The notes under the pieces were generated by a model. The model worked only from the letters and a program-made list of their open reading frames with translations, ran no database searches and had not been told where the DNA came from. Source: an uncultured Planctomycetia bacterium (GTDB lineage Bacteria; Planctomycetota; Phycisphaerae; FEN-1346; JAACEH01). Taken from it: a stretch of DNA of 64,000 nt. Of this stretch, positions 1-64,000 are shown one piece after another (position 1 is the stretch's first letter; every line of letters begins with the position of its first letter). The position numbers and the translations under genes were made by a program. The DNA lies in NCBI GenBank assembly GCA_903929765.1, contig CAIYVX010000024.1:1-64000 (forward strand). Reading direction: 5' to 3'.

Positions 1-53
1 ATGTTCACGGGCGGGAAGTCATGGCGGCAAACAACGCCGCCAGGCCGCCCCGC

Positions 54-422
54 TTATTGCTTAGCCGGCGGGGCTTCTTCCTCGGTCGCCTCCTCGGCGG
101 CGATTTTCTCGTAGATGGCCCGGTTGATCCGGCTCATCAGCTCCGAGAAGTCGGCCTGGGCCTTGCTCATGGCCATGACCTTGGCGTTGCCGGAGAGGGC
201 CGTTTCCAGTTCGGCCAGGCGGCGCTTGTCGGCCACTTCGATCGGCTTGCGCGCGGCCTGGAGTTGCTGCAAGTGGTCGACGTGGGTCTGGTAGTCGGCC
301 AGGGCCTTGCGTGCGGCCGGGTCGGCGCGGATCGCGTCGCGGGCGGCCATCAGGGCCTTGAAGCGCGGCTGGTCGACCAGCATCCGGCCCAATTCCTCAG
401 CTTTCTGAAGCAAATCATCCAT
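54..422 (-). CDS. YlbF/YmcA-family protein
   Basis: A 122-residue, highly charged, helical protein resembling the YlbF/YmcA (DUF964) family: small helical proteins that in Bacillus form complexes affecting RNase Y, competence and biofilm formation. The sequence is almost all helix-forming, with heptad-like Leu/Ala spacing through the middle and an acidic, Pro-ended tail. I chose the ATG at 422 because a GAGGAGA site lies about 8 nt upstream; an upstream in-frame start would add 18 unlikely residues. It is divergent from RNase R (start at 563), so an RNA-decay link is tempting, but that is inference. Family call moderate; function in this organism unknown. Confidence 0.65.
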   Translation of the reverse strand: MDDLLQKAEELGRMLVDQPRFKALMAARDAIRADPAARKALADYQTHVDHLQQLQAARKPIEVADKRRLAELETALSGNAKVMAMSKAQADFSELMSRINRAIYEKIAAEEATEEEAPPAKQ

Positions 423-494
423 AGTCCGATTCTCCTCTGTTGCGTGCAACATACCCGCCGAGTAGGATGGGGGCAACGAAAAACTGCGGACAGC

Positions 495-526
495 AGGCTT
501 AAGACTTAAGGCTGAAGGCTTAAGGC
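495..526. repeat. GGCTTAA-type heptad repeat
   Basis: Degenerate tandem copies of a 7-mer (GGCTTAA, GACTTAA, GGCTGAA) in the gap between the YlbF-like gene and rnr. The same motif recurs around 8314, 42245, 49134, 50769 and 60829, always between genes and often followed by an A/C-rich linker of the type gcagcagaaaaa. Confidence 0.7.
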
Positions 527-562
527 GCAGCAGAAAAAAAGCAACAACCGAGGATCAATCTC

Positions 563-2878
563 ATGCCTACCCGCGACCGGATCATGGCGCTCTTGAAAGA
601 TAAGAAATACCAGCCGGTGAAGACGAGCCGCCTGGCGCGGTTTTTCGACATCGGCGAGGAAGACTATGGCCAGTTCCGCTCGCTGGTCAAGGAACTGCTG
701 CTGGCCGGGGAAATCGCCGAAGTCGGCGGCGGAAAACTGGTCGCGGCCGACAAGCAGCGCAAAGTGCCCAACGGCATGTTCACCGGCATCATGCGTCTGA
801 GCAGCAAGGGTTTCGGCTTCATCGAGCAGGACGATCCGAAGCTGGGCGACGACATTTTTGTTCCACCGGGCGCCACCGGCGGGGCCATCACCGGCGACCG
901 CGTCATGGCCCGGCTGGTGAAACGACAATTCACCAAGCCCGGCCAGTCGCCTTACACCGGCAACGTGACCGAGATCATCACCCGCGGCCACACGACCTTC
1001 GTCGGTACCTATCGCGTGCGCGGCAAGTTCGGCTCGATCAAGCCCGACGGCGGCGTGCTGCTGGTGGACGAAATACCCGTGCCCGACGCCTCGGCCGCCG
1101 GGGCCAAGCCGAATGACAAGGTCGTTTTTGAGTTGCTGAAATATCCGGCCCTGAACCAGGCCGCCGAGGCGGTGATCGTCGAAGTGCTCGGCCCGCGCGG
1201 CCAGCCGGGAGTGGATACGCTGGCGGTGATTCGCCAGTTCGAGTTGCCGGACGAATTCCCCGAACAGGTGCTGGCCGAGGCTCGCCGCGCGGTGGAGCGG
1301 TTCACGCCGGAAGAGACGGCGCGACGGACGGATTTGCGAGAACTGCTCACGATCACCATCGACCCGGAAACCGCCCGCGATTTCGACGATGCCGTGAGCC
1401 TGGAAAATCTGGGCAACGGCGTGACGCGGCTGGGCGTACACATTGCCGACGTTTCGTTTTTCGTGCGGCCCGGCGAGGCCCTCGATACGGAAGCCTACAA
1501 GCGCGGCACCAGCGTGTACCTGCCGACGGAAGTCCTGCCGATGCTCCCGGAAATTCTCTCCAACGGCATTTGCAGTCTTCAGGAAGACCAGGACCGCCTG
1601 GTCGAGACCGCCTTCATCGACCTCGACCGCGAGGCCCGTGTGGTGGGGACGCACTTCGCTCGGAGCGTGATTCGCAACCACAAGCGGATGACCTACGAGC
1701 AGGTGAGCCAGGTGCTGGACGAGGGGCGGCTCGACGTGGTCGGGCCGGAAATCGTGCAACTGCTGAACGAGATGAACGCCCTGGCCCGACGGATGCTGGC
1801 CCGCCGACGGCGCGACGGGTACCTGGAACTCGACCTGCCGGAAGTGGAACTGGTCTTCAACGACGACGGGGCGGTGATCGACGCGCGGCCGGAGGACAAC
1901 GCTTTCAGCCATAAGATTATCGAAATGTTCATGGTGGAGGCGAACGAGGCGGTGGCCCGGCGGCTGGCGGCGGCGCACCGGCCGGCGATGCGGCGCATTC
2001 ACGAGGCGCCCAACGCGGAAAAGCTGGAGACGCTGGGGCGATTTCTGCGGGCCATCGGCAAACCGATTGAAAATCCGCAGGATCGCGGGGCGCTGCAAGC
2101 CCTGCTGAAAACCACGCGCGGCGACCCGGCGGCCTATCCGGTGCACATGGCGGTACTGCGCAGCATGATGCGGGCGGAGTACGCCGTGAGCGACGCGGGG
2201 CACTGGGCTTTGGGCAGCCAGTGTTACGCCCATTTCACCAGCCCGATCCGCCGCTACCCCGACCTGACGATTCACCGTTGCCTGGCCGAGGTGGAAAAGT
2301 GGAGCGGCGACGGGGAGGCGGAACAGCGCCGGCGCGGCGGGCGGCACAAGGAGGATTTTGCCCTGGAGGATGCGGCGCTCGTGGAAGCGGCAGCCCATTG
2401 TTCCAGCACGGAGCGGCGGGCCGAGGCGGCGGAGCGGGAGTTGACCAAGGTCAAGGTGCTGATGCTGCTGGAGCAGCACCTGGGCGAGGAATTTTCCGGC
2501 GTGGTCTCCTCCGTCCAGGCTTACGGCCTGTTCGTCGAGATTCCCAAATACATGATCGAAGGGCTGGTGCACATCGACCAGTTGCGTTACGACGATTACC
2601 AGTACATCGCCTCGCGGTTCGCCCTGGTCGGGCGGAAGGAAGGGCGGCGCATTTGCGTCGGCGACACGATTCACGTCGTGATTGCCGCCGTGGACATTCC
2701 GCGGCGCGAACTGACGCTGGCTCCGGCGGCTGGGGAGAAGCCGGGCACGGTGCCGGCGAACCGCCCGGCGGGCGAGGCCCAGCCGCAAAAGAAGTCCAAA
2801 GCCCCGCGTCCCGGCAAGCGCGGCAAAGACCTGGCCGCAGCGCGGCAGGAACAGCGGAAGCGGCGGCGGAGAAGGTGA
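563..2878 (+). CDS. rnr: Ribonuclease R
   Basis: A 771-residue RNase II/R-family 3'-to-5' exoribonuclease that degrades structured RNA in the cytoplasm. Domains in order: N-terminal winged helix (about 1-60), cold-shock OB folds (about 72-230, starting MFTGIMRLSSKGFGFIE), catalytic RNB domain (about 255-580), S1 domain (about 640-725), and an Arg/Lys-rich tail ending in RRRRR. The RNB signature DPETARDFDDA gives the Mg-binding acidic residues around D273-D276, and TSPIRRYPDL is also present. Start ATG with an AGGA site upstream. Length and domain order are those of RNase R rather than RNase II. It is followed by a weak hairpin and then gcvH. Confidence 0.95.
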   Translation: MPTRDRIMALLKDKKYQPVKTSRLARFFDIGEEDYGQFRSLVKELLLAGEIAEVGGGKLVAADKQRKVPNGMFTGIMRLSSKGFGFIEQDDPKLGDDIFVPPGATGGAITGDRVMARLVKRQFTKPGQSPYTGNVTEIITRGHTTFVGTYRVRGKFGSIKPDGGVLLVDEIPVPDASAAGAKPNDKVVFELLKYPALNQAAEAVIVEVLGPRGQPGVDTLAVIRQFELPDEFPEQVLAEARRAVERFTPEETARRTDLRELLTITIDPETARDFDDAVSLENLGNGVTRLGVHIADVSFFVRPGEALDTEAYKRGTSVYLPTEVLPMLPEILSNGICSLQEDQDRLVETAFIDLDREARVVGTHFARSVIRNHKRMTYEQVSQVLDEGRLDVVGPEIVQLLNEMNALARRMLARRRRDGYLELDLPEVELVFNDDGAVIDARPEDNAFSHKIIEMFMVEANEAVARRLAAAHRPAMRRIHEAPNAEKLETLGRFLRAIGKPIENPQDRGALQALLKTTRGDPAAYPVHMAVLRSMMRAEYAVSDAGHWALGSQCYAHFTSPIRRYPDLTIHRCLAEVEKWSGDGEAEQRRRGGRHKEDFALEDAALVEAAAHCSSTERRAEAAERELTKVKVLMLLEQHLGEEFSGVVSSVQAYGLFVEIPKYMIEGLVHIDQLRYDDYQYIASRFALVGRKEGRRICVGDTIHVVIAAVDIPRRELTLAPAAGEKPGTVPANRPAGEAQPQKKSKAPRPGKRGKDLAAARQEQRKRRRRR

Positions 2879-2902
2879 AAAGTTGTTGCACGGGGCAGGG
2901 GG

Positions 2903-2940
2903 GCGGACATACACTGTCCGTCCTGTTTGTTGTTGTGGCC
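2903..2940 (+). terminator. Possible weak terminator after rnr
   Basis: An inverted repeat (GGGCGGAC / GTCCGTCC, one wobble) 25 bp after the rnr stop, followed by a T-rich TGTTTGTTGTTG stretch. It resembles an intrinsic terminator but the U-run is interrupted. It lies in the 101-bp gap before gcvH; I see no glycine riboswitch there. Confidence 0.4.
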
Positions 2941-2979
2941 GCGAGGTGGAAAAGAACTTGGGTTTTGAAGGGAGCAGCG

Positions 2980-3366
2980 ATGGGGAGTCCGAACAATCTG
3001 AAGTATGCCGCGACGCACGAGTGGTGCCGCGCGGAGGGCGAGACGGCGGTCGTGGGGATCTCGCAGCACGCCGTGGACCTGTTGCACGATCTGGTTTACC
3101 TTGACCTGCCGGCGCCGGGGACGGTGGTGGCGGCGGGGAAGCAGTTCGGCGAAGTCGAAAGCGTCAAGGCCGTGAGCGAACTGATCGCCCCGGTGAGCGG
3201 GACGGTGACCGAGCGGAACGAGGCGGTGGCGGCGGCGCCGGAAAAGATTTCGGCCGATCCGTACGGCGCGGGGTGGCTGATCAAAGTTCGGGTGAGTAAC
3301 CCGGCGGAAGTGGCCGGGTTGCTTGATGCGGCGGCATATGATGCACAGGCGAGTGGAGAACATTAG
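2980..3366 (+). CDS. gcvH: Glycine cleavage system H protein
   Basis: A 128-residue GcvH, the mobile lipoyl carrier that shuttles the aminomethyl group between P, T and L proteins. Hallmarks are the N-terminal HEW motif, GISQHA, and the lipoyl-lysine site in GEVESVKAVSEL with Lys63 as the modified residue. The ATG at 2980 follows GAAGGGAG and gives the usual GcvH length; the same frame stays open upstream into rnr, but that is a shadow. Next are gcvPA and gcvPB and a lipoyl-attachment enzyme, so carrier, decarboxylase and modifying enzyme are co-located. Confidence 0.96.
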   Translation: MGSPNNLKYAATHEWCRAEGETAVVGISQHAVDLLHDLVYLDLPAPGTVVAAGKQFGEVESVKAVSELIAPVSGTVTERNEAVAAAPEKISADPYGAGWLIKVRVSNPAEVAGLLDAAAYDAQASGEH

Positions 3367-3386
3367 AGCGGTTCATCAGCGTTCGT

Positions 3387-3474
3387 CACCCTCACCCTAC
3401 CCTCTCCCCTCAAGGGAGAGGGGTGAAGAAGAAACAGAAGAAACGGTAGGGCAGAGATAAACTCTGCCCCTACG
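3387..3474. repeat. Two palindromic elements between gcvH and gcvPA
   Basis: The first (3387-3427) is a copy of the caccctcaccc...CTCTCCC/GGGAGAG...gtgaag family. The second (3446-3474) is a GTAGGGGCAGAG-type palindrome (GTAGGGCAGAG / CTCTGCCCCTAC around a short A-rich loop). Both are joined by an A-rich linker (agaagaaacagaagaaac) that also accompanies the copies elsewhere in the window. Confidence 0.8.
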
Positions 3475-3515
3475 AAAAAAGAAGAAAAAAAAGCAGCGGC
3501 GGGAAAGGAATAACC

Positions 3516-4850
3516 GTGCCTTATCTGGGTAATCCTCCTCACGTGCAGCAGGAAATGTTGAAGTCCCTGGGCCTCAAGAGCCATGAGGAGCTTTTTGCCG
3601 GGGTGCCGCAGGAGTTGCGGCTGATGCGCAACCTGGAGCTGCCGCCGGCGCTGACGGAAATGGAACTTTCGCGCCACGTCGGCGAACTGGCGGGCCGCAA
3701 TCAGCCGGCGGGCCACACGGTGAGCTTTCTGGGCGGCGGGGTTTACGATCATTACATTCCGGCGGCGGTTGATGCCCTGGCTTCGCGCGGCGAATTTCTG
3801 ACCGCCTACACGCCGTACCAGGCCGAGGCCAGCCAGGGCACGCTCCAGGTGCTCTGGGAATACCAGACCATGATCGCGGAGTTGATGGGGCTGGACGTTT
3901 CCAACGCCACGCTCTACGACGGGATGAGCGCGGTGGCCGAGGCGGCGCTGATGGCCACGGCCGTGACGAAGCGGCGCAAGGTGCTGGTGTCGCAGAACGT
4001 GCACCCGGAAATTCTTGAATGCCTGAAAACATATCTCATTAATACTAATATTCACCTTGTGCCCGTGCCCTATCGCGAGGGGCAGGTGGACTTGGAGATC
4101 ATCGCCAACCTGCTCGACGACCAGACGGCTTGCGTCATCGCCCAGACGCCGAATTTTTTCGGCCTGGTCGAGGCTCTGGACAAGCTGGCCGAGATGGTAC
4201 ACGCCGTCGGCGGCCTCCTGGTGGCCAGCGTCGATCCGATCAGCCTGGGGCTGCTCAGGCCGCCGGGCGAGTGCGGCGTGGACATCGCCGTGGGCGAAGG
4301 GCAGGGGCTGGGGCAGCCGATGAACATGGGCGGTCCGAGCCTGGGCCTTTTGGCGACGCGGAAAGAATTCGTGCGACAGATGCCGGGGCGGCTGGTCGGG
4401 CGGACGGTGGACCGGCGCGGGAACGCCTGTTATTGTCTGACGCTCCAGACCCGCGAGCAGCACATTCGCCGCGAGAAGGCGACGAGCAACATCTGCACGA
4501 GCGAAGGGCTACAGGCCACACGGGCGATGCTTTATCTTTCGCTGGTCGGGGCCGAGGGTCTGCGGGAAGTGGCCGAACTGTGCGCCGCCAAGAGTCATTA
4601 CCTGGCCGAACGGCTGGCGGAGGTCAAGGGCTTCCGCATCCGCTACCAGTTGCCCTATTTCAAGGAATTTGTGCTGGAATGCGAGGCGCCGGCCGACCGC
4701 GTCCTGGCCCGGCTGGCCAAGCGCGGCATCATCGGCGGGGTGCCGCTGAAGCGGTTCTTCCCGCAGATGGAAAACCGCATCCTGGTGGCTGTGACGGAGA
4801 AGCGGACGCGGGCGGAGTTGGATGCTTACGTTAAAGCCATCACGGAATAG
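3516..4850 (+). CDS. gcvPA: Glycine dehydrogenase (decarboxylating) subunit 1
   Basis: A 444-residue alpha subunit of the two-subunit P protein, which decarboxylates glycine and passes the aminomethyl group to lipoyl-GcvH. It begins PYLGNPP with the family's early YIPLT-like region and contains YTPYQAEASQGTLQ, a strong GcvPA signature, and the NICTSEGLQA region near 330. The PLP lysine is not expected here; it is in subunit 2. GTG start at 3516 preceded by AAAGGAA. It sits between gcvH and gcvPB. No gcvT or lpd is found nearby, so the system is split. Confidence 0.96.
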   Translation: MPYLGNPPHVQQEMLKSLGLKSHEELFAGVPQELRLMRNLELPPALTEMELSRHVGELAGRNQPAGHTVSFLGGGVYDHYIPAAVDALASRGEFLTAYTPYQAEASQGTLQVLWEYQTMIAELMGLDVSNATLYDGMSAVAEAALMATAVTKRRKVLVSQNVHPEILECLKTYLINTNIHLVPVPYREGQVDLEIIANLLDDQTACVIAQTPNFFGLVEALDKLAEMVHAVGGLLVASVDPISLGLLRPPGECGVDIAVGEGQGLGQPMNMGGPSLGLLATRKEFVRQMPGRLVGRTVDRRGNACYCLTLQTREQHIRREKATSNICTSEGLQATRAMLYLSLVGAEGLREVAELCAAKSHYLAERLAEVKGFRIRYQLPYFKEFVLECEAPADRVLARLAKRGIIGGVPLKRFFPQMENRILVAVTEKRTRAELDAYVKAITE

Positions 4851-4856
4851 AATCGT

Positions 4857-4884
4857 GTAGGGTGCGTGCAAGCACGCACCCTAC
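4857..4884. repeat. GTAGGGTGCGTGC palindrome
   Basis: A near-perfect 28-bp palindrome: 13-bp arms (GTAGGGTGCGTGC and its complement) around a 2-nt AA loop, occupying most of the 58-bp gap between gcvPA and gcvPB. The same sequence recurs at about 42369, 43831 and 62711. With no U-run it is unlikely to be a terminator. Confidence 0.85.
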
Positions 4885-4908
4885 GCATTAGAGTAGACGA
4901 GGAAACAA

Positions 4909-6381
4909 ATGCCAGAACCGTCAATCTTTGAAAAATCGCAGCGCGGGCAGCGCGGTGTGACCTTTCCCCCGAGCGACGTGCCCAGCCACGGGCCGGTCTT
5001 CCCGGTGAACTTGCTGCGCTCGCGCCCGCCGCGCCTGCCGCAGGTCAGCGAGCAGGGCGTGGTGCGGCACATCACGATTCTGTCGAAGGGGAATTTTTCT
5101 ATCGACGCCAACTTCTATCCGCTCGGTTCCTGTACGATGAAGCACAACCCGCGCATCAACGAGCAGGCCGCGGGGCGGGCTGACTTTACCGAGATGCATC
5201 CGTACCAGTTCGACGAGGATTGCCAGGGCACGCTGGAGATTCTCTGGCGGCTCCAGGAGATGCTCAAAGAAATCACGGGCCTGCCGGCCGTGAGCCTTCA
5301 ACCCGCCGCCGGAGCACACGGCGAGTTGACCGCGCTCCTGGTGTTCGCGGCCTATTTCCGCGACCGCGGCGAGAAGCGGACGAAGATTCTGATTCCCGAC
5401 AGCGCCCACGGCACCAATCCGGCCTCGGCCCACGTCGCCGGTTTCGCGGCCGTGGAAGTGAAGTCCAATGCCGACGGGCTGGTCGACCTGGACGATCTGC
5501 GCAGCAAGCTCGACGGCTCGGTGGCCGGGATGATGCTGACCAATCCCAACACGCTCGGGCTGTTCGAGACGAACGTGTCCGAGATCGCCAAGATGTTGCA
5601 CGCCGTGGGGGCGAAATTGTACATCGACGGGGCGAATCTCAACGCCATCATGGGCGTGACCCGGCCGGGCGACTGGGGGGCCGACGCCATGCACGTCAAC
5701 GCGCACAAGACGCTGGCCACGCCGCACGGCGGGGGCGGGCCGGGGGCGGGGCCGATCGGCGTGGCGGCCGACCTGGCGCCGTATCTGCCGCTGCCGGTGG
5801 TCGAGCGGGAAGGCTCGGGCCGCTTCGTCCTGAAGGCGAGCAGCGAGAAGAGCATCGGCCGGGTTCGCGGCTTTGCCGGGCAGATCGGCGTGCTGATTCG
5901 CGCCTACCTCTACCTGCGGAGCCTGGGGCCGAAGGGCGTTCGCAGCGCGGCCGAAAACGCCGTGCTCAACGCCCGCTATCTCCAGAAAGCCTGCGGCGAC
6001 ATTCTTGAATCTCCGTATAACGGTAATACGATGCATGAATTCGTCCTCTCGGCCCGCAAGCTCCAGGCCGAGACCGGCATCCGGGCGCTGGACCTGGCCA
6101 AGCGGCTGATCGACCACGGCCTGCATCCGCCGACGATTTATTTTCCGCTGGTGGTCGAGGAAGCTCTGATGATCGAGCCGACCGAGACGGAGCGCCGCCG
6201 CACGCTGGACGAGTTCGCCCGCGTTCTGGGGGAGATCGTGGCCGAGGCCCGCGCCAATCCCGACCGGCTGCGCGAAGCGCCGCTCTCGACGCCGATCAGC
6301 CGGCCCGACGAAGTCCGGGCGGCGCGAGAGCCGGACCTGCGGTACCGTTGGCCCGACGGCGACCAGGCGGCGGAAGATTGA
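4909..6381 (+). CDS. gcvPB: Glycine dehydrogenase (decarboxylating) subunit 2
   Basis: A 490-residue beta subunit of the glycine cleavage P protein. It carries the PLP-binding lysine in NAHKTLATPHGGGGPG (Lys267) followed by the glycine-rich loop, and the SCTMKHNPRINE region near 75. The first 25 residues, with EKSQRGQRG, are typical of this subunit. ATG at 4909 with GAGGAAAC upstream. Its stop is only 9 nt before the LipM-like gene, so the two are very likely co-transcribed. Confidence 0.96.
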   Translation: MPEPSIFEKSQRGQRGVTFPPSDVPSHGPVFPVNLLRSRPPRLPQVSEQGVVRHITILSKGNFSIDANFYPLGSCTMKHNPRINEQAAGRADFTEMHPYQFDEDCQGTLEILWRLQEMLKEITGLPAVSLQPAAGAHGELTALLVFAAYFRDRGEKRTKILIPDSAHGTNPASAHVAGFAAVEVKSNADGLVDLDDLRSKLDGSVAGMMLTNPNTLGLFETNVSEIAKMLHAVGAKLYIDGANLNAIMGVTRPGDWGADAMHVNAHKTLATPHGGGGPGAGPIGVAADLAPYLPLPVVEREGSGRFVLKASSEKSIGRVRGFAGQIGVLIRAYLYLRSLGPKGVRSAAENAVLNARYLQKACGDILESPYNGNTMHEFVLSARKLQAETGIRALDLAKRLIDHGLHPPTIYFPLVVEEALMIEPTETERRRTLDEFARVLGEIVAEARANPDRLREAPLSTPISRPDEVRAAREPDLRYRWPDGDQAAED

Positions 6382-6390
6382 GGGCCTGAC

Positions 6391-7140
6391 TTGGCGACGA
6401 CCTGGCGGCTGATCGTTTCGGACCCGGCCGCCGGCGACTGGAACATGGCGGCGGATGAGTTGCTGCTGGAGCAGGCGGCGGAAGGCGGACGGCTGACGTT
6501 GCGGCTTTACCGCTGGTCGGCGCCGACGCTGTCGGTGGGGTATTTTCAATCCTTGGATGATCTTCCCAAGAACATAACGTGGCAGGCTGTGGTTCGCCGA
6601 CCGACCGGCGGCGGGGCGATTCTGCATGATCAGGAATTGACCTACGCTGTGGCGGCGCCGGAAAGTCTGGCCGATTCGCCCAAGCTCTATGCGGCGGTGA
6701 ATCGCGTGATCGTTCGGGCGGTGGCGGCGCTGGGGGTAACTGAAGCAACGCCCGCCTCGACCACTGGTGGCCGCAACACCCAGCGCGGGCCGTTTTTCTG
6801 TTTCGAGCGTGCGGGGGCCACCGATATAATCGCCCGGTCGCAGAAGCTGGCCGGTGGGGCGCAGAGGAAACGCTCCGGGGCCATCCTCCAGCACGGTTCT
6901 GTGCTCCTCGAGACCAATCAACCGGGGGCGATTGGCCTGGGGGAATTGGCCGGCAGGCCGGTGGCGTTCGACGAGTTGGCGGCAGCGATGGTGGCGGTGT
7001 TTCAGGAAGAATATCACGCCACGCTAACGCCGCAGGGGTTTAATACGGAAGAGTTGGAGCAGATCGAGGCGATTTGTCACCGGCGTTATGCTACCCTGGA
7101 ATGGTTGCATCACGGAGACAGAAGGGCAGGACATAAGTGA
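6391..7140 (+). CDS. LipM-like octanoyltransferase / lipoate-protein ligase
   Basis: A 249-residue BPL/LplA/LipB-fold protein that attaches an octanoyl or lipoyl group to a lipoyl-domain lysine. It has the RRPTGGGAILHD signature (about 69-80), a Lys in SQKLAGGAQR (Lys152), and Cys137 in FFCFERA, which matches the catalytic-Cys region of Bacillus LipM. That favours octanoyltransferase activity (octanoyl-ACP to GcvH) over ATP-dependent ligation; this is inferred from alignment by eye. It starts at TTG 6391, preceded by GAGGG at good spacing. Its place straight after gcvPB, with gcvH upstream, fits modification of GcvH. Confidence 0.8.
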   Translation: MATTWRLIVSDPAAGDWNMAADELLLEQAAEGGRLTLRLYRWSAPTLSVGYFQSLDDLPKNITWQAVVRRPTGGGAILHDQELTYAVAAPESLADSPKLYAAVNRVIVRAVAALGVTEATPASTTGGRNTQRGPFFCFERAGATDIIARSQKLAGGAQRKRSGAILQHGSVLLETNQPGAIGLGELAGRPVAFDELAAAMVAVFQEEYHATLTPQGFNTEELEQIEAICHRRYATLEWLHHGDRRAGHK

Positions 7141-8321
7141 ACAAAGCAATTCTTGACGAAGCACGGGTCCTGTCTCCGCGGATCGTGGCCTGGCGGCGCG
7201 ATTTTCATCAGCATCCCGAACTGGGGTTCGAGGAAGTGCGGACCGCCGGGATTGTTGCGGCGGAGTTGGAGCGGCTCGGTTACAAAGTGCGGCGCGGCGT
7301 GGGCAAGACCGGCGTGGTCGGCGACCTGGACGTGGCGGGAGCGCCGGGGCGGATGCTGCTGCGGGCCGATATGGACGCGTTGCCGGTTCAGGAAGCGACC
7401 GACGACGAGTTCGCCTCGGTCGTCCCCGGCAAAGCCCATCTCTGCGGGCATGATGCTCACGTTGCCATGCTGCTGGGCGCGGCCAATTTGCTGGCGGCGC
7501 ACCGGAAGGAGTTGCGGTCCTCGGTGCGGCTCATGTTTCAGCCGGCCGAGGAGCGGCCGATGGGCGGCGCTGCGGCGATGATGGCCGAGGGCGTGCTGGA
7601 AGGCGTCGACCGGGCCGTGGCGATTCACGTCTTCACGGCGCACGAGGCGGGAACCTGGGGCCTCTTGGCCGGGCCGGTCATGGCGGCGGTGGATCGACTG
7701 ACCATCGTCATTCACGGTCGCGGGGGCCATGCGGCCACGCCGGAACTGTGCCTTGATCCGGTGGTCGCGGCGGCGCAGGCGATTATGAATTTGCAGACCA
7801 TCATGAGCCGCCGGATCAAGCCGCTGGACGCGGGGGTGCTAAGCCTCTGCTCGATTCACGGCGGCGAGGCGTTTAATGTGATTCCCGAAACCGTGACCAT
7901 TGTCGGCACGCTGCGGGCCCATTCGCCGTCGATGCGGGACCGGGCCAAGCGGTACGCCCGCGAAATCCTTTCCGGCATCGAGCTGGGCACCGGCACGCGG
8001 ATCGAACTGTCCTTTGACGACAGTTATCCCGTGACGGTCAACAATCCGCAGGTCGTCGAGGACGCCCGCCGTGCGGTGACGGAACTTTTCGGGGCGGCGA
8101 CCATCGTGCCGCAGGAAAAGAAATTCGGCGGCGAGGATTTTTCATTTCTGCTGGAAAAGGTGCCGGGGGCGATGCTCTTTCTGGGCGTGGGGAACGTGAA
8201 GAAGGGGGCCACGGCCTCGCACCATCATCCCGGATTCAAGATTGACGAGGACGTGCTGTGGCAGGGGGCGGCGCTGGAAACGTGTCTGGCCCTGGAGCAT
8301 CACGCAGAACGGCAGGCTTAA
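7137..8321 (+). CDS. M20-family metal-dependent amidohydrolase
   Basis: A 394-residue M20D-type amidohydrolase (N-acyl-amino-acid / hippurate-type). Family features are RRDFHQHPELGFEE at the N terminus, the metal-ligand motif LCGHDAH (Cys103, His105), the catalytic glutamates in QPAEERPMGG, and a dimerisation domain beginning GRGGHAATPE. Substrate is not predictable from sequence. GTG start overlaps the preceding stop by 4 nt, so it is translationally coupled to the LipM-like gene, though no functional link to glycine cleavage is obvious. Transcription should end at the strong terminator at 8421. Confidence 0.88.
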   Translation: MNKAILDEARVLSPRIVAWRRDFHQHPELGFEEVRTAGIVAAELERLGYKVRRGVGKTGVVGDLDVAGAPGRMLLRADMDALPVQEATDDEFASVVPGKAHLCGHDAHVAMLLGAANLLAAHRKELRSSVRLMFQPAEERPMGGAAAMMAEGVLEGVDRAVAIHVFTAHEAGTWGLLAGPVMAAVDRLTIVIHGRGGHAATPELCLDPVVAAAQAIMNLQTIMSRRIKPLDAGVLSLCSIHGGEAFNVIPETVTIVGTLRAHSPSMRDRAKRYAREILSGIELGTGTRIELSFDDSYPVTVNNPQVVEDARRAVTELFGAATIVPQEKKFGGEDFSFLLEKVPGAMLFLGVGNVKKGATASHHHPGFKIDEDVLWQGAALETCLALEHHAERQA

Positions 8322-8330
8322 GACTGAAGG
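8314..8330. repeat. Short heptad-repeat remnant
   Basis: A short GGCTTAAGACTGAAGGGC stretch right at the stop of the M20 gene, of the same type as the GGCTTAA heptads elsewhere. Confidence 0.5.
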
Positions 8331-8420
8331 GCAATCGTCCGCAGCACGGGGCGTGAGCAGCCGTTTCTTAAGAAGGCCGGAATCGGTCTTGTGGTTGAAG
8401 TGAAAGTTTTTCTGCTCTAC

Positions 8421-8464
8421 CAGCAATAAAAAAGCCGCCCGAAGGCGGCTCTTTTTATTGCTGG
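8421..8464. terminator. Bidirectional intrinsic terminator
   Basis: A GC-rich stem AGCCGCC / GGCGGCT with a CGAA loop, extended by flanking A-run and T-run arms that pair with each other (CAGCAATAAAAA ... TTTTTATTGCTG). It lies between the convergent M20 gene and PEP-CTERM gene and serves both strands. Confidence 0.93.
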
Positions 8465-8487
8465 TCGGAGCGACCGGTATCCGTGTC

Positions 8488-9315
8488 TTACGCCTGCTGC
8501 TTGCGCCGCCGGGCGATCAGGCCCGCCAGGCCCAGGCCCAACAAAGACAGTGTCGCCGGCTCGGGAGTGGCGGAGATAGTCAGGTTATCGTAGTAGACGG
8601 GCTGGCCATTCCAATTATCTTCGCTTTCCAACAGCCAGACCTTGGTGATAGGCCCACCGTCCCAATCCGTGGTCTGAGTCATGGTGCTGCCGCCGGGAGC
8701 AGTCACCGTGACCAGAATCGAGTTAAAGGCGGCATTAATATCGAAGGCGATCTCGTAATAGCTATGGGCGGCTGACGGTACAAAGTATCCCATGAGGCCG
8801 CCGGGGCCGCTAATCGGGAAGTCCGAGGCATCGTTGCCGCCTTGGTGACTCCAGTCCTGCTTTAAGAAACTGACACCGCGGTAGACATCCGAACCATCCT
8901 GCATCCAGCCGCGACCGACACTGACTCCGCCGAAACCAGTAAAGTTGTAGCCATACGAGAGTGGGGAGTTCTGGGACGGATCCATCATCACCGAGATGTG
9001 CTGGGGACCGTGGCCCACAGTCAGCGACGTGGGCAGCATATAGACGGCAGCGCCTTCGTAATAGCCGTTGTGAAGGACGGTCAAGGCCTGCGTACCACCG
9101 ACACCGACACCGGACACGACCTGGTAGACGAGGTCGGCCTTGGGATCGCCCGTCGCGGTATAACGATCCGTCCAGGGCGCCGGGGGGGCCGCGCCGGCCG
9201 CATAGCCGGTACCGTCGAAATTAATCACTTCGGCCTGGGCCAGCGGAACCAGGATCAGCAACGCGATGGCCGCCGCCCACACTCCAACTGCACAATTCTT
9301 TCTAATCTTTGCCAC
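8488..9315 (-). CDS. PEP-CTERM sorting-domain protein, secreted
   Basis: A 275-residue secreted protein. It has a basic N terminus and hydrophobic signal peptide ending near AQA, a Gly/Tyr/Thr-rich extracellular beta-type body with no domain I recognise, and a classic PEP-CTERM tail: TPEPATLSLLGLGLAGL then IARRRK. The tail directs proteins to exosortase for processing and surface or EPS association; no exosortase lies in this window. The GTG at 9315 is chosen because GGGGAGGG precedes it and the signal peptide starts there. Function unknown. Confidence 0.85.
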   Translation of the reverse strand: MAKIRKNCAVGVWAAAIALLILVPLAQAEVINFDGTGYAAGAAPPAPWTDRYTATGDPKADLVYQVVSGVGVGGTQALTVLHNGYYEGAAVYMLPTSLTVGHGPQHISVMMDPSQNSPLSYGYNFTGFGGVSVGRGWMQDGSDVYRGVSFLKQDWSHQGGNDASDFPISGPGGLMGYFVPSAAHSYYEIAFDINAAFNSILVTVTAPGGSTMTQTTDWDGGPITKVWLLESEDNWNGQPVYYDNLTISATPEPATLSLLGLGLAGLIARRRKQQA

Positions 9316-9532
9316 AGTATGCGCCCTCCCCGCCCAATGTTCCCCGACCGGACGCGAGGATCGCCTCGCCGCACCCGCCGGAGTTAGTTCCGCTTTCCCG
9401 ATGACCCAAGGCCTGGCTACGCCGCCAGAGCCGGATCTGCCAGATTTTCCGGGATTGCGAGACCCCCTCTTCACACTGCCGACTCTGTAACGCAAAAGCT
9501 GTGCCAATTACGACTACTTATTTGCCTCAGAA
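9316..9532. other. Untranslated leader and spacer
   Basis: About 217 bp upstream of the PEP-CTERM gene. The minus strand can stay open in frame, but its composition is not protein-like. I looked for c-di-GMP (GEMM), cobalamin and glycine riboswitch cores and did not find a convincing one. It could be a long leader. Confidence 0.4.
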
Positions 9533-9676
9533 ATGGAACCTGTGCCGTTGACCGTGGTTAGGGATTGGTTCCGTTGCGGTCGGCCTGGTTCCATTTGGGT
9601 AGTTTCGATGTCTGAAGACACCATTCAGGCCTTTGAGGGTGTGTGCAGGAGTCGCCGGTCGGATAATCGGGGTAAT

Positions 9677-9853
9677 TTGCCCAAAGTCACACGCCAGTGG
9701 CAGGAAATGATGAGGCAGGCCGGCCTGACCGACGGCGAACTGGCGGAGATCTCCGCCGTGGTGGCCCTGAACCTCTACACCAGCTACTTCAACCACCTGG
9801 TGCAGACGCCGCTGGACTTTCCGCCGGCGCTGAATCTGCCGTCGCACGGATAA
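9677..9853 (+). pseudogene. C-terminal fragment of an AhpD/carboxymuconolactone decarboxylase-family protein
   Basis: About 58 residues resembling the end of AhpD-like peroxidase-related proteins: GLTDGELAEISAVVALNLYTSYFNH followed by a DFPPAL end is how that family closes. The upstream part with the CxxC active site is missing, and sequence before about 9677 does not look like this family. I therefore read it as a decayed remnant, possibly truncated when the neighbouring cluster arrived. A short functional protein cannot be excluded. Confidence 0.5.
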
Positions 9854-9885
9854 CGGCAGGCTGAAGACCGAAGACCGAAGACTTT

Positions 9886-9918
9886 TGGCGGCGCGCGATT
9901 AACCATCGTGCGCCGCCA
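9886..9918. terminator. Long hairpin at the left edge of the biosynthetic cluster
   Basis: An inverted repeat TGGCGGCGCGCGAT / ATCGTGCGCCGCCA around AACC, nearly perfect over 14 bp with one wobble. It follows a short heptad-like AAGACCG repeat. There is no real U-run, so the terminator role is uncertain. The rest of 9919-10075 holds no gene I can support. Confidence 0.5.
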
Positions 9919-10075
9919 TTCTCATGATGATGACGAACGCCTCAGCCCAAGCAGCATATTGATGTTTGACGGCCTCATGCTATCATCTCCTTCGTGGCCG
10001 GCAGTAACGGGTCGTGCAGCAGGATCGTCGTGGGTCAGGTTTGACAGGAACAGTATAAAGAAAGGAGCAAGGCCG

Positions 10076-10537
10076 ATGGGAATCACATGGCGTTTGGCAG
10101 TTGTCCTTCTGGTGTGCGGAGTGACGGGTTGCGCTTCGCCCGGCTGGGTGGAGCGGCGTTACGCGGCGCCCTACGACGCGGTATTTGCGAAAGTGGCGGT
10201 TGAATGCCACAAGTGCGACATGACGTTACAGCACAGCGATCCGGGCGCCGGCCTGATCACCCTGTCCGCCTACCGCGCGGTGGACATGGCCCTGACGGGC
10301 AGTCCGATGGTCGTGGGGGATGACGTATTTGTCAAGGTGACGCGCGAGGGCCCCGAGACGACCCAAGTCTGGATCACGAGCAAGTCGCCGTGGCAGATCG
10401 GTCCGGACATAGGGCGAACCCAGAGGAACGCCGAGGAGTTGGCCAAGGTTCTGGATAGAGCCTTGACTCAGGCCGGCGGTCCCAATCGAACTGCGCCACC
10501 GCCGCCGGCACCTGCGCCCGTGGGCAAAACCCCATAG
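10076..10537 (+). CDS. Small lipoprotein of unknown function
   Basis: A 153-residue lipoprotein: a short signal peptide ending VTGCAS, with Cys19 as the predicted lipid-modified residue, then about 110 residues of mixed alpha/beta and a Pro/Ala-rich tail. No family recognised. I chose ATG 10076 because AAAGGAG precedes it and it gives a proper lipoprotein signal; the longer frame upstream lacks one. It is the first plus-strand gene of the biosynthetic cluster, 164 bp before an acyl carrier protein, so a role in envelope delivery of the product is possible. That is inference. Confidence 0.7.
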   Translation: MGITWRLAVVLLVCGVTGCASPGWVERRYAAPYDAVFAKVAVECHKCDMTLQHSDPGAGLITLSAYRAVDMALTGSPMVVGDDVFVKVTREGPETTQVWITSKSPWQIGPDIGRTQRNAEELAKVLDRALTQAGGPNRTAPPPPAPAPVGKTP

Positions 10538-10701
10538 GTGCGCCAGTGACGCTTCTGGATCGTTATTCATATCCACTGGCGAGCCATTGCGCCGTGGACT
10601 TCGCGAGTCTGTCGGCCCAACCTGTGGCACGCGGCGCCATTGAACAGGGACGGCGTTTGCTGGTCGGTCGCCGGTGATTCCGCAGATGGGAGAGACGACG
10701 C

Positions 10702-10971
10702 ATGGACGAGTTGGTCGAGCAACTCAAGAGCCACATCATCCGGGTGCTGAGGCTGGAAGATGTGCAGCCGGAAAAGATCGATCCCGAGGCGCCGCTTTTC
10801 AAACAGGGTCTGGGGCTGGATTCGATCGATGCCCTGGAGTTAATCATGATGCTGGAGCGGGAGTACGGCATTCGCATTACCAGCATCGAGGTCGGCTGGA
10901 AGGCCTTTGCCTCAGTTAAAGCTCTGGCGGGTTTTATCCGGGAGCAGCGGGATTGCCACGGCGAAAAGTAG
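10702..10971 (+). CDS. Acyl carrier protein (cluster ACP 1)
   Basis: An 89-residue ACP. The phosphopantetheine site is GLGLDSIDALEL with Ser41. The acidic recognition helix follows, and the C terminus contains the usual helix ending FIREQ. It differs from housekeeping AcpP in its basic stretches and longer tail, as expected for a specialised polyene ACP. The start follows GGGAGAG. The next gene, a ketosynthase, starts inside its last 19 nt, so the two are coupled. Confidence 0.93.
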   Translation: MDELVEQLKSHIIRVLRLEDVQPEKIDPEAPLFKQGLGLDSIDALELIMMLEREYGIRITSIEVGWKAFASVKALAGFIREQRDCHGEK

Positions 10972-12146
10972 CGATAACGGGGCTGGGTATCGTCTCGGCG
11001 CTGGGCTTGACCGTGGAAGAGACCACGGCGGCGCTCGAGGCCGGGCGCAGCGGCCTGGGTCCGTTGACGCTGTTTCCATCACAACGCCGGCAACACATTC
11101 TGGTCGGGCAGGTACCCTCGGGACTAACGGTCGAGAGAGACAGTTCTCGGAGTATGGCCCTGGCGTGTCATGCGGCGAGGGCCGCCGGCCAGGATGCCGG
11201 CCTGGCTGATGGTGCGCAGGAGCGGACTGCGGTTGTGTTGGGCGCTTGCACGGGTGGCATGCTGGAGAGCGAAGCGTTCCTGCGTGAGCTGCTGGCTGGA
11301 GGCTCGCCCGACCTGGGCCGCCTGCGGCATCATACCTGCGGCAGCGCCACCGATGGAGTCGCCGCGAGGTTGGGCCTGGGCGGCTTGCGGATGACGATAT
11401 CGGATGCGTGCGCCTCGGGCGCTTCGGCCCTGGCTGCGGCGGGCGATCTGATTGCCTGCGGCGACGCCGACGTGGTTTTCGCCGGTGGCGTCGACACACT
11501 GACGGCCCTGACCCTGAACGGATTTTGCTCGCTACTGGTCGTGGCGGATGACGGCTGCCGCCCGTTTGATGCCGAGCGCCAGGGGCTGAGCCTGGGGGAA
11601 GGCGGGGCCGTTCTGGTGCTGGAGGAGGAGCAGCACGCTCTGTCCCGCCAGGCCAGGATTCACGGCTATCTTGCGGGCTGGGGCTTTTCGTGCGATGCCA
11701 TTCACGCCACCGCGCCTGACCCGGAGGGTCGGGGCATGCAGCGAGCCATGGCCGGAGCGTTGGACGCGGCCGGACTGCGTCCTTCGGACATTGACTATAT
11801 CAATGCTCATGGCTCCGGGACCGTGGACAATGATCGTGCCGAAGCGGCGGCCATCCGGCGATTGTTTGCCGACCGTGTGCCTGCGGTATCGTCGACGAAG
11901 AGATTTTTCGGGCACACCCTGGCGGCGGCGGGGGCCATCGAGAGCGTGGTCTGCATCCTGAGTCTCGAGCGGCAGAGAGTGCCGGCCAATTTGGGTTTAC
12001 GCGAAGCGGACGCAGACCTCGGCTTTGAACCAGTGGCCACGACCCGCGCGACCCCTTGCCGGGCCGTGATGAGCAACTCGTTCGGGTTCGGAGGGGTCAA
12101 TTGCAGCTTGGTCTTTACCCAAGCCGCAGAAGGTGCAGGCCGATGA
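10953..12146 (+). CDS. Beta-ketoacyl-ACP synthase, catalytic
   Basis: A 397-residue FabF-type ketosynthase performing decarboxylative Claisen condensation of malonyl-ACP onto an acyl chain. The triad is intact: Cys153 in SDACASGAS, His286 in NAHGSGT, His321 in FFGHTLAAAG. The C-terminal SNSFGFGGVNCSLVF motif is present. TTG start at 10953 with GGGAG upstream. It overlaps the ACP before it by 19 nt and the cysteine-less ketosynthase after it by 4 nt, suggesting a KS/chain-length-factor pair as in aryl-polyene and type II polyketide systems. Confidence 0.92.
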   Translation: MPRRKVAITGLGIVSALGLTVEETTAALEAGRSGLGPLTLFPSQRRQHILVGQVPSGLTVERDSSRSMALACHAARAAGQDAGLADGAQERTAVVLGACTGGMLESEAFLRELLAGGSPDLGRLRHHTCGSATDGVAARLGLGGLRMTISDACASGASALAAAGDLIACGDADVVFAGGVDTLTALTLNGFCSLLVVADDGCRPFDAERQGLSLGEGGAVLVLEEEQHALSRQARIHGYLAGWGFSCDAIHATAPDPEGRGMQRAMAGALDAAGLRPSDIDYINAHGSGTVDNDRAEAAAIRRLFADRVPAVSSTKRFFGHTLAAAGAIESVVCILSLERQRVPANLGLREADADLGFEPVATTRATPCRAVMSNSFGFGGVNCSLVFTQAAEGAGR

Positions 12147-13285
12147 ACCCGACCGTCCCGCCAGAATTTGCCACAATAGAGGGGTTGGGCCAGGTGCGGC
12201 CAACTCTGCCGCCACAGCCGCTGGCCATGCCGACGGGCCTGGGCGGCGGAGAATGTCTGGCCTATGCCTGCCCGGCTCAGCCGCACCAGGGCTGCGTCTC
12301 ACCAGCGGTTGCCCGGAGACTGAGCCGGCTCCAACTCCTGACCCTCACGGCGGCGCACCGGGCCGTTCAGGACGGCGGCGGTCTGATCGCCGGTCCCGGC
12401 GCCGGTGTTTTTGTCGGGACGGGGCTGGGTTCGCTGGGGGCCACGGTTGAGTTTCTGGAGGATGTGATTCGTCGTGACGAGGCCAGCCCCATGCCGGCCA
12501 GGTTTATCACGTCCGTTCATAATGCGTCGGCCTCGGCCATCGCCATTGAATTTCAATGCCAGGGCGAAAACCGCACCACGACGCACGATTCGATCTCTTT
12601 CGAGTTGGCGCTCGGGCAGGCCCTGACGGCCTTGAGACTGGGCCGGATTGAACGGGCGGTCGTGGCGGCCGGCGACGAGTTGCATCCCTATCATGTGGCG
12701 GCGATGAATCACTGTCAACCGTGGCGGAAGAAGGCCGAAGCGTTGGCGCCCTTGTCCCCGACGGCGGCGCGGCTTCACGGTTCGTTGCCGGGCGAAGGCG
12801 CGGCGGCGTTTGTCCTGGGACGACCCGGCGGAAACGGTCGGCCGGAGGCTTCCGTTTGTATCCGCGGCCTGGGCCTCGCCCCGCGGCCTGCGGCGGACCT
12901 GGGCGGGATCCGCACGGAAGATGAAGTCGCGTTTCTCCAGAAGGTTCTGCACCCGGCGAACGCTACGCTGGCCGACGTCGATTTGATCCTCCTGGGGGCA
13001 GATGGCGATGCGGCGCTGGATGCCGTGTACGGTCGGGTGATCCAGGCGGTCGGAGCCGCAGCCGGAGGCGACTTGGCCGTGGGCGTCTTCAAGCACCTGT
13101 GCGGCGAATTTGCGACGGCCTCCGCGCTGGGTCTGGCCCTGGCGGGCGACGCGGTGCGCCAGGGCCGCCTGCTGCCGGACATCGCCCTGATCGCGTCCGG
13201 TCGGGCGGATAATCGGATCGATAATGTGCTTACGTACACGATTCACCGCAATGGTTTCCACAGTGCTTGCTGGGTGAGCCGATGA
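12143..13285 (+). CDS. Ketosynthase-like partner lacking the active-site Cys (chain-length-factor type)
   Basis: A 380-residue thiolase-fold protein of the beta-ketoacyl synthase family. The nucleophile-elbow region reads THDSISFELAL, where Ile151 takes the place of Cys. The catalytic-His NAHGTGT region is replaced (LLGADGDA), and the second His motif is degraded to FKHLCGEFATAS. It should not condense by itself; in APE and aromatic polyketide systems such proteins dimerise with the catalytic KS and set chain length. ATG at 12143 overlaps the upstream KS stop (ATGA), supporting 1:1 production. Confidence 0.82.
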   Translation: MNPTVPPEFATIEGLGQVRPTLPPQPLAMPTGLGGGECLAYACPAQPHQGCVSPAVARRLSRLQLLTLTAAHRAVQDGGGLIAGPGAGVFVGTGLGSLGATVEFLEDVIRRDEASPMPARFITSVHNASASAIAIEFQCQGENRTTTHDSISFELALGQALTALRLGRIERAVVAAGDELHPYHVAAMNHCQPWRKKAEALAPLSPTAARLHGSLPGEGAAAFVLGRPGGNGRPEASVCIRGLGLAPRPAADLGGIRTEDEVAFLQKVLHPANATLADVDLILLGADGDAALDAVYGRVIQAVGAAAGGDLAVGVFKHLCGEFATASALGLALAGDAVRQGRLLPDIALIASGRADNRIDNVLTYTIHRNGFHSACWVSR

Positions 13286-14082
13286 CTCGCCACCGCGCCG
13301 CCATTTTGTGTCTGATCCTGGCCTTGGCGGGCATAACCATCTTCGTCGAGGGACCATGGCGCTGGCGGCTCTATGGCCTGGCGAGCGCCGCGTATCTGGT
13401 GGTTCTAACGCTGGGCGTGTCATTGATCGGTCTGGAGTTCTTTGGTCGCGCCGTGTGCCGCGGCCCGGCGGGTAAACGGCGCGTGGCGTTGACCTTCGAC
13501 GACGGCCCGAACCCGACCGTGACGCCACAGGTCCTCAAAGCTCTGCGGCGGCTGGGCGTGCCGGCCACGTTCTTCTGCCTCGGCGAGCGGGTTCTCGATC
13601 ACCCGGACCTGGCTCGCAGCATCGTCGCCCAGGGGCACCTGATGGGCAATCATTCCCACCGCCACCAGTGGTGGCTGAATTTTCGCGGGCGGCGTTTCAT
13701 GCTCCAGGAAATCCGTTCGGCTCAGCAAGCCATCCTTTCGACCACCGGCACGGTCCCCCGCTATTACCGTCCTCCGGCAGGCTTGACGAATCCACAGGTC
13801 GGGCCGGCGGCTCGGGCGCTGGAACTTCAAGTGGTGGGTTGGACGGCCCGCGGGTTCGACCAGTTCACGGCGTCGCCTTCGGCCATTGTTCGGCGGATTG
13901 TCCGCCGCACCACGGACGGCAGCATTATCGTGTTGCACGACTGCGGCCTGCCGCCGGAACGATTGTTGGCCGTCGTTGAGGAGTTGGTGAGCACCGTGCG
14001 GCAATCCGGCCTGGAGTTCGTCAGGCTGGATCAGTTGCTGGAAGATTTGCCTGGGAAGAGCGAGCCGCCCGGTCAGCGCTGA
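13282..14082 (+). CDS. Membrane-anchored NodB-type polysaccharide deacetylase
   Basis: A 266-residue protein: two N-terminal membrane segments (about 5-22 and 30-55), then a NodB deacetylase domain. The metal site is visible as TFDDGPNP (catalytic and metal Asp) and NHSHRHQ (His-x3-His), with YYRPPAG and IIVLHDCG near the end. This family removes N- or O-acetyl groups from sugars in the periplasm. In this cluster it may trim an acetylated glycan or sugar on the lipid product, which is inference. ATGA overlap with the preceding gene. Its 3' end overlaps the convergent ketosynthase-like gene by 10 bp. Confidence 0.85.
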   Translation: MTRHRAAILCLILALAGITIFVEGPWRWRLYGLASAAYLVVLTLGVSLIGLEFFGRAVCRGPAGKRRVALTFDDGPNPTVTPQVLKALRRLGVPATFFCLGERVLDHPDLARSIVAQGHLMGNHSHRHQWWLNFRGRRFMLQEIRSAQQAILSTTGTVPRYYRPPAGLTNPQVGPAARALELQVVGWTARGFDQFTASPSAIVRRIVRRTTDGSIIVLHDCGLPPERLLAVVEELVSTVRQSGLEFVRLDQLLEDLPGKSEPPGQR

Positions 14083-14981
14083 TTTGCTTCCCGGCAGATG
14101 GCCAGGGTTTCGCCTGTTCCCCGCAACCCGGGCAATTCCAAGCGAGCAGCCGCTTCGCCGTCCGCCAAAGTGCGGCAGAGCATTTCTAGAGCACTTAATG
14201 TTTGGATGGACTCACCAAGAACACACTTTGCCCGGCGATACGGCTCGCCGGGACAAAGTGTGGCACCCCCGTGAGAACAGCCAATCGTGAACTGCTCTAG
14301 TGACGACATTTCTCCGGCGCCAGCCGCGCTGCTTTTCACCACGGACACGTTAGCCAGGACGGATCGTTCTGCCGGCGGCGCGGCTTCGAGCAGAAAAGCG
14401 CAAGCATAGCCGGCGACGCGGTCGGTCGCGGCAGCGCCGAGGGCGGCGCGGCGGTACAAGTCAGGCACCGCATCGGCCACCACACAGAGCACAGCCCGGG
14501 CCTCTCGTTGGATCAGCAGGCGAACGGCCTCCTGTAACGGTGAAAGCTCGTCGCCGGGTGGGCACAACAGGCACAGACTCGGGCCGGTCAGTTGGTGACG
14601 TATGGAGATTTCTCCGATGGCGGCGCTCGGCAGGGTGTAGGAGAAGACGGTGGGGCTGGGCCCGGCAGCGGAGTTGGCGCCGGCCAGGAACTCGCAGTCC
14701 GCTGCCAGCGAGCCGTGAGCCGTGCCCAGGCAGAGGGCGGCTCCGGCGGCCTCGGCCGGGGAAAGAGGCTGAACCTGGAGGGCCAGTTCTGCGGCGGCGA
14801 CGGCGTATTGCGAGAGCAGGTCCAGGCGACCGAACCGCTCGAAGGGGGCGGCGCTGAACCACGACCAGCGGAGCGGTCCGTCCGGCGAGCGTTCGCCGGG
14901 CCAGGCCGTCCGCGATTGCGGGTTGGCGAACCCCGTGTCGTCGAGCCGACTCCAGGCCGTCAGGAAGCAGAGATCATTCAT
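14073..14981 (-). CDS. Second ketosynthase-like (CLF-type) protein with an in-frame repeat insertion
   Basis: A 302-residue protein like the short chain-length-factor partners in aryl-polyene clusters (N-terminal ketosynthase-like fold only). The would-be nucleophile region reads GPSLCLLCPPGDELSPL; the Cys residues are out of register with a KS active site, and no catalytic His motifs follow. Residues about 228-266 are encoded by a 115-bp inverted-repeat element (14186-14300), so without it the protein would be about 264 residues, near the usual size. Translation is coupled to the catalytic KS upstream (8-bp overlap). Whether the C-terminal 35 residues are in the ancestral frame is unknown; 115 is not a multiple of three. 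Confidence 0.7.
   Translation of the reverse strand: MNDLCFLTAWSRLDDTGFANPQSRTAWPGERSPDGPLRWSWFSAAPFERFGRLDLLSQYAVAAAELALQVQPLSPAEAAGAALCLGTAHGSLAADCEFLAGANSAAGPSPTVFSYTLPSAAIGEISIRHQLTGPSLCLLCPPGDELSPLQEAVRLLIQREARAVLCVVADAVPDLYRRAALGAAATDRVAGYACAFLLEAAPPAERSVLANVSVVKSSAAGAGEMSSLEQFTIGCSHGGATLCPGEPYRRAKCVLGESIQTLSALEMLCRTLADGEAAARLELPGLRGTGETLAICREANQR
14186..14300. repeat. 115-bp palindromic, MITE-like element inside a gene
   Basis: Terminal inverted repeats CTAGAGCA (14186-14193) and TGCTCTAG (14293-14300) bound the element. The core is a long hairpin: CACACTTTG (14222-14230) pairs with CAAAGTGTG (14254-14262), and CCCGGCGA pairs with TCGCCGGG inside it. Flanking CTCAC/GTGAG also pair. 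The CACACTTTG...CAAAGTGTGGCACCC core recurs at 54408-54457 with a different inner stem. Confidence 0.85.
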
Positions 14982-16137
14982 GGTTTGCCCTGCTCAGGAT
15001 CATGGCCGCATTGATACCGCCAAAGCCGCACTTGATGGTCACGACGTGGTTCACGCCCGGCGCCGGTTGATGCCCGGTCAGGAGGCGAATCGGCTTGGAG
15101 ACGCCGAGGTTCTCGAAACCGAGCGAGGCGGGGAGAACGCCGTGACGCAAGACCTCGGTGCAGAGGATGGCTTCGGCGACGCCGGCGGCCCCGAGGGTGT
15201 GGCCAATGTAGCCCTTCAGCGACGAGACGGGCGGGCTGTCGGCAAAGACGGAGTAAATGGCCAGCGACTCGGTTTCATCGTTGTAAACCGTGCCCGTGCC
15301 GTGAGCGTTAATGTAGCCGATATCCTGCGGCGCCAGGCGAGCCGCGCTCAGGCTCTTCTGGAGAGCCTGGGTCAGGGCCAGTCCGGTTCTGGAGGGTGCG
15401 GTGATATGGGTGGCGTCATTCGTGACGGCCCAGCCTCGGATCGTGGCCAGAGCGGTGGGCCATGGTCCGCGCCGCAGGACAATAGCGGCGGCGCTTTCCC
15501 CGAGGGATAGTCCATCGCGAAGTTTGTCGAACGGGCGACAGGGCCGGGCGCTGAGCGCGGCCAGAGAGGAGAACCCGGCCAGGACAAAGCGGGAGAGAAT
15601 ATCGACGCCAATGACGAGCATGGTCTCGCACGAGCCGCTCGTCAAAAGCCGCGCCGCCTGGGCGATGGCGACCAGACCGGAGGCACAAGCGTTGGAGGTC
15701 GCCAGGACGGGTCCGCCCAGGCCGAGATCGGTGGCGAGGTCGCGGGCCAGGCGGGCCGGGAGGAAGTGCGACCGGGCCGCCGGGCCAGGTGCGACGAGTT
15801 GTCGCTCCAAGTCATCAATGCCGGCCTTGGTTGTGGCCAGGACCAGTCCGGTGCGTGACGCGAGCAAGGGTCCTGCCTGGGCCAGGGCCCGGCGGCCGAC
15901 GCGCCGGGTGAGGGCGTAGGCGGGCGAACAATCTGCGGGCAGGCCGGGCGCGGGCGCGCCACTCCCGCGCAGCCAGGGAATCTCGGCGGCCACATAGGTT
16001 CGCCCATCGCCCTGGGCCAGGGACTTTAAGGGCCGCAGGCCGCAGGCGCCGGACATTATGGCGTTCCAGGTCGCGGCGGGATCATCGCCGAGGGCCGTGA
16101 CCAGGTCGGCAGCGCAGATGGTCCAGTAGTCACCCAT
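14974..16137 (-). CDS. Beta-ketoacyl-ACP synthase, catalytic
   Basis: A 387-residue FabF-type ketosynthase with an intact triad: Cys151 in SNACASGL, His in INAHGTGT, and His in GYIGHTLGAAG. The end CGFGGINAAMIL is canonical. The start is ATG 16137, which shares one base with the stop of the dehydratase before it (TGATG). It is followed by a coupled cysteine-less partner, giving a second KS/CLF-like pair in the cluster. Confidence 0.92.
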   Translation of the reverse strand: MGDYWTICAADLVTALGDDPAATWNAIMSGACGLRPLKSLAQGDGRTYVAAEIPWLRGSGAPAPGLPADCSPAYALTRRVGRRALAQAGPLLASRTGLVLATTKAGIDDLERQLVAPGPAARSHFLPARLARDLATDLGLGGPVLATSNACASGLVAIAQAARLLTSGSCETMLVIGVDILSRFVLAGFSSLAALSARPCRPFDKLRDGLSLGESAAAIVLRRGPWPTALATIRGWAVTNDATHITAPSRTGLALTQALQKSLSAARLAPQDIGYINAHGTGTVYNDETESLAIYSVFADSPPVSSLKGYIGHTLGAAGVAEAILCTEVLRHGVLPASLGFENLGVSKPIRLLTGHQPAPGVNHVVTIKCGFGGINAAMILSRANHE

Positions 16138-16604
16138 CAAGGTCTGGTCCTTGCGGTCGGCGAAACCGCCTGGTCGTTATCCTCACCACTCTGAATGAAC
16201 ACTTTGAACTGTCCCTCCGCCAGAAGCTGACTCCCGGCCTGAACGCGACCGGCGATGATGCAAAAAGGTCCGACCCGGTTGAGCACCTGGACGCACAAGG
16301 TCAGCGGCTGGTCGACCACGGCGGCGGCGACGAAGCTAAAGTTGTCGAGGCCCACCAACATGCCGCGGGCTGGCGGCAGGCGCCGCTGGCGGGCAAGATA
16401 ACCCTGCATGGCGGCCGTGGTTTGGGCCAGACATTCGATGAGCAGGCTTTCGGGCACGGCGCCATCGACAACGCCGTAATCGCCGCTGCAGAAAGTTTTC
16501 ACCGCTTCGGCCCGATCTTCGCCGCAGGCGGTTAAGCGGTCGATCAGAATCATCGGCGGCCGATGCGGAATCAGATCTTGAACAGCAATGTCAATTTCGG
16601 ACAT
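16137..16604 (-). CDS. 3-hydroxyacyl-ACP dehydratase, FabZ/ApeP-like hotdog
   Basis: A 155-residue hotdog-fold dehydratase that removes water from 3-hydroxyacyl-ACP to give the trans-enoyl chain. It begins with the FabZ-type catalytic His in LIPHRPPMILID, and the second half-site is the ESLLIECLAQTTA helix with its acidic residue. Repeated condensation, reduction and dehydration without enoyl reduction would give a conjugated polyene, consistent with the absence of an enoyl reductase in the cluster. It lies 17 nt after the radical SAM gene. Confidence 0.85.
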   Translation of the reverse strand: MSEIDIAVQDLIPHRPPMILIDRLTACGEDRAEAVKTFCSGDYGVVDGAVPESLLIECLAQTTAAMQGYLARQRRLPPARGMLVGLDNFSFVAAAVVDQPLTLCVQVLNRVGPFCIIAGRVQAGSQLLAEGQFKVFIQSGEDNDQAVSPTARTRP

Positions 16605-16621
16605 GGCCTTACCGCCTTATT

Positions 16622-17974
16622 CTAAGAGGCCAGATATTCCCAGCAAGGCCCGACGACACCTTGCCGGCGAAGGAAACTCATGGCCGGGCCGGCTTCAGGC
16701 TGGCGCGAGGGGACGATCCAATTTCTGGCGGCCTGCCGGTGTTCTTGCACGGTTTGCCAGACGCCGTCATAGGTCAAGCCCGGGGCCAGATAAAAGTCAG
16801 GACGGACGAGCGACGCGGCCGGCCAGCCACACTCCAGGCGGTGGGCTTCGTAGATTTTGGTGCCGGGATAGACGCGGATTCCGACGAAGGGACAAATGAC
16901 CACCTGCTTGAGTCGGCGCGTATTGGCCAGAGTTTCGGCCAGCGTTCGCGCATCTTCCCCCGGTCCGCCCAACAGGAGGAAATGGAGTTGGTGGAGGCCG
17001 AGTTCGGTGCACAAATGAGCGACCGCCACGGCTTCGTCGACCGTGAAGCCCTTATTGTATGACGCCAACATGGCCTCGCAGAGGGCGTCGGTTCCGAACT
17101 CCAGATGGGTCAGGCCGCTACGTTGAAGCAGGCGCAGATAGTCCCGGTTCATGTTGGCCGGGGCAAAGTAGCCGCCCCAGGAGACGGTCAGAGAGCGCCG
17201 GCAGATTTCTTCCGCCAGGAGCAGTTCGCGATGTGACGGGGTGTTGAAGGTCGAGTTGGTCATGAAAAAATAGCGAACGCCGTAGCGCGCTTTCAGTTCC
17301 ACCATCTCGTCGACCACCGCCGCCGGGTCGGACCACAGTCTGGCCGGGCCGTCGATCATCTGGTAGGTGCAGTAGCTGCACGCTTGGGGACAGCCGCGAT
17401 TGGTCTGGAGTCCAATCATGCCGGAGGCCTGCCAGTAATGCTGGACAATGGCAGGGTCATGGCGTGACGCACCGGGTGGCGGCCCGCTCGGAGCAGGGAA
17501 GAACTGGTCGCTGGATTTTGTCAGCACGCCGGGAATATGGCTCCATTGCTGCGGATCAAGGTTCCGGGCCATGAGGGCCGCCAGGGGCACCTCGCCCGGC
17601 CCGACGACGGCGGCGTCGGCCTCCAGCGACTTGAGCAGTTCGTGGGGGAAAAGCGACACGCCGGCGCCGCCGAGGACGACCGGTGCCGCCGACAGCCGAC
17701 GAATCGCCGCCATCAGACGCTGATAGTGATGAAAGTAAGATCGCGGCGCGTCGGCATTGACATTGTCGATGTTGCGGAGGGATAAGCCGATGAGGTCGGG
17801 CGCGGTTTCACGGATGACCCGGGGCAAATCGGCTTCGCCCTGAACCAGCGGGTCGAACTGGACGGCCCGGTGTCCGGCCGCTTCAACGGCGGCGGCCAGC
17901 TTGGCCAGGGCAATGGGGTAGACCGGATAGGGTTCGGTCTCGGGGTTGGCGGAGATGAGTAAAATGGTTTTCAA
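16622..17974 (-). CDS. B12-binding-type radical SAM protein
   Basis: A 450-residue protein with an N-terminal cobalamin-binding Rossmann-like domain (about 1-140) and a radical SAM domain. The cluster ligands are Cys195, Cys199 and Cys202 in GCPQACSYC. The B12 part has Asp and Gly of the DxHxxG pattern but not its His (QFDPLVQG), so cobalamin, if bound, may lack the usual lower ligand. Related proteins are named lipid-biosynthesis B12/radical SAM proteins and lie beside fatty-acid genes, including in proposed ladderane loci. Possible chemistry is methylation, cyclisation or C-C bond formation on the acyl chain. The TTG start is preceded by GGGGGA. Confidence 0.85.
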   Translation of the reverse strand: MKTILLISANPETEPYPVYPIALAKLAAAVEAAGHRAVQFDPLVQGEADLPRVIRETAPDLIGLSLRNIDNVNADAPRSYFHHYQRLMAAIRRLSAAPVVLGGAGVSLFPHELLKSLEADAAVVGPGEVPLAALMARNLDPQQWSHIPGVLTKSSDQFFPAPSGPPPGASRHDPAIVQHYWQASGMIGLQTNRGCPQACSYCTYQMIDGPARLWSDPAAVVDEMVELKARYGVRYFFMTNSTFNTPSHRELLLAEEICRRSLTVSWGGYFAPANMNRDYLRLLQRSGLTHLEFGTDALCEAMLASYNKGFTVDEAVAVAHLCTELGLHQLHFLLLGGPGEDARTLAETLANTRRLKQVVICPFVGIRVYPGTKIYEAHRLECGWPAASLVRPDFYLAPGLTYDGVWQTVQEHRQAARNWIVPSRQPEAGPAMSFLRRQGVVGPCWEYLAS

Positions 17975-17975
17975 C

Positions 17976-19037
17976 TCATTCCCCCTCGTGGTCGCCCAGC
18001 CAGCAAAGCGGATCGCTGGCCAGGTGGTCGCCGGTGAGCTGGAAGGCGTTGCCTCGACAGCCGTAACACTCGCCGGTCAGGCGGCAAGTTCCGCAGGGGC
18101 CTTTCAGGTTTTCATAGACGTGGCGGAGATCGTGAACGACGGGGTTCTCCCGGAGGACGTCGGCGAGGCGATCTTTCCTGGTGTTGCCCAGGTTGATTTC
18201 CACCCCAACGCAAGGATAGAGGTCGCCGTTGGCTTTGACGAGGATGCTGTAGAGGTGTCGGCGACAGGCCGCTCCGGCCAGGGGTGGGTGCGGCTGCCAG
18301 TCGTGGCCAAACTCGGCGCGGTCGATTTCGCTGAGCCGGCGGAAGAGAACCCCAAGTTGTTGCCGGGAGACGAGCAGCCCATCATGATCGACCGCCCGGC
18401 CCTGATAGGTCAGGCATTCAAAGTAAGGCTGGAGGCCGCGCGAGCGAGCCCAGCGCCACAAATCCGGGATTTCGGGGAGATTCTGGCGGCAGATGATCGT
18501 CTGCATGCCCAAGCCGTGGTTCGGCCCCGGATAGCCCGCCCGCAGTAGGTGCGCCAACCCGGTTTCAATCCGGGCGAAGGTTCCGGGCAGGCCGGCCAGT
18601 TCATCCTGCACTTGCGGCGACAGAGAATTCCGCTTGATGACGACGGAAACGGCCTCGTCATATAAAAACTGTGCCAGGTCGGCCGTGAGGACAGTGCCGT
18701 TGGTGAACAGTTCGACCCCGGCCCCGAGTTGGCGGATCAGATGCACAAGTTCCCGCAACTGCGGGTAGAGCAACGGTTCGCCGCCGCCCAGGATGACGAC
18801 TTTCTTGGCGCCCAGCGACAAGGCCTGAACGACGACATCCTCAATCTCCGCCAAGCTCATCTCGTCCTGGGCCTGGTGGCCGGCGCGGCTGTAGCAGTAA
18901 AGGCACCGGAGGTTGCACAGATGAGTCATTTCCAGTTCGATGGACAGCAGGCCGTGCCGCCGGACAGCGGCACTGATTTCCTGAGCGTCGAATTCCAGGC
19001 CGGCGATGGGCGGCGGCGCGAACGGAGGGCCGCTCAT
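17976..19037 (-). CDS. Radical SAM/SPASM-domain protein
   Basis: A 353-residue radical SAM enzyme. The [4Fe-4S] ligands are Cys41, Cys45 and Cys48 in HLCNLRCLYC, followed by the GGGEPLLYP motif. The C-terminal SPASM region has seven or more Cys (ACRRH, LYPCVG, GPCGTCRLTGECYGC, DPLC) able to hold auxiliary clusters. SPASM enzymes usually modify peptides, but some act on other substrates; no precursor peptide was found nearby. ATG 19037 overlaps the acyltransferase stop (ATGA), and the next radical SAM gene starts 1 nt after its stop, so the pair is made together. Confidence 0.85.
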   Translation of the reverse strand: MSGPPFAPPPIAGLEFDAQEISAAVRRHGLLSIELEMTHLCNLRCLYCYSRAGHQAQDEMSLAEIEDVVVQALSLGAKKVVILGGGEPLLYPQLRELVHLIRQLGAGVELFTNGTVLTADLAQFLYDEAVSVVIKRNSLSPQVQDELAGLPGTFARIETGLAHLLRAGYPGPNHGLGMQTIICRQNLPEIPDLWRWARSRGLQPYFECLTYQGRAVDHDGLLVSRQQLGVLFRRLSEIDRAEFGHDWQPHPPLAGAACRRHLYSILVKANGDLYPCVGVEINLGNTRKDRLADVLRENPVVHDLRHVYENLKGPCGTCRLTGECYGCRGNAFQLTGDHLASDPLCWLGDHEGE

Positions 19038-20011
19038 GGAGGGCCTTCTTTCCGAGCGGCGTCGGCCCAGAAGTCGTAGAAGTTGTGCCATTGCAAAGGA
19101 TACGCCCGCACGACTTGCTCCAATTGCGTCGCAAAGTCCTGAGTCCATTGCTGCACCAGGGGGCCGCGATCCTCGTGGCCGGCGAAAGAGAGTTGCCGTG
19201 GCGGACAGGCGAGCAGACGATAGCGATAGGTTCCTTCGCGCAGGGCGAAGGCATGAATCAGCGGGGCGCCGCTGATGGCGGCCACGATATAAGGCCCGGT
19301 GGGCAAGCGCACGGCGGCATTGAGGAATTGGCAATAGACGCCATTGGGTCCCAGGCAGCGATCACCGTGCATGGCTACAATTTCGCCGCGGCGCAGGGCG
19401 GCCATGATGGCGATGCTACTGTCCGGGCCGCCGTCGGCACTGATGACGGAGAACTGTCGGCCCTGGAAGGCCCGGTCGAACAGTTGGCGAAGGCGCCGCC
19501 GTTCGCCCTCGTACGCGACGATGTTCACGGGCACGCGATGCTTGAAGATGATGTGCGAGGCGGCTTCCCAGTTGCCGATGTGAGCCGAAACGAGCACCAA
19601 CCCCCGTTTCTGGCTCAGGGCGGCGACGAGATGTTCCTCGCCCTCGAACTGAAAGTGGAATCCGCGTCCCTGGCGACCGATGATCGCCAGCCGATCCAGC
19701 AGCATCTGGCCAAAACAGAAAAAATGGCGGTAAGCGTCCCAGAGTCGCCTCAGGCGTGAGCGGCTCCAGTAGCCGACCCGCTGACGCCAGAGGGCGGAGG
19801 CCTTTACCGCCTTGGGGGCGGCAAAAAGAAAGTAAAAGGCCACGGGAATCAGAAGGGCGTAGGCACAGCGCAGCCCGAAAAGCCGGACGACGGTAATGAA
19901 GATCCAGTTGCCGACGAGGCCTCCGCGCGTACGACCGTTCCAGGCGGCTTCGGTGGGGGAAGCCGTTCCATTCGTGGGCGGGGCGGAGTCAGTGTCCCTC
20001 TGGGTTCGCAT
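19034..20011 (-). CDS. LpxL/HtrB-type lysophospholipid acyltransferase
   Basis: About 325 residues, one N-terminal membrane segment (FITVVRLFGLRCAYALL region) and an LpxL/HtrB-like acyltransferase domain. The catalytic HxxxxE motif is visible as HIGNWE, and the MHGDRCLG region follows. This family moves acyl groups from ACP to a lipid acceptor at the inner membrane; aryl-polyene clusters contain such a gene, probably for loading the polyene onto a membrane lipid. The start is uncertain: ATG 20011 overlaps the ACP gene by 23 bp, and ATG 20050 is also in frame. Confidence 0.82.
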   Translation of the reverse strand: MRTQRDTDSAPPTNGTASPTEAAWNGRTRGGLVGNWIFITVVRLFGLRCAYALLIPVAFYFLFAAPKAVKASALWRQRVGYWSRSRLRRLWDAYRHFFCFGQMLLDRLAIIGRQGRGFHFQFEGEEHLVAALSQKRGLVLVSAHIGNWEAASHIIFKHRVPVNIVAYEGERRRLRQLFDRAFQGRQFSVISADGGPDSSIAIMAALRRGEIVAMHGDRCLGPNGVYCQFLNAAVRLPTGPYIVAAISGAPLIHAFALREGTYRYRLLACPPRQLSFAGHEDRGPLVQQWTQDFATQLEQVVRAYPLQWHNFYDFWADAARKEGPP

Positions 20012-20264
20012 CCGACCCTGGCGCCGGAGGGCTTCGTGTAACGCAGTCATAGAGTTCCTGAAGTGTGCGTATGGAACGGGCCTGTTCCTCATCGATCCGG
20101 ACCGCGAACTCCCGCTCGGCCGCAACCACCATGTCGACGCCGTCGAGGCTGTCCAGGCCCAGGTCTTCCTTCAAGCGCGCCTCGGGCGCCAGCAGCGCCG
20201 GAGCGACCTCGAAATCCCGGATCATGATCGCGTTGACTTTATCGATGATCTGCTGATCTGCCAT
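19989..20264 (-). CDS. Acyl carrier protein (cluster ACP 2)
   Basis: A 91-residue ACP with phosphopantetheine attachment at Ser39 in DLGLDSLDGVDM, the classic DSL motif. It differs clearly from ACP 1 (DSI), so the cluster has two carriers, possibly for starter or loading versus chain elongation, as in APE clusters. ATG 20264 preceded by GGCGGATGG. The Pro-rich C-terminal tail overlaps the acyltransferase start. Confidence 0.92.
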   Translation of the reverse strand: MADQQIIDKVNAIMIRDFEVAPALLAPEARLKEDLGLDSLDGVDMVVAAEREFAVRIDEEQARSIRTLQELYDCVTRSPPAPGSDANPEGH

Positions 20265-20391
20265 ATTCCATCCGCCTGGCCTCATCCGTTCCGGTGCGCG
20301 TACGTCAAGACTCTGGATCAGAGCAGGCATACTATATCAGATGGTCGTGGTATTTCAATCGCCAACCGCCGGACGTGCGATCCGGGGTGAT
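20265..20391. other. 127-bp gap inside the long minus-strand operon
   Basis: The largest gap between coupled minus-strand cluster genes, between fabG-like and ACP 2. No terminator seen. It could hold an internal promoter; I cannot identify one with confidence. Confidence 0.4.
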
Positions 20392-21129
20392 TTAGTAGAC
20401 GCCGCCGTTAACGCCGATGATCTGGCCGGTGATGTAGGAGGCCAGAGGTTGGCAGAGGAAGACGACCAGGGCGGCCACCTCTTCGGGTCGTCCGGCCCGG
20501 CCCATGGGGACGGTCTGGCTGATCAGATCAGGGGGCAAGTCCTGAATCATTTCCGTTTCGATGAAACCGGGGGCGACGGCGTTGACGGTGATGTTGCGTT
20601 TGGCCATTTCCTTGGCCAGGGCCTTAGTCGCCCCGATCAGGCCGGCTTTGGCGGCGGAGTAGTTGACCTGGCCGCCAACGCCGGACTGCCCGGAGGTGGA
20701 GGTGATATTGATGATGCGACCGCGGCGCTGAAGAGCCATCTGTTTCACGGCCAGACGGGTCACGGCATAGAACCCGGTCAGAGAAACGTCGAGGACGCCC
20801 TGCCAGTCCTCGGGCTTCATCCAGACGAAGAGCATGTCTTTGTGCCGCCCGGCGTTGTTGACCAGAACGTCCAACCGGCCGAAGCGGCGAATGGCTTCGT
20901 CTACGCTGCGCTCGGCGGCCGCGAGGTCGGTGACGTCAAAGGGCAGAAGCTCGCCCGAACCGCCAACGGCCTGAACCTGGCCGAGGGTTTCTTCGGCGGC
21001 TTCGCGGTTGGAGAGGTAGTTAATCAGGACGTGGCGTCCGGAGGCGGCCAGGGCAATGGCGATGGCGCGGCCAATTCCTCTGCCGGCCCCGGTCACGAGG
21101 GCCACTTCCTTAGTATTCGCGGAGTCCAT
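20392..21129 (-). CDS. 3-ketoacyl-ACP reductase, FabG-like
   Basis: A 245-residue short-chain dehydrogenase reducing 3-ketoacyl-ACP with NADPH. It has the nucleotide motif [10 protein letters not shown] near the N terminus, NNAG, the catalytic Ser in ITSTSG and the YSAAK catalytic Tyr/Lys, and ends with INGG-type VNGGVY. It is the only ketoreductase in the cluster and so must serve all condensing enzymes. Twenty-nine bp separate it from the upstream KS. Confidence 0.92.
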
Positions 21130-21158
21130 GGTTTACCCCTTGCGCGACAAAAGCCGCA

Positions 21159-22379
21159 TCAGCCACCGGCCAGGACAAGCGAAGCATTCACGCCGCCGAA
21201 AGCGAAATTGCTGGAAAGGGCCAGACTGGCCCGACAGGCCAGGGGCTTCAGGAGATGAGCCAGCCCGGCACACTGCGGATCGACCTGCTCCAGATTAAGC
21301 GTGGGTTGCAACACGCCGTCCTGCATCATCATCAGACAGAGGATGGCTTCCATCGCGCCGCAGGCGCCCTGCAAGTGTCCGGTGTACCCTTTCGTGGCGC
21401 TGACGGGAACGGCGTCGCCGACCAGGGCGCGGATGGCCGCAGCTTCAGCGGCATCGCCGAGAGTCGTGCCGGTGGCATGGGCGTTTATATAGTGCAAATC
21501 GCGGGGTTGAATCCCGGCCGAGACCAGGGCCTGCCTCATGCAGGCTTCGATCAGATCGGCGCCAGGCTGGGTCATGTGGCTGGAATCGCAATTGGTGGCA
21601 TAGCCCAGCACCTCGCCGTGAATCCTGGCCCCGCGGCGCCGGGCGCGGTCCATTTCCTCAAGGATCAGGACGGCGGCCCCTTCGCCCAGCACCACGCCAT
21701 CGCGCTGGAGGTCAAACGGCCGGGGCGTGCTGGTGGGGGAGTGGTTGTAGCGGCGAGAGGCGGCGCCCAGGACATCAAAGACGGCGACACTGGTGGGTTG
21801 GACTTCGTCGGCGCCGCCACAAATGATGACATCTCCAAGTCCATGCTGAATCATCTGGCAGGCCAGGCCCACGGCCTGGGTCGACGAGGCACAGGCGCTG
21901 GACAGGCCGAGCAGTTGGCCGCGCGTGCCCAGCAGGTTGGCCACGTTGGCGGAGACGGTATGGCCCATGACCTTCATGAACATGGTGCCTTCGAGGCCAT
22001 TGATGCCGTGCTGGGCGTGAAACTGGCCGAAGAAATGATCGAGGACTTCGACCGAACCCATCGTGGAACCCATGATCACGCCGGTGTTCGGCGAGGTCAG
22101 TGTTTCAGGGTCTAGGGCGCCGTCGTCGACGGCCTGGCGGGCGGCCAGGGCGGCCATCAGAGAAAGACGGCCCATGGTCCGCCGACAGGTCCGGGGAATC
22201 TGGTGGGGATCGAACGGGCTGACCAGGCCCGCGACGTGGCTCTTGAGGTCGCCGACCGCCGCCCATTCCGGCATGGCCCGGATGCCTGAGACCCCGCCGG
22301 ACAGCGCCGCCGCGACGGCCTGACGGCTGTTGCCGATGGGTGAGAGCATCCCCATGCCCGTGATGGCGACCCGCCTCAT
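21159..22379 (-). CDS. Beta-ketoacyl-ACP synthase, catalytic
   Basis: A 406-residue FabF-type ketosynthase with Cys163 in SSACASST, His in NAHATGT, His in KGYTGHLQGACG, and NFAFGGVNASLV at the end. This is the third catalytic KS in the cluster. It sits between fabG-like and the desaturase-like gene, an arrangement like the separate ApeR-type KS in aryl-polyene clusters. Its ATG overlaps the previous stop (ATGA). Confidence 0.92.
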   Translation of the reverse strand: MRRVAITGMGMLSPIGNSRQAVAAALSGGVSGIRAMPEWAAVGDLKSHVAGLVSPFDPHQIPRTCRRTMGRLSLMAALAARQAVDDGALDPETLTSPNTGVIMGSTMGSVEVLDHFFGQFHAQHGINGLEGTMFMKVMGHTVSANVANLLGTRGQLLGLSSACASSTQAVGLACQMIQHGLGDVIICGGADEVQPTSVAVFDVLGAASRRYNHSPTSTPRPFDLQRDGVVLGEGAAVLILEEMDRARRRGARIHGEVLGYATNCDSSHMTQPGADLIEACMRQALVSAGIQPRDLHYINAHATGTTLGDAAEAAAIRALVGDAVPVSATKGYTGHLQGACGAMEAILCLMMMQDGVLQPTLNLEQVDPQCAGLAHLLKPLACRASLALSSNFAFGGVNASLVLAGG

Positions 22380-23866
22380 GCTCTCTCCTTCACGATCTCG
22401 GTTGTCAGCTCGCCGGTTCCCAGGACCGCCTCGCTGGCGGCGATACCGCTGATCAGCGAGCCCAGGAGTCCCGGCGCAATCACGCTTTGACCCGCCAGAA
22501 AAAGGTTCCCGATCCGCGTTCTAGTCGAAAGCCTGGTCTCCAGCAGAGACTTGAGCGACTTCTTCAACCCAAGTGCGCTGCCCGTCGGCGAGCCGGTATA
22601 GTCACGGAAGGTCAGCGGGGTAAAAACGTCGACGATCCGCGCTTCGCTTCCCGCCTCCGGCCAACGCCCGCAGACGGCCGTGAAGAGCTTTTCGGCGAGA
22701 TCCTCCTTCAGGCGATAGTAATCCGCCGGACGGTCTCCGGAGCGACTATTCCACCAGGGGGCAAACTCCTCACAGGCGCAGCCGGACAGGGCCACGGCAC
22801 TGTATGATCCGCCCGACCCTTCAGGCGTTCCGCTACAATAGACTACCTCAAGCCTCTGGTTGCTGTAAACCACTTTCTGCCGATAGACCGCGTCCGTGCT
22901 GGCGCCGGCATACAGGACGACATCCTGCCGCGCCAGAGGGAAGTTTTGCGTCTGCCAGGCCAGGGCGATGCCGAAAATGCCGAGGGTTTCTTCGGCTTCC
23001 ATGATTCTCTGGCGGTAGCCCGGTCGCAGCGTACCCGGCGGACAGAGCGCCGGCAACAGCTTGGGGTGGCCGGTGAAGACAACAACATCAGCGGTAATTA
23101 TTTCGCCGTCGGCCAGCCGCACGCCGGTGACTTGGTTCGCCTGACATTCGAGGCCCACGACCTGGCACGAGCAACGACAGACGCCGCCGGCCTCGTGCAG
23201 CGCGGCCAGGAAGGCCGCCACCAGACTGGTTTCGGACTCGTCAATCCGCCAGGAGCTTTGCAGGACGGAGTCGGTCACCAGAAAGTGGACGAACAGCGGA
23301 CATTCATCAGCCGGGATTCCGTAGAGCAGATTCGGGGCGGCCAGAATCCGTCTCAGGGGTTCGCAACCGGTCAATCGACCGAGATAGGCCGCCAGGGACA
23401 AGGCGGCGTTTTCCCGGCTCAGATACGGGTCCGCCGAGAGCTTGTAGAGCGGGAAACGCGCTGTGGTTGTCGCCATATCGGCGAAGTACTGGTCGATAGC
23501 CGGCCGCTGGGCGGGAAAATGTTCCAGGAGGCTTTCGCGAAAGCGTTCGTGGTGGGCGGGCATGGCGAAAGTGAAATCCGGAAAACAGAATTCGCAATAG
23601 CCGGCGGGATCCATCGGGACGGCGCGGATTTTCGGCCAGACGCCCAGATATTCCAGGTACTGGCGCAAGGCCTGTCCCGGCCCAAGAGAACCGACGCAAT
23701 GGACCCCGGAGGAGAAATAATGGCCCTGTTGCTGGAATCTCGTCAGCAAGCCCCCGGGGCTTGGGGACTGTTCGAGTACGGTGGTTTGGCAGCCGTGGCG
23801 GGCCAGGACAATGGCCGCAGTCAGGCCGCTGATCCCGGAGCCGATGATGATCGCGGTCTTTCTCAT
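22376..23866 (-). CDS. Phytoene-desaturase/retinol-saturase-like FAD oxidoreductase
   Basis: A 496-residue flavoprotein. The FAD-binding motif IIGSGISGLTAA is at the very start, followed by the ARHGCQTTVLEQ beta-strand/Glu, and the GPTGSALG-like C-terminal FAD-contact region plus LFLAGQSVIAPGL close the fold. Relatives are CrtI desaturases, carotenoid isomerases and retinol 13,14-saturase, which act on conjugated polyenes. Desaturation, saturation or cis-trans isomerisation of the polyene chain is plausible. Similar proteins appear in proposed ladderane gene sets. ATGA overlap on both sides. Confidence 0.85.
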   Translation of the reverse strand: MRKTAIIIGSGISGLTAAIVLARHGCQTTVLEQSPSPGGLLTRFQQQGHYFSSGVHCVGSLGPGQALRQYLEYLGVWPKIRAVPMDPAGYCEFCFPDFTFAMPAHHERFRESLLEHFPAQRPAIDQYFADMATTTARFPLYKLSADPYLSRENAALSLAAYLGRLTGCEPLRRILAAPNLLYGIPADECPLFVHFLVTDSVLQSSWRIDESETSLVAAFLAALHEAGGVCRCSCQVVGLECQANQVTGVRLADGEIITADVVVFTGHPKLLPALCPPGTLRPGYRQRIMEAEETLGIFGIALAWQTQNFPLARQDVVLYAGASTDAVYRQKVVYSNQRLEVVYCSGTPEGSGGSYSAVALSGCACEEFAPWWNSRSGDRPADYYRLKEDLAEKLFTAVCGRWPEAGSEARIVDVFTPLTFRDYTGSPTGSALGLKKSLKSLLETRLSTRTRIGNLFLAGQSVIAPGLLGSLISGIAASEAVLGTGELTTEIVKERA

Positions 23867-26800
23867 CCGCCGTCCTTCTCGAAGAGCAAGGTCAGGTTAT
23901 AGCTCCTGCCGATTTCGCTCACGGGCTGCACGAGCCGGACATGATAGCGAGCAAACTCCTCAACATAGAAGGTTTTATCCTGAAAAAAAAGTCCCTCGCC
24001 GGCCGGGCTGTGACCCAGGAAGCGGGCCAGCCGCTCGCTCCAATGGATCAGCCGACGATCAGATCCCTGACTATTGCAACCATCTCGGAAAACCAGTCGC
24101 CCGCCGGACCGCAGGCTGGCGCAGGCCTGGCGAATGATCTGACGTTGCTGTTCCAGAGTCCAGTAATGGAGGACGTCGATCAACAGCACCGCATCGGCCG
24201 CGGGCCACGGGTCCGATCTCAGGTCCGCCAGGAGGAAGGACGGGTTGCCGTCCGGTCCGCTGGTCCGTTGGGCAATGGCGATCCGCTGGGGACAAAAATC
24301 CAGACCGATGACCTGGCGGGCCGGCGACTTGCGGGCCAGGAAGTTGGACATCAGACCATAGCCGCAACCCGCGTCCAGCACAACTCCCGTCCGTGGCACC
24401 CAACCGTCAATGTGCCGAAAAATGGCATCGAACCTCAACTTGCCGGCCAGGTAGCATTCCACATAAGGCCCCGCGTGACGGTACAGACTGCGGACGCCGC
24501 TCCGGAAGGTTCCGGACCGGCCGACGAGGCGCCAGTCGCGCGGTTGGCGTTCGAGCAACAGTCGCCGGACGTGATCCGCCAGGGCCTTGGCGCCTAAGGT
24601 GTAGTCGAAGTCCTGCCGGGTGAGGCGCGGCAGAACGCGAAGCAGGCAACAATGCTCGTGCAGGCCGAGGCCACGGCGCGGCGTCCACTCCGCCGTGTTG
24701 GTCAGCAGGACGGGCAAAATATCGGCCCCGGTCCGCGCCGCCAGTTCAAATGCGCCCTTGCGGAAACGATGTATTTGGCCATCCGGGGAGCGCGTGCCTT
24801 CGGGAAAGACCATGACGGAAACGCCCTGGTTCAGGCAGGCGGTCCCTTGCTGGAGAAAATGGTCAACGTCGTCGCCGGCCAGGAGGATATAGCCGGCGTC
24901 ACGAAGCACCGGGCCGAGAATACGGACATCCCAGACCCATTTGGCGACGGCCAGGACCATGTCGCCTGGCAGGCAGAGCAGCATGAAGATGTCGGCAACG
25001 GCCAGATGGTTGGCGACAATCACGGCCGGCTGGCGGAAGGTTTCCGGCGTGAGGCCGCGCACGAGGCGGCGGCTGCGCAAGGAAGGATAGGTTTTGTGGA
25101 TAACGAGAAACACCGCCCGGATGAAATTTCTGGTGGCCCGTTGCCGCTGATCCGGGCGTCCCCGGTAGCGGAGGCGCAGCAGCCAGCGAATGGCCAGCAG
25201 ATAAACGCACCCCGCCAGGTAGAGGTACGAAAAGACGAGCAGCCCGGCGATCAGAGATCGGAGCGAAACGACCCGATCCCGACCCCGGTCTGACAACAAA
25301 AAGTCGGCCGCGCTGGGCACGACAACCACCGCCGCCAGCAGACTGGCGCCAATGCCGATCGTGCCGGCCAGCCCCAGAGAGAAGAGCGCGGGGTGGGCGG
25401 CCAGGATCATGGCGGCAAAGCCCAGCATCGTGGTCAGGGCGGCCAGCAGCACGGCGCCCAGGGCATTGGCCATCGTGCCTCCCAGGCCCCAGTGTAGATT
25501 CAGGCGCTGGCTCATCAGAATTATCGAATAGTCGATGCCCGTGCCCAGGACAAAGACGATGAACAGGCAACTCATCATATTCAGCGGCACCCCGGCCAGC
25601 CCCAGACTGCCCAGGGTGACCACGACCGCCAGCACGACCGGCAGGAAGACCGCGACCATAATGTCCGGGCGGCCGTAGAGCAGCCAGAGCAACAGCAGGA
25701 CGACCGCGCCGGCGGAGGCCCCCAGCAGCACGACTTCGTTGCGGACCAGACCGACCACGTGTTGCACGAAGGCCGGCCGGCTGAGGACAAAAGCGCCGGT
25801 CGACCTGAGACCGTCCTGCACGGCCGGCAGGGCCGCCGGTTCTTCCATATAAATTATGGTCATAACCATGTAGCCACTATTGCCGGAGGCGATGTAGCCG
25901 CTCACCATGTCGTCCAGCCCCAGGGCTTCGAGGTCGGGCCGGCCAAACGGCGTGGCGGCCGCCTGGAGGTCGGCCAGAAAAGGAGCGAAGGCCTGCGGAC
26001 TGAACTTAAGCCGGCGGCCTTCCTGGGTCAGCGTGTCCCGCACTTGCTCCAGGCGCGGCGGAGTCCAGAACTGCTGCCAGCGGGCGACGTTCTCAAGCTG
26101 GGTCTTGCGGGAGGGCAGGAGCGGGGCCACGGACGAATAGCGGCTGATGGTTTTATCGCGGCGCAGCCCCTGGAGAGTTGCGGCCAGGCGGTCATTGGCT
26201 TGCAGCGCTTCCTCCAGGGTCCGGCCTCGAACCACGGCCGAGACCGAAGGCTGACCGCCCCAAACAGATTCAAAGCGTTCCTGGTCCGCCTGGGTGGCCC
26301 GGCTGAGGTGGTTCAGCCTGGTCACGTCGCCATCGAAGCGGAGTCGAAACAGGCCGGCGAGGCAGACGAGCACCACCAGCACGGCAACCACCCAGATCGT
26401 TCGCCCGCGGCGCTCTCGCCAGCGCAGAATCTTCCGGCACAACTCGTCCAGGGCGACCAGCGGTCGGCCGGAGCCGTGGGGCTTGGGGCTTAGCAGCGCG
26501 GGCAGCACGAACAGGGCATACAGGACGGTGCCCATCACGCCAATGGCGCCGTAAAGCCCCATCTGCCGCTGGCCCGGCAGCGACGATAGACCCAGGCAGA
26601 GCAGCGCCCCGATGGTCGTTAAAGAGGCGGCGGCCAAGGGCCGGTAAAGAAGCCGAATGAAGCTGGCCGCCTGTCCCAGGGCGAGATTCTGACCGTCGAG
26701 GCCGTAGAGAACCATGATGCCATAGTCGACGGCGTTGCCGATCAAGGCGGCGCCGCACCCCACGGTGACGGCGGAGACCACCGGATTGACCAGCCCGAAA

Positions 26801-27708
26801 GCGATGACGGAAACGAGCGACCCGATAAACGGCGGCAGAAAGATTAAGACCACCAGCCACTTCCTGCGGAAGAAGAGCAGTCCCAGCACGGCGATGCCGA
26901 TGAGCGTGGCGGTGGTCGTCCGCGAGATATCGCCCCGGATCGTCCGGGCGTTGTCCAGGGCCGCCCGGTGGCCGCTGACATAACTGATCTGCACGGCTCC
27001 GGACGGCGGCGCGACGCGGTCGACGGCCTGGCCCATCAGGCTCACCAGTTGCTCGCCGCGGGCCGTGTCGGTGCCGGGGAACTTCGGCGTAGCAATCATG
27101 AGCACATGCCGGCCGTCTTCGGTCGAGATGCGGCCATTGATCATCGTGACTCCGCGGGCGATCGGCGAAAGGGCTTCGAGCTTGGCGGCAAACAAGCCAT
27201 TGGTGCCCAGCGGATCGCGGCGCACTTGCTCCTGAACCAAAGGGTCGAATGGTTCCGAGAGAGCCTGCTTCGCCTCGGCCAGGCGCTGCCCGACGCGCTC
27301 GGGTTCGGCGGCCTCGGCAATCTGACGGAGATCCTCAGCGGAAAAAAGACAGGGTTTCCAGAGCGGCAACCGTTGGGCCAGTGAAAACATCCGGTCTTCG
27401 GAGAAGCGATAGGTCACCCGCTCAAACAGGTTGGAGGCCAGCAATAGCTCATAAAGCTGGTCCGCCGCCCGGACCACCTGCTCGCCGGCCTCGGGCGAGC
27501 CATCCTTAACGCCGATGTCGATGAAGACCGCGTCCAGGGCGCGAAAGTTGTCAATGACCAACCGATAGTCGCTGACCACCGGATCGTGGTCGGGCAGCAG
27601 CGACGTGACGTCCTCGTCGAGGCGCAACTGCCGAAAGAAAAGGCCGCCCGCCGCCACCAGGGCCACGGTCACGGTAACGGCCAGGATCCGTTTCGCCTTG
27701 CTGTTCAT
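23863..27708 (-). CDS. MMPL exporter fused to PlsC acyltransferase and SAM methyltransferase
   Basis: A 1281-residue three-part protein. Residues 1 to about 860 are an MMPL/RND-type exporter: first membrane helix at 7-25, a periplasmic loop, NAVDYGIM and GTGIDYSII in the two helical halves. About 860-1060 is a PlsC/LPLAT acyltransferase with HLAVAD (H-x4-D, His901) and FPEGTRS. About 1065-1281 is a class I methyltransferase with VLDAGCGYG near 1110. It should load, methylate and export the lipid product at the inner membrane. ATG 27708 is chosen because it overlaps the GT2 stop (ATGA); longer starts run into that gene. Fusions of this kind are known in APE-type clusters. Confidence 0.87.
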   Translation of the reverse strand: MNSKAKRILAVTVTVALVAAGGLFFRQLRLDEDVTSLLPDHDPVVSDYRLVIDNFRALDAVFIDIGVKDGSPEAGEQVVRAADQLYELLLASNLFERVTYRFSEDRMFSLAQRLPLWKPCLFSAEDLRQIAEAAEPERVGQRLAEAKQALSEPFDPLVQEQVRRDPLGTNGLFAAKLEALSPIARGVTMINGRISTEDGRHVLMIATPKFPGTDTARGEQLVSLMGQAVDRVAPPSGAVQISYVSGHRAALDNARTIRGDISRTTTATLIGIAVLGLLFFRRKWLVVLIFLPPFIGSLVSVIAFGLVNPVVSAVTVGCGAALIGNAVDYGIMVLYGLDGQNLALGQAASFIRLLYRPLAAASLTTIGALLCLGLSSLPGQRQMGLYGAIGVMGTVLYALFVLPALLSPKPHGSGRPLVALDELCRKILRWRERRGRTIWVVAVLVVLVCLAGLFRLRFDGDVTRLNHLSRATQADQERFESVWGGQPSVSAVVRGRTLEEALQANDRLAATLQGLRRDKTISRYSSVAPLLPSRKTQLENVARWQQFWTPPRLEQVRDTLTQEGRRLKFSPQAFAPFLADLQAAATPFGRPDLEALGLDDMVSGYIASGNSGYMVMTIIYMEEPAALPAVQDGLRSTGAFVLSRPAFVQHVVGLVRNEVVLLGASAGAVVLLLLWLLYGRPDIMVAVFLPVVLAVVVTLGSLGLAGVPLNMMSCLFIVFVLGTGIDYSIILMSQRLNLHWGLGGTMANALGAVLLAALTTMLGFAAMILAAHPALFSLGLAGTIGIGASLLAAVVVVPSAADFLLSDRGRDRVVSLRSLIAGLLVFSYLYLAGCVYLLAIRWLLRLRYRGRPDQRQRATRNFIRAVFLVIHKTYPSLRSRRLVRGLTPETFRQPAVIVANHLAVADIFMLLCLPGDMVLAVAKWVWDVRILGPVLRDAGYILLAGDDVDHFLQQGTACLNQGVSVMVFPEGTRSPDGQIHRFRKGAFELAARTGADILPVLLTNTAEWTPRRGLGLHEHCCLLRVLPRLTRQDFDYTLGAKALADHVRRLLLERQPRDWRLVGRSGTFRSGVRSLYRHAGPYVECYLAGKLRFDAIFRHIDGWVPRTGVVLDAGCGYGLMSNFLARKSPARQVIGLDFCPQRIAIAQRTSGPDGNPSFLLADLRSDPWPAADAVLLIDVLHYWTLEQQRQIIRQACASLRSGGRLVFRDGCNSQGSDRRLIHWSERLARFLGHSPAGEGLFFQDKTFYVEEFARYHVRLVQPVSEIGRSYNLTLLFEKDGG

Positions 27709-28898
27709 GTCCGGCGAGTTCTCCCGGAGATCTTCATGGCCGCGAAGACTAGCGCGGCCGTAACAGCGCCGGCGAAAACCGCCAACACGACACTGCCCAC
27801 GAGATAATCTGTGGCCCAGGCCCAGGCGTTGGACGGCGTGAGTTGGAATTGGAACAACTTTGGCAGCGGCGACCGGCCCAACAGCCATCCTCCGGTGACC
27901 AGACTGGCATAGAGAATGACCGGCAACATCGCCGGAAAGGAAATGTTCGAGGCGGCCAACACCAGGGGCTTGTTCAGTCTTAGCCAGTGGGCGGCACAGA
28001 GGCCGGCCAGCATCTGGAAGCCCCAGATCGGCAGGATGCCGAAGGTGACGCCCAGCCCGACGGCGACCGAGAGCCTGCCCGGCGTGGCCGCCTCGCCGCT
28101 AAACGTCTGCTTAAGCAGAGCGTGCAATCGTCCAGGCAGAGACAACCGGGCAAAGGTCTGGCGAAAAATGACCGCACAGACCGCCGGCGGCAGAAGAAGG
28201 CGCAAGGCGAGCAAGCGGGCATTGAGCTGGCTCACCAGGGCGAAGTCGCGCAGCGGTCGAAAGTGTGAACCGCTGCCGGGCCCCCAGGTGACGCGCTGCG
28301 GAATCGTGACGACTGGAGTTCCGGCCCAGAGGGCCTTGACCAGCACTTCGATCTCAAAGTCATACTTGCGGCACTTGAATGTCAAGGCGTTGATGGGTGC
28401 GAGGGGGTAGGCCCGGAAGCCCGTCTGCGAATCGGCCGTGCGCACGCCCGTTTCGAGCCAGACCCAGAAGTTGGAGTGAGCTCGCAGCAGCCGGCTCTTC
28501 ATTGGTCGCCGGCCAGGGGCCGCCAGTTGGCGCACGCCGAGAACCAGAGCCTCCGGCCGGTCATGGATGGTTCTAAGGAACGCCGGAAGATCAGCGGCGG
28601 TATGTTGGCCATCGCCATCCATAGTTATGACATGCGTGAAGCCCAGGTCTGCGGCCCGGTCAAAGCCGCTCTGGAGGGCCGCGCCTTTGCCCCGGTTATG
28701 GTCGTGCCGCACGAGAGTGATGCTCTCGGTCGCCTTCAGGATCTCCTGCGTCCCATCGGTGGAGCCGTCATCCACGACCATGACCTGGTCCAGGAAGCGG
28801 CGAATCTCGGCAATGACCCCGGCGATGGTGGCCACGTTGTTGTAAACCGGAACCAGAACGCAGGGCCTGACGGCAGAATCGGGCGCGGGGTCACGCAT
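27705..28898 (-). CDS. GT2 glycosyltransferase fused to DUF2062 membrane domain
   Basis: About 397 residues. The first 230 are a family 2 glycosyltransferase of the dolichol-phosphate-mannose-synthase type: VLVPVYNN, VVDDGSTDGT, and MDGDGQH as the DXD-like metal site. The rest is a DUF2062 domain with several membrane segments, including GVTFGILPIWG. This architecture is common next to APE clusters and would glycosylate the product or a carrier lipid. ATG 28898 has AGGAG 11 nt upstream and overlaps the ligase by 8 bp; a GTG 12 nt further upstream is an alternative. Confidence 0.85.
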   Translation of the reverse strand: MRDPAPDSAVRPCVLVPVYNNVATIAGVIAEIRRFLDQVMVVDDGSTDGTQEILKATESITLVRHDHNRGKGAALQSGFDRAADLGFTHVITMDGDGQHTAADLPAFLRTIHDRPEALVLGVRQLAAPGRRPMKSRLLRAHSNFWVWLETGVRTADSQTGFRAYPLAPINALTFKCRKYDFEIEVLVKALWAGTPVVTIPQRVTWGPGSGSHFRPLRDFALVSQLNARLLALRLLLPPAVCAVIFRQTFARLSLPGRLHALLKQTFSGEAATPGRLSVAVGLGVTFGILPIWGFQMLAGLCAAHWLRLNKPLVLAASNISFPAMLPVILYASLVTGGWLLGRSPLPKLFQFQLTPSNAWAWATDYLVGSVVLAVFAGAVTAALVFAAMKISGRTRRT

Positions 28899-30153
28899 GT
28901 GCCGGACCACTCCTGCGGTCGATGAACAGCCGCTTTTTGCGATAGTTCTGCGTGTCGCGCACGGCCTCGATTTCCTGCGCCGTGCCGAGACGAATCGTGG
29001 GCAAGACCTTCAAGTCGCCGCGCAGCCGTTCACGGAGCAGGTCCAGATTGATCGCTTCGTCCGCTTCCAGGAGAATTTCCAGCTCATCCGAAAGAGGCGA
29101 ACTGCTGGTGGCCACGAGAACATAATCCCGGAGGCCGCCGAAGCCGTCCAACGTCTTCTGGATCGCCGAGGGAAAGAGCTTGACGCCCTTGATCTTGAGC
29201 ATCTGGTTCTTCCGAAAGAGGATGGGGCCGAGGCGCGGCGTAGCCAGGCCGCAGGTGCACGGCTCTTCGATCAGGAAAGAGCAGTCGCCGGTCCGGTAGC
29301 GCAGCAAGGGCAGGGCCTCGACGCCGAAGGTGGTGATCACGATCTCGCCCACCTGGCCCGGCGCGACCGGTTGGCCCAGGTCGTCCAGGATCTCGACGTA
29401 ATGAGCCTCGGGACAGAGGTGTCCCCCGCGGCCCGCGTCGCACTCACAGAGCGAACTGGCCAGTTCGGTGGCGGCATAGGTCGAATAGAGCCGCGCGCCC
29501 CAGGCGTCGTGAATCATTCGCCCGAGCGGGGTCAGTTGAAAATCAGCTTCGCGGAGCGGTTCGCCGATGCAGATCAATTTTTTGACGGTTGAGTGGTTCA
29601 GTTCGAGGCCTTGTCCGGACGCGTACTCGGCCACTCTCTTGAGAAAGGAGGGCACCGAGATGATCGCGGTCGCCGATAATTGCCGCATCAGGCTCAACAA
29701 CATCGCCGGCGAACCCGAACCGACCCGGACCGCCGTTGCGCCCAGGGCCTTCAGCCCTTCAAAATAGGCCAAACCGGCCATGAAACAGCGGTCCAGGGTC
29801 ACGGCCAAAAGAACGGTATCATTTCTGGTCAAGCCGGCGAGTTGAAAGGAAAACCGTTCGCTCCGGCCCAGGCGGGCAATGTCGTTGGCGGTCAGGGGGT
29901 AGGGCAGGGGCAGGCCGGTCGTGCCACTGGTGGTGACGATGTCCACCACCTCGGCCTGCGGGACGCACCACATCCCGGCGCCCTGCTCGGCCAGGTCGTG
30001 CCTGGTGGTTAAGGGCAACCGCCGGAAGTCCAGGGCGGTGTTGATTTCGGCGGGAGAGAGTCCCAGGCCGTCAAGCCGAGCACGGTAGAAGGGACTGTGC
30101 TCATAGGCATAGCGGACCGCGCAAGAAAGAGAGGCGTCCAGAGCAGATGACAT
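28891..30153 (-). CDS. PaaK-like AMP-dependent aryl/acyl ligase
   Basis: About 420 residues of the phenylacetate-CoA-ligase branch of adenylating enzymes. The signature TTSGTTGLPLPY gives the P-loop, YAATE the adenine site, and LLRYRTGD the hinge region; the end contains DTQNYRKKR with a C-terminal Lys. In an aryl polyene pathway such a ligase would activate the aromatic starter acid for loading on ACP. The substrate is not readable from sequence. It is the first gene of the 16-kb minus-strand operon. ATG 30153 lacks a good Shine-Dalgarno; a start further upstream would run into the promoter. Confidence 0.82.
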   Translation of the reverse strand: MSSALDASLSCAVRYAYEHSPFYRARLDGLGLSPAEINTALDFRRLPLTTRHDLAEQGAGMWCVPQAEVVDIVTTSGTTGLPLPYPLTANDIARLGRSERFSFQLAGLTRNDTVLLAVTLDRCFMAGLAYFEGLKALGATAVRVGSGSPAMLLSLMRQLSATAIISVPSFLKRVAEYASGQGLELNHSTVKKLICIGEPLREADFQLTPLGRMIHDAWGARLYSTYAATELASSLCECDAGRGGHLCPEAHYVEILDDLGQPVAPGQVGEIVITTFGVEALPLLRYRTGDCSFLIEEPCTCGLATPRLGPILFRKNQMLKIKGVKLFPSAIQKTLDGFGGLRDYVLVATSSSPLSDELEILLEADEAINLDLLRERLRGDLKVLPTIRLGTAQEIEAVRDTQNYRKKRLFIDRRSGPAHA

Positions 30154-30208
30154 GGCATCGCACTTAAGGCTTGTGTTTGATGGCGGTTCAGAATACCTTA
30201 ACGCGGAT

Positions 30209-30238
30209 AGTATAGAAATCATTCCCGGAGGCGTACAA
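30209..30238 (-). promoter_or_regulatory. Candidate promoter of the minus-strand operon
   Basis: On the minus strand, a good -10 TATACT (30214-30209) with a weak -35 TTGTAC (30238-30233) at 18 bp. It lies about 55 bp before the ligase start. The -10 is convincing, the -35 is not. Confidence 0.45.
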
Positions 30239-30293
30239 GCTAAATGTGCGGCCCGCGGCGACCACGGCTGGACAATCCGGCCGGGTCGCCTCC

Positions 30294-30322
30294 TTGACCC
30301 GCTTTGGGCCGGCCTCTATAGT
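30294..30322 (+). promoter_or_regulatory. Candidate sigma-70-like promoter of the phosphatase-like gene
   Basis: TTGACC (30294-30299), 17 bp, TATAGT (30317-30322). Start of transcription would be near 30329, about 20 nt before the GTG at 30350, leaving room for the GGGAGGA site. Confidence 0.6.
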
Positions 30323-30349
30323 AATCAGTTCGTATGGGAGGACAACCGC

Positions 30350-31822
30350 GTGCGCTATTCGGCAACTATCGCGATCTGGCTGATCCTGACTGGGTGCCTG
30401 ACCGGCTGTGGGCCGGAGGGGTTGCGGCTCCGACCGGTCGATTCGCCTTCGTGTTCCGAGGCTTTCAAGAGCTTTGACACGCACGGTGACGGCCGGGCCG
30501 ATTTCTTTCTGTTGGCGAACGCCGCGGGGCGAGTCGATCGGATCGGTTACGACGTCAGCGGCGCCGGCAAACCGGACGTGGTCATCGGACTCGACGACCT
30601 TCGTGAGGATCAGTGCCGGCATCTCGTCATCATCCTGGACGGCTTCGGTTACGACGTGGTTAGAAAATACTATGACGATGGCGGGCTGCGGTTTTGCCAT
30701 GTGCCGTCGAAGGTGATTGCGACCTATCCGACGATGACCGACTTGTGTCTGGCCGACGCCCTGCGGGTGGCGCCGTGTCCGGCCCTCCAAGCCAGATATT
30801 ATGATTTTAAGACTAACGATTCCACCGGCGGCGCTCTGGCTTATCTGGCCTCGACCAATGAACCCTATAATCGTGTTCTGGGCTATCGCGCCGAAAAAAG
30901 TCAGGACGGCCTGGCCTTCCTACAGGGCTGGCCCGTCTTCCAAACTGACCTGCGGGATCTGATGCGGGCCTTCAACAAGAGCCCGTCTCATGAAATCATC
31001 GGCTATCTGGTCAGTTCGGCGGCGATCAGCACCAGGGATGGCGCGGCCGGGCAACGCAAGTGCCTGGAACAGGTTGATTTGGCTGTGGCCCAAATCCTCT
31101 GGCAGACCCATGGACTGGTTAAGGTGACCATCTTTGCCGATCATGGCCATGGTTACAAGCCGCCCATCATGGTGGACTTCGAGACGCTGCTGAAGGCCAG
31201 GGGCTGGCATTTCACGGACCATCTGCATGAGGCTAGGGACGTGAGCTTCGTGCCCATGGGCGTGGTGACTGAGGCGTCGTTCAACGCGCGCCGGCCGGCC
31301 CTGCTGGCCGCCGACCTGGCGGAGTGCTCAGGTGTGGAGTTGGCCAGCTTCGTCGAGGGCGACCAGGTGGTCGTCCTGTCTCACGATCATGGGCGGGCCA
31401 CGATCCGGAAGATCGGCCGGGGCTACACCTACCAGGCCGCCGCGGGTGATCCGCTGCAACTGCACGAAGCTTTGGCGGGCCTGACCGCCGACGCCCAGGG
31501 CGCTTATGATGCGGACCAGGTCTTGAAAGCCACGGTCAACAGCGCTTACCCCGCGGCGCCGGAACGGCTCTGGCGAGCCCACTTCGGCCTGGTCGAAAAC
31601 CCGGGGAACGTGCTGGTCTCGTTGCAGGATGATCGCTGCTCGGGCCTGAACGTGTTCAAGGATCTTGTGGCGATCGCCTCGACCCACGGCAGCCTCAACC
31701 GCATCAACAGCACCACCTTCATCATGTCCACGCTCGGGCCCTTGCCCCCGGTCATGCGCTCCCGCGACATTCCTGCCAACATGACGCAACTGCTGGGCGT
31801 CCGGTGGCCGGAAACCAGGTGA
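30350..31822 (+). CDS. Alkaline-phosphatase-superfamily lipoprotein
   Basis: A 490-residue lipoprotein: a signal ending LTGCLTGC, then repeated DTHGDGRADF and DVSGAGKPDV Ca-binding-like loops (about 35-75). An alkaline-phosphatase-fold domain follows. Metal sites are seen as IILDGFG (first Asp), TYPTMTD as the Thr nucleophile region, FADHGHG and LSHDHG. Likely hydrolyses a phospho- or sulfo-ester outside the cytoplasm, or transfers a phosphoryl group; the substrate is unknown. GTG start with GGGAGGA. Divergent from the main operon and convergent with the next dehydratase; unusual for APE clusters. Confidence 0.75.
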   Translation: MRYSATIAIWLILTGCLTGCGPEGLRLRPVDSPSCSEAFKSFDTHGDGRADFFLLANAAGRVDRIGYDVSGAGKPDVVIGLDDLREDQCRHLVIILDGFGYDVVRKYYDDGGLRFCHVPSKVIATYPTMTDLCLADALRVAPCPALQARYYDFKTNDSTGGALAYLASTNEPYNRVLGYRAEKSQDGLAFLQGWPVFQTDLRDLMRAFNKSPSHEIIGYLVSSAAISTRDGAAGQRKCLEQVDLAVAQILWQTHGLVKVTIFADHGHGYKPPIMVDFETLLKARGWHFTDHLHEARDVSFVPMGVVTEASFNARRPALLAADLAECSGVELASFVEGDQVVVLSHDHGRATIRKIGRGYTYQAAAGDPLQLHEALAGLTADAQGAYDADQVLKATVNSAYPAAPERLWRAHFGLVENPGNVLVSLQDDRCSGLNVFKDLVAIASTHGSLNRINSTTFIMSTLGPLPPVMRSRDIPANMTQLLGVRWPETR

Positions 31823-31894
31823 ACCAGGTGAACCTGGCGGGCCGCAGCGCTCGTTGGCCGGCCAGAGAGTAATTGCTGACCAGGAGCCGAATCC

Positions 31895-32254
31895 TCATAC
31901 CGCCACCAGCAGGATCAGTTTCGCCACAGGAAGACCGTCCACCAGAAGAGTCGCCCGCACTTCCTGCCGGCCTTCGACGTCGGCAACCACCGCCTCGAGT
32001 GTGAGCAAGTCACCGGGAACCACCGGCTTCAGAAACTTGGCCTTTCGAACCGCCACCAAGCGGCAGGGGCGGCCGAGGACCGCTGCAAAAGCCACCAGGG
32101 TCAGTTCGATCTGGAAGACGCCGGGCAGCAGGGGCTGCCCGGGAAAGTGCCCGCGGAAGACGGCCTGGTCGGGACGAAACCGGAACGTTGCCAGCAGGCG
32201 GTTGCCATCGCGGCTTGGGGTTTTCTCCAGGGCGTCAAGAATGTCTTGTCGCAT
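31895..32254 (-). CDS. Small hotdog 3-hydroxyacyl-ACP dehydratase-like protein
   Basis: A 119-residue hotdog protein related to FabA/FabZ with FRGHFPGQPLLPGV, containing the FabZ catalytic-loop His. This is the ApeI-like second dehydratase of aryl-polyene clusters and may act as the partner of the larger dehydratase at 16137. The next gene upstream ends 1 nt before its ATG, so it is the last gene of a three-gene minus-strand unit (LolA-like, DUF3261, dehydratase). Confidence 0.8.
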   Translation of the reverse strand: MRQDILDALEKTPSRDGNRLLATFRFRPDQAVFRGHFPGQPLLPGVFQIELTLVAFAAVLGRPCRLVAVRKAKFLKPVVPGDLLTLEAVVADVEGRQEVRATLLVDGLPVAKLILLVAV

Positions 32255-32255
32255 G

Positions 32256-32993
32256 TCAGGATCCTGTGGCGGGAGAAGGGCCTCGGTTCGCCGTTACGCT
32301 TAACTTGACCAAATGCACATTCAGCGTGTAGCCGTACTCGTAGTCCGCCACCGTCAAGTCGAGCGGGACCGGTCGGGCCCAGCCGGCCAGGAGTTGGTAA
32401 TCGCCGAAATCGATTTGATAGCGCATGCGGCCGTCCTTGGCGCGAACATAGTGACGAAGCTGCCGGGTCTCGCGGTCGAACTGAAATTCCACAATTTCGC
32501 CGTCCGGTCGGCAGGAGACCAAGCCCACGCCGCCATCACGGTGCAGCCACAAGGTTGCGCCCTTTTCCGGCGCCGCTAGATAGACCGTAGCGGCATCGCG
32601 CCAAGCGCAGTTAATGAGTACCGCATCACTCCAACCCGATGAATTCCTGGATACCACCGGCGCACTCAACGCCTGCTGCGTCACCTCGAAGATGGTATTG
32701 CCGAAATCGGAAAGGGCCACAAGGCTCAGTTGATCAGGCCGGCCGGCCAACACATAGCTCGTAAAGGCGACCTGGTCCCCGCGAGTCAGGATGACGCGGT
32801 GCGTGGCGTGAAACGTTGCAGGATACATCTCCACCCGGCTCTGGCGAAGACTCTCCAGCAGGCCCTCGTTCACCAGAGGCCGGCCGGCATCGTAAGGGAC
32901 TTGGCCACACCCCGCAAGCACCGCACAGAGGCCTGACGCAAAAATGGCCGGCAGTCGCCCGAGCCACTGGGATCGGATTAGAAGAGCAGACAT
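32256..32993 (-). CDS. DUF3261-type outer-membrane lipoprotein
   Basis: A 245-residue lipoprotein with signal ending AVLAGCGQ and lipid-modified Cys about residue 29. The rest is a beta-rich lipid-carrier-like domain matching the DUF3261 (ApeN-like) class. In APE systems this protein works with a LolA-like carrier and the MMPL exporter to place the lipid in the outer membrane. ATG 32993 is chosen because it gives the signal peptide; the longer frame upstream does not look like protein. Confidence 0.75.
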   Translation of the reverse strand: MSALLIRSQWLGRLPAIFASGLCAVLAGCGQVPYDAGRPLVNEGLLESLRQSRVEMYPATFHATHRVILTRGDQVAFTSYVLAGRPDQLSLVALSDFGNTIFEVTQQALSAPVVSRNSSGWSDAVLINCAWRDAATVYLAAPEKGATLWLHRDGGVGLVSCRPDGEIVEFQFDRETRQLRHYVRAKDGRMRYQIDFGDYQLLAGWARPVPLDLTVADYEYGYTLNVHLVKLSVTANRGPSPATGS

Positions 32994-33054
32994 GCGAAAC
33001 CCCGACTTTCTGGCGGCCAATTGCCGACACGCCCCGGCTGCTTCGCTCAACCAG

Positions 33055-33960
33055 TTATTCCGCCCGCCTGGCGGAAGCAGCCGCCTGTCCCGACCGCAGG
33101 TTGGCGGCAGCATGGTCGCTGGATGGCGCGGTGGCGGCCGGAGTTGAGAAAAGCAACTTGAGGTCGGCCGGACTGGCGGCCGTAAGGTCAAAAGCTTCTT
33201 TGGGCAACACCAGGCCGCGCTGTTCGGCCACGAAGTTCATAATGCTGTAATCTCCGTTGGCCTCGCGCAGCGTCAGCGACGAAAAGCGCGTTCTGTCCTG
33301 GCTCAGTTCCAAGTCGATTTCGGCGATCACCTTGAGCATAGCTTCGTTTCGCGGAACCAGCTTCACGGTCAGGCCCGTGCCCTCCAGAATGGAAATATCA
33401 TACACGGCATTCCGGCCGCCGAAATCACCTTGTAGCCATAAGGCAATTTGATTCATCACGGCCAGGATGCCCCCGCGGCCGGGAGTTTCGAGCTTTTTCC
33501 ATTGGCCGGCCGGCTTTTCGTATTTGGCCACACTCTGGCCATTGGCGATGACCACCGACTGGAAGGGTTCGCAGATCTCAAAGCGGATATTATTCGGGAA
33601 CTGGAAGAGGCAGCGGCCGCTGGTCTGAATAACCTCCTCCAGGATGGCTCGATGGGTTTCCTGTTTGAACTCAACGCTGGCCGACCGAATGCCGCCCATG
33701 TTCTGGTGCAGTTGCTTAAGAAACTCGGCCGTCTCCTGGTCGTCCAGAGTGCGCGTGGGTTTTACCGGAGCAGGCGGCACAAGGGCCGGCGGCGCTGTTG
33801 GCGTGCCGGCCGAGGGAGCGCTGGTCGCGGAGGTCGCGCCGGCTGAGGAGGTGGCCGACTCCGGTACTGTTCCCGGCCCGGCCTGAGCGCTTACGGACAG
33901 GCCAGGCGTAAAGAGAAGAAGCGCTGACGCCGCCAGCAGGGCGACCACGACGTGGTTCAT
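33055..33960 (-). CDS. LolA-like outer-membrane lipid carrier protein
   Basis: A 301-residue secreted protein: signal peptide ending SVSAQA, a long Pro/Ser/Ala/Thr-rich linker (about 28-70), then a LolA/LolB-type carrier domain with QETHRAILEE, NNIRFEICEP and related strands. It corresponds to the ApeL-type periplasmic carrier, moving the product between membranes. ATG 33960 with AGGGAAG upstream. The gene lies 61 bp before the DUF3261 gene on the same strand. Confidence 0.8.
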   Translation of the reverse strand: MNHVVVALLAASALLLFTPGLSVSAQAGPGTVPESATSSAGATSATSAPSAGTPTAPPALVPPAPVKPTRTLDDQETAEFLKQLHQNMGGIRSASVEFKQETHRAILEEVIQTSGRCLFQFPNNIRFEICEPFQSVVIANGQSVAKYEKPAGQWKKLETPGRGGILAVMNQIALWLQGDFGGRNAVYDISILEGTGLTVKLVPRNEAMLKVIAEIDLELSQDRTRFSSLTLREANGDYSIMNFVAEQRGLVLPKEAFDLTAASPADLKLLFSTPAATAPSSDHAAANLRSGQAAASARRAE

Positions 33961-34095
33961 TTGGACGCTTCCCTGCGACTTTCTTCCCCGTGCGACAGGA
34001 TCAATGCTGCTGATTGTACTTTTCCTTATTGAGCCGTCAAGGTATTCGCGGCCAGCGCGCCATCGCTCGCCAACTGTTGGCCGGTACAAGAAGAA

Positions 34096-34122
34096 AGGGC
34101 CCCGGAACGATTTCCGGGGCCC
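34096..34122 (-). terminator. Intrinsic terminator
   Basis: Stem AGGGCCCCGGA / TTCCGGGGCCCT around ACGAT (34096-34122), followed on the minus strand by a short CTTCTT stretch. It lies immediately after the beta-helix gene and before the LolA-like promoter region. About 135 bp from 33961 to 34095 contains no gene I can support. Confidence 0.8.
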
Positions 34123-34125
34123 TCT

Positions 34126-34533
34126 TCATTTGCGGCTCAACCAGGCCTGCGCCTGATCGTCAGCGTGGCCGAGCCGAGGCGGCGAAGATACCCAGTTCGC
34201 GGGAAGAATAAGTGGTGCCGCCGCCACCGCCGGCGTCTCGGCGACCGAGGTGTCGGTGACCAAGAATCTATTGTTTCCGCTGCCAAGTTGATACGCAAAG
34301 CCCTGTAATTTCCCGCCGAATTTGTTGATAAACAACGAGTTGCTGGCCACCAGGGTGTTATACATCGACGGACTGCACCAGATGCTCATGTTGAACCCAT
34401 TGGAGATGTCGACCGGCACCGGCGTCCCGCCGCCACCCGACGACACCGTGAAGTTTGCCGTCAGCGTCACGTTGCCCTGCACCGTCAGCGACGTCGTCGC
34501 CGCGTTGACATTGGTCACCGTCCCGCCGGTGTC
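34126..34533 (-). pseudogene. C-terminal part of the beta-helix protein beyond an in-frame TAG
   Basis: Reading continues in the same frame after the amber stop at 34534-34536 for about 135 codons. It starts with the second half of an InlB-type repeat (DTGGTVTNVNAATTSLTVQG), matching the complete repeat just upstream, then DISNGFNMSIWCSP and a variable end. An alternative frame near the end carries a hydrophobic stretch followed by IRRRPG, which could be a worn PEP-CTERM tail; that is weak. Confidence 0.55.
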
Positions 34534-36948
34534 CTACTCCGTGCCCGTAAAGCTCACCGTGAAGCTGGCCGACAGGGTCACGTTGCCCTGCACGGTCAGC
34601 GTGGCGCTGGACTTGCTCGGGCTGATCGTCCCGCCGGTCACGGTCCAACTGACGAAGGTGTAGCCCGAACTGGCCGTGGCCGTGACCGTCGGCGTCGCCC
34701 CGGAACCGTACTTCACCAAGCTCGGCGAGACCGACACGGTGCCGTGCGCCGTCTGGTTCACCGTCACCGTGTATAACAGCGGCCAACTGGGAATGTCGCG
34801 TGTCCCGTCGCCGTTGAAGTCGCCCGCCACCATCTGGGACATGCTGATCGACGAACCCAGGTTGCCGCCGTCGCTGGCCTGGCCCTTGGCCGGGCTGGAG
34901 CTTTGCAGGTTGTAGTTGACGAGGTAATTCGTATTGGTTTTCCAGTTGGCCACGACATAAGCGTTCGTGGCGATCTTCGCGTCGCTCGGCGAGAACGTCA
35001 CGTAGTAGAGTGTTGTGCCGGGAATCAAGGTTGTGTTGCTCCCGGTGCCCGAAACGGTCCGGACCACGCCGTCGTGGTCAATCTCGATATGGTCGCCAAC
35101 GGCGAAGAAAGACAGGTCGTTATTGTTCAAGTAGACCTTGCTCGGCGTGAAAAAAACCTGGAGGACCTCGCCGCACTGGCTGAAGAAGGCCGGGGCGTTG
35201 ACGAACGCCGGATTGCCGGCGCTGCCGGTAGCATAAACGCTGTGCCCGTCCTGCCCGCTGCCGCTCTTGTACTGGGCCCAGGTCCAGTCCCACTCGATGG
35301 TGCTGTCGGAATTCGTCCAGACCACGGGGCTGTCGGCCTCCGACGCGCCGTCACACGGGTAGAACAGGTTGTAGTCGCTGACATAGCTGGTGGCCGCGCT
35401 GATCACGCCGCCGTAGTTCCAGCCGCCGTGGCCCAGGTAGAAGAGGTTGTTGTGAAAATTGAAGCCCGAGCCGTAGGCGTTGCTTAGGTTGCCATAGCCG
35501 GCGTTGGCCATCGTGTTGTGGATGACCGTGGTATTGGTGACGTAGTTGTGAATCATGCTCGCCGCGGATTGGGCGAAAATGTTGTTGCTGAGCGTCGTGG
35601 AGTCCATGTCATTCATCATGTAGCTTTGGCAGGAGTTTAGAAACACGTTATTCTCAACCAGGATGCCGCTGACGTTGGCCCAACTCTGGATGCTGTCGCA
35701 ATGCGAGTACCAATAGACGTGATCGTGGACGTAGTTGTGGTCCACCACTTGCCCGGTGGAATAGGACGCGCCGCCCGGCCCGGTAACATCAATGCCGTCG
35801 CAACTGCTGCCCCCCTGATTGCCGTTGTAGCAGATCTCGTTTTCGCGGACGACCGTGTTCGCCCCGTTGTACATGACCCCGCCGCCGTTATAGCCGATGT
35901 AGTTGTGATAGGCCAGGGAGTTGGGCATGCCGGTGAGATAGAGGCCTGAGCCGTAATTGTCATGGATGGTGCAGTTCTGGATGGTGTAGTTGGCCGGCGT
36001 CGTCAGGCCCGGCCAGCCGCCCACGCCGCCGCCGGCACTGTGACAGACCTCCAGGCCGTCAATCGTGATATTGGTCTGGGCTCCCAACTCAATGCCGAAA
36101 CGGTTGGCATTGGGCACGGCCATGACGTGGCTATTGGGCGAACCGCCGGCCGTCCAGACATACACCCGGTAGCTGCCGCCGCCCAAGCTGTCGAAGGCCC
36201 ATTGGCCAGGCCCCGTGATCGATTCCAGCTTGTCGTAAATCTGATACCGGTTGTAGGTGTATGTATCATTGGCGGTCCACTGTCCGGCAATCGTGAGAGT
36301 GTGCGTCGACTGGGTGTAGGAGGTGATGGTCGTGTCGGACAAATAATTGATGTCGGCGGCGAAATAGATGATTCGCCCGCCGGTCCAATAGCCGTTCGCC
36401 TGCGTCAGGTGTACCGAGTCCGTCAGGGAAGAACTGCCGGCGCTGGTGCTGGCGCTGACGGCGCTCGTGGGCAGGTACCAACCGATGGCCGGCCAGACCG
36501 CCTCGCTCAGGCCCACGTCGTCCTGGTACAAGGCAAAAGGCCGATAACCCGAGGCAGTTGTAATGTCTTTGTGGTAAATGTTGGCGTAATTGCTGTTCCG
36601 GCTCGAATAGCTGCTGTCGCACTGCGTCCAGGACGTGAGCAGTAGAGCGCCGTCCACGATGACTCGCTGCCCCGTGGCCGCCTTCAGGGTAATTGGGTTC
36701 CCTGACGTGCCGCCGTGGGCGAAACCCACCCACTCGTAGTAACGGCCCGCGTTGACGAGCACTGTATCGCCGGCCACGGCCACGCTGGTGCCCTTGTTGA
36801 TCGTCTTGTACGGCGTCGTCTGCGTGCCAGGACCGGAGTCCGTGGCATTCACATTATTCTGATCCACGTACCAGGTCGTCGCCCCGACGGCGGACCACCC
36901 GCCCAGGGCCAGCACGACCGCCAACACCACCAGCATGTTCCGTACCAT
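34534..36948 (-). CDS. Secreted right-handed beta-helix protein with InlB-type repeat
   Basis: An 804-residue extracellular protein. Signal peptide (MVRNMLVVLAVVLALGG, cleavage near VGA), then a DUF1565-like start YVDQNNVNATDSGPG, a parallel beta-helix of about 450 residues rich in N/G/Y turns (NTVVRENEICYNGNQGG type), and a C-terminal InlB-like B repeat (GTVSVSPSLVKYGSGATPTV). Such proteins are often polysaccharide lyases or surface adhesins; no catalytic residues can be named. ATG 36948 follows GGAGGT. It ends at an amber TAG that looks like a mutated codon (see findings). Confidence 0.85.
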   Translation of the reverse strand: MVRNMLVVLAVVLALGGWSAVGATTWYVDQNNVNATDSGPGTQTTPYKTINKGTSVAVAGDTVLVNAGRYYEWVGFAHGGTSGNPITLKAATGQRVIVDGALLLTSWTQCDSSYSSRNSNYANIYHKDITTASGYRPFALYQDDVGLSEAVWPAIGWYLPTSAVSASTSAGSSSLTDSVHLTQANGYWTGGRIIYFAADINYLSDTTITSYTQSTHTLTIAGQWTANDTYTYNRYQIYDKLESITGPGQWAFDSLGGGSYRVYVWTAGGSPNSHVMAVPNANRFGIELGAQTNITIDGLEVCHSAGGGVGGWPGLTTPANYTIQNCTIHDNYGSGLYLTGMPNSLAYHNYIGYNGGGVMYNGANTVVRENEICYNGNQGGSSCDGIDVTGPGGASYSTGQVVDHNYVHDHVYWYSHCDSIQSWANVSGILVENNVFLNSCQSYMMNDMDSTTLSNNIFAQSAASMIHNYVTNTTVIHNTMANAGYGNLSNAYGSGFNFHNNLFYLGHGGWNYGGVISAATSYVSDYNLFYPCDGASEADSPVVWTNSDSTIEWDWTWAQYKSGSGQDGHSVYATGSAGNPAFVNAPAFFSQCGEVLQVFFTPSKVYLNNNDLSFFAVGDHIEIDHDGVVRTVSGTGSNTTLIPGTTLYYVTFSPSDAKIATNAYVVANWKTNTNYLVNYNLQSSSPAKGQASDGGNLGSSISMSQMVAGDFNGDGTRDIPSWPLLYTVTVNQTAHGTVSVSPSLVKYGSGATPTVTATASSGYTFVSWTVTGGTISPSKSSATLTVQGNVTLSASFTVSFTGTE

Positions 36949-37397
36949 GAGACTTACCTCCAAAATGAATGAGAGCCCACAACAACACCCACCAACGCCC
37001 GCACGCTCCACGAGAGCCTGCGGCGCAAATCACAAGCGTATTATCTTCTTCGACCCCTCGACGAAGTGGAACGAATCCGGCCCCACGGCGGCGCGAAGGA
37101 TGTCCGATCAGAGTTGTTGATCCGCCGAACAACCGTCAGTCCGTTCCCATCCCTTACAACCCAGCGATCCCATAGCGGTACAACCAGAAACGAAAACCGA
37201 CATGAATCCATCTCAACCCGCGCCGACGAAAAACCTCAACCTGAAAATCCGGACGCGGAGCAGCACTCTCCCAACTTCAAAAGAGACTGTCAAGAAAAAA
37301 AATGATGGCGGTTAAAAATGAAAAAATGTTTGGGGAAAGAGGATTGATTGGGCTGCTCTGATCGGTCGGCAGATGGGTGTGTCCGAGGCGTTTTAAA
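36949..37397. other. Intergenic stretch upstream of the beta-helix gene
   Basis: About 450 bp between divergent genes. It contains no open reading frame that looks like protein, no palindromic element until 37461, and no tRNA-like cloverleaf that I recognise. It presumably holds the promoter of the beta-helix gene, which I cannot locate. Confidence 0.4.
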
Positions 37398-37426
37398 TTG
37401 AAGCGAGGAGGGGGGCAGCATATACT
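37398..37426 (+). promoter_or_regulatory. Candidate promoter of the GreA-like gene
   Basis: TTGAAG (37398-37403), 17 bp, TATACT (37421-37426). About 85 bp of leader follows and includes a CGTGGCTGC palindrome. Confidence 0.55.
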
Positions 37427-37460
37427 CTCTGCGGCTTTTCGGGAAATGGCATTTTATTTC

Positions 37461-37484
37461 CGCGTGGCTGCAAGCAGCCACCCT
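37461..37484. repeat. CGTGGCTGC palindrome in the greA leader
   Basis: GTGGCTGC / GCAGCCAC around AA (37464-37481), followed by CCTTC. The same sequence occurs at 45265-45289. Being in the 5' leader, it may fold in the mRNA. Confidence 0.8.
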
Positions 37485-37512
37485 TCATAAAAACAACAAC
37501 AGCGGGGAAAAG

Positions 37513-39798
37513 ATGAGTGAGAATCAGAGCGGGGAAGGACCGGAAGTGACGCGGCTGAAGAAGCTGCTGGCGCGGAAGGAGCCGGAGAAGCTGGAGGCGG
37601 AGTGGATGGCGGTGGTGGACGCGGGCGACCTCGGTTTGGAGGAAGCGGCAGCGGTGCTGGACGTGCTGTCGCACCGTGACGAGGCGGGGCAGGCGGACAC
37701 ATTGTTCTGGTATTACCTGACGGTGACGACGGAACGGGAGGGGGCGGGGGCGGCCGTGGCGGCGGTGCGGCGCGTGGCGGGGCTGATGAAGGGGAACGCG
37801 GTGCTGCGGGAGGAGACGGCGGCGGCGTATGAGCGGGCGTTCGCAGAGACGGCGGACGTGGGGGCGATGACGAAGATGACGCTGCGACGGGCGGACCTGG
37901 CGTATCCGACGGCGGTGGCACGGATGGAATTGGTGCTGAAATTGCGGCCGGGGACGTGCGTGAAGGATACGCGGCTGGGGGAGATGGGCCACGTGGTGGG
38001 GCTGAAGGCGGAGAAGGGTCTGGTGGAGGTGGCGTTGGGGGAGCGGACGCGGACGTACGACGCGGTGGCGTTGGAGCGGATCGAGGCGTTGCCGGAGGAC
38101 GACTTGCGGGCGATGCTGGTTTCGCGGCGCGACGTGCTGGAGGCGCTGGGTCGGGAAGATCCGGCGGCGCTGGTGCGTCTGGTGCTGGGGACGTTCGGTC
38201 CGCGTGTGGAGATGCGGGAACTGAAAACATATTTAGCTCCGGTGATTGGGGCGGATTCGTGGTCGAAGTGGTGGACGGGGGCGCGGGTGCAATTGAAGCG
38301 CGATCCGCTGATCGAGTTGGGCGGGGAGGGGACGAAACAGTGGTTTTTCCTGCGGGCCAAGCCGGTGGCGTACGCGGATGAGTTCAAGGGGCAACTGGCC
38401 GAGGCGGAGGAGCCGGAAGAGAAGCTGACGGCGATCATCGCGCACCTGGAGGAAGGCGGGCACGAGCCGGAAAGCGAGGCGGCGCTGGAGGCACATCTGG
38501 CGGCGGAGCTGGCGGTCTGGGCGGAGGCGTGGCGGGGGAAGAATTTCGGGGCGGCGCTGGGAGCGGCGGCAGTCGCGGCCGCGTTGCGGCCGCGAGCGGG
38601 AGAAAAGACAACAGCAACGGCAGACACGAGCAATATGGGTGAAACAGGTGCACCCTCACCCGGCCCTAAAGGGCCACCCTCTCCCGTCAAGGGAGAGGGG
38701 TTGAAACAACTGCTCGCGGGCGGGACGGATTTGGCGGGGGCGTTGCGGGGACTGTCGAGCGAAAAGCTGGGGCGGTGGATTCTGGAGGCGATTCGGGAGA
38801 ACTTGCCGGAGCGGTGGCCGGGGCTGGGGCTGGAGGCTTTGGCGGGAAGCACGCCGGCGAACTGCGATTGGATTGCGGAAGAGTTGTGCGGGCACGGGCG
38901 GGCGGGGGAGCTTGGGCGGGCGGTGGGGGCGTTGCTGGAGCGGCCGGAGCGGCACGCCGGGGCGGTGGTGTGGCTGTGGAAGGCGGCGGTGGCGGGAGAA
39001 TATGCGGAGGTGCTGGGCGGAGTGGATAAGGCTACGGTGGCGATCCGGTTGCTGGTGGCGGCGGACGGGTTGACGCGGGACACGTTGTGGAGTGCGGCGC
39101 AGCGGCAGAGCCTGTTGCGGCAGATCAGCGCGGCGATTTCGGCTCGGAATTATGAGAGTCTGCGGGCGGTGATGAAAGCGGGGAGCGGGGAACAGGCGAC
39201 GCGGGCGCATCAGGCGACGGAACGGAATACGGGGCTGACGGAAGCGACGCGGCTGAGGGTGCTGGAGATCATCACACAGACGCATCCAGAACTATTTTTC
39301 AAGGCGAAGCCGGCGTGGGAAGAGGACGTGATTTACACGACGGCGGAGGGGTTGGCGAAACGGCGCGAGGAGTTTGCGAACCTGGTGAACGTAAAGATGG
39401 CGGCGAATGCGAAGGCGATCGGGGACGCGGCGGCGCACGGAGATTTGAGCGAGAACGCGGAGTTTACGGCGGCGCTGGAGGAGCGGAATAACCTGACGGA
39501 GAAGGCGTCGCGGCTGGAGGCGGAGCTGAAGAAGGTGAAGACGATCACGGCGGCGACGGCGGCGGGGGAGACGGTGACGGTGGGGAGCGCGGTGCGGGTG
39601 CGAAACGTGACGACGGGTCGGGAGGCGACGTGGAAGTTTCTGGGACCGTGGGATTCGAATCCGGACCAGGGCGTGTTTTCGTACCGGGCGGCGCTGGCGC
39701 TGGAGTTTATGGGGCACAAGGCGGGGGACAAAGTGGAGACGCCAGGGGAGGGGGGGGATCGGGTTTGGGAGATATTGGAGGTTGGGGCGGGAGTGTGA
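37513..39798 (+). CDS. greA: GreA/GreB-family transcript-cleavage factor with long N-terminal region
   Basis: A 761-residue protein whose last about 155 residues are a GreA/B module: a coiled coil with the acidic tip motif GDLSENAEF (Asp644, Glu647 match the catalytic acids of GreA), then the FKBP-like C-terminal domain ending VWEIL. The N-terminal 600 residues are helical and repeat-like, similar to the long GreA proteins of Chlamydia. It should rescue backtracked RNA polymerase. Residues about 375-397 are encoded by an in-frame palindromic repeat (PSPGPKGPPSPVKGEG), which looks like an insertion into the linker. ATG with GGGGAAAAG. Confidence 0.82.
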   Translation: MSENQSGEGPEVTRLKKLLARKEPEKLEAEWMAVVDAGDLGLEEAAAVLDVLSHRDEAGQADTLFWYYLTVTTEREGAGAAVAAVRRVAGLMKGNAVLREETAAAYERAFAETADVGAMTKMTLRRADLAYPTAVARMELVLKLRPGTCVKDTRLGEMGHVVGLKAEKGLVEVALGERTRTYDAVALERIEALPEDDLRAMLVSRRDVLEALGREDPAALVRLVLGTFGPRVEMRELKTYLAPVIGADSWSKWWTGARVQLKRDPLIELGGEGTKQWFFLRAKPVAYADEFKGQLAEAEEPEEKLTAIIAHLEEGGHEPESEAALEAHLAAELAVWAEAWRGKNFGAALGAAAVAAALRPRAGEKTTATADTSNMGETGAPSPGPKGPPSPVKGEGLKQLLAGGTDLAGALRGLSSEKLGRWILEAIRENLPERWPGLGLEALAGSTPANCDWIAEELCGHGRAGELGRAVGALLERPERHAGAVVWLWKAAVAGEYAEVLGGVDKATVAIRLLVAADGLTRDTLWSAAQRQSLLRQISAAISARNYESLRAVMKAGSGEQATRAHQATERNTGLTEATRLRVLEIITQTHPELFFKAKPAWEEDVIYTTAEGLAKRREEFANLVNVKMAANAKAIGDAAAHGDLSENAEFTAALEERNNLTEKASRLEAELKKVKTITAATAAGETVTVGSAVRVRNVTTGREATWKFLGPWDSNPDQGVFSYRAALALEFMGHKAGDKVETPGEGGDRVWEILEVGAGV
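38635..38707. repeat. Palindromic repeat inside the GreA-like gene
   Basis: A full copy of the caccctcacccggccctaaagggccaccctctccc...gggagagggg element, including GGCCCT/AGGGCC and CTCTCCC/GGGAGAG stems, and its upstream gtgaaacaggtg part. It is read in frame. Its nearest relatives are intergenic copies at 39856 and 53225. Confidence 0.85.
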
Positions 39799-40077
39799 GA
39801 AGAATTAAAAATTAAAAATTCAAAAGAAAAAAGAAGCAGCAACAACAACGGCAGCGCCCGGCGATTTGGGAGAAACAGGTGCACCCTCACCCGGCCCTAA
39901 AGGGCCACCCTCTCCCGTCAAGGGAGAGGGGTGAAGAAACGGCACCCTCACCCTACCCTCCCCCAAGGGGGAGGGGTGAAGAAACAGAAGAAGAAAAAGA
40001 AGAGATATTTCATTGAGTTGCATACCGGGGGTTTCACCCCCGGCTAGGAACCCCGCGCCCCTTTGGGGCGGACAGAA
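39799..40077. repeat. Repeat-filled gap after the GreA-like gene
   Basis: A chain of elements: an AATTAAAAATTAAAAATT AT-rich repeat (39803-39832), two copies of the CTCTCCC/GGGAGAG element (39856-39934 and 39942-39978), and a CCGGGGGTTTCACCCCCGG hairpin followed by GCGCCCCTTTGGGGCGGAC (40021-40075). It separates convergent genes and may also act as terminator. Confidence 0.8.
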
Positions 40078-40092
40078 ACAAAAATACGCACC

Positions 40093-42177
40093 CTACAATT
40101 CGAGGAAGACGGCGGCGGAGCGCGGAGGAAGGGTGGCGGCGCCGGAACTGGCTTTGGGCTTGGGTTTTTCCGGCGTAACGACCGTCCCCACTTTTCCGCC
40201 ATCGTCGAGAGTCACGGTTACTTTGATCTTTTTTTCCGCATCCAAATTGGCGACGACGACAGCACGCTGGCCGGTGGCGCGGTGGCGGAAGACGGAGTAG
40301 TCCTTGTGCAGTTGGCCTTTGACGGTGACGGCGGCACCGAGGGTGTCGCAGAAGTCGGCGTGCCAGAGGCGGTCGGCGTAGCGGCGGCGCAGGTCGTCGA
40401 CGCGTTTGCCATATTCGAGGGTGAGGGGGAATTCGTCGAGGCGGCCTTTGAAGTTGCGCGGTTCGTAGCTGAGGATATAGCGGAAGAGGAGGCACTGGTT
40501 GATGGTGTTGCGGTCGTCGTAGCCGACGATGGCCATCATCATCTCGGTGTCCGGGGCGAGGTAGCGCTGGAGCGGCACATGGTTGGGCGAGATGCGGGTA
40601 TAGCTGACGACGTAGTGGCGATGTTCGAGATCGTAGCAGGCCTCTCCGGCGAAGAGATAGTCGGGCCTTTCGGCGTCGGTGAGGCGGCGGAAGTCCTCGG
40701 CCAAAGTGGCGTCGCCGGCGTAGACGTGAGCGGGGACGTGGTGGCCGTGGGTGGGGTCGAAACAGAGCCGGGCCGGGCTGTGATGCTGGCTTTCGTCGTA
40801 GAGCATGCCGTCGGCGCCGAGGGCGATGGACTTTTTGAACTCGCGGCAGGCGATCTGGCGCCACTCGGCGGCAAGGTGGCACATGGGGATGAGGCGGCGC
40901 GTGTTGAGGTCGGCCAGTTGGGTGGGGGTCTGGTACATATAGCCGCCGTAGACGTGATAATCGCCGTAGGGATCCTTGGTGGCGTATTTGTGGAGTTCTT
41001 CGCGGAACCAGGGCAGGGAGCGGTCGGCCCAGGTGTACTTATTGAAGAGGATCATTTTGACGCCGAGCTTTTGGATGGCGGCGATGGCGGTCTTGAGTTC
41101 TTCGGGCGTGCCGAGTCGCGGATCGGTGTCGTGGGAGGGATTGCCGCGATCCTGTCCGCCGTTGTTCCAGCCGACGAGTTGGATGGCCTCGATGCCGTGG
41201 CGGGCGCAGTCCTGGCCGTATTTGACGAGGTCGGAGTAGCGGCAGCGGAGTTCGTCCTCGGGCGAGTTGATGTGAATCTGGTGCCAGGCGTGGACAGCGC
41301 GGGCCCACTGCGGGGCGCGGGGCGCGGTGTACCAGGATTTTTTCCAGCGGCGGTAGAAGTCGGCGCCTTTGTGCCAGGAGCCGACGTAGGGGGCGAGGAC
41401 GAGCGGGGCCAGAGTCATGCTTTCGCCGGGGTTGACATAGGGGAAATAGGTGACGTAGAACTCGACGTGGACGGGATGACCGGAGATGGCCTCGGTCTTG
41501 GGCACCGCGCCTGTACCATACGGAATGGAGTCCGGCTGGTCCCAGCCGGGCTTGAGTTCGAAGGTGGGGAGGGCCAGGTGGCGGAGGGAGGTGTCGTGGC
41601 AGCCGACATAAAGCCCCTCTCGGCCGGAGTCGAGGAGGACGGGCGCGGCGACCAACTGAATCGGATGGTCGAAGCCGAAGTAGCCGCCGCTGGAGGCGAA
41701 CTTGGGGAAGATCGAGGCGCGATCGGCGCCGCAGTAGCCGGGGGTGAGGCGGTCGAGATGGTCGGAACCGGGGGGGAGGGAGAGGTCCCCGAGGCAGGCC
41801 AGGCCGACGGCTTCGACGACGTGCGGCGAGCGGTTGGTCAGTTCGGCGGTGAAGGCGAGACCTTCGGGAGTGAGGGTGATGGTTTGGGAGAAGGCGAGGT
41901 CGAGCTTGCCGCCATGTTCGCTGACCAGGCCGTCCCAGGTGAAGGTGAGGCGTTGGGCGGCGGGGTCGTAGTCGGCGCGCGGGGGAGCCTGTTTTTCGCC
42001 ATAAACGGGGTTGTTGCGGCGGTCGGGGAGGGGGACGAGGAGGCGGAAGGAGCGGCCGAGTTCGGGCCGGCGGTGAATGGGCCAGCCGGAGGCGCGGCTG
42101 GTGAGGGCGACGAGGGCGCCGGACTTGGGATCGAATTCGGCGCGGAGGAGGTCATTTTCGAGGATGAAGGTGGGCAT
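40093..42177 (-). CDS. DUF6259-like glycoside-hydrolase-type protein
   Basis: A 694-residue cytoplasmic-looking protein without signal peptide. An N-terminal beta-sandwich (about 1-270) precedes a (beta/alpha)8-barrel-like central region (about 290-610), with WNNGGQDRGNPSHD, GADGMLYDESQHH, and YLFAGEACYD as likely active-site loops rich in Asp/Glu, and a small C-terminal beta domain. This layout is like DUF6259 and GH36-type glycosidases. Nucleophile and substrate not identified. Start ATG with AAGGAG. Confidence 0.7.
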   Translation of the reverse strand: MPTFILENDLLRAEFDPKSGALVALTSRASGWPIHRRPELGRSFRLLVPLPDRRNNPVYGEKQAPPRADYDPAAQRLTFTWDGLVSEHGGKLDLAFSQTITLTPEGLAFTAELTNRSPHVVEAVGLACLGDLSLPPGSDHLDRLTPGYCGADRASIFPKFASSGGYFGFDHPIQLVAAPVLLDSGREGLYVGCHDTSLRHLALPTFELKPGWDQPDSIPYGTGAVPKTEAISGHPVHVEFYVTYFPYVNPGESMTLAPLVLAPYVGSWHKGADFYRRWKKSWYTAPRAPQWARAVHAWHQIHINSPEDELRCRYSDLVKYGQDCARHGIEAIQLVGWNNGGQDRGNPSHDTDPRLGTPEELKTAIAAIQKLGVKMILFNKYTWADRSLPWFREELHKYATKDPYGDYHVYGGYMYQTPTQLADLNTRRLIPMCHLAAEWRQIACREFKKSIALGADGMLYDESQHHSPARLCFDPTHGHHVPAHVYAGDATLAEDFRRLTDAERPDYLFAGEACYDLEHRHYVVSYTRISPNHVPLQRYLAPDTEMMMAIVGYDDRNTINQCLLFRYILSYEPRNFKGRLDEFPLTLEYGKRVDDLRRRYADRLWHADFCDTLGAAVTVKGQLHKDYSVFRHRATGQRAVVVANLDAEKKIKVTVTLDDGGKVGTVVTPEKPKPKASSGAATLPPRSAAVFLEL

Positions 42178-42244
42178 AAGCGAGACTCCTTATTATTGGG
42201 TGGGAACAATGTAGCAAGAAAGGCGGAAGGTGCAAGGGGAAGCG

Positions 42245-42335
42245 GGCTAAAGGCTTAAGGCTAAAGGCTAAAGGCTAAAGGCTAAAGGCTAAAGGCTAAA
42301 GGCTTAAGGCTAAAGGCTAAAGGCTAAAGGCTAAA
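42245..42335. repeat. Tandem array of 13 heptamers (GGCTAAA/GGCTTAA)
   Basis: Thirteen direct 7-bp units with no interruption, 11 GGCTAAA and 2 GGCTTAA (units 2 and 9), in the gap between the DUF6259-like gene and the AMP ligase. The longest of the heptad runs in the window. Its multiple-of-seven structure suggests slippage. Confidence 0.93.
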
Positions 42336-42368
42336 GGAACAGCAGGCGGAAAACGGCAGTTAATTGTT

Positions 42369-42392
42369 GGTGCGTGCAAGCACGCACCCTAC
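42369..42392. repeat. GGTGCGTGC palindrome
   Basis: GGTGCGTGC / GCACGCACC around AA, followed by CTAC. Same family as 4857 and 62711. It ends about 5 bp before the AMP ligase stop. Confidence 0.85.
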
Positions 42393-42396
42393 ATGG

Positions 42397-43755
42397 CTAA
42401 GAGCGGATGTCGGAGAGGCCGGGGGCGAGGGCGGCGCGGTCGGCGTGGGCGAAGCGGAGGTCGACGAGGCGTTTGAGCTTGCGGCCGACGCGAAGTTCTC
42501 CGGGTCGGTGGACGAAGAGGCGCATCTGGAAGATGCCGAGGGCGAGGTTTTTCATGAGGTCGGGGTACTGGTCGGTGATCTGGGAGCGGAGGCGTGGGTC
42601 GAGGGCATCGGCGGTGGCGCCGTTGGTGGATTCGACGTGGATTTCCATGATTTCGCGGACGCCTTCGAGTTTGAAGACGACCTGCCAGTCGTGGGTGAGT
42701 TCGGGGAGTGGTTCGAGGATGTTCTGGAACATGAGGGGGTAGAGGTTTCCGCCGGAGGCGACGATGAGTTCGTCGCGGCGGCCGCGGATTTTGCTCATGC
42801 AGGGGAAGTTTGAGCCGCAGGGGCAGGGTTCGGAGATGAGTCGGGCGACATCGCGGGTGCGGTAGCGGAGGAGGGGCATGACGCGGCGACCGAGGGTGGT
42901 GAAGACGATTTCGCCGTAGCCGTCGGCGTCGGGTTCGAGGATTTCGGTGAGGTAATCGACATTGTCCATGTGATAGCCGTCGATCTGGAGACAGGGCTGG
43001 AAGCCGATGGCGCCGCCGATTTCGACGGAGCCGTAGGACATGACGACGCGGGCGGGTTTCCAGACGTTTTCCATCCAGCGGACGGCGTCAGGGGGCATTT
43101 CTTCAGCACTGCCGACGAGGAAGCGGAGGGGCCGGGCGCCGTGCTGCTCGGCGAGTTCGGTGAGGCGAATGAGCCAGGTGGGTTCGCCGAGGATGACGGT
43201 GAATTTGTATTGTTCGAGTCGGCGGTAGACTTCGATGGGGTCGACCTTGCCGAAGGCGAGGGAAAAGGCGCCGGTGGCCATGCAGCCGTAGTGGGCGACC
43301 ATGCCGGGAATCCAGATGTTGAAATCGAAGGCGTTGGCGATGCGATCCTCGGCGGTGATGCCCAACATGGCCAGACCGACGGCGGAGGAGACGCCGATGC
43401 TGTGGAGTTCGTCGTTGCTGTAGTAGACGCGTTTGTTGCGACCGGTGGTGCCGGAAGATTCGAAGACGATGGAGGGCGGGGCGCAGATGAAGTCTTCGGC
43501 GTTGGCGACGAGGTCGTCCGGGGTGGTGTAGAAGTCGCCGAGGTCGGCGGGAGTGCGGATTTTGGCGGGGTCGAGTCCGCGAGCGGCGAAGGCCCTCTGG
43601 TAGAAGGGCGAGCGGGCGGCGGCCCAGCGGACGGTCTGGCGGAAATGCTTGGCGGCCATGCGGCGTATCACGCTGGGCGGGGTGCGGCGGGCGAGCCTGG
43701 CCATGGTGGCAGGGGAGAGGGTTTCGATGAATTTTTCGATGAGTCTGAAGGGCAT
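42397..43755 (-). CDS. PaaK-like AMP-dependent ligase
   Basis: A 452-residue adenylating enzyme of the phenylacetate-CoA ligase type: FESSGTTGRNKR (P-loop), YGSVEIGG (acceptor-site region), LLRYRTRDVARL (hinge), GRRDELIVASGGNLYP. It is only distantly like the ligase at 28891 and lies outside the biosynthetic cluster. Its neighbours on the same strand are a GSA-aminomutase-like protein and an M20 peptidase. Substrate unknown. Confidence 0.78.
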   Translation of the reverse strand: MPFRLIEKFIETLSPATMARLARRTPPSVIRRMAAKHFRQTVRWAAARSPFYQRAFAARGLDPAKIRTPADLGDFYTTPDDLVANAEDFICAPPSIVFESSGTTGRNKRVYYSNDELHSIGVSSAVGLAMLGITAEDRIANAFDFNIWIPGMVAHYGCMATGAFSLAFGKVDPIEVYRRLEQYKFTVILGEPTWLIRLTELAEQHGARPLRFLVGSAEEMPPDAVRWMENVWKPARVVMSYGSVEIGGAIGFQPCLQIDGYHMDNVDYLTEILEPDADGYGEIVFTTLGRRVMPLLRYRTRDVARLISEPCPCGSNFPCMSKIRGRRDELIVASGGNLYPLMFQNILEPLPELTHDWQVVFKLEGVREIMEIHVESTNGATADALDPRLRSQITDQYPDLMKNLALGIFQMRLFVHRPGELRVGRKLKRLVDLRFAHADRAALAPGLSDIRS

Positions 43756-43806
43756 AATGGTTCGGTGGCTCCGGGAAACAGCAATCGGAAAAAGGCATTA
43801 TATCAT

Positions 43807-43857
43807 GTCGGGCCAGGGCCCGACCTACATGATGGTGCGTGCAAGCACGCACCCTAC
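43807..43857. repeat. Composite double palindrome
   Basis: GTCGGGCCAGGGCCCGAC (43807-43824) then CTACATGATG then GGTGCGTGCAAGCACGCACC and CTAC. The same two-part unit, with the same spacer, occurs at 62684-62734. Confidence 0.88.
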
Positions 43858-43877
43858 ATAAGCACTACATAACAACG

Positions 43878-45236
43878 TCAGCCGGCGATGGACTTCATGG
43901 CGGCGGCGACGGCGGCGACGGTGAGATCGACATCTTCGGGTCCGTGGGCGGCGGAGACGAACCAGCAGGCGAAGGGGGTTTCGTTGCAATGGACGCCGCG
44001 CTGGAGCAAGGCGTAACGGAAGGCGGCATAGCGTTTGGCGTCGGCGAGTTTGAGGTCGCGGTAATGGACGGGCGCGCGGTCGGTGAAGAGGACCTGGAAC
44101 ATGGAGCCGAGGCCCTGGACGACGACGGGGACGCGGCAATCGCGGGCGGCGCGGCGGATGGCTTCGGAGACGGCCTCGCCGGCGCGGCGGATGCGGTCCA
44201 GGACGGCGGGGGCGGCGAGGGTGTGGAGGGTGTGGAGAGCTGCGGCGGCGCAGAGCGGGTTGCCGTTATAGGTGCCGCCGTGTTTGACGCGGTTGGCGCC
44301 GATCAGGTCCATGATGTTTCGTTTACCGGCGAAGGCGGAGATGGGCAGGCCGCCGCCGAGGGCCTTGGAGAAGACGGAGAGGTCGGCATCGACGCCGAAA
44401 AGCTGCTGGGCGCCGCCGGGAGCGGTGCGGAAGCCGGTGACGATTTCGTCGAAGATGAGGACGATGCCGCGTCGCGTGCACTGCTGGCGGAGGAATTCGA
44501 GGTAGCCGGGGCGGGGCATGATGCAGGCGTTGTTGGCGACGATGGGTTCGGCGATGACAGCGGCGAACTGGCCGTCGTGTTGGTCGAGGATGGCTTTGAG
44601 AATGTCAGGTTCGTTCCAGGGACAGATGACGACGTCGTTGACGACGCCCTGGGGCAGGCCGGGGCTGTGGGGAATGCTGTGGGGGGCTTCGAGCGGGCCG
44701 GCTTCGTCTGGGGAAGGTCGATTGGAGATGGCCAGGACATCGGCCCAGCCGTGATAGTGGCCCTCGAATTTGAGGATTTTTGATTTTCCGGTGAAGCCGC
44801 GGGCGGCGCGGACGGCGCCGGAGATGGCCTCGGAGCCGGAGTTGGCGAAGCGGACGAGTTCGGCGGACTTGACCATGCGGCAGATTTGTTCGGCGAGTTC
44901 GATTTCGACGGTGTTGCAGGTGCCGTACATGGTGCCCTGGTCGAACTGGGATTTGATGACCTGTCCGAGGGCGGGGTCGGCGTGGCCGAGGATGACGGAG
45001 CCGTAGCTGAGGAGATAGTCGACAAATTGGTGACCGTCGGCGTCCCAGATGCGAGAGCCGCGCCCGCGGGTGATGTAAAGGGGGTGTTTGGCGGGTCCGG
45101 TGACGATGGAGCGGGCGGAACTGGCGATGCCGCCGGCGAGAAATTGGCGGGCGCGCTGGAAAAGGGCGTCGGAGGCTTTCAGGGTGGCGTTGGCGGCGAG
45201 GCCGAGTTGGGGAAGTTTTTCGGATTGGAGCGTCAT
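43878..45236 (-). CDS. Glutamate-1-semialdehyde aminomutase-like class III aminotransferase
   Basis: A 452-residue PLP enzyme. Lys291 in VFSKALGGGLP is the Schiff-base lysine; NSGSEA, FEGHYHGW and FDEIVTGFR are family motifs. It is like HemL (heme biosynthesis) and its relatives, which interconvert glutamate-1-semialdehyde and 5-aminolevulinate or do other transaminations. No other heme genes are nearby, so either role is possible. ATG 45236 with GTAGGAT; a longer start would include the palindrome at 45265. Confidence 0.78.
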   Translation of the reverse strand: MTLQSEKLPQLGLAANATLKASDALFQRARQFLAGGIASSARSIVTGPAKHPLYITRGRGSRIWDADGHQFVDYLLSYGSVILGHADPALGQVIKSQFDQGTMYGTCNTVEIELAEQICRMVKSAELVRFANSGSEAISGAVRAARGFTGKSKILKFEGHYHGWADVLAISNRPSPDEAGPLEAPHSIPHSPGLPQGVVNDVVICPWNEPDILKAILDQHDGQFAAVIAEPIVANNACIMPRPGYLEFLRQQCTRRGIVLIFDEIVTGFRTAPGGAQQLFGVDADLSVFSKALGGGLPISAFAGKRNIMDLIGANRVKHGGTYNGNPLCAAAALHTLHTLAAPAVLDRIRRAGEAVSEAIRRAARDCRVPVVVQGLGSMFQVLFTDRAPVHYRDLKLADAKRYAAFRYALLQRGVHCNETPFACWFVSAAHGPEDVDLTVAAVAAAMKSIAG

Positions 45237-45264
45237 GACAAATCCTACCTTATTTTGCAGAACC

Positions 45265-45289
45265 GCGTGGCTGCAAGCAGCCACCCTAC
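45265..45289. repeat. CGTGGCTGC palindrome overlapping a stop codon
   Basis: GTGGCTGC / GCAGCCAC around AA, followed by CCTACA. The stop codon of the M20 gene (minus strand TAG, 45286-45288) lies inside this element's CTAC end. Confidence 0.85.
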
Positions 45290-46536
45290 AGGTCGAAATA
45301 GCGGATGGCTGTTAAAGCCAGCATCCGGGCGAAGGCTTCGACGTCGCGGACGTCGATGAATTCGCCGGCCGCATGAGCCTGTTCCAAGCCGCCGGGTCCC
45401 CAGACCAGGGTCGGGGAAGCGTGGGCCTGGAAGCGAAGTCCGGCTTCGCAACCGGAGTTGAAAGCCGACCAGCCGGTCCAGGCGTTCGATCCGCCGAGGG
45501 CCACGACGGCCTCGCGGGCAGCGGTGCAGAGCGGGTCGTCCGGCGCGGTGCGGTGACCGTCGTACTGCTCGGTGAAAGTTATGTCGAGCGCGTCGTCGGG
45601 CACGGCGGCCCGGAGTTCCATCGCAAACTTTTCCCGCCACAGGGCGAGGTCGTCCGCCGGGAGCAGTTCGAAATAGCCGGCGCCGAGCGCCCTTGAGCAA
45701 ACCATGCCCTGCCACCGGCCGGCCTCGACGCGGTCCACGGTTACGGGCCGGGCGATGGGGCAGGCGGCAAAAAGCGGATCGGCGGCGCTGTTGTTCCAGC
45801 GGGTTTCGAGCGCGGTCAGAGCGTCGAGGACTCGCCGCAAGGAAGCAAGGGCGTCGCGGCCTAACCATTTTACCGAGCCGTGGACGGCAACGCCATGACA
45901 AATTACTTCAAAGCGTAGTCCGGGGCGCGAGGCGCAGCGCGGAATGTTGGAGGTAGGCTCAAGAATGATGACGCCGCGGCCGCGATAACCGCGCAGGAGG
46001 CTGGTCAGGGTGCCCAGTCCGACGGCGTCTTCCTCTCCGGGGACGAGTTCGAGGAGGAGGTCGCCGGGTAGGCCGACGGGGACGAGTTCCTTGAGGACGA
46101 GCATGGCCCAAAGTGCGCCGACGAGCGGGCCTTTGTCATCGACGGCGCCGCGGCCGTGGAGGAGATGGTCCCGGAGTTCGCCGGACCAGAGATTGTCCTG
46201 GGCTTCGCCGGTGACGACGTCGGCGTGGGCGTTGAGGATGAGGGGTTCGGCCTGGCCGCGCCCGGGAAGTTTGACGACCAGGGTGGGGCGGCCGGCGAGG
46301 GGCAGGTGGCGGGCCTGGCCCTGAGGATAGGGGGCGACGGCGGCTTCGGCGGTTTCCCAGAGATCGGTCTGGAAGCCGTGGCGGGCGGCCCAAGCGGCGA
46401 TAAAGTTGGTGAAGGCGGCTTCCTGGCCGGAAGGGCTGGGGAGGCGGATGGATTGCTGGAGGAGGGCGATCATTTCGTCGCGAGGGCGGGCGGCGGCGCG
46501 GGCGAGGGCGGAAGAGGATGGGGCGGGGGTGGGCAT
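45286..46536 (-). CDS. M20-family metallopeptidase (ArgE/DapE-like)
   Basis: A 416-residue M20 peptidase/deacylase. Metal ligands are seen in LILNAHADVV (His) and HGRGAVDDKG (Asp), the catalytic Glu pair in LVPGEED, and the last ligand His in GGLEQAHA near the C terminus. N-acetylornithine deacetylase, DapE or another amide hydrolase are all possible. The stop is in the palindrome at 45265. Near a GSA-like aminomutase and a HAD phosphatase on the same strand. Confidence 0.82.
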   Translation of the reverse strand: MPTPAPSSSALARAAARPRDEMIALLQQSIRLPSPSGQEAAFTNFIAAWAARHGFQTDLWETAEAAVAPYPQGQARHLPLAGRPTLVVKLPGRGQAEPLILNAHADVVTGEAQDNLWSGELRDHLLHGRGAVDDKGPLVGALWAMLVLKELVPVGLPGDLLLELVPGEEDAVGLGTLTSLLRGYRGRGVIILEPTSNIPRCASRPGLRFEVICHGVAVHGSVKWLGRDALASLRRVLDALTALETRWNNSAADPLFAACPIARPVTVDRVEAGRWQGMVCSRALGAGYFELLPADDLALWREKFAMELRAAVPDDALDITFTEQYDGHRTAPDDPLCTAAREAVVALGGSNAWTGWSAFNSGCEAGLRFQAHASPTLVWGPGGLEQAHAAGEFIDVRDVEAFARMLALTAIRYFDL

Positions 46537-46538
46537 GG

Positions 46539-46686
46539 GAATAATTAAAAATTAGAAATTAAAAATGAAAAATTAAAAGATAAAAGAAGAAGAAGAAACA
46601 GCATCCCCCAGCGGTGCTGGGGGCTTCAAAAGAAAAAACAACAACTCACTTACCCTACTCTCTCCGGTCAAGGGAGAGGGGTGAAA
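46539..46686. repeat. Repeat chain between the M20 and HAD genes
   Basis: An AT-rich AATTAAAAATTAGAAATT tandem (46543-46580), a CCCCCAGC/GCTGGGGG palindrome (46600-46630), and a CTCTCC/GGGAGAGG element (46645-46686). The last one overlaps the 3' end of the HAD phosphatase gene. Confidence 0.82.
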
Positions 46687-47404
46687 CGGCAACGGCAATG
46701 GCGGAGTCGGCCTGCCAGGCGGCGGAGAGGGTGGCGGCGACGTCGAGCAGGGTGGAATAGGAGCGGTAGGGGATATTTTCGGCGTCGAGCAGGCGGGTGA
46801 GGACGGACTTGGCGAAGACGAGGTCGGCTTTGCGCGAGGCACAAAGGTCGCTGCGGCCGTCGCCGACATAGATGGAGCGGCGACCGGGCTGGCCGAGGGC
46901 GTCCATGGATTCGCACTTGCAATGGGCGGCGCCGAAGGTGCAGGAGCGGCTCTCGTGGGGACAATAAAGCTTCAGTCCGCCGTCGGCGAAAACGGCGGTG
47001 TTGGAGCGGACTTCGAGGTGGGCGAAACCGTAGCGTCGCAGGATGCGGCGGATGAAGAAATCGACGCAGTCGCTGAGAATGACGATGGGGACGCGACGGA
47101 GGTCGAGGAGGCGGAAGAGGGCGACGGCGCCGGGGTCGAGGGTGATGCGGTTAAGCATGGCGTCGAGTTCGGGCGGAGCGATGCGGACGAGGTCGAATTG
47201 CCCGGCGAGGCAGGCGCGGGAGCCGATTTCGCCGTTCTGCCAGCGGCGCTCGAGGAGTTTCCAGGAGTCGTCGCGGGCGTAGCGGGAGATGAGTTCGTCG
47301 AGGACGTCCTGGGAAGAGATAGTGCCGTCGAAGTCGATCCAGACCTGGGCCAGGTCGGCCGAGGGGACGGGCCGGTGGGCGGAATTGGAAGGTTTACTGA
47401 TCAT
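46655..47404 (-). CDS. HAD-IB/MtnX-like phosphatase
   Basis: A 249-residue HAD phosphatase. Motif I DFDGTISSQDV, motif II ILSDC, and motif IV YVGDGRSD are clear. It resembles MtnX (2-hydroxy-3-keto-5-methylthiopentenyl-1-phosphate phosphatase) and related HAD-IB enzymes. The true substrate is not known. ATG 47404 with GGGAG. The last residues (SPLSLDRRE) and the stop come from a palindromic repeat. Confidence 0.75.
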   Translation of the reverse strand: MISKPSNSAHRPVPSADLAQVWIDFDGTISSQDVLDELISRYARDDSWKLLERRWQNGEIGSRACLAGQFDLVRIAPPELDAMLNRITLDPGAVALFRLLDLRRVPIVILSDCVDFFIRRILRRYGFAHLEVRSNTAVFADGGLKLYCPHESRSCTFGAAHCKCESMDALGQPGRRSIYVGDGRSDLCASRKADLVFAKSVLTRLLDAENIPYRSYSTLLDVAATLSAAWQADSAIAVAVSPLSLDRRE

Positions 47405-47518
47405 ATTGCTCCCGTTGGCAGTGCGAAGACAGCTAGTTTGCCAAATTGAGGCGTTTTGTTCAATTAAAATCCGGTTAGCATGGTCGGGCGGAAGGTCCGT
47501 GGCGGACAAAAACGGCGG

Positions 47519-47547
47519 TTCAAAAGGCGGGCGACATGGTGTACAAT
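47519..47547 (+). promoter_or_regulatory. Candidate promoter of the esterase gene
   Basis: TTCAAA (47519-47524), 17 bp, TACAAT (47542-47547). Good -10, moderate -35. It lies 45 bp before the ATG. Confidence 0.5.
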
Positions 47548-47591
47548 GCCGCCGGAGTGAAGCGGTAATTAATTATAAAAGGAGCGAGTGA

Positions 47592-49127
47592 ATGCGAACG
47601 AGATTGGTTGTGGCGTCAATGATGCTGGCACTGCTGGCGGCTTCGGCGGCGCAGGCGGAGGTTAAGCTGCCGTCGATTCTGAGCGACAACATGGTGGTGC
47701 AGCAGGGCAAAACAGCGGCGTTCTGGGGCCTGGCGACGCCAGGTGAGACGGTGACGGTGAAGTTTGCCGCCGAGACGGCGACGACGACGACCGACAAGGA
47801 CGGCCGGTGGAAGGTGGAGATCAAGCCTCCGTCGTCGGGCGGGCCGTATGAGGTGGAGGTGGCGGGGTCGAACACGATCGTGATCAAGAACGTTCTGGTG
47901 GGCGAGGTGTGGCTGTGCGCCGGGCAGTCGAACATGCAGTTTCCTCTGGCGAATCCGGCGGTCTGGGGCAACGCCGCCGCCGGCGGGAAGGAAGAGGCGG
48001 CGACGGCGAACTATCCTGAGATTCGGCAGTTCGCCATTGCGGTAGCGCCCATGATTGGGCCGCAGTTCAGTTGCTCGGGCCAATGGGTGGTCTGTTCGCC
48101 GGCGACGGCCGGGAAGTTTACGGCGGTGGGTTACTTTTTCGGGAAAGCGATTCATCAGGAACTGAAGGCGCCGGTGGGGCTGATTAACAACGCCGTGGGC
48201 GGCACGCCGATCGAGTCGTGGCTGGAGCGCAGCATCATGATGGGTGATCCCGAGTTCAACAAGGTGGTGCTGGAGCGTCAAGCGAAGACTCGTGCGGGGA
48301 TCGAAAAATCGGAGGCGGACTACAAGGTGGCCCTGGCCAAGTGGAAAGAACAGGCGGCCTCGGCTCAGGCGGCGGGCCAGCCCGTGGCGGCGGAACCCAG
48401 GAAACCCTGGAACGGGGCAACGCATATGCCGGGGTTGTTGTACAACGGCGAGGTGACCCCGATAACGCCGTACAAGATTGCGGGGGCGCTGTGGTACCAG
48501 GGCGAGAGCCATGACGGTAATAAGTTGTACGGGAAGCTGTTGACGAAGCTGATAGAAAGCTATCGCCAGGTGTGGGGGGAGGGGGATTTTCCGTTCCTGG
48601 TGGTGCAGTTGACGAGCTTCGGCAAGGTGACGAACGAGCCGGACGAGTCGGGGGGCTGGATGGTGGTGCGTGAGGGCGAGTTGCAGGCCACGAGCCTGCC
48701 GAAGGTGGGCCTGGCGGTGACGATGGACCTGGGCGACCCGGTCGATATCCATCCGGTGCGGAAAAAAGAGGTGGGCGACCGGCTGGCTTTGGCGGCGCTG
48801 GCGATAGCGTATGATAAGAAGATCGTGTTCAGCGGGCCGATTTACCAGTCGTTTGCCGTGGAAGGCAACAAGGTGCGGCTGAAGTTCAAGTACGTCGGGA
48901 GCGGACTGGAGGCCAAGGGGGAGACGCTCAAAGGTTTCGCCGTGGCCGGAGCGGACAAGAAGTTCGTCTGGGCCGAGGCGAAGATCGAGGGGACGGACGT
49001 GGTGGTGACGAGCGACAAAGTGGCGGCGCCGGTGGCGGTGCGTTATGGTTGGGCGGCGGTGTCGGATTGTAACCTCTATAACAAGGAAGGGTTGCCGGCG
49101 TCGCCGTTTCGGACGGATGAGGGGTAA
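47592..49127 (+). CDS. Secreted sialate O-acetylesterase-like SGNH hydrolase
   Basis: A 511-residue secreted esterase. Signal peptide ending AAQA, a beta-sandwich start (LPSILSDNMVVQQG, the family opening), and an SGNH core with nucleophile Ser in CAGQSNMQF and the WYQGES motif. Members remove O-acetyl groups from sialic acid or plant xylan side chains. Acts in periplasm or outside. ATG 47592 with AAAAGGAGCG. Confidence 0.88.
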   Translation: MRTRLVVASMMLALLAASAAQAEVKLPSILSDNMVVQQGKTAAFWGLATPGETVTVKFAAETATTTTDKDGRWKVEIKPPSSGGPYEVEVAGSNTIVIKNVLVGEVWLCAGQSNMQFPLANPAVWGNAAAGGKEEAATANYPEIRQFAIAVAPMIGPQFSCSGQWVVCSPATAGKFTAVGYFFGKAIHQELKAPVGLINNAVGGTPIESWLERSIMMGDPEFNKVVLERQAKTRAGIEKSEADYKVALAKWKEQAASAQAAGQPVAAEPRKPWNGATHMPGLLYNGEVTPITPYKIAGALWYQGESHDGNKLYGKLLTKLIESYRQVWGEGDFPFLVVQLTSFGKVTNEPDESGGWMVVREGELQATSLPKVGLAVTMDLGDPVDIHPVRKKEVGDRLALAALAIAYDKKIVFSGPIYQSFAVEGNKVRLKFKYVGSGLEAKGETLKGFAVAGADKKFVWAEAKIEGTDVVVTSDKVAAPVAVRYGWAAVSDCNLYNKEGLPASPFRTDEG

Positions 49128-49133
49128 GAACAG

Positions 49134-49348
49134 CAGGCTTAAGGCTTGAGGCTTAAGACTTAAGAAACGGCAACACTTGAAGGACCGAGCGAATGCCGCT
49201 ATAGTATGCGGCTTAGCAAAGACCGGGCAGGGCAAGCCCTGTCCCGACGAACGGCAACAAAAGAAGAAACAGCGTCCCCCAGCAGTGCTGGGGGCTTCAA
49301 GAGAAAAAGAAACGGCAACAACACGGGCGACCCATGGGTCGCCCCTAC
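49134..49348. repeat. Repeat-filled gap before aldolase
   Basis: In order: GGCTTAA-type heptads (49134-49164), CGGGCAGGGCAAGCCCTGTCCC palindrome (49223-49247), a CCCCCAGC/GCTGGGGG palindrome (49271-49300), and GGGCGACCCATGGGTCGCCCCTAC (49325-49348). They are linked by A/C-rich spacers. Confidence 0.82.
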
Positions 49349-49383
49349 AAACAGCAACAACAGAAAAAGAAAGGAAGGATGCA

Positions 49384-50442
49384 ATGCCGCTTACCCCAAT
49401 GCGTCAGATTCTCGATGAGGCTGCGAAGAAGAAGTACGGTGTGGGCGCGTACAACGTCAATAACATGGAGCAGATCCAGGCCATTATGAAGGCGGCCAAG
49501 GAGACCAAAAGCCCGGTGATCATCCAGGCCAGCCACGGGGCGCTGGAATATTCGAACATGATTTATCTGAAGAAGCTGATGGAAGCGGCGGCGGAAGAGA
49601 ACCCGGAGATTCCCGTGGCCATGCACCTGGATCACGGTCCGAACCTGAAGACGGTGAAGGCGGCGATCGCGCTGGGCTTTTCGAGCGTGATGATCGACGG
49701 GTCGCTGGACTATGACACGAAGACGGCCGGCGGCGCCCATCCGGCCCGCACGTTCGAGGACAACATTCGGGTGACCAAAGAAGTGGTCGATTATGCCCAC
49801 GGCTTCGGCGTTTCGGTCGAGGGCGAACTGGGCACGCTGGGCGGCATCGAGGACGACACGCACGCGGAGGCGGTGCACCTGACGGACCCGGAGCAGTGCG
49901 AGGAATTCTGTCGGCGGACGGGTGTGGATGCCCTGGCCATCGCCATCGGGACGAGCCACGGGGCTTACAAGTTCAAGGCGGAGCCGAAACTGGCCATGGA
50001 CCTGGTGAAGGAAATTCACCAGCGCGTGCCGAACGTGCGGCTGGTGATGCACGGCTCGTCGAGTGTTCCGGCGGCGCTGGTGGACGAGGTGAATAAGTAT
50101 GGCGGCAAGCTGGAAAAGACGATGGGCGTGCCGGTGAAGGCGATTCAGGAGGCCGTCGGGCTGGGGATCAACAAGATCAACGTGGATACGGACGGGCGGC
50201 TGGTGATTACGGCGGCGATCCGGAAGGTGTTCTTCGAGAAGCCGAAGGAGTTCGATCCGCGGAAATATCTGGGACCGGCCCGGGAGGCGCTGACGAAGCT
50301 GATCGCGGAGCGGATGGTCGAGTTCGGGACGGCGGGTCACGCGGGAGATTACCAGCCGCTGTCGCTGGCGGAGATGAAGGTGATTTACGCGGCGGGCGCG
50401 AGCGGCGGGTGCGGCGGGTGCGGCTGCGGCAAGAAGCACTAG
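49384..50442 (+). CDS. fba: Class II fructose-bisphosphate aldolase
   Basis: A 352-residue zinc aldolase that cleaves fructose-1,6-bisphosphate into dihydroxyacetone phosphate and glyceraldehyde-3-phosphate. Class II features: GVGAYNVNN, AMHLDHGPN (His ligand), IDGSLDYDTK, VEGELGTLGG, and VMHGSSSVP. The size fits the Calvin-cycle-type subfamily. The last 11 residues (GGCGGCGCGKKH) are Cys- and Gly-rich, which is unusual. ATG at 49384 with AAGGAAGG. Confidence 0.93.
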   Translation: MPLTPMRQILDEAAKKKYGVGAYNVNNMEQIQAIMKAAKETKSPVIIQASHGALEYSNMIYLKKLMEAAAEENPEIPVAMHLDHGPNLKTVKAAIALGFSSVMIDGSLDYDTKTAGGAHPARTFEDNIRVTKEVVDYAHGFGVSVEGELGTLGGIEDDTHAEAVHLTDPEQCEEFCRRTGVDALAIAIGTSHGAYKFKAEPKLAMDLVKEIHQRVPNVRLVMHGSSSVPAALVDEVNKYGGKLEKTMGVPVKAIQEAVGLGINKINVDTDGRLVITAAIRKVFFEKPKEFDPRKYLGPAREALTKLIAERMVEFGTAGHAGDYQPLSLAEMKVIYAAGASGGCGGCGCGKKH

Positions 50443-50448
50443 GAAACA

Positions 50449-50473
50449 TGGTGGGTGCAAGCACCCACCCGAC
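50449..50473. repeat. GGTGGGTGC palindrome
   Basis: GGTGGGTGC / GCACCCACC around AA, then CGAC. A variant of the GTAGGGTGCGTGC family, in the 51-bp gap between fba and the HU gene. Confidence 0.8.
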
Positions 50474-50493
50474 AAACAGCCGAGGGGTAAGAC

Positions 50494-50763
50494 GTGAACA
50501 AGAGTGAATTTATCGAGTTGCTGGCGGGCCGGCTGGGCGAGTCGAAGGCGGCAGCGGGCCGGCGGCTGGACGAAACGCTGGCCTGCCTGACCGAGACGGT
50601 GAAGAAGAACGAAAAGGTGATGCTGAGCGGGTTCGGGAACTTCGAGTTGAAGATTCGCAAGGCCCGGCAGGGGATCAACCCGGCGACGAAGTCGGCGATC
50701 CAGATAGCGGAGTCGAAGACGGTAGGGTTCAAGGCGGCTAAGGCGCTGAAGGATGCGCTGTAG
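50494..50763 (+). CDS. HU/IHF-family DNA-binding protein
   Basis: An 89-residue histone-like protein. The signature VMLSGFGNFELKIRKARQG is the HU/IHF beta-ribbon DNA-binding arm, and NPATKSAIQI replaces the usual NPxTGExI. It bends and compacts DNA. Start is GTG with GAGGGG upstream. It lies 51 bp after fba and before a terminator. Confidence 0.92.
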   Translation: MNKSEFIELLAGRLGESKAAAGRRLDETLACLTETVKKNEKVMLSGFGNFELKIRKARQGINPATKSAIQIAESKTVGFKAAKALKDAL

Positions 50764-50768
50764 AACGG

Positions 50769-50871
50769 CAGGCTTCAGACCACAGGCTTCAGACCTCAGG
50801 CGCAGCAGAAGAAAAAGAAGAAGGAACAGCAACGGCAACAACAGCCGGACAGGGCAGAGCCCTGTCCCTAC
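50769..50871. repeat. Repeats after the HU gene
   Basis: Degenerate CAGGCTTCAGAC heptad-like copies (50769-50801), then GGACAGGGCAGAGCCCTGTCCC (50846-50871). Confidence 0.75.
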
Positions 50872-50905
50872 AAACGGCAAGAAAAACCACAAACGGCAAG
50901 AAAAA

Positions 50906-50945
50906 CCAGCGCCGCCGGAAGAATTTTTCGGCGGCGCTGGAGTTA
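50906..50945 (+). terminator. Intrinsic terminator
   Basis: 12-bp perfect stem CCAGCGCCGCCG / CGGCGGCGCTGG with an A/T loop, then AGTTATTTTT. It ends the HU transcript just before tsaB. Confidence 0.85.
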
Positions 50946-50970
50946 TTTTTGGGAGAACACGGCGATTCGA

Positions 50971-51660
50971 ATGCTGGCACTGGAAACTTCGGAAAAAACG
51001 GGATCGCTGGCCCTGGCGGAGGATGGGGCGGTCGTGCTGGAGCGCGACCTGTCGGCGTCGGGTTTGCGGCAGGGGCGTGATCTGGTCGGGTCGATTGGGG
51101 CGGCGATGAAGGAGGCGGGGTGGTCGCCGCCGACGGCGCTGGGGCTGGTGGCCCTGGGCAGCGGGCCGGGGAGTTTCACGGGGCTGCGGATCGCGGTGAT
51201 GTTCGTGCGCGTGCTGGCCTGGCAGACGGGGGCGAAGATCGTGGCGGTGCCGACCCTGCGGCTAATCGCCGAGGCGGCGCCGGCGGCGGAGAAGGACGTG
51301 GGGGTGGTAACCGACGCGCAGCGCGGGGGAGTGTATTGGGCCCGGTACGAGCGGCGGGCCGGGGGCGAGTTGGTGGGCGTTGCGGCGGAGCGCGTCGGGC
51401 CGGCGGAAGAGGCGGCGGCGGATTTGGGTCGGGAAACATTCCTGCTGGGCGACGGGCTGGGGGTAAACGAGAAAATTTTTGCCGGGCGACGGCAGGGCGA
51501 GGCGGCGCTGTGGCGTCCGACGGCGGGGCGGCTGGCGGGGTTGGCCTGGGCGGCGCACCTGAGAGGGGAATATGTGGCGGGGGAGTTGCTGGAACCGCTT
51601 TATGTTCGTCGGCCGGCGCCGGAGGAAGTTGAGGAGCGTCGGCGTCGCGGGGGACGGTAG
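50971..51660 (+). CDS. tsaB: tRNA threonylcarbamoyladenosine biosynthesis protein TsaB
   Basis: A 229-residue ASKHA-fold protein. Family signature ALETSEKTGSLAL and GSGPGSFTGLRI are intact. It partners TsaD in t6A37 modification of tRNAs. It has no catalytic role alone. The C terminus is Arg/Glu-rich. ATG with GGGAGAAC about 16 nt upstream, a weak site, so start is moderately certain. Confidence 0.9.
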   Translation: MLALETSEKTGSLALAEDGAVVLERDLSASGLRQGRDLVGSIGAAMKEAGWSPPTALGLVALGSGPGSFTGLRIAVMFVRVLAWQTGAKIVAVPTLRLIAEAAPAAEKDVGVVTDAQRGGVYWARYERRAGGELVGVAAERVGPAEEAAADLGRETFLLGDGLGVNEKIFAGRRQGEAALWRPTAGRLAGLAWAAHLRGEYVAGELLEPLYVRRPAPEEVEERRRRGGR

Positions 51661-51696
51661 GAATTTTGGGGGTGGTGAAGCGGCGGAAACGGCGAA

Positions 51697-51850
51697 TATC
51701 CAATAATCAACACCCAATATCCAATCATGAAGGACGGATTCCAGGTGGGAGAAAAGGGTGCGGAATTGAGTTATTGATTTGTGGGCGGGCCAGACCTAAC
51801 CCCTCACCCGGCCCTAAAGGGCCACCCTCTCCCAAGGGAGAGTGGTGAAG
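51697..51850. repeat. Repeats in the tsaB-downstream gap
   Basis: An AATATCCAATAATCAACACC / AATATCCAATC direct repeat (51697-51730), then a CTCTCCC/GGGAGAG element preceded by GGCCCTAAAGGGCC (51797-51850). No gene in 51661-51912. Confidence 0.75.
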
Positions 51851-51912
51851 AAGCAACGACAGAAACAACGGCGAGTCTTGTTTTTGCGCGCGGGGGCGGT
51901 AATAATTCGAGC

Positions 51913-52383
51913 ATGGACGACGCTCTGGGCAACGTCATATTCATCGTTACGGGGAGCAATCTGACGGCGGAGCAGAAGGACCGGCCGCTGGCTTACTTTC
52001 TAAAAACACATATCGACAGGTATGGCGGAGAAGATCCGACGCGGTGCGGCCTGGTGGTGAGCGATCATTGGTACATGAACACCAAAGAAGTTCAGGAGTG
52101 CGCGACGATCAGCATCGGAGGCCCGCCGGTGAACGCCTTGAGCCAGCACTTCTGGCACCGGCTGCCGATGGCCCTGGCGGTGGACAACGTGTTCGTCATC
52201 CAGGCGGACATGAGCTTCGAGGATCTGCGGGCGAGCATCTGGGGCATGAGCCACGAGACGACGCGCGAGGCGATTCTGACGTTCTGCCAGAAAGGTTACC
52301 TGCGGCGCTTTCTGGAGGCGGCCTGGGGGGAAAGCATCGAGGAGCCGGAGACGCCGAAGGAGGGGGGAACGGAGAAAAGCTAA
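51913..52383 (+). CDS. Conserved-looking protein of unknown function
   Basis: A 156-residue protein without signal or membrane segment. It has an acidic N-terminal half, a mid region with GPPVNALSQHFWHRLP and a C-terminal helix; no family recognised. ATG at 51913 gives a natural-looking start (MDDALGNVIF); upstream is repeat DNA in another frame. Promoter and Shine-Dalgarno not clear. Same strand as tsaB but separated by repeats. Confidence 0.6.
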   Translation: MDDALGNVIFIVTGSNLTAEQKDRPLAYFLKTHIDRYGGEDPTRCGLVVSDHWYMNTKEVQECATISIGGPPVNALSQHFWHRLPMALAVDNVFVIQADMSFEDLRASIWGMSHETTREAILTFCQKGYLRRFLEAAWGESIEEPETPKEGGTEKS

Positions 52384-52520
52384 GTAAAAAGTAAAAGGTA
52401 AAAAGGTAAAAGTAAAAAGTTACAACAGAAGAAAAAACATACAGAAACAGCGTCCCCCAGCAATGCTGGGGGCTTTAAAAGAAAAATAGCAGCAGGGCAG
52501 AGACAAGCTCTGCCCCTACG
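52384..52520. repeat. Repeat chain between convergent genes
   Basis: An AT-rich AAAAGTAAAAGGTAAAAAGG tandem (52384-52423), a CCCCCAGC/GCTGGGGG palindrome (52449-52476), and GGGCAGAGACAAGCTCTGCCCCTAC (52494-52520). Confidence 0.8.
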
Positions 52521-52546
52521 AACCACAACAAAAACCATAATTCGGG

Positions 52547-53122
52547 TTAGTCGGCGAAGCGGAGGGCCTTGTCGGAACTTTCGCCGAGGCGATCGCGGAG
52601 CAGGCGGACGTAACTGGTGGTGAGGACGTCGGAGGCGGCGAGTCCGAGGCGGGCGAGGAGCTGGTCGACCTGGGCTTCGTTGGGAGCTTCGACCTCGACA
52701 AAAAAACCCAGGAGCGGCAACTCGTCGATGGTGATTTCGGCGCCCTGGAAGCGCCAACGGCGGCGGCGTTTTTCGTAGCTGAAGGCCTCGGAGTAGTTGA
52801 GGCCGCGAAGAATTTCGCGCATGGCGGCGGGGTCGGGAATGTCGACCTGGTGCTCGGGTCGGACCTTGAGTCGGCCTGGTTCGCGCGGCCCTTTGTAGGT
52901 GAGCAGGACGGCGCGCTGGAGGCGGCGGGCGGTTTCGTCGAGGGGCTGGGAGACGCGGAGTCGCAAGGCCGAGTCGCCCTCGAAGAGGCGGCGGTCGGGA
53001 TGGTCGAAGAAGGCGTCGATCTCGACCCAGGCGCCGCCGTAGTCGGCGCCCAGGTCGGCGATGGCCCGCTCAACGGCGGCGACGTCGGAGATGCGGACTT
53101 TGGCTTCGATTTCCTGGCCCAT
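52547..53122 (-). CDS. CYTH-domain protein (class IV adenylate cyclase / triphosphatase-like)
   Basis: A 191-residue CYTH protein. The ExExK signature is visible as EIEAKVRI at the start, plus alternating Arg/Glu strands LRLRVSQ and LLTYKGPRE. Members bind triphosphate or nucleotides; CyaB-like cyclases and thiamine triphosphatases both belong. The exact activity is not predictable. ATG 53122; Shine-Dalgarno weak. Confidence 0.82.
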   Translation of the reverse strand: MGQEIEAKVRISDVAAVERAIADLGADYGGAWVEIDAFFDHPDRRLFEGDSALRLRVSQPLDETARRLQRAVLLTYKGPREPGRLKVRPEHQVDIPDPAAMREILRGLNYSEAFSYEKRRRRWRFQGAEITIDELPLLGFFVEVEAPNEAQVDQLLARLGLAASDVLTTSYVRLLRDRLGESSDKALRFAD

Positions 53123-53224
53123 AGCAATATCATAACCTGATTGCCGTACGGCGCGAAGGCGGAGTCAATGGCGAATTCCGGGTGAAGAAGAAACGGCAAG
53201 AGCACAAGGCGAGATTGGCGAAAC

Positions 53225-53404
53225 AGGTGCACCCTCACCCGGCCCTGAAGGGCCACCCTCTCCCTTCAAGGGAGAGGGGTGAAGAAACAAAGAAACAGCA
53301 ACACCCTCACCCTACCCTCTCCCCTCAAGGGAGAGGGGTGAAGAAACAGAAGAAGCAGCAACACCCTCACCCGACCCTCACCCGTCGAGAGAGAGGGGTG
53401 AAAC
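53225..53404. repeat. Three tandem copies of the CTCTCCC/GGGAGAG element
   Basis: Copies at about 53225-53285, 53302-53344 and 53362-53404, joined by A-rich linkers (agaaacaaagaaacagcaa). The first has the extra GGCCCTGAAGGGCC hairpin; the third has a mutated stem. Another partial copy follows at 53406. Confidence 0.9.
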
Positions 53405-53426
53405 AAGGAGAGTGGTGAAACAACAA

Positions 53427-53455
53427 TTGACATTCTGACCGGCGGGGCTTATGGT
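53427..53455 (+). promoter_or_regulatory. Strong sigma-70-like promoter very close to the start codon
   Basis: A perfect TTGACA (53427-53432), 17 bp, then TATGGT (53450-53455). Transcription would begin at about 53461-53463, immediately before the ATG at 53464. No Shine-Dalgarno is seen, consistent with a leaderless message. Confidence 0.65.
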
Positions 53456-53463
53456 TGGCCGGT

Positions 53464-54387
53464 ATGAGCAACGCAGGAGAAACGTTGGCGGAAATCATCC
53501 AGGTGCGGGCCGATGACGGGTATGAGTTAGCCTGCCGGCGATATGGGCCGACGGGGGGCGTCCGGCCGCACGGCCTGGTCATTGGCCTGCACGGCATTCA
53601 GAGCCACGGGGGCTGGTACGAGGCTTCGTCGCGGCATCTGGCGGCGGCAGGGCTGGCGGTTTATTTTCCGGATCGGCGGGGGAGCGGGATGAATGCGGCG
53701 GCGCGGGGCGATGCGTCGTCGTGGGAACAATTGGTTGGCGATTTGGTGGCGGTGGAAGAGACGGCGCTGGCGGATTGGGGGGCGAACCGTGACGACCACG
53801 GCGGGACAAGACCCGCCGTGGCACATCCGTTTCGGCAGATTCCGGTGGTGCTGGTGGGGATAAGCTGGGGCGGGAAGGTGGCGGCGGCGGCGGCGCGAAT
53901 GCACGGGGGGCGGTATGCAGGGTTGGCGTTGCTGTGTCCGGGGATTTGCCCGCGGCGCGACGTGGGTTTGGTGACGAAATTGCGAATCGCGGCGGCGCTG
54001 GCGGGAGGAGGCGGGGCGCGGGAGTTTGCGATTCCGCTGGATGAGGCGGCGCTGTTTACGGCGACTCCACGGTGGCTGGATTTTTTGCGGCGCGACGAAT
54101 TGTCGCTGCACCAGGCGACGGCGCGGTTTCTGGCGGAGAGTCGGCGGCTGGATGAATTCATGGCGGCGACGCCGGAGTGGCTGCACGTGCCGACGTATCT
54201 GGCGCTGGCGGAGCGGGATCGGATTATTGATAATGAGGCGACGCGGCGGTGGTTCGAGCGAGTGGCGGCGCGGGAGCGGACGGTGCGGATTTATCCGGAG
54301 GCGCAGCACACGCTGGAATTCGAGGCAGAGCCGGGGGAGATTTTTGAGGATTTGACGGCGTGGGTGCTGGAGGTATGTGACCGATAG
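53464..54387 (+). CDS. Alpha/beta hydrolase, lysophospholipase-like
   Basis: A 307-residue alpha/beta hydrolase. Nucleophile Ser in VGISWGGK (GxSxG), the oxyanion region GLHGIQSHG, Asp in ALAERDRIID and His in YPEAQHTLE complete the triad. It resembles monoacylglycerol lipases/lysophospholipases. Residues about 111-120 (DHGGTRPAVA) are encoded by an in-frame palindrome with 10-bp perfect arms (53796-53821), which sits in a surface loop before the nucleophile strand. The start is ATG 53464; promoter spacing suggests a leaderless message. Confidence 0.82.
   Translation: MSNAGETLAEIIQVRADDGYELACRRYGPTGGVRPHGLVIGLHGIQSHGGWYEASSRHLAAAGLAVYFPDRRGSGMNAAARGDASSWEQLVGDLVAVEETALADWGANRDDHGGTRPAVAHPFRQIPVVLVGISWGGKVAAAAARMHGGRYAGLALLCPGICPRRDVGLVTKLRIAAALAGGGGAREFAIPLDEAALFTATPRWLDFLRRDELSLHQATARFLAESRRLDEFMAATPEWLHVPTYLALAERDRIIDNEATRRWFERVAARERTVRIYPEAQHTLEFEAEPGEIFEDLTAWVLEVCDR
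53796..53821. repeat. CCACGGCGGG palindrome inside the hydrolase gene
   Basis: Arms CCACGGCGGG (53796-53805) and CCCGCCGTGG (53812-53821) with loop ACAAGA. The same sequence type occurs between genes at 54471-54498 (CACGGCGGG...CCCGCCGTG). Confidence 0.85.
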
Positions 54388-54407
54388 CGGCCACCGAGTA
54401 CAAAGAA

Positions 54408-54574
54408 GAACACACTTTGGTCCCGACTTCGTCGGGTCTTCAAAGTGTGGCACCCGGAGGAAGTCCAAACGCACGGCGGGCAAGCCCCGCCGTGGCACAA
54501 GCTCAGTCAGACACACAGGGCCTCAACCCCTCACCCGGCCCTGAAGGGCCACCCTCTCCCAAGGGAGAGGGGTT
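54408..54574. repeat. Three palindromic elements after the hydrolase gene
   Basis: CACACTTTG/CAAAGTGTG with inner CCCGAC/GTCGGG (54408-54457), CACGGCGGG/CCCGCCGTG (54471-54498), and a CTCTCCC/GGGAGAG element with GGCCCTGAAGGGCC (54524-54574). Confidence 0.88.
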
Positions 54575-54592
54575 GACATCCCGGAGGAAGAA

Positions 54593-55360
54593 ATGAAAGC
54601 TCTGATCGTATATTTTTCGCAGACGGGGAACACGGAACGCGTGGCCGCGGCGATTGGGCGGGGGTTAGAGGCGGCGGGGGTGGCGTGCCGCACGGTGGCG
54701 CTGGCGGATGCGCGGCCGGAGATGATGGCGGAGGCGGAGCTGGTGGGGATCGGGACGCCGGTGTTTTATTACAAGGAACCGACGGTGGTGCGGGACTGGA
54801 TGGCGCGGCTGCCGGCGGCGCGGGGGAAGGCGGCCTTCACGTTTATCACGCATGGCGGCAATCCGGTGAATACGCTCCGGCGGATGCAGAAACAACTGGG
54901 GCGGCGCGGGTACACGGTGGTAAAGAGTTTTACGGCCCTGGGGTACGACAGTTACCCGATGTACTTCAAGAGTTTCCGGGAATGGGGTCGGCCGGAGGCG
55001 GACGAACTTCGCCTGGCCGCGGAATTCGGCGAGCGGCTGTCCGGCGAGGTTGGGCGGTTCCGCGAGGATCGAAATTTTTCTCGGCCGCGCTACCAGTTTG
55101 TGGGCGGGGCGTATTTTTTTCGGAGTATGCTCTGCCAGGGCGGGATGATGAAGCGGATATTTCCGCGGCTGGAGGCGGACGAGAAACTTTGCACGCGGTG
55201 CGGGACGTGCCGGAAGAATTGTCCGACGGGGGCGATCACGATGGGGCCGTATCCGCGGATCGATGATAAGTGCATGTGGTGCTATTTGTGTGAGAGGATT
55301 TGTCCGGTGCAGGCGTTCAGGACGGATTGGGAGCCACTGCGGAAGAAGTTAAAAATTTAA
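54593..55360 (+). CDS. EFR1-family flavodoxin-ferredoxin
   Basis: A 255-residue electron-transfer protein. N-terminal flavodoxin domain with FSQTGNTERVA (FMN phosphate loop), and a C-terminal ferredoxin with two 4Fe-4S binding motifs: CTRCGTCRKNCPTGAI and CMWCYLCERICPVQAF. The architecture is that of EFR1 proteins. Partner unknown. Start ATG with GGAGGAAG. The last residues (KKLKI) run into an AT-rich repeat. Confidence 0.9.
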   Translation: MKALIVYFSQTGNTERVAAAIGRGLEAAGVACRTVALADARPEMMAEAELVGIGTPVFYYKEPTVVRDWMARLPAARGKAAFTFITHGGNPVNTLRRMQKQLGRRGYTVVKSFTALGYDSYPMYFKSFREWGRPEADELRLAAEFGERLSGEVGRFREDRNFSRPRYQFVGGAYFFRSMLCQGGMMKRIFPRLEADEKLCTRCGTCRKNCPTGAITMGPYPRIDDKCMWCYLCERICPVQAFRTDWEPLRKKLKI

Positions 55361-55575
55361 AATTAAAAATGAAGAATTAGAAACAGAAACAACAGGAACG
55401 GCAACGGCAGCACGCGGCGATTTGGGAGCAACAGGTGCACCCTCACCCGGCCGTTCCGGCCACCCTCCCCCGTCAAGGGGGAGGGGTAAAAAAGCAGAAG
55501 CCGCAACGGCAACGGCAGCACGCGGCGATTTGGGAGCAACAGGTGTACCCTCACCCGGCAGCAGCCACCCGACAG
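55358..55575. repeat. AT-rich tandem and two CTCTCCC-family copies
   Basis: AAATTTAAAATTAAAAATG AT-rich repeat (55358-55382), then a full element copy with prefix gcgatttgggagcaacagg (55410-55488) and a truncated second copy (55518-55575) that repeats the same prefix. Confidence 0.85.
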
Positions 55576-55576
55576 T

Positions 55577-56638
55577 TCAAGTCCGAGCAACGAAGACGTA
55601 GACAAAGAAGGCGGCGTAACCGAGTCCGGCGGCCAGGAGGGCGTACGGGTTTACGCGGCCGGCGATCTTGATCCAGAGGAGGCCGGCGAGGCCCGTGCCG
55701 AGGGCGATGAGGGCCGAGGCTAGCGTGAGGCCGGTCAGGTGCCAGGGGGTGAAAGCGATGGCGAAGGCGACGGGGACGCAGGTCTGGAAGACCATGGCGC
55801 CGGTGATATTGCCCAGGGCGAGGGTGTCCTTGCGGCGGGCGATCCAGAGGATGGAATTGAACTTTTCGGGCAACTCGGTGGCGATCGGGATGATGATGAT
55901 GGAGAGGAGGAGCGGGGCGATGCCGTAGAAGGCGGCGACGGCTTCGGTGGCGCCGACGAAACGGTGGGCGCCGAAGATGATGGCGGCCAGGGCGACGGCG
56001 AGTTGGAGGAGAATCAGCGGGAGGCCGGGCGGTCCGAGGGGTGCGGGGTCGGGCTTGTGGCCGGGCTTGTGGTCGCGGTTGGGGCGGCGCAGGTAGCGGG
56101 CGAAGGTCAGGTCTTCGAGGGAGGTCTGTTCAAGGCCGGCCGCATCCCGACCGGCGAAGGTTCGGTAGACGTATAAAGTGTAAGCGACGACGAGTCCGGC
56201 GGCGACGGCGTAGCGGAGCCAGGGCATATCCTGAACAAACGAAACGGCGATGGCGGCGCCGTAGAGAGCGAGGAACCAGGCGAGGTCGCGGACGACGAGT
56301 CGCGGGTCGGCGTTCATGGCGAGTTCGCGCCGCCCGAGTTTGGTGAAGGCGAGGACGGCGGCGCCGGTGACGCAAAAGGCGAGAGTGGCGAGCATGAAGG
56401 GTGCGCCGGCGACGGCGCCGAGGCCGACGTCGACAGCCTGGGCGTCGCCGTAAACGAGGATGGCGACGATGGGGATAGCGGTTTCGGGCATGGCGGTGCC
56501 GACGGCGGCGAAGACGGAGCCGACGACGGCCTGGTTGACGCGGAGGCGGCGGCCGAGCCACTCGACGGCGTTGGTAAAGAGGGAGCAGGCGACGAGGATG
56601 AGGACGAGGGAGATGAGGAGGACTTCGATGGCGGCCAT
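55577..56638 (-). CDS. Sodium/calcium exchanger (CaCA family)
   Basis: A 353-residue membrane protein with about ten helices. The two alpha repeats are clear: GSVFAAVGTAMPETAIPI and IIPIATELPEKFNSI, containing the ion-coordinating Glu residues. An internal Pro-rich loop separates the halves. Exports calcium by sodium or proton gradient. ATG with GGAAGGAAAA. Confidence 0.9.
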   Translation of the reverse strand: MAAIEVLLISLVLILVACSLFTNAVEWLGRRLRVNQAVVGSVFAAVGTAMPETAIPIVAILVYGDAQAVDVGLGAVAGAPFMLATLAFCVTGAAVLAFTKLGRRELAMNADPRLVVRDLAWFLALYGAAIAVSFVQDMPWLRYAVAAGLVVAYTLYVYRTFAGRDAAGLEQTSLEDLTFARYLRRPNRDHKPGHKPDPAPLGPPGLPLILLQLAVALAAIIFGAHRFVGATEAVAAFYGIAPLLLSIIIIPIATELPEKFNSILWIARRKDTLALGNITGAMVFQTCVPVAFAIAFTPWHLTGLTLASALIALGTGLAGLLWIKIAGRVNPYALLAAGLGYAAFFVYVFVART

Positions 56639-56699
56639 GAAATTTTCCTTCCGCCCATTCGGGGTTATGAAGAAAAAAAGATATATTATATTTGATCGA

Positions 56700-56800
56700 T
56701 ACCGGGGGTTTCACCCCCGGCTATGTTCCTCGCGCCCTTTCAGGGCGGACAGCAACAACAGAAACAGAAACAACCGGACAGGGCAAAGCCCTTTCCCTAC
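56700..56800. repeat. Palindromic elements after the glycosyltransferase gene
   Basis: A CCGGGGGTTTCACCCCCGG hairpin followed by GCGCCCTTTCAGGGCGGAC (56700-56752), then GGACAGGGCAAAGCCCTTTCCC (56776-56800). The first is a copy of the 40021 element. Confidence 0.85.
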
Positions 56801-56815
56801 GAACAGAAACGGCCA

Positions 56816-58000
56816 TCAGAGGCGCTGGCGGCCGCGATAGGCGGTGCCGCGCCAGGTGACGGTGGCCAGACCGAGTCGGGAGGCCAGGGCATTGATAATA
56901 ATTCCAGAGACCAAGAGGACCGAGAGCGGATAGAAAAGGAGGTAGCGGGCCTCGGCGCGGCTCATGCGGCTGTAGCGGACGAGGACGGACATCATCATGA
57001 CGACCTGGGCGAGGCCGAGGGCAAAGAGGGTGTTGCGGAGCGGATCGTGGAAGTCGGCGGCGTGGGCGGCCAGGCCGCCCCAGACCAGGAGGAGGAAGGG
57101 CGAGCCGCTGAAGAGGAGGACGCCGAAGAACACGGCGGCCAGGAGCCAGGGATAGCGGAAGGCCTGGGAAAAGATTCTGGTCCAGCCGCGCCAGGCGGCG
57201 GGGAGGCTGTCGTACATGCGGGTGCGGAAGAGGTCGAGTCCGAGGGCGTTGAGGAGGCGGTAGCCGCGCCCTTTGACCAGGCGGGCGAGGGCGATGTCTT
57301 CGACCAGTTCGTCGCGGAGGGCCTGGTGTCCGCCGACGGCCTGGTAGACGGAGCGGCGGATGAGGATGAACTGGCCGTTGGCGAAGGCGACCTTTTTTTT
57401 CGGATCGTTGACCCAGGCGGGTCGGAAATAGAGGGCCAGGATGGAGCCGCAGAGCGGCTGGATGAGATTTTCACCAAAGGAATGCATGTCGATAAGGGGC
57501 CAGAGGCTGAGGAGGTCGCCGGAGCGGGCGAGGGTGTAGCCGAGGGCGGCGCTGAGGCTGTGGGGGGCCTGGCGGCAATCGGCGTCGACGAAGAGGAGCC
57601 AGTCGCCGGCGGCGGCCTGGGCGCCGGTCCAGAGGGCGTGGGCTTTGCCGAACCAACCGGGCGGGAGCTGGGCGACCTGGACGAGGCGGATGCGGGGGTC
57701 GGTGGCGGCGGCGCGGCGGACGAGGTCGGCGGTGGAGTCGGAGGAGCGGTCGTCGACGACGATGATTTCAAAGTTGGGATAGGATTGGCGGGTGAGGGAG
57801 TCGAGACAATCGGCGATGTTGGCGGCCTCGTTGCGGGCGGGGACGATGATGGAGGCTCGGGGCGGATCGGGCAGGACCGGCGGCGCGGAGGCGGGGCTGA
57901 GAATTTCCTGGCGGCGCTGGGCGGCGCTGAGGGTGAAGTGGCGGGCGGTCCAGATGAGGAGGATGGCGGCGGCCAGGGCGACGAGGAGCCAACCGGTCAT
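56816..58000 (-). CDS. GT2 glycosyltransferase with C-terminal membrane helices (HpnB-like)
   Basis: A 394-residue protein: an N-terminal membrane anchor, a GT2 domain (SIIVPARNEA, IIVVDDRSSDST, LFVDADC as DXD, LVEDIAL) and three or more C-terminal membrane helices. The LPPGWFGKAHAL motif is characteristic of the HpnB/CrtQ-like branch found near hopanoid and carotenoid genes. No such genes follow here. Its ATG overlaps the DUF2802-like gene (ATGA). Confidence 0.82.
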   Translation of the reverse strand: MTGWLLVALAAAILLIWTARHFTLSAAQRRQEILSPASAPPVLPDPPRASIIVPARNEAANIADCLDSLTRQSYPNFEIIVVDDRSSDSTADLVRRAAATDPRIRLVQVAQLPPGWFGKAHALWTGAQAAAGDWLLFVDADCRQAPHSLSAALGYTLARSGDLLSLWPLIDMHSFGENLIQPLCGSILALYFRPAWVNDPKKKVAFANGQFILIRRSVYQAVGGHQALRDELVEDIALARLVKGRGYRLLNALGLDLFRTRMYDSLPAAWRGWTRIFSQAFRYPWLLAAVFFGVLLFSGSPFLLLVWGGLAAHAADFHDPLRNTLFALGLAQVVMMMSVLVRYSRMSRAEARYLLFYPLSVLLVSGIIINALASRLGLATVTWRGTAYRGRQRL

Positions 58001-58563
58001 GGCTGGTCTCCGCGCAGGTCGGGGGCGGTGCGGCGCAAGGCGAGAATGAGTTCGATCTCGCCGGTCATGAGTTTCATTTCACGGGCGATTTCGACGACGG
58101 TGAGGCCCTTTTCGGCCAGGGCGTAAACTTTGGCGTAACGTTCGCTGGCGAATTGGGGTCGCGGCTCGGGCCGGGGGGCGGGAATTCGCGGCGCGGGGGC
58201 GGCGGCGTCGCCCTGGAGGCGTTGCAACTCGCGGATTTTGAGGTCGGCTTCCTGGATCAGGAGGTTCATGGCCCGCAGGCGGGTGTCGATCTGGCCGTTG
58301 ATTTCGCGGGACATTTCTTCGAGTTGGAGCAGGAGTTCGGTGAGGCTCTGTTGCAATTGGCGGTGGGCGGCGTCGCCAACGGAGGCCGGGCGGCGCGGGG
58401 AATCGCGGAGGAGGGCTTCGGTGGAACGGTCGTTGGCCTCTTTCTGGCGTTTGATGCGTCGGAGGCTCCACCACATGATGGCGGCGGCGACGGCGAGAAT
58501 GACGACGATCCAGAGGACATTCTGGGGCGGGGCGTCGGCGAGAAGGGGAAGGCTAAGATTCAT
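57997..58563 (-). CDS. Membrane-anchored DUF2802-like protein
   Basis: A 188-residue protein: one N-terminal membrane helix (VLWIVVILAVAAAIMWW), a long charged coiled coil (about 35-125), a Pro-rich linker and a C-terminal helix-turn-helix-like segment (ALAEKGLTVVEIAREMKLMTGEIELIL) typical of DUF2802/DUF6115. The ATG at 58563 overlaps MscS by 11 bp, so they are co-transcribed. Function unknown. Confidence 0.65.
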   Translation of the reverse strand: MNLSLPLLADAPPQNVLWIVVILAVAAAIMWWSLRRIKRQKEANDRSTEALLRDSPRRPASVGDAAHRQLQQSLTELLLQLEEMSREINGQIDTRLRAMNLLIQEADLKIRELQRLQGDAAAPAPRIPAPRPEPRPQFASERYAKVYALAEKGLTVVEIAREMKLMTGEIELILALRRTAPDLRGDQP

Positions 58564-59611
58564 CACCGGCTCCTTCCTTTTTGTCGCGGTCGGCGGCGGT
58601 GGGCGACGGAGCGCCAATTGGCGGGGGCGGCGGTGGGGCGGCGGCGCCGGAGGTCGGCGTGAGGCCGGGGGCCGGGGATGAGCCGACGGCGGTTGGGGCC
58701 GGCTGAATCGCGCCGGGGAAGGCCATTTTGACGGTCGGTTCGCGGGCGAAGACATCGAGAATCCGTTCGGTGAGGGCGGCGGCGGTCTGGCGGCGGGCGC
58801 GGACTGAGGTCAGATAGCGGAGGGTGAGCAGGACGCCGGTGGGTTCGAGACTGAGATAGACGGTCGGCGTCAGGTGTTCGTAGAGAATGGGGTAGAGCGA
58901 TTTGGCGCGGCTGATTTCCTCGTGGGCTTTGGGCACCAGGTCGTGCGTTTCCCGGGTGGCGAGGTCCTGGAGTAGTTGGCGGGCCAGGCGCCAGTCGCTG
59001 CCGGGGGCCAGGTGAATCGGCAGTTCGTTCCAGATATATGAAAATCCTTGAGTATAATTGAAGACCGACTCGGTGAAGATGAAGCTGTTGGGAATGAAGG
59101 CCAGGCGTCCGGTGGACTGGTCGGCGGCGACCCAGTTGCCGACCTCCAGGACGCAGGTGTGAAAGAGGCGGATGTCGAGAACGTCGCCGACGACTTTGCC
59201 GATCTGGATGCGGTCGCCGATGTCGTAGGGGCGGCGCAGGGTGATCTGGACCCAGCCGGCGAAACCGAGGATGACGGTCTGAAGGGCGAGGGTAACGCCG
59301 GCGGCGGCGAGGCCGATCCAGAGGGTGACGTTTAGTTCTTTGGCCCAGGTGGCCCCGATGACGGCCAGGGCGAGGAACTGAGCAAGGTAGCCGATGGTGC
59401 GTGCGGCCTTGTAGCGGGCCACGTCGTCGGCGATCTGGCGCGTGAGTTTGCGGGCGAGAAGGGTCGAGATGTAGAAAGCCAGGACGACGGCGACGGCGGT
59501 GATGATCAACGGTTCGCGGTTTTTCTCGAACCAGTTAAGGGCCTCAGTCGGCGTTGCCGAAGGCGCGGCGTCGGCGGCCAGGAGGATGGCGGAGGCGAAA
59601 AGGTCGGTCAT
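58553..59611 (-). CDS. Mechanosensitive ion channel, MscS family
   Basis: A 352-residue MscS-type channel. Three membrane helices near the N terminus; the pore helix region GVTLALQTVILGFAGWVQI and the MscS beta domain start RRPYDIGDRIQI are clear. The C-terminal tail is Pro/Ala-rich. Releases solutes upon hypo-osmotic shock. ATG 59611 overlaps the larC stop (ATGA). Confidence 0.9.
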   Translation of the reverse strand: MTDLFASAILLAADAAPSATPTEALNWFEKNREPLIITAVAVVLAFYISTLLARKLTRQIADDVARYKAARTIGYLAQFLALAVIGATWAKELNVTLWIGLAAAGVTLALQTVILGFAGWVQITLRRPYDIGDRIQIGKVVGDVLDIRLFHTCVLEVGNWVAADQSTGRLAFIPNSFIFTESVFNYTQGFSYIWNELPIHLAPGSDWRLARQLLQDLATRETHDLVPKAHEEISRAKSLYPILYEHLTPTVYLSLEPTGVLLTLRYLTSVRARRQTAAALTERILDVFAREPTVKMAFPGAIQPAPTAVGSSPAPGLTPTSGAAAPPPPPPIGAPSPTAADRDKKEGAGDES

Positions 59612-60807
59612 TTGGCGGCGCCTCCGTGGAGACGCAGGGCTTCCTGCATGACGGCCTGAACGCTGACGGCGTGGGACTCGGCGGCGCGGCGGCAATCTTC
59701 GAACTCGGGGGAGACGCGGACGACCTTCTGGCCGCGCAGGCCGAGTTTGAGGCGGATCGGGCCGTAGGGCGTGGTTACGGATTCGTGGCGGCGGAGCAAC
59801 ATGGAGCGGGAGCAGAGCCAGCGGCGCAGGCCGAAGGTGCCGGTGTGGTCGAAGATGATTTCTTCGATGAGTTGGCGCTGGGCGTCGTGGACGAGGCAGG
59901 TGAGGACGAGGCCGGAGCGGCCCTTTTTCATGGTGACGGGGGTCGTGAAGACGTCGAGGGCGCCGGCGGCGAGGAGGCGTTGGCCGGCGTCGGCGACGAC
60001 TTCGGCGGTGGTGTCGTCGAGGTTGGTTTCGACGGTCCAGACGGAATCGGAGTCGAGGTCGGCGGGTTGGCCGGCGGGCGGGGCGGCGGATTCGCCGAGG
60101 AAGACGCGGAGGAGATTCGGGATGGTGCGGCCGGGTCGCGTGCCGGCGCCGAGGCCGACGGCGCGGACGGTCATGTCGGGCAGTGGGCCGAAGGCGGCGG
60201 CCAGGGTGGTGAGGATGGCGGCGCCGGTGGGGGTGGTCAGTTCGCCATCTTCGGTCGAGGAGCAGACGGGGACGCCCTTAAGGAGTTCGGCGGTGGCGGG
60301 GGCGGGGACGGGGAGGAGGCCGTGGGCGGACTGGACGGTGCCGGAGCCGGGCGGGAGGGGGGAACATTCGATGCGATCAATTCCCAGCAACTCGACCGCG
60401 ACGGCGGCGCCGACGATGTCAACGATGGAATCGACGGCGCCGACTTCGTGAAAATGGACGGCGTCGGGCGAAGAGCCGTGGACGGCGGCCTCGGCTTCGG
60501 CGAGGCGGGCGAAAATGGCGATGGCGCGGTCCTTCGAGCCGCCGGGGAGAGTGGCGGCCTGGATCATGGCGCGGATGTCGGCCCAGGTGCGGTGATGATG
60601 ATCGTGACCGTGTTCGAGTTTGACGTGGAAGCGAGTGGCGGCGAAACCGTGGCGGGATTCCTTGAAAACTTCGAGTTGATAATGGCCGACGGGGAGGGTG
60701 GCCAGGGCGGCGCGAAGGGCGGCGAGGTCGAGTCCGGCGTCGAGCAGGGCGGCGAGGATCATGTCGCCGGAGGCCCCGGAGAAGGCGTCGAAATAGGCGA
60801 TGTTCAT
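59608..60807 (-). CDS. larC: Nickel pincer cofactor biosynthesis protein LarC
   Basis: A 399-residue LarC: the N-terminal signature YFDAFSGASGDM, the histidine-rich HGHDHHH segment, VHFHEVGAVDSIVDI, and ETNLDDTTAEV. LarC inserts nickel into the pyridinium cofactor of lactate racemase-type enzymes. LarA, LarB and LarE are not in the window. First gene of a coupled larC-mscS-DUF2802-GT2 string. ATG 60807 with GGAG. Confidence 0.93.
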   Translation of the reverse strand: MNIAYFDAFSGASGDMILAALLDAGLDLAALRAALATLPVGHYQLEVFKESRHGFAATRFHVKLEHGHDHHHRTWADIRAMIQAATLPGGSKDRAIAIFARLAEAEAAVHGSSPDAVHFHEVGAVDSIVDIVGAAVAVELLGIDRIECSPLPPGSGTVQSAHGLLPVPAPATAELLKGVPVCSSTEDGELTTPTGAAILTTLAAAFGPLPDMTVRAVGLGAGTRPGRTIPNLLRVFLGESAAPPAGQPADLDSDSVWTVETNLDDTTAEVVADAGQRLLAAGALDVFTTPVTMKKGRSGLVLTCLVHDAQRQLIEEIIFDHTGTFGLRRWLCSRSMLLRRHESVTTPYGPIRLKLGLRGQKVVRVSPEFEDCRRAAESHAVSVQAVMQEALRLHGGAAK

Positions 60808-60828
60808 TGTAACTCCAATGCCATGGAT

Positions 60829-60930
60829 GCAGGCTGAAGGCCAAGGGCTTAAGGCTTAAGGCCTAAGACTTAAGGAACAGCGACAAAAGAACAGCAGGCT
60901 TCAGGCCACAGGCTCCAGACTTCAGGAACA
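60829..60930. repeat. Heptad-type repeats upstream of larC
   Basis: Repeated GGCTTAA/AGACTTAA units (60829-60875) and CAGGCTTCAGGCCACAGGC (60896-60930), separated by A-rich linkers. The rest of 60931-61073 has no gene. Confidence 0.8.
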
Positions 60931-61073
60931 ACAATAAAAGCAAGAACAACTTCATTTCGAGCGGTCTCCGGCGAAACATGGCGGCAAACAGCGGCCGCCA
61001 TGCCACCCGTCGGGATATGGAGGCTATCATAGAGGGCGAGCGTGAGTCTGGCAAGAGTCCGCGGGCGCAAGAG

Positions 61074-61106
61074 AAAACCGCCGGGCGGGTGGGTCCGGCG
61101 GTTTTC
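61074..61106 (-). terminator. Intrinsic terminator of the degP-like gene
   Basis: Stem AAAACCGCCGG / CCGGCGGTTTT with a G-rich loop, 34 bp after the degP-like stop. The A and T runs at both ends would make it bidirectional. Confidence 0.88.
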
Positions 61107-61139
61107 TTAAAACAACGTTTCAGAGCCGACCGCGCGGGT

Positions 61140-62636
61140 CTACTTTTCGCCGGCCTCGGGCACGACGATCGGGCCTTCGCCGGTCACGTTGACGAAGACC
61201 GGCCCCTTGATTTTTTCGACGGCCTTCTTGAATTTGCCGAGGTTCTTGACCTTGGTCGAGGCGACCTGGTTGATGACCATGCCGGCCCGCAAGCCGCGCT
61301 CGAAGGCGCCGCTCTTTTCGTCGACCCGCTCGACGTAGACGCCCAGAGCTCTCTCTTCCGATTTCTTCGACTCCAGGTCCGCGACGGTCAGATCGCGGAG
61401 GCTGAGGCCGCGCCAGGGGAATGCGCCCTCGGTCGGCGACTCTTCACCCGAGCCGCCGGTGGCGGCGGTTTCGCCGAGGTCGCGTTTGGCGACCTTGACC
61501 TTGATCTCCATTTTTTTGCCGCTGCGGAAGACGGTCAGGACCACTTCCTGGCCGGGCGGCGTGCGGCCGACGATGACGACCAGATCGTCGGCCGTCTGGA
61601 GGGCTTTGCCGTTAATTTCGGTGATCAGGTCGGCGGGGAGCAGGCCGGCCTTTTCGGCCGGACTTTTGGGTTCGACTTCGTTGACGAAGGCGCCGAGACC
61701 CGACTCGGCCCCGGCGGTCTTGCTCTCGGCCTCGGAGGGATTGCCGATCTTGACGCCCAGGAAGCCGTAAACGACGGTCTCGCCCTTTTTGAGCTGCTCG
61801 ATGATGGCCAGCGACACGGGGTCGATGGGGACGGCAAAGCCGACGCCCTGGCTGCCGCCGGTGCGTGAGGCGATGGCGACGTTGATGCCGATGACGCGGC
61901 CCTGGAGGTCGCAGAGGGGGCCGCCGGAATTGCCGGGGTTGATGGCGGCGTCGGTCTGGATCAGGTTGCCGTAATAGCGGTTCTCTTCGGCGTCCATCGG
62001 GAGGCTGCGATGGGTGCCGGAGACGATGCCGAAGGAGACGCTGGCCTCGCCGTCAGCGCCGAAGCCGAAGGGATTGCCGATGGCGACGACGAAGAGGCCG
62101 CGCTTGATCTCGGCCTGGTCGCCGTCCAGGACGGCGGGCGAGAGGCTGGTCTGGTCGATCTTGACGATGGCCAGGTCGCTCCGCGTATCGGAGCCGATGA
62201 CCTTGCCGCGGAACTTGCGGCGGTCGGCGGTGGTGACTTCGACCCGCTCGGCCCCGGCGATGACGTGCTGATTGGTGAGGATGTAGCCATCTTTGGAAAT
62301 AATGACGCCCGAGCCCAGGCCGTGCGGCACGAGTCCGCGCGGGGCGGGGCGCGCAAGCGGCCGCGAGCCCTGGTCGGGCTGCTGGAAGAACTTGCGCCAT
62401 TCTTTGGGCAGCATTTCAAAGGGAATTTCGGTGTCTGGTTCGGCCTCGGCCTTGCCCAGGGTGGTGATGCTGACCACGGACTTGCCGACGGTGTCGGCCA
62501 CAGTCTCGATCTGCTTTTGAAGATCGACGAGGCCCGAGGAAACGTCCGGCGCGGCCCAAGTGGCGGCCGGGGCGGCCAGGAGCAGGGCCAGAACGGTGGC
62601 GATCAGCCAGGTTTTCGTGGTCACTTGCGTTTTCAT
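61140..62636 (-). CDS. HtrA/DegP-family periplasmic serine protease
   Basis: A 498-residue protease/chaperone: signal peptide ending TWAAP, trypsin-like domain with His124 (TNQHVI), Asp154 (RSDLAIVKI) and Ser237 (NPGNSGGPL), then two PDZ domains (about 300-390 and 410-490). Degrades misfolded envelope proteins. ATG with GAGGAGA. Confidence 0.94.
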   Translation of the reverse strand: MKTQVTTKTWLIATVLALLLAAPAATWAAPDVSSGLVDLQKQIETVADTVGKSVVSITTLGKAEAEPDTEIPFEMLPKEWRKFFQQPDQGSRPLARPAPRGLVPHGLGSGVIISKDGYILTNQHVIAGAERVEVTTADRRKFRGKVIGSDTRSDLAIVKIDQTSLSPAVLDGDQAEIKRGLFVVAIGNPFGFGADGEASVSFGIVSGTHRSLPMDAEENRYYGNLIQTDAAINPGNSGGPLCDLQGRVIGINVAIASRTGGSQGVGFAVPIDPVSLAIIEQLKKGETVVYGFLGVKIGNPSEAESKTAGAESGLGAFVNEVEPKSPAEKAGLLPADLITEINGKALQTADDLVVIVGRTPPGQEVVLTVFRSGKKMEIKVKVAKRDLGETAATGGSGEESPTEGAFPWRGLSLRDLTVADLESKKSEERALGVYVERVDEKSGAFERGLRAGMVINQVASTKVKNLGKFKKAVEKIKGPVFVNVTGEGPIVVPEAGEK

Positions 62637-62683
62637 GGTTTACTCTCCTCAAAAAAACATTTGCGGAAAAGGCGTTTTGTTGT

Positions 62684-62734
62684 GTTGGGCCAGGGCCCAA
62701 CCTACATAATGGTGCGTGCAAGCACGCACCCTAC
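62684..62734. repeat. Composite double palindrome
   Basis: GTTGGGCCAGGGCCCAAC (62684-62701), CTACATAATG spacer, then GGTGCGTGCAAGCACGCACC and CTAC. Twin of the 43807 unit. Confidence 0.9.
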
Positions 62735-62777
62735 AGGAACGAAGACCGTCATTACATATAACACCGCAACGGTGCAA

Positions 62778-62818
62778 AAGGAGTCGCCGGAGGATCGCGC
62801 CCTCCGACCGACTCCTTA
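62778..62818 (-). terminator. Intrinsic terminator of recA
   Basis: On the minus strand, a stem GGAGTCGGTCGGAGG / CCTCCGGCGACTCC (one bulge) followed by TTTT, 38 bp after the recA stop. Confidence 0.85.
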
Positions 62819-62855
62819 CATATACGGTCTACGTCGTCATATCGCCAGAGTGAGG

Positions 62856-63968
62856 CTATTTTTTCTTGCCTTTGCCGGCGGGTTCGACCGGGGCCGGCTC
62901 GTCCTCAACCTCGGCCGCGGCCGGCTCGGTCGCCGGCGAATCGGCCCCGGGGGCCAGGACGGCCGGAGCAAATTTTTTGGCCCGGACGGCCTTGACCACC
63001 TCTTCCAGCAGGTCGGGATTTTCGCGGAGGAACATTTTGGTGTTCTCGCGACCCTGGCCGAGGCGGACGTCGCCATAGGAGAACCAGGCGCCGCTCTTCT
63101 GGATGATGCCCAGTTCGCTGGCGATGTCGACCACGTCGCCTTCGAAACTGATGCCGGCGTCAAACATGATGTCGAACTCGGCCTGGGTGAAGGGCGGGGC
63201 GACCTTGTTCTTGACGACCTTGGTCCGGACCCGGCTGCCGACGACGACTTCTCCTTCCTTGATGGCCCCGATGCGGCGCACGTCGAGGCGGACCGAGGAA
63301 TAGAACTTCAGAGCGTTGCCGCCGGGGGTGGTTTCTGGGTTGCCGAACATGACACCGATTTTCATGCGAATCTGATTGATGAATATCACGGTCGTCCGGG
63401 TGCGGGCGATCTGCGAGGTGAGCTTGCGCATGGCCTGGCTCATCAGACGGGCCTGGAGGCCCATGAACTGGTCGCCGATGCTGCCTTCGATCTCGGCCCG
63501 GGGGACCAGGGCGGCCACCGAATCGATGACCACCACGTCGAGGGCGTTGGACTGGACGAGCATCTCGCAGATTTCCAGGGCCTGCTCGCCGCTGTCGGGC
63601 TGGGAGACGAGGAGGTTCTCGACGTTGACGCCGATCTTGCGGCACCAGGCGGGGTCGAGGGCGTGCTCAGCGTCGATGAAGGCGGCAATGCCGCCGCGGC
63701 GCTGGGCCTGGCCGATGATGCTGAGGGCCAGAGTGGTCTTGCCGCTGGATTCGGGGCCGAAAACTTCGACCACGCGGCCGCGCGGTATGCCGCAGCCGCC
63801 CAGGGCGATGTCGAGGCTGAGGCTGCCGGTGGGCGTGCCCTCGATGGGTACGAAGTGGCTGTCGCCGAGGTGCATGATGGAGCCTTTGCCGAACTGCTTT
63901 TCGATCTGTCCGAGCACGCGGTCCAGAGCCTTTTCGCCGCCCCCGCCACGTTCTTCTTGTTTCGCCAT
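62856..63968 (-). CDS. recA: Recombinase RecA
   Basis: A 370-residue RecA. Walker A in GPESSGKTT, the MAW motif-type region, Walker [33 protein letters not shown] (loop 2) and a Lys/Ala/Pro-rich C-terminal tail. Drives strand exchange and SOS co-protease activity. ATG with AGGAGA at 63976. No LexA box can be judged since only 32 bp of upstream sequence are present. Confidence 0.97.
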
Positions 63969-64000
63969 TTTTACGATCTCCTGCCCTGTTTTATTTGTGC

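Follow-up and report, generated by a model that had tools for sequence, protein, structure and literature searches.

Gene content of the locus

The window, by which we mean the whole 64,000-nt stretch of DNA analysed here, comes from an uncultured planctomycete genome that is 96% complete (G000). Pfam and NCBIfam profile matches on the window proteins recovered all of the parts listed in the initial annotation, namely two acyl carrier proteins (ACPs), five ketosynthase (KS)-family ORFs, a ketoreductase (KR), two dehydratases, a PaaK-like ligase, an MMPL exporter, a LolA-like carrier, a GT2 glycosyltransferase, LpxL- and PlsC-type acyltransferase modules, a B12-binding radical SAM enzyme, a radical SAM/SPASM enzyme and a phytoene-desaturase-like flavoprotein.

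The plus strand carries an ACP of the NF006617 type (ACP1, 10702–10971; PF00550 46.7 bits, NF006617 74.6 bits against a cut-off of 70), the ketosynthase KSa (NF006618/PRK09185 type, 10953–12146), with sequence matches to 6qsp_A and 9s5h_B, its partner KSb (12143–13285; the ORF opens at 12056 but the likely start is 12143) and a polysaccharide deacetylase (13267–14082; PF01522, 111.9 bits). On the minus strand lie KSc, a truncated partner of KSd (14073–14981), KSd itself (NF006618/PRK09185 type, 14974–16140), dehydratase 1 (16137–16604), the B12-binding radical SAM enzyme (16622–17974), the radical SAM/SPASM enzyme (17976–19037; PF04055 and PF13186, with an ORF reaching 19334 and a conserved part from about 19037), the LpxL-type acyltransferase (19034–20125; PF03279, 75.4 bits, N-terminal start uncertain), ACP2 (19989–20330; PF00550, 35.9 bits, likely start 20264), a FabG/FlxB-like KR (20392–21129; best match NF053542 FlxB at 315 bits, below the cut-off of 340) and KSe (PRK09116 type, 21159–22379; 413 bits, cut-off 470). 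The same strand continues with a CrtD/CrtI-like FAD oxidoreductase (22376–23866; PF01593), a fusion of MMPL exporter, PlsC acyltransferase and class-I SAM methyltransferase (Pfam; 23863–27708, likely start 27708), a GT2–DUF2062 fusion (27705–28910; PF00535, PF09835), a FlxY-type (PaaK/FlxY-like) aryl-acid ligase (28891–30222), dehydratase 2 (31895–32254), a DUF3261-like putative lipoprotein, perhaps with a LolB-like role (32256–33191), and the LolA-like lipid carrier (33055–34089; PF03548, 45.9 bits). The deacetylase, the methyltransferase domain behind MMPL-PlsC, the DUF2062 domain on the GT2 enzyme and an ORF at 30152–31822 had no place in the initial annotation. This last ORF, unrelated-looking and on the opposite strand, was excluded from the system because it matches nothing in Pfam, NCBIfam or PDB and the related clusters compared contain no homologue.

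In KSa, KSd and KSe the catalytic Cys is retained together with the second His; KSb and KSc have neither residue and therefore resemble chain-length-factor partners. Profile matches and catalytic residues thus give a flexirubin/aryl-polyene core (KS–chain-length-factor pairs, KR, dehydratases, ACPs) without an enoyl reductase, and Pfam matches give genes for envelope export and anchoring (MMPL, LolA, acyltransferases, glycosyltransferase). No thioesterase and no dialkylresorcinol genes (darA/darB) were seen in the cluster. Two of the earlier assignments hold only in part: dehydratase 2 is ApeI-like above the cut-off (PF22818, 41.5 against 28.5 bits) while dehydratase 1 is weakly FabZ/ApeP-like (FabZ 40.1 bits, below cut-off; ApeP-like 16.9 bits), and the DUF3261 protein has homologues in related clusters of G011, G284 and Elusimicrobia but falls below the Pfam cut-off (16.2 against 22.3 bits). 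A similar gene order is seen again in Planctomycetota, Elusimicrobia and Bacteroidota, as found by cluster comparison, and the gene set is therefore far beyond chance.

Relationship to flexirubin clusters

Flexirubin is a yellow aryl-polyene pigment, and in the flexirubin systems known so far tyrosine ammonia-lyase provides 4-coumarate as the aromatic acid. We scored 15 Bacteroidota flexirubin loci with the window proteins as queries, and about 20 of the 22 window modules, the CrtD-like flavoprotein included, occur in Bacteroidota flexirubin clusters in conserved local order. KR, KSe, LpxL, KSd, KSc, ACP1, KSa, KSb, the polysaccharide deacetylase, dehydratase 2, GT2, MMPL and FlxY were each present in 15/15 loci, so that the aryl-polyene reading of the initial annotation is supported and can be narrowed to the flexirubin type. 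Ammonia-lyase was likewise present in all 15, and a SPASM or B12 radical SAM enzyme in none (0/15). The genes extra to the flexirubin plan are therefore two, the cobalamin radical SAM enzyme and the radical SAM/SPASM enzyme; in the literature searched we found no papers tying flexirubin gene clusters to radical SAM enzymes.

The desaturase-like gene had been taken as a hint of ladderane synthesis. It is found in 13 of the 15 scored loci, its product groups in the tree beside the flexirubin-cluster clade, and the anammox homologue is distant, of another subfamily; because it belongs to Bacteroidota flexirubin clusters, it is not a ladderane hint. The idea that a desaturase and radical SAM enzymes beside fatty-acid genes form a rare combination was also rejected, as the combination is common.

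The B12 enzyme, here beside fatty-acid genes, carries a CPQACSYC motif and matches TIGR04072 ('rSAM_ladder_B12') at 389.6 bits, above the cut-off of 360. Its family is widespread in anaerobes and among non-anammox bacteria. Flexirubin-type clusters of Bacteroidales and Flammeovirga have a B12 radical SAM gene in the same slot as the window, together with ammonia-lyase, and in the phylogeny that had been proposed as a check the window protein groups with such flexirubin-type relatives, not with anammox. Judged from these gene neighbourhoods, the B12 enzyme is a widespread accessory of flexirubin-type clusters, which speaks against the ladderane-hybrid reading. We also considered the enzyme as a simple methyltransferase stand-in, since in one flexirubin cluster (G596) the slot of the B12 gene is taken by a methyltransferase; the idea was dismissed because only 4 of the Bacteroidota loci hold that methyltransferase family anywhere, which makes no pattern.

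SPASM enzyme, FlxY ligase and ammonia-lyase

The radical SAM/SPASM enzyme is rare and uncharacterised. It is 62% identical to its G284 counterpart and 50% to the Kuenenia-type protein, and its gene lies between LpxL and the B12 enzyme, distant from FlxY. The structure model, of moderate confidence (mean pLDDT 69.8), matches SPASM enzymes; the folds closest to it belong to radical SAM enzymes of varied kinds, both peptide and small-molecule, and the fold is thus uninformative on the substrate. For the ligase, no other family comes near FlxY (NF053551, 422.8 bits against 190 for the next family), although the score is below the curated cut-off of 520, and in the tree the ligase groups with other FlxY-type enzymes.

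The most useful clue proved to be the missing ammonia-lyase, already noted for the cluster and now confirmed genome-wide, with no PF00221 match anywhere in the 96%-complete genome. All seven FlxY-bearing genomes with the SPASM enzyme (G000, G284, G093, G088, G168, G258, G297) have no PF00221 lyase anywhere, and all ten without it (G219, G298–G303, G305, G309, G310) carry the lyase. This mutual exclusion is suggestive, not proven, because the FlxY tree has only 2–3 independent SPASM/lyase switches, too few for significance. Among 294 planctomycete genomes, FlxY occurs in 7, SPASM in 7 and both in 6 (hypergeometric 6e-11, kinship ignored). At the same time, the lyase is missing in G296 and G308 too, its absence not being rare in anaerobes, and SPASM is present in G296, G312 and (distantly) G050, where no strong FlxY match accompanies it. 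Clusters with neither FlxY nor SPASM (G011, Elusimicrobia) retain the remaining genes.

Proposed pathway and alternatives

From gene content, gene order, homology, the missing lyase and the SPASM/lyase exclusion in our sample, we infer a chemistry, a product and functions for both radical SAM enzymes, reading the locus as an anaerobic-type, flexirubin-like aryl-polyene pathway with the SPASM enzyme supplying the aryl starter (probability roughly 0.6). The starter acid would be made or supplied by the SPASM enzyme in place of the absent tyrosine ammonia-lyase and activated by the FlxY-type ligase; its extension into a conjugated, ACP-bound polyene would fall to two KS/chain-length-factor pairs and a further KS together with KR and two dehydratases, in a set that has no enoyl reductase. 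The methyltransferase domain, CrtD-like flavoprotein and B12 radical SAM enzyme may then tailor the chain or ring, the acyltransferases and GT2-DUF2062 may couple it to a lipid or a sugar, and MMPL, LolA and the LolB-like lipoprotein would carry it to the outer membrane. The aryl-polyene core is very probable, while the role of the SPASM enzyme in making the starter is slightly less likely than not.

The best surviving alternative, if an unlikely one, is that the SPASM enzyme acts in tailoring, on the polyene or on the head group, and that central metabolism provides a free aryl acid such as 4-hydroxybenzoate as the starter. The E. coli aryl polyene offers a parallel, in that its 4-hydroxybenzoate comes from UbiC and no gene of the cluster is needed for it (PMC8253772). 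The place of the SPASM gene in the window, away from FlxY, and its presence without strong FlxY in G296 and G312 would fit, but in our sample SPASM goes along with FlxY and is mutually exclusive with the lyase, and it adjoins FlxY in anammox. Distinctly less probable is a product without an aryl group, either an alkyl polyene or the precursor of a polyunsaturated hydrocarbon, as suggested for Desulfotalea, which makes C31:8/C31:9 hydrocarbons and has a syntenic cluster (PMC2649909); while the related clusters without FlxY could be read this way, the window ligase is of the FlxY type and the window has aryl-polyene-type envelope export genes.

The Kuenenia locus and ladderanes

The locus kuste3335-3352 of Kuenenia stuttgartiensis is the proposed ladderane locus (Rattray 2009), and a cobalamin 'ladderane synthase' proposal was still cited in 2026 (PMC13142503). 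In the Kuenenia-type locus, whose gene order follows kuste3352-3335, SPASM, the FlxY-type ligase and the B12 radical SAM gene are adjacent. A ladderane or other ring-fused lipid, made when radical SAM enzymes cyclise the polyene in the way suggested for Kuenenia, could draw on this trio and on the TIGR04072 score of the window enzyme, but is very improbable for the window: its genome has no PF18582 (hydrazine synthase) match, only kuste2805, 3603 and 3605-3606 of 34 candidates are inferred to have been gained at the anammox origin (PMC9387917), Desulfotalea showed no ladderanes despite its syntenic cluster (PMC2649909), and the hybrid suggested by the initial annotation was rejected on the CrtD-like and B12 phylogenies and on distribution among hydrazine-synthase-bearing genomes. 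Only 3 of 13 such genomes sampled have SPASM, FlxY and a TIGR04072 match above 400 bits (10/13 do not), which argues against kuste3335-3352 as the ladderane pathway. The likeness to that locus does stand, in the shared trio; the Kuenenia locus, by its own genes, appears to be flexirubin-like and patchily distributed, which suggests that the ladderane proposal merits re-examination.

More tentatively, and with some doubt, the SPASM enzyme may give anaerobes a novel radical route, independent of the lyase, to the starter of their aryl polyenes, having replaced tyrosine ammonia-lyase more than once, with kuste3335-3352 as one such aryl-polyene pathway. If so, an uncharacterised radical SAM family would gain a testable function, aryl-polyene initiation in anaerobes without ammonia-lyase would have an explanation, and the main cited candidate for ladderanes would be re-read as a patchy flexirubin-like cluster, so that the search for ladderane genes would narrow and turn elsewhere.

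Comparison with known systems

The flexirubin cluster (flxA-flxY of Chitinophaga pinensis and Flavobacterium johnsoniae) shares with the window KR, five KS-family genes, two dehydratases, ACPs, polysaccharide deacetylase, acyltransferases, LolA, glycosyltransferase, MMPL exporter, FlxY-type ligase and CrtD-like flavoprotein, in similar local order. In Chitinophaga, FlxA is the tyrosine ammonia-lyase and FlxY a 4-coumarate-CoA ligase, beside five KS genes, polysaccharide deacetylase, LolA, glycosyltransferase and exporter (PMC3992019). The window genome, in contrast, has no FlxA, and its cluster shows no DAR genes or thioesterase but adds the B12 and SPASM radical SAM enzymes and the DUF3261-like lipoprotein. 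The aryl polyene cluster of E. coli CFT073 and Xenorhabdus (apeA-R) has in common KS/chain-length factor, KR, ApeI-like dehydratase, ligase, acyltransferases, glycosyltransferase, MMPL, LolA, DUF3261 and methyltransferase (PMC8253772), compared with which the window adds the deacetylase, the CrtD-like protein and two radical SAM enzymes and has no ApeK thioesterase. With kuste3335-3352 the window shares SPASM (50% identity), FlxY-type ligase, TIGR04072 enzyme, KS, KR, glycosyltransferase, MMPL, a phytoene-desaturase-like protein and the deacetylase; however, most other proteins are only 21–43% identical, the CrtD-like protein is of another subfamily, gene order differs and the window host is not anammox. 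Finally, antiSMASH 'ladderane' clusters are reported from non-anammox Desulfobacterota, Fibrobacterota, Planctomycetota and others (PMC9902471), and the window locus would possibly be given the same label.

Gene content of the cluster

Pfam and NCBIfam scans bore out the genes listed in the initial annotation, which had described an aryl-polyene-like cluster with radical SAM and desaturase-like genes; several listed ORF starts lay too far upstream, and probable starts were placed from homologues and frame overlaps. From ~34.1 kb to 14.1 kb, the minus strand encodes LolA, a DUF3261-like lipoprotein, an ApeI-like dehydratase (dehydratase 2, DH2), a ligase of the FlxY type (the aryl-acid ligase of flexirubin clusters), GT2-DUF2062, an MMPL-PlsC-methyltransferase fusion, a CrtD-like flavoprotein, the ketosynthase KSe, a ketoreductase (KR), ACP2, an LpxL-type acyltransferase, a radical SAM/SPASM enzyme (17976..19037), a B12 radical SAM enzyme (TIGR04072, 16622..17974), dehydratase 1, KSd and KSc, while ACP1, KSa, KSb and a polysaccharide deacetylase (PDA) lie on the plus strand (10.7-14.1 kb). 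The catalytic Cys and second catalytic His are present in KSa, KSd and KSe and missing from KSb and KSc, the pattern that KS/chain-length-factor pairs predict.

The strand opposite the operon carries, between the genes for FlxY and dehydratase 2, a 556-aa ORF (30152-31822, +) that by eye looks like an alkaline-phosphatase-superfamily protein, had no match in Pfam, NCBIfam or PDB, and is without homologue in the related clusters compared. The flanks (8488-9507 and 34534-37011, -) encode a PEP-CTERM protein and a beta-helix protein whose InlB-type repeat is divergent. Another PaaK-like AMP ligase, scoring 121.8 bits to FlxY, is encoded at 42397-45284 (-), with genes for a class-III aminotransferase and for an M20 peptidase beside it. 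The source genome (G000), a 3.83 Mb draft that is 96% complete and has the window as its contig C24, also holds a 2619-aa, type I PKS-like open frame with a ketosynthase domain (L003, contig C1:66282-67145) and another KS pair (contig C50, 13-15 kb).

Match to flexirubin-type clusters

Named genomes yielded at least 563 confirmed stretches with relatives of the B12 enzyme, the best 80 of which came from Desulfobacterota, Myxococcota, Bacteroidota, Elusimicrobia, Verrucomicrobiota, Fibrobacterota, Spirochaetes and Ferrimonas; in cultivable species of the last (L048, L078, L084, L089), the TIGR04072-like enzyme adjoins KS, KR and dehydratase genes. When the loci were scored with the window proteins as queries, the nearest full gene order among the loci scored was that of a planctomycete (G011) and Elusimicrobia. 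Bacteroidales and Flammeovirga loci had a gene order much like the window's, with a FlxY ligase exceeding the curated cut-off and an ammonia-lyase closing the operon.

FlxY was found in 21 of 248 sampled Bacteroidota genomes. Inspection of 40 kb at most of these yielded 15 intact loci for scoring, all reading, with small gaps in some, lyase-KR-KSe-ACP2-LpxL-...-KSd-KSc-ACP1-KSa-KSb-PDA-LolA-DH2-GT2-DUF2062-MMPL-PlsC-CrtD-like-FlxY. This is consistent with the published flx cluster of Chitinophaga pinensis, whose FlxA and FlxY are, respectively, a tyrosine ammonia-lyase and a 4-coumarate-CoA ligase (PMC3992019). In the CrtD-like tree the window, G011 and Elusimicrobia group together, next to the flexirubin clade of Bacteroidota. 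Judged from its sequence, the window cluster is flexirubin-type.

TIGR04072 was not found in any of the 15 scored Bacteroidota loci. In the Bacteroidales, Flammeovirga, G011 and Elusimicrobia loci it sits between LpxL and dehydratase 1; in the window the SPASM gene lies between LpxL and the B12 gene. In the TIGR04072 tree the window's enzyme joins those of G011, G144 and Elusimicrobia (SH-aLRT 92), separate from the anammox sequences.

Anammox genomes and ladderanes

The locus of the anammox genome G088 agrees in gene order with kuste3352 to kuste3335 of Kuenenia stuttgartiensis as given in the literature (PMC2649909, PMC4790861), and its FlxY-type ligase (422.5 bits) adjoins SPASM and TIGR04072 enzymes. 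Hydrazine synthase was found in 13 of the 15 genomes of the anammox family f49; it was not found in G000, which belongs to another class. The phylum that G000 shares with f49 is taken to be Planctomycetota, since anammox is confined to that phylum. Genome-wide, we followed the SPASM, FlxY and TIGR04072 genes of the kuste3335-3352-type locus, in a planctomycete sample of one genome per species and with score thresholds chosen in this analysis. SPASM, FlxY and a TIGR04072 match exceeding 400 bits were present in G088, G168 and G258 only (3/13 hydrazine-synthase-bearing genomes), and none of them was found in G195, a 100% complete, hydrazine-synthase-positive genome of the same genus as G088. Because ladderanes are reported from every anammox genus examined (Rattray 2008, as cited in PMC12758564), a pathway so distributed is an unlikely candidate for the ladderane route, which fits the inference of Liao et al. 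that only kuste2805, 3603 and 3605-3606 were gained at the anammox origin (PMC9387917). Expression of 34 candidate genes in E. coli did not successfully make ladderanes (PMC4790861).

The SPASM enzyme and the ammonia-lyase

The SPASM enzyme is rare (7/294 planctomycete genomes), and outside this sample it was seen in Goldiibacteriota-type and Desulfatitalea-type genomes. Its closest relatives in the tree are those of G284 and G093, followed by anammox proteins. The G284 cluster is almost the same as the window's, SPASM and FlxY included, with no CrtD-like gene seen there; its SPASM frame (L140, G284:C11:96116-97456) contains one in-frame TGA within the extended match, which may be an error or a start artefact.

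With FlxY set at >400 bits, the aromatic ammonia-lyase (PF00221) was not found in any of the seven genomes with both FlxY and SPASM (G000, G284, G093, G088, G168, G258, G297), and was present in all ten with FlxY and without SPASM (G219, G298, G299, G300, G301, G302, G303, G305, G309, G310). The lyase lies within the cluster in G299, G300, G302, G303 and G309; in G219 and G305 it is present in the genome, on contigs too short to place it relative to the cluster. Parsimony on the FlxY tree requires at least three changes of SPASM/lyase state, but there are only two or three independent pairs, so that the exclusion cannot attain significance. At the same time, the FlxY proteins of G000, G284, G093 and G297 cluster with those of G219 and G305, not with anammox, and the swap is therefore visible inside one FlxY clade. 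The G011 and Elusimicrobia loci are without FlxY and without SPASM. From the distribution among FlxY genomes we infer that SPASM putatively belongs to the starter branch of the pathway. Its nearest families and folds (AhbD, NirJ, PqqE, SkfB, BlsE) are varied, so they do not fix its substrate.

A link between flexirubin architecture, SPASM/lyase exclusion and the Kuenenia locus was not found in the literature searched; such clusters, broadly, are already known outside anammox (PMC9902471; PMC2649909). Taken together, the window locus is best read, from sequence comparison, as a flexirubin-type aryl-polyene cluster to which a TIGR04072 enzyme has been added and in which an unusual SPASM enzyme stands instead of the ammonia-lyase.

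Follow-up and report, generated by a model that had tools for sequence, protein, structure and literature searches.

A palindrome inside a ketosynthase-like gene

The window, i.e., the whole stretch of DNA analysed here (64,000 nt), belongs to contig CAIYVX010000024.1 of assembly GCA_903929765.1, from an uncultured Planctomycetia bacterium. The gene under study is the last of a minus-strand operon and overlaps the convergent gene at 13267-14082; a Pfam match bears out its reading as ketosynthase-like in a preliminary description of the sequence (Table 1). Ketosynthases, including the KS at 14974-16140, are encoded at 14974-23866 together with a SPASM radical SAM protein and a CrtD-like desaturase, beside a B12-binding radical SAM protein (16622-17974, minus strand) that scored 389.6 against the cut-off of 360 for TIGR04072 (rSAM_ladder_B12, lipid biosynthesis). 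Judged by these predicted functions, the region may be a planctomycete gene cluster for ladderane-type lipids; anammox clusters are treated in PMC2649909.

The 115-bp palindrome reported within the gene (14186-14300) is exactly as described, starting with CTAGAGCA and ending with TGCTCTAG. Its DNA folds with -31.6 kcal/mol, compared with -13.4 ± 2.6 kcal/mol for shuffled sequences (z -7.1; 0 of 200 shuffles), and the RNA of the transcribed (minus) strand over the same interval with -59.4 kcal/mol (z -7.65). The terminal inverted repeat is present but longer than first read, comprising about 29 imperfect bases (TAGAGCA.TT.A.G.TTGG.TG..CTCAC). Likewise, the palindrome is in the place given for it but the element proper is not 115 bp long: it spans 109 bp (14189-14297) between two TA dinucleotides, or 113 bp measured TA to TA, and is short and non-coding. 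The second copy of the core named in the preliminary description was recovered as well: the 9-bp arms of the hairpin at 14222-14262 are those of the hairpin at 54411-54449, which is their sole further match in the window.

Table 1 Features of the interrupted gene, the inserted element and the second hairpin in the window.
Feature	Position	Strand	Evidence
Interrupted KS/CLF-like gene, 302 aa; insert = residues 229-265	14073..14981	-	Pfam Ketoacyl-synt_2 3.6e-7; homologues; model
TA, left copy of target duplication	14187..14188	.	T and A invariant at 24/24 ends (12 copies); outside bases variable
Left arm, imperfect IS630-type terminal inverted repeat	14189..14215	+	pairs with right arm in fold; repeat ends IS630 copies in G017, G003, G002
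REP-like core hairpin, type B, CACACTTTG-CCCGGCGATACGGCTCGCCGGGA-CAAAGTGTG	14222..14262	+	100 perfect genomic arm copies, 0 for reversed control; flanks RAYT at L229
GCACCC, one side of hairpin	14263..14268	+	conserved in all aligned copies
Right arm, IS630-type terminal inverted repeat	14271..14297	-	fold; repeat search; copy alignment
TA, right copy of target duplication	14298..14299	.	comparison of ends (24/24)
Stand-alone REP-like hairpin, type A, without MITE arms	54411..54449	+	match to core

The insertion preserves the reading frame

The TA duplication sits within the CTAG/CTAG of the first reading. With the duplication hidden there, the net insertion is 109 bp plus 2 bp of TA, i.e., 111 bp or 37 codons (EQFTIGCSHGGATLCPGEPYRRAKCVLGESIQTLSAL), and not the "about 38 residues" first estimated. 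Two outcomes had been envisaged for the gene, a target duplication that restored the frame or a C-terminal part now in a different frame; the first is right, and the second does not apply. Only one of the six frames of this copy is free of stops, and that frame is the one used by the gene; the 127-bp form of the element (see below) would add 125 bp. The in-frame length together with the single open frame could be luck. GC3 of the insert is 0.49, compared with 0.78 upstream and 0.68 downstream within the same gene.

Comparison with orthologues, which could have exposed the segment as conserved protein sequence, found it as such in none of the aligned homologues. Those from the class, from Bacteroidota and from the wider phylum all lack the 37 residues, the Bacteroidota orthologues being comparable over the N-terminal part only. 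The 15 full-length homologues are 245-275 residues long (median 265), and the protein of the window has 302 residues with the insert and 265 without it. Our search for a close orthologue yielded none, and the best homologue is 43% identical over residues 10-204. When the last 37 residues were aligned, 1 of 13 homologues matched (CRTLADGE/CRMLMDGE; p 0.007 before correction), and neither of two family HMM profiles extended into this tail; the pairwise match is suggestive, and the tests gave no statistical proof of homology. An AlphaFold model (24 sequences, pTM 0.80) gave pLDDT below 50 for residues 220-262 and placed a helix (264-273) and, further on, a strand (291-297) after them, consistent with an unstructured loop inserted between two structured parts.

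The outer part belongs to a family of IS630-type MITEs

The outer inverted repeat has the form TAGAGCA(G/T)TTCACGATTGG. The genome search for the terminal repeat suggested in the preliminary description returned 27 near-matches in the organism's own genome and more in relatives, against practically none for a reversed control. A 127-bp form (TA to TA) has at least 22 matches at E ≤ 1e-25 in this genome, a lower bound drawn from 40 scored candidates that did not include the window copy. Mean column identity among 16 aligned copies was 88%, and at the 24 ends compared the bases outside the invariant T and A vary, with a pyrimidine preference at -1. The genome thus has two dozen or more IS630-type MITEs, the window element among them. 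We considered CTAG as a 4-bp target duplication and rejected it, because the outer base varies among copies whereas TA does not. At one locus (L214 291-546, C40) two tandem MITEs have one TA in common.

None of the 22 other copies listed lies clearly inside a gene; two (L266 and L277, the latter partial) may cover the initial codons of an ORF. Many relatives stand immediately after a stop codon or in the space separating convergent genes, and the window copy too is at the 3' end of an operon, given that its gene is the last of the operon and converges on 13267-14082. At five loci (L264, L265 and L271, each at 1501-1503; L262 and L270, each at the right end) the terminal TAG of the MITE is the stop codon of the adjacent gene, so that a stop codon hit at its TA is mended by the element that inserted there; the ORFs so ended have at least 500 codons each (L264, L265, L271), 125 codons (L262) and 469 codons (L270).

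In three related genomes (G017, G003 and G002), the MITE terminal repeat lies directly behind the C-terminus of IS630-family transposase genes, and the MITE ends match these IS630 ends, observed at the transposase-gene side only, over about 20 bases. The transposase with the MITE-type repeat is multi-copy in G017, with copies cut by contig ends; G003 and G002 have it in decayed form (L078 in G003, scoring 128 bits for NF033545 at a cut-off of 100; L095 in G002), and a search for the other end of the decayed G003 and G002 copies did not find it. The window's own genome (assembly 96% complete, 116 contigs) yielded no IS630 element with MITE ends; its single DDE_3 match, an IS630-type copy close to a contig end (L083 1380-2483, G000:C23), ends in TAGAGATTGCCG, unlike the MITEs, and was rejected as the source. 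Because the one IS630 of this genome has different ends, the source transposase has been lost, is hidden in an assembly gap or was never resident there.

The inner part is a REP-like hairpin

The arms of the core (CACACTTTG-N-CAAAGTGTG) recur mostly without MITE arms among their perfect genomic copies (Table 1). At least three types of hairpin occur: type A (GGCCCCGGC..GCCGGGGCTT), as at 54411; type B (CCCGGCGA..CCGCCGGGA), as in the window element; and type C (ACACCTTG arms), found in the 127-bp MITE and alone. Pairing in the stems is nearly always preserved, with some two-sided changes. All 11 neighbouring B/C pairs are inverted and outward, 0-17 bp apart, and are REPIN-like. At one locus (L229) two outward hairpin copies enclose a gene for a REP-associated tyrosine transposase (RAYT; NF047646, 99.3 bits against 80). 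A second RAYT (NF047646, 186 bits) has two further hairpins (L230 200-390, G000:C22) at a distance of about 1.1 kb. High copy number of a 20-45 bp, mostly extragenic palindrome, inverted pairing and a flanked RAYT are features of REPs and REPINs that the core hairpin displays, and it is in all likelihood REP-like. We use the term "REP-like" because neither GTAG nor CGTC, the tags known from REPs in the literature (PMC3733652), was found at the end of the hairpin, which has GGGTGC as one flank and TTC as the opposite one.

Arms and core disperse as one unit, as judged from aligned copies. The copy at C98:10327 has the arm, the arm-core junction and the core in common with the window copy. In the 127-bp form the junction is particular to that form and constant, with a segment (TTTGCCGGCCTTCC) similar to a B/C-pair spacer. 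At another locus (L219 302-539, G000:C105:108446-109165), MITE arms surround a complete inverted type-A hairpin pair in 238 bp. In G002 and G003, members of a different family within this order, hairpins of another sequence (GCGGYGGGTC/GACCCRCCGC), often paired, are enclosed by the same arms. This hairpin is present in 80 copies in G002 and 130 in G003, and in 16-254 copies in four others of that family (perfect copies: G007, 254; G003, 130; G005, 113), and has 0 copies in the window's genome. In G003 it often forms inverted pairs about 65 bp apart, and two copies enclose a RAYT (NF047646, 92.1 bits).

The element is therefore a MITE with a REP core. Since a different RAYT-linked hairpin lies within the same arms in two families, these MITE ends carry the hairpin proper to the host lineage in at least two cases. 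The core may have entered by transposition of a REP into a MITE or by formation of a MITE around a REP pair. Insertion sequences target REPs, according to a work cited in PMC3116915 (its reference 42), and pneumococcal repeats insert into each other (PMC3049150).

Origin of the insertion and alternatives

The central proposal of the preliminary description, a mobile palindromic insertion read through in frame, is upheld by the TA-ended dispersed copies, the retained frame and the absence of the segment from homologues. We consider it very probable that an IS630-type MITE inserted with TA duplication and retention of the frame. An IS630-family transposase would have acted in trans on both outer repeats of this non-autonomous MITE, whose interior is a REP-like hairpin, placing it at a CTAG site and duplicating TA. 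The protein, if made and working as we infer, would tolerate the 37 inserted residues as a disordered loop that follows the KS-like part and precedes the C-terminal helix and strand, because this length variant adds 111 bp that are stop-free in the gene's frame. The hairpin core would be dispersed by its own system, with RAYT as the presumed catalyst, and the armless copy at 54411 would follow from this.

That the segment is ordinary, diverged protein-coding sequence of the KS/CLF-like gene family finds some support in its open frame; its absence from all aligned homologues and a codon composition unlike the rest of the gene speak against this, and the similar DNA dispersed in intergenic regions elsewhere in effect refutes it, leaving it a negligible probability. 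RAYT might instead have inserted the palindrome as a REP, the IS630-like ends being a chance resemblance or a later addition. The core is indeed a RAYT-linked hairpin, but the element ends at TA in a sequence shared with IS630 ends, near-matches to its terminal repeat far exceed the reversed control, and dozens of copies combine arms and core at the same junctions, which in effect refutes this origin and makes it very improbable.

Other readings accept the insertion and question what it means for the gene. Were the gene already dispensable or its C-terminus unimportant, the in-frame length would be an accident of neutral insertion into a decaying gene; a random insertion keeps the frame about once in three, and the C-terminal tail is missed by the family HMMs. 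We regard this as unlikely, given that the ORF is intact for 302 codons with coding-type GC3 upstream, that homologues end at a matching length, that the model gives the tail a helix and a strand, and that none of the other listed copies is clearly within a gene. It is likewise improbable that the palindrome serves mainly at the RNA level, with a hairpin close to the operon's 3' end curbing decay, or antisense transcription out of the convergent gene, and its coding role being incidental. The stability of the transcribed strand, the overlap of this last gene of the operon with a convergent one, and the many relatives behind stops or between convergent genes, as for REPs (PMC3733652), speak for such a role; ribosomes, however, must unfold the hairpin inside the ORF, and selection against harmful insertions would also favour placement at 3' ends.

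Comparison with known palindromic elements

For the outer part of this MITE, the nearest match is RUP of Streptococcus pneumoniae (PMC2229807, PMC3049150), similarly about 107 bp long, with a TA target, ends like those of a resident IS630, many copies and no coding capacity. Compared by description, RUP has stops in all frames and no reported REP core, whereas the window element has one open frame and a REP core. For the in-frame placement, the nearest match is the Rickettsia palindromic elements (RPE), of 105-146 bp, which lie inside genes without breaking the frame and whose added residues are tolerated (PMC2229807, PMC3733652). Both are palindromes sitting in frame within a coding gene, but RPE have no tie to IS630, CGTC ends (PMC3733652) and many intragenic copies, compared with one clear intragenic case here. 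The window element is not filed as an RPE, because neither its ends nor those of its hairpin have CGTC. The core is closest to REPIN/RAYT systems (PMC2817692, PMC3116915, PMC3733652), which resemble it in having about 100 short copies, inverted outward pairs and a flanked RAYT; it differs in that its hairpin has no GTAG or CGTC tag and is carried inside an IS630-type MITE. A further comparison is with the Correia/NEMIS elements. Their terminal repeats we take to differ from those of the window element. They are TA-ended MITEs of 107-155 bp, whose 107-bp form is fused in frame to genes, with no REP core reported (PMC2229807).

In-frame palindromic insertions are thus already known from the Rickettsia RPE; of the recurring architecture, a MITE around a RAYT-linked REP, we found no description in the open-access literature, to which our search was confined. 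A mechanistic meaning of this nesting is conceivable but somewhat doubtful. With similar reserve, we suggest that across the order IS630-type MITE ends may repeatedly take up the lineage's abundant RAYT-driven REP pair, yielding a two-transposase composite (DDE ends, HUH core). The REP hairpin of such a composite might assist the MITE, for instance by keeping its ends together on single-stranded DNA.

The window element offers a clean case outside Rickettsia of mobile DNA adding residues to a biosynthetic (lipid-pathway) protein. It is also a member of a nested mini-transposon family that combines two layers, each with a transposase unrelated to that of the other. The occurrence, in two bacterial families, of the same ends around different REP cores raises the question of whether RAYT hairpins aid the spread of IS630 MITEs.

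Follow-up and report, generated by a model that had tools for sequence, protein, structure and literature searches.

The window analysed here is a stretch of 64,000 nucleotides (positions 1-64,000, forward strand) of contig CAIYVX010000024.1 from an uncultured Planctomycetia bacterium (GCA_903929765.1), whose assembly of 3.83 Mb in 116 contigs is a draft and probably metagenome-assembled. An intact ORF of 761 aa at 37513..39798 (+) was assigned to a GreA-like gene by its domain matches; the encoded protein has a long, helical N-terminal region, followed by a GreA_GreB_N domain (residues 607-675) and a GreA_GreB C-terminal domain (residues 686-757). In the middle of this gene, a full copy of a palindromic element lies in frame in the ORF (38653-38700, +). 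The original prediction had reported such an in-frame copy, which is borne out by the intact ORF and by shuffled sequences: the core hairpin pattern occurs at 5 sites in the window and at none in 100 dinucleotide shuffles, so the match in greA is not due to chance.

The greA copy, all parts of which are on the forward strand, has the layout CCCTCACCC-GGCCCTAAAGGGCC-A-CCCTCTCCC-GTCAA-GGGAGAGGG, translated in frame as PSPGPKGPPSPVKGEG. The CCCTCACCC block (38653..38661), delimited by block comparison and with a complement, GGGTGAGGG, that corresponds to the third strand of the triplex motif described below, is followed by hairpin 1, GGCCCTAAAGGGCC (38662..38675), whose stem covaries among copies, and by hairpin 2, CCCTCTCCC-GTCAA-GGGAGAGGG (38677..38699), whose 9-bp stem shows compensatory changes among copies. 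Upstream of the core are a leader, AGCAATATGGGTGAAACAGGTGCA (38629..38652), recognized by copy comparison as type A (family consensus GGcGATtTGGg.GcAACAGGTGCA), and an A/C-rich tract of period 3, GAAAAGACAACAGCAACGGCAGACACG (38602..38628), similar to those found ahead of type-A and short copies. Since the A-rich tract and the leader GGCGATTTGGGAGCAACAGGTGCA are common to type-A copies and thus belong to the insert, its start is placed near 38602, and the whole insert (tract, leader and element core) probably spans 38602..38700, with ends accurate to within about 10 nt. The range first given for the element, 38635-38707, does contain the copy but is too narrow on the 5′ side. The 3′ junction, GTTGAAACA (38700..38708), reads GGG-TTG-AAA in the greA copy and is open, whereas extragenic type-A copies usually have GTGAAGAAG (GTGAAG) at this position, giving GGG-TGA, an in-frame stop in the phase used by greA. 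Coding signal is present on both sides of the insert, and the segment folds with z-scores of about -5, as DNA and as RNA alike.

Orthologues and the linker of the GreA-like protein

In the AlphaFold model of the protein, residues 364-394 are the one long internal stretch in which pLDDT falls below 50, and this predicted disorder agrees with the type-A consensus in pointing to an insert start near 38602. The proposal that the element entered a flexible linker is thus supported, as the segment is predicted to be an unstructured linker. It had also been proposed to align orthologous proteins, in which the same Pro/Gly segment might be found at the same place, and none of the 20 GreA-like relatives compared, of which the nearest was 44-46% identical, has it. 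A relative of the same family has LRRHAPDVPEPKPNALESVLSGVTDL where the present genome has LRPRAGEKTTATADTSNMGETGAPSPGPKGPPSPVKGEGLKQLLAGGTDL, and is shorter by 24 residues exactly there, making the insert a net gain of 24 codons against this orthologue. A scan of genome contigs with the single GreA protein gave no match, and one with the GreA alignment recovered only relatives already known, from Phycisphaerae and Planctomycetota MAGs; a search of viral contigs gave no match.

Two trivial explanations can be weighed against these alignments. The Pro/Gly linker could be ancestral or low-complexity coding sequence that came to resemble the repeat by convergence, and linker length does vary among the GreA-like orthologues. 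However, the segment is absent from the relatives, and the greA copy shares a perfect DNA match of 47 nt with its nearest sister copy, an intergenic type-A copy at 39884..39930 (+), 0.1 kb downstream of the GreA-like gene and 1.2 kb from the copy within it, in addition to the common leader and tract. Because the DNA is identical to that of non-coding copies, we consider this reading to be already refuted, with almost no probability left to it. Alternatively, the segment could be an assembly artefact, a repeat-induced misjoin, as repeats break assemblies and this draft consists of many contigs. This is very improbable, since the flanks of the insert align colinearly, with the frame kept, to the N- and C-terminal portions of a single orthologue, and reads of the usual length are longer than the repeat.

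The same linker has received another repeat in a different genome. In the GreA-like gene of genome G005, the same alignment column is occupied by TGTGGCACGGCCGGCTTGCCCGGCCGTGG...CCCACGGCCGGCCAAGCCGGCCGTGCCACA, an inverted pair of an unrelated REP, in frame, located by pattern match at G005:C69:17525-17596 (L015). This REPIN (GGCACGGCCGGCTTGNCCGGCCGTG) has 303 matches in the G005 genome when up to 3 mismatches are allowed, and these are frequently paired at a spacing of about 47 bp. As the G005 pair is unrelated to our element and lies in the same linker, two repeat families have entered the GreA linker independently.

The element family and its relation to known repeats

The exact oriented pattern of the element has at least 240 copies in the 3.83-Mb assembly, compared to 0 for the reversed control. 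With one mismatch per block allowed, 248 copies were counted in a sample of stretches totalling 1.12 Mb (about 29% of the genome), in which genes were predicted simply by codon bias. Copies fall into three forms: short, with TA as second loop and the tail GTGAAGAAG; long type A, with the leader GGCGATTTGGGAGCAACAGGTGCA, to which the greA copy belongs; and long type B, with the leader GGCCTCAAC. In the window, pattern matches include a short intergenic copy with second loop TA (3389..3422, +) and a long and a short copy in tandem, also intergenic (53232..53337, +). Both hairpins covary among copies, with 98% of cells paired and 17 double-change cells, compared to 2.4 expected in shuffles. We considered whether the element is a conserved coding unit and rejected this, as loop 2 ranges from 14 to 18 nt in extragenic copies; indels across these copies do not conserve the frame, so the element is not itself such a unit. 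Additionally, most copies are bordered by A/C-rich tracts of period 3 (GAAGAAACAACAGCAACGGC; window 39800-40020 and 53200-53420; L063 and others), frequently together with a second hairpin, GTAGGGACAGGGCTCTGCCCTGTCCGG; its translation is GQxRALSLRT, and a similar peptide occurs in mutL (L057).

No match to Rfam was found in the window. By sequence, the element is a variant form of TM_ECO, an intrastrand triplex motif defined as CCCTCNCCC N3-6 GGGNGAGGG N3 GGGNGAGGG; the folding computed here is that of the hairpins only. Holder et al. (2015, PMC4666352) found TM_ECO in over 260 genomes and, in E. coli K-12, exclusively between genes. The 9-nt blocks CCCTCNCCC, GGGNGAGGG and GGGNGAGGG are kept in the same order, loop 1 has 2-5 nt, and there are hundreds of copies. 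A strict match to the triplex-motif blocks was found for 205 of the 248 copies, the greA copy included. In contrast to the 3-nt second loop of TM_ECO, the second loop has 2 nt in 91 copies and 14-18 nt with a hairpin in 113, the form seen in greA, where hairpin 1 takes the place of that loop. None of the 248 copies fits the published strict TM_ECO pattern, and therefore we call the element a variant and not TM_ECO. Related forms were detected in 23 of 61 relatives and in 23 of the 149 genomes sampled from the phylum, each count including the present genome. In a distant relative (G140: C1; L177, L178), short triplex motifs form dense arrays with a spacing of about 170-250 bp; we rejected the copies of this genome as genic, since the ORFs that contain them are apparently spurious and situated in clusters of repeats.

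The original prediction had likened the element to Rickettsia palindromic elements (RPEs), which are known in-frame palindromic elements (PMC2229807, PMC3767692); the RPE in gmk is translated and the enzyme is active (reviewed in PMC2229807). The comparison holds as an analogy, because RPE-1 and others are likewise palindromic repeats found in frame in many conserved genes and in exposed loops. It does not extend to the sequence, which is unrelated and belongs to the triplex-motif family CCCTCNCCC/GGGNGAGGG, and RPEs are 100-150 bp long and alphaproteobacterial. Identity with RPEs was rejected, since the blocks differ and the relatives are Planctomycetota, not Rickettsia or Wolbachia. The element also resembles REPs in being a palindrome of 20-60 nt with many dispersed, mostly extragenic copies, although none of the 8 Y1 genes, among which are RAYT genes, is flanked by the element. 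GTAG/REP elements, known for example from Opitutus terrae, occur in some ORFs, with uvrA and other DNA-repair genes among the hosts (Di Nocera et al. 2013, PMC3733652). Our family is similar in consisting of short palindromes, mostly intergenic with some in ORFs, in the PVC superphylum, but it is defined by other blocks; on the other strand beside the hairpin, short copies have GGGTAGGG, and long copies such as that in greA have GGGTGGCC, without GTAG. Dispersed hairpins in genomes with RAYT transposases also recall the REPINs and RAYT-REP systems treated by Bertels and Rainey (2011, PMC3116915), and the G005 element, an inverted REP pair, has the REPIN form. Thus, in-frame REPs and RPEs are already known, and what is described here are in-frame copies of a triplex-motif variant.

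Copies in other genes and their reading phase

The element had been thought to occur otherwise only between genes, which is true of the window but not of the genome, whereas the E. coli copies of the triplex motif were always intergenic. Of the 248 sampled copies, 38 (12-15%) were inside predicted genes; the 15% share is slightly high because two of the stretches, C52 and C86, were chosen for translated matches, and it falls to about 12% without them. With 82.5% of the sample coding, this is a depletion of about 5.5-fold. In the sampled part of the genome, the element is in frame in at least 24 predicted genes besides greA, including uvrA (two copies), mutL, valS, dnaX and genes for an asparagine synthase, a TauE protein, a cytochrome b, a squalene-hopene cyclase and an HDOD protein. 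Seven in-frame copies are spread over the gene of a UvrD-like helicase and the neighbouring PD-(D/E)XK gene (L153:166-5549, G000:C86); a recurring peptide in these two genes, NPSPGAGGMAAAVCRHESQxP, also looks like another repeat module. Alignment to solved structures shows about 59 additional residues in UvrA (query 220-287, 2r6f 213-220) and about 42 at the element in ValRS (query 666-710, 1gax 364-366), and the element is thus an insertion in both proteins relative to those structures.

It had further been suggested to examine the codon phase of other copies. Phase 0 (CCC-TCN-CCC), in either orientation, was used in 23 of 25 genes, where the phases open in extragenic copies would predict 12.4 (P about 4e-6), and in 28 of 29 copies within Pfam-supported genes. 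Copies in the opposite orientation have, for the most part, no open phase other than phase 0. For those in the same orientation a second phase is open too, but the peptide that short copies would encode there is markedly basic, with a net charge of +6.6 compared to -0.4. The phase bias is best explained by selection on the peptide, and there may be, besides this later selection, a codon-phase preference of insertion itself. The rule fails in a distant genome rich in triplex motifs (G197), in which the few intragenic copies span phases 0, 1 and 2.

These data also bear on whether selection favoured the insert because GreA gains from it, through a longer linker or a regulatory mRNA hairpin, and did not just tolerate it. 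The intact hairpins of the coding copy and the presence of two different REP families in one linker would fit such a role. However, there are many unrelated host genes with nearly always a similar peptide, and the depletion in genes points to tolerance, which makes a benefit very improbable.

Possible origin of the insertions

We estimate at roughly 0.8 the probability that the greA segment is a lineage-specific insertion of a dispersed, REP-like element made of triplex blocks, probably moved by a RAYT and tolerated in the linker. The element would spread as single-stranded, hairpin-folded DNA, and its mover would most likely be the cell's own Y1/HUH transposase of RAYT type, acting in trans; the genome has several, and three Y1 proteins passed the REP_Tyr_transpos cut-off, with others below it. 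Most insertions into genes would be purged by selection. What persists would be copies that lie in a solvent-exposed linker, contain no stop in the phase in which they are read and encode a hydrophilic, near-neutral peptide (PSP..GEG). The copy in greA would be one of these, with its hairpins kept and the TGA of extragenic copies missing in its phase. The insert probably has little effect on the function of GreA, a protein that is known here from its predicted gene.

The description of the element as mobile is supported by its copy number and scattered insertions, but not by any transposase linked to the family. The CCCTC element family flanks 0 of the 8 Y1 genes, unlike in REPIN/RAYT systems, and a RAYT as the mobilising enzyme is therefore a guess. 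A serious rival, although we hold it to be the less probable course, is copying during replication or repair, by template switching or gap repair at triplex-stalled forks and with no enzyme of its own, in which case the copy in greA would have been templated during repair. This could account for the Y1 genes not being flanked and for copies that are often tandem or clustered with A-rich tracts, and it agrees with the report that the motif is tied to instability and has no transposase near it in E. coli (Holder et al. 2015). On the other hand, hundreds of separate sites, a common leader and composite modules look like a discrete mobile unit, and another REP family does flank one of the several RAYT genes.

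Whichever way copies arrive, insertion of the triplex-block element into coding frames extends in-frame palindrome insertion to a widespread motif family whose E. coli members were described as lying strictly between genes, and a single genome offers dozens of examples in proteins that are conserved and testable. With two unrelated repeats in the GreA linker and a nearly fixed phase, insertion preference and survivor bias can be tested directly against each other, and such genomes are natural maps of insertion-tolerant protein loops. More speculatively still, the element might be a regular source of in-frame linkers, using one codon phase in both orientations, with linkers hit again by unrelated REPs.

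A transposase-like segment was also observed within a coding frame. The sole valS found in the assembly (L149:7181-11023, +; G000:C82, about 71.2-75.0 kb) contains an in-frame Y1/HUH RAYT-like protein, apparently complete (about 7863-8642), where the CP1 editing domain begins. It lies between the 49-nt arms of an inverted REP pair and adds about 260 residues compared to 1gax, with the CCCTC element further on. The REP of these arms has about 108 matches in the genome.
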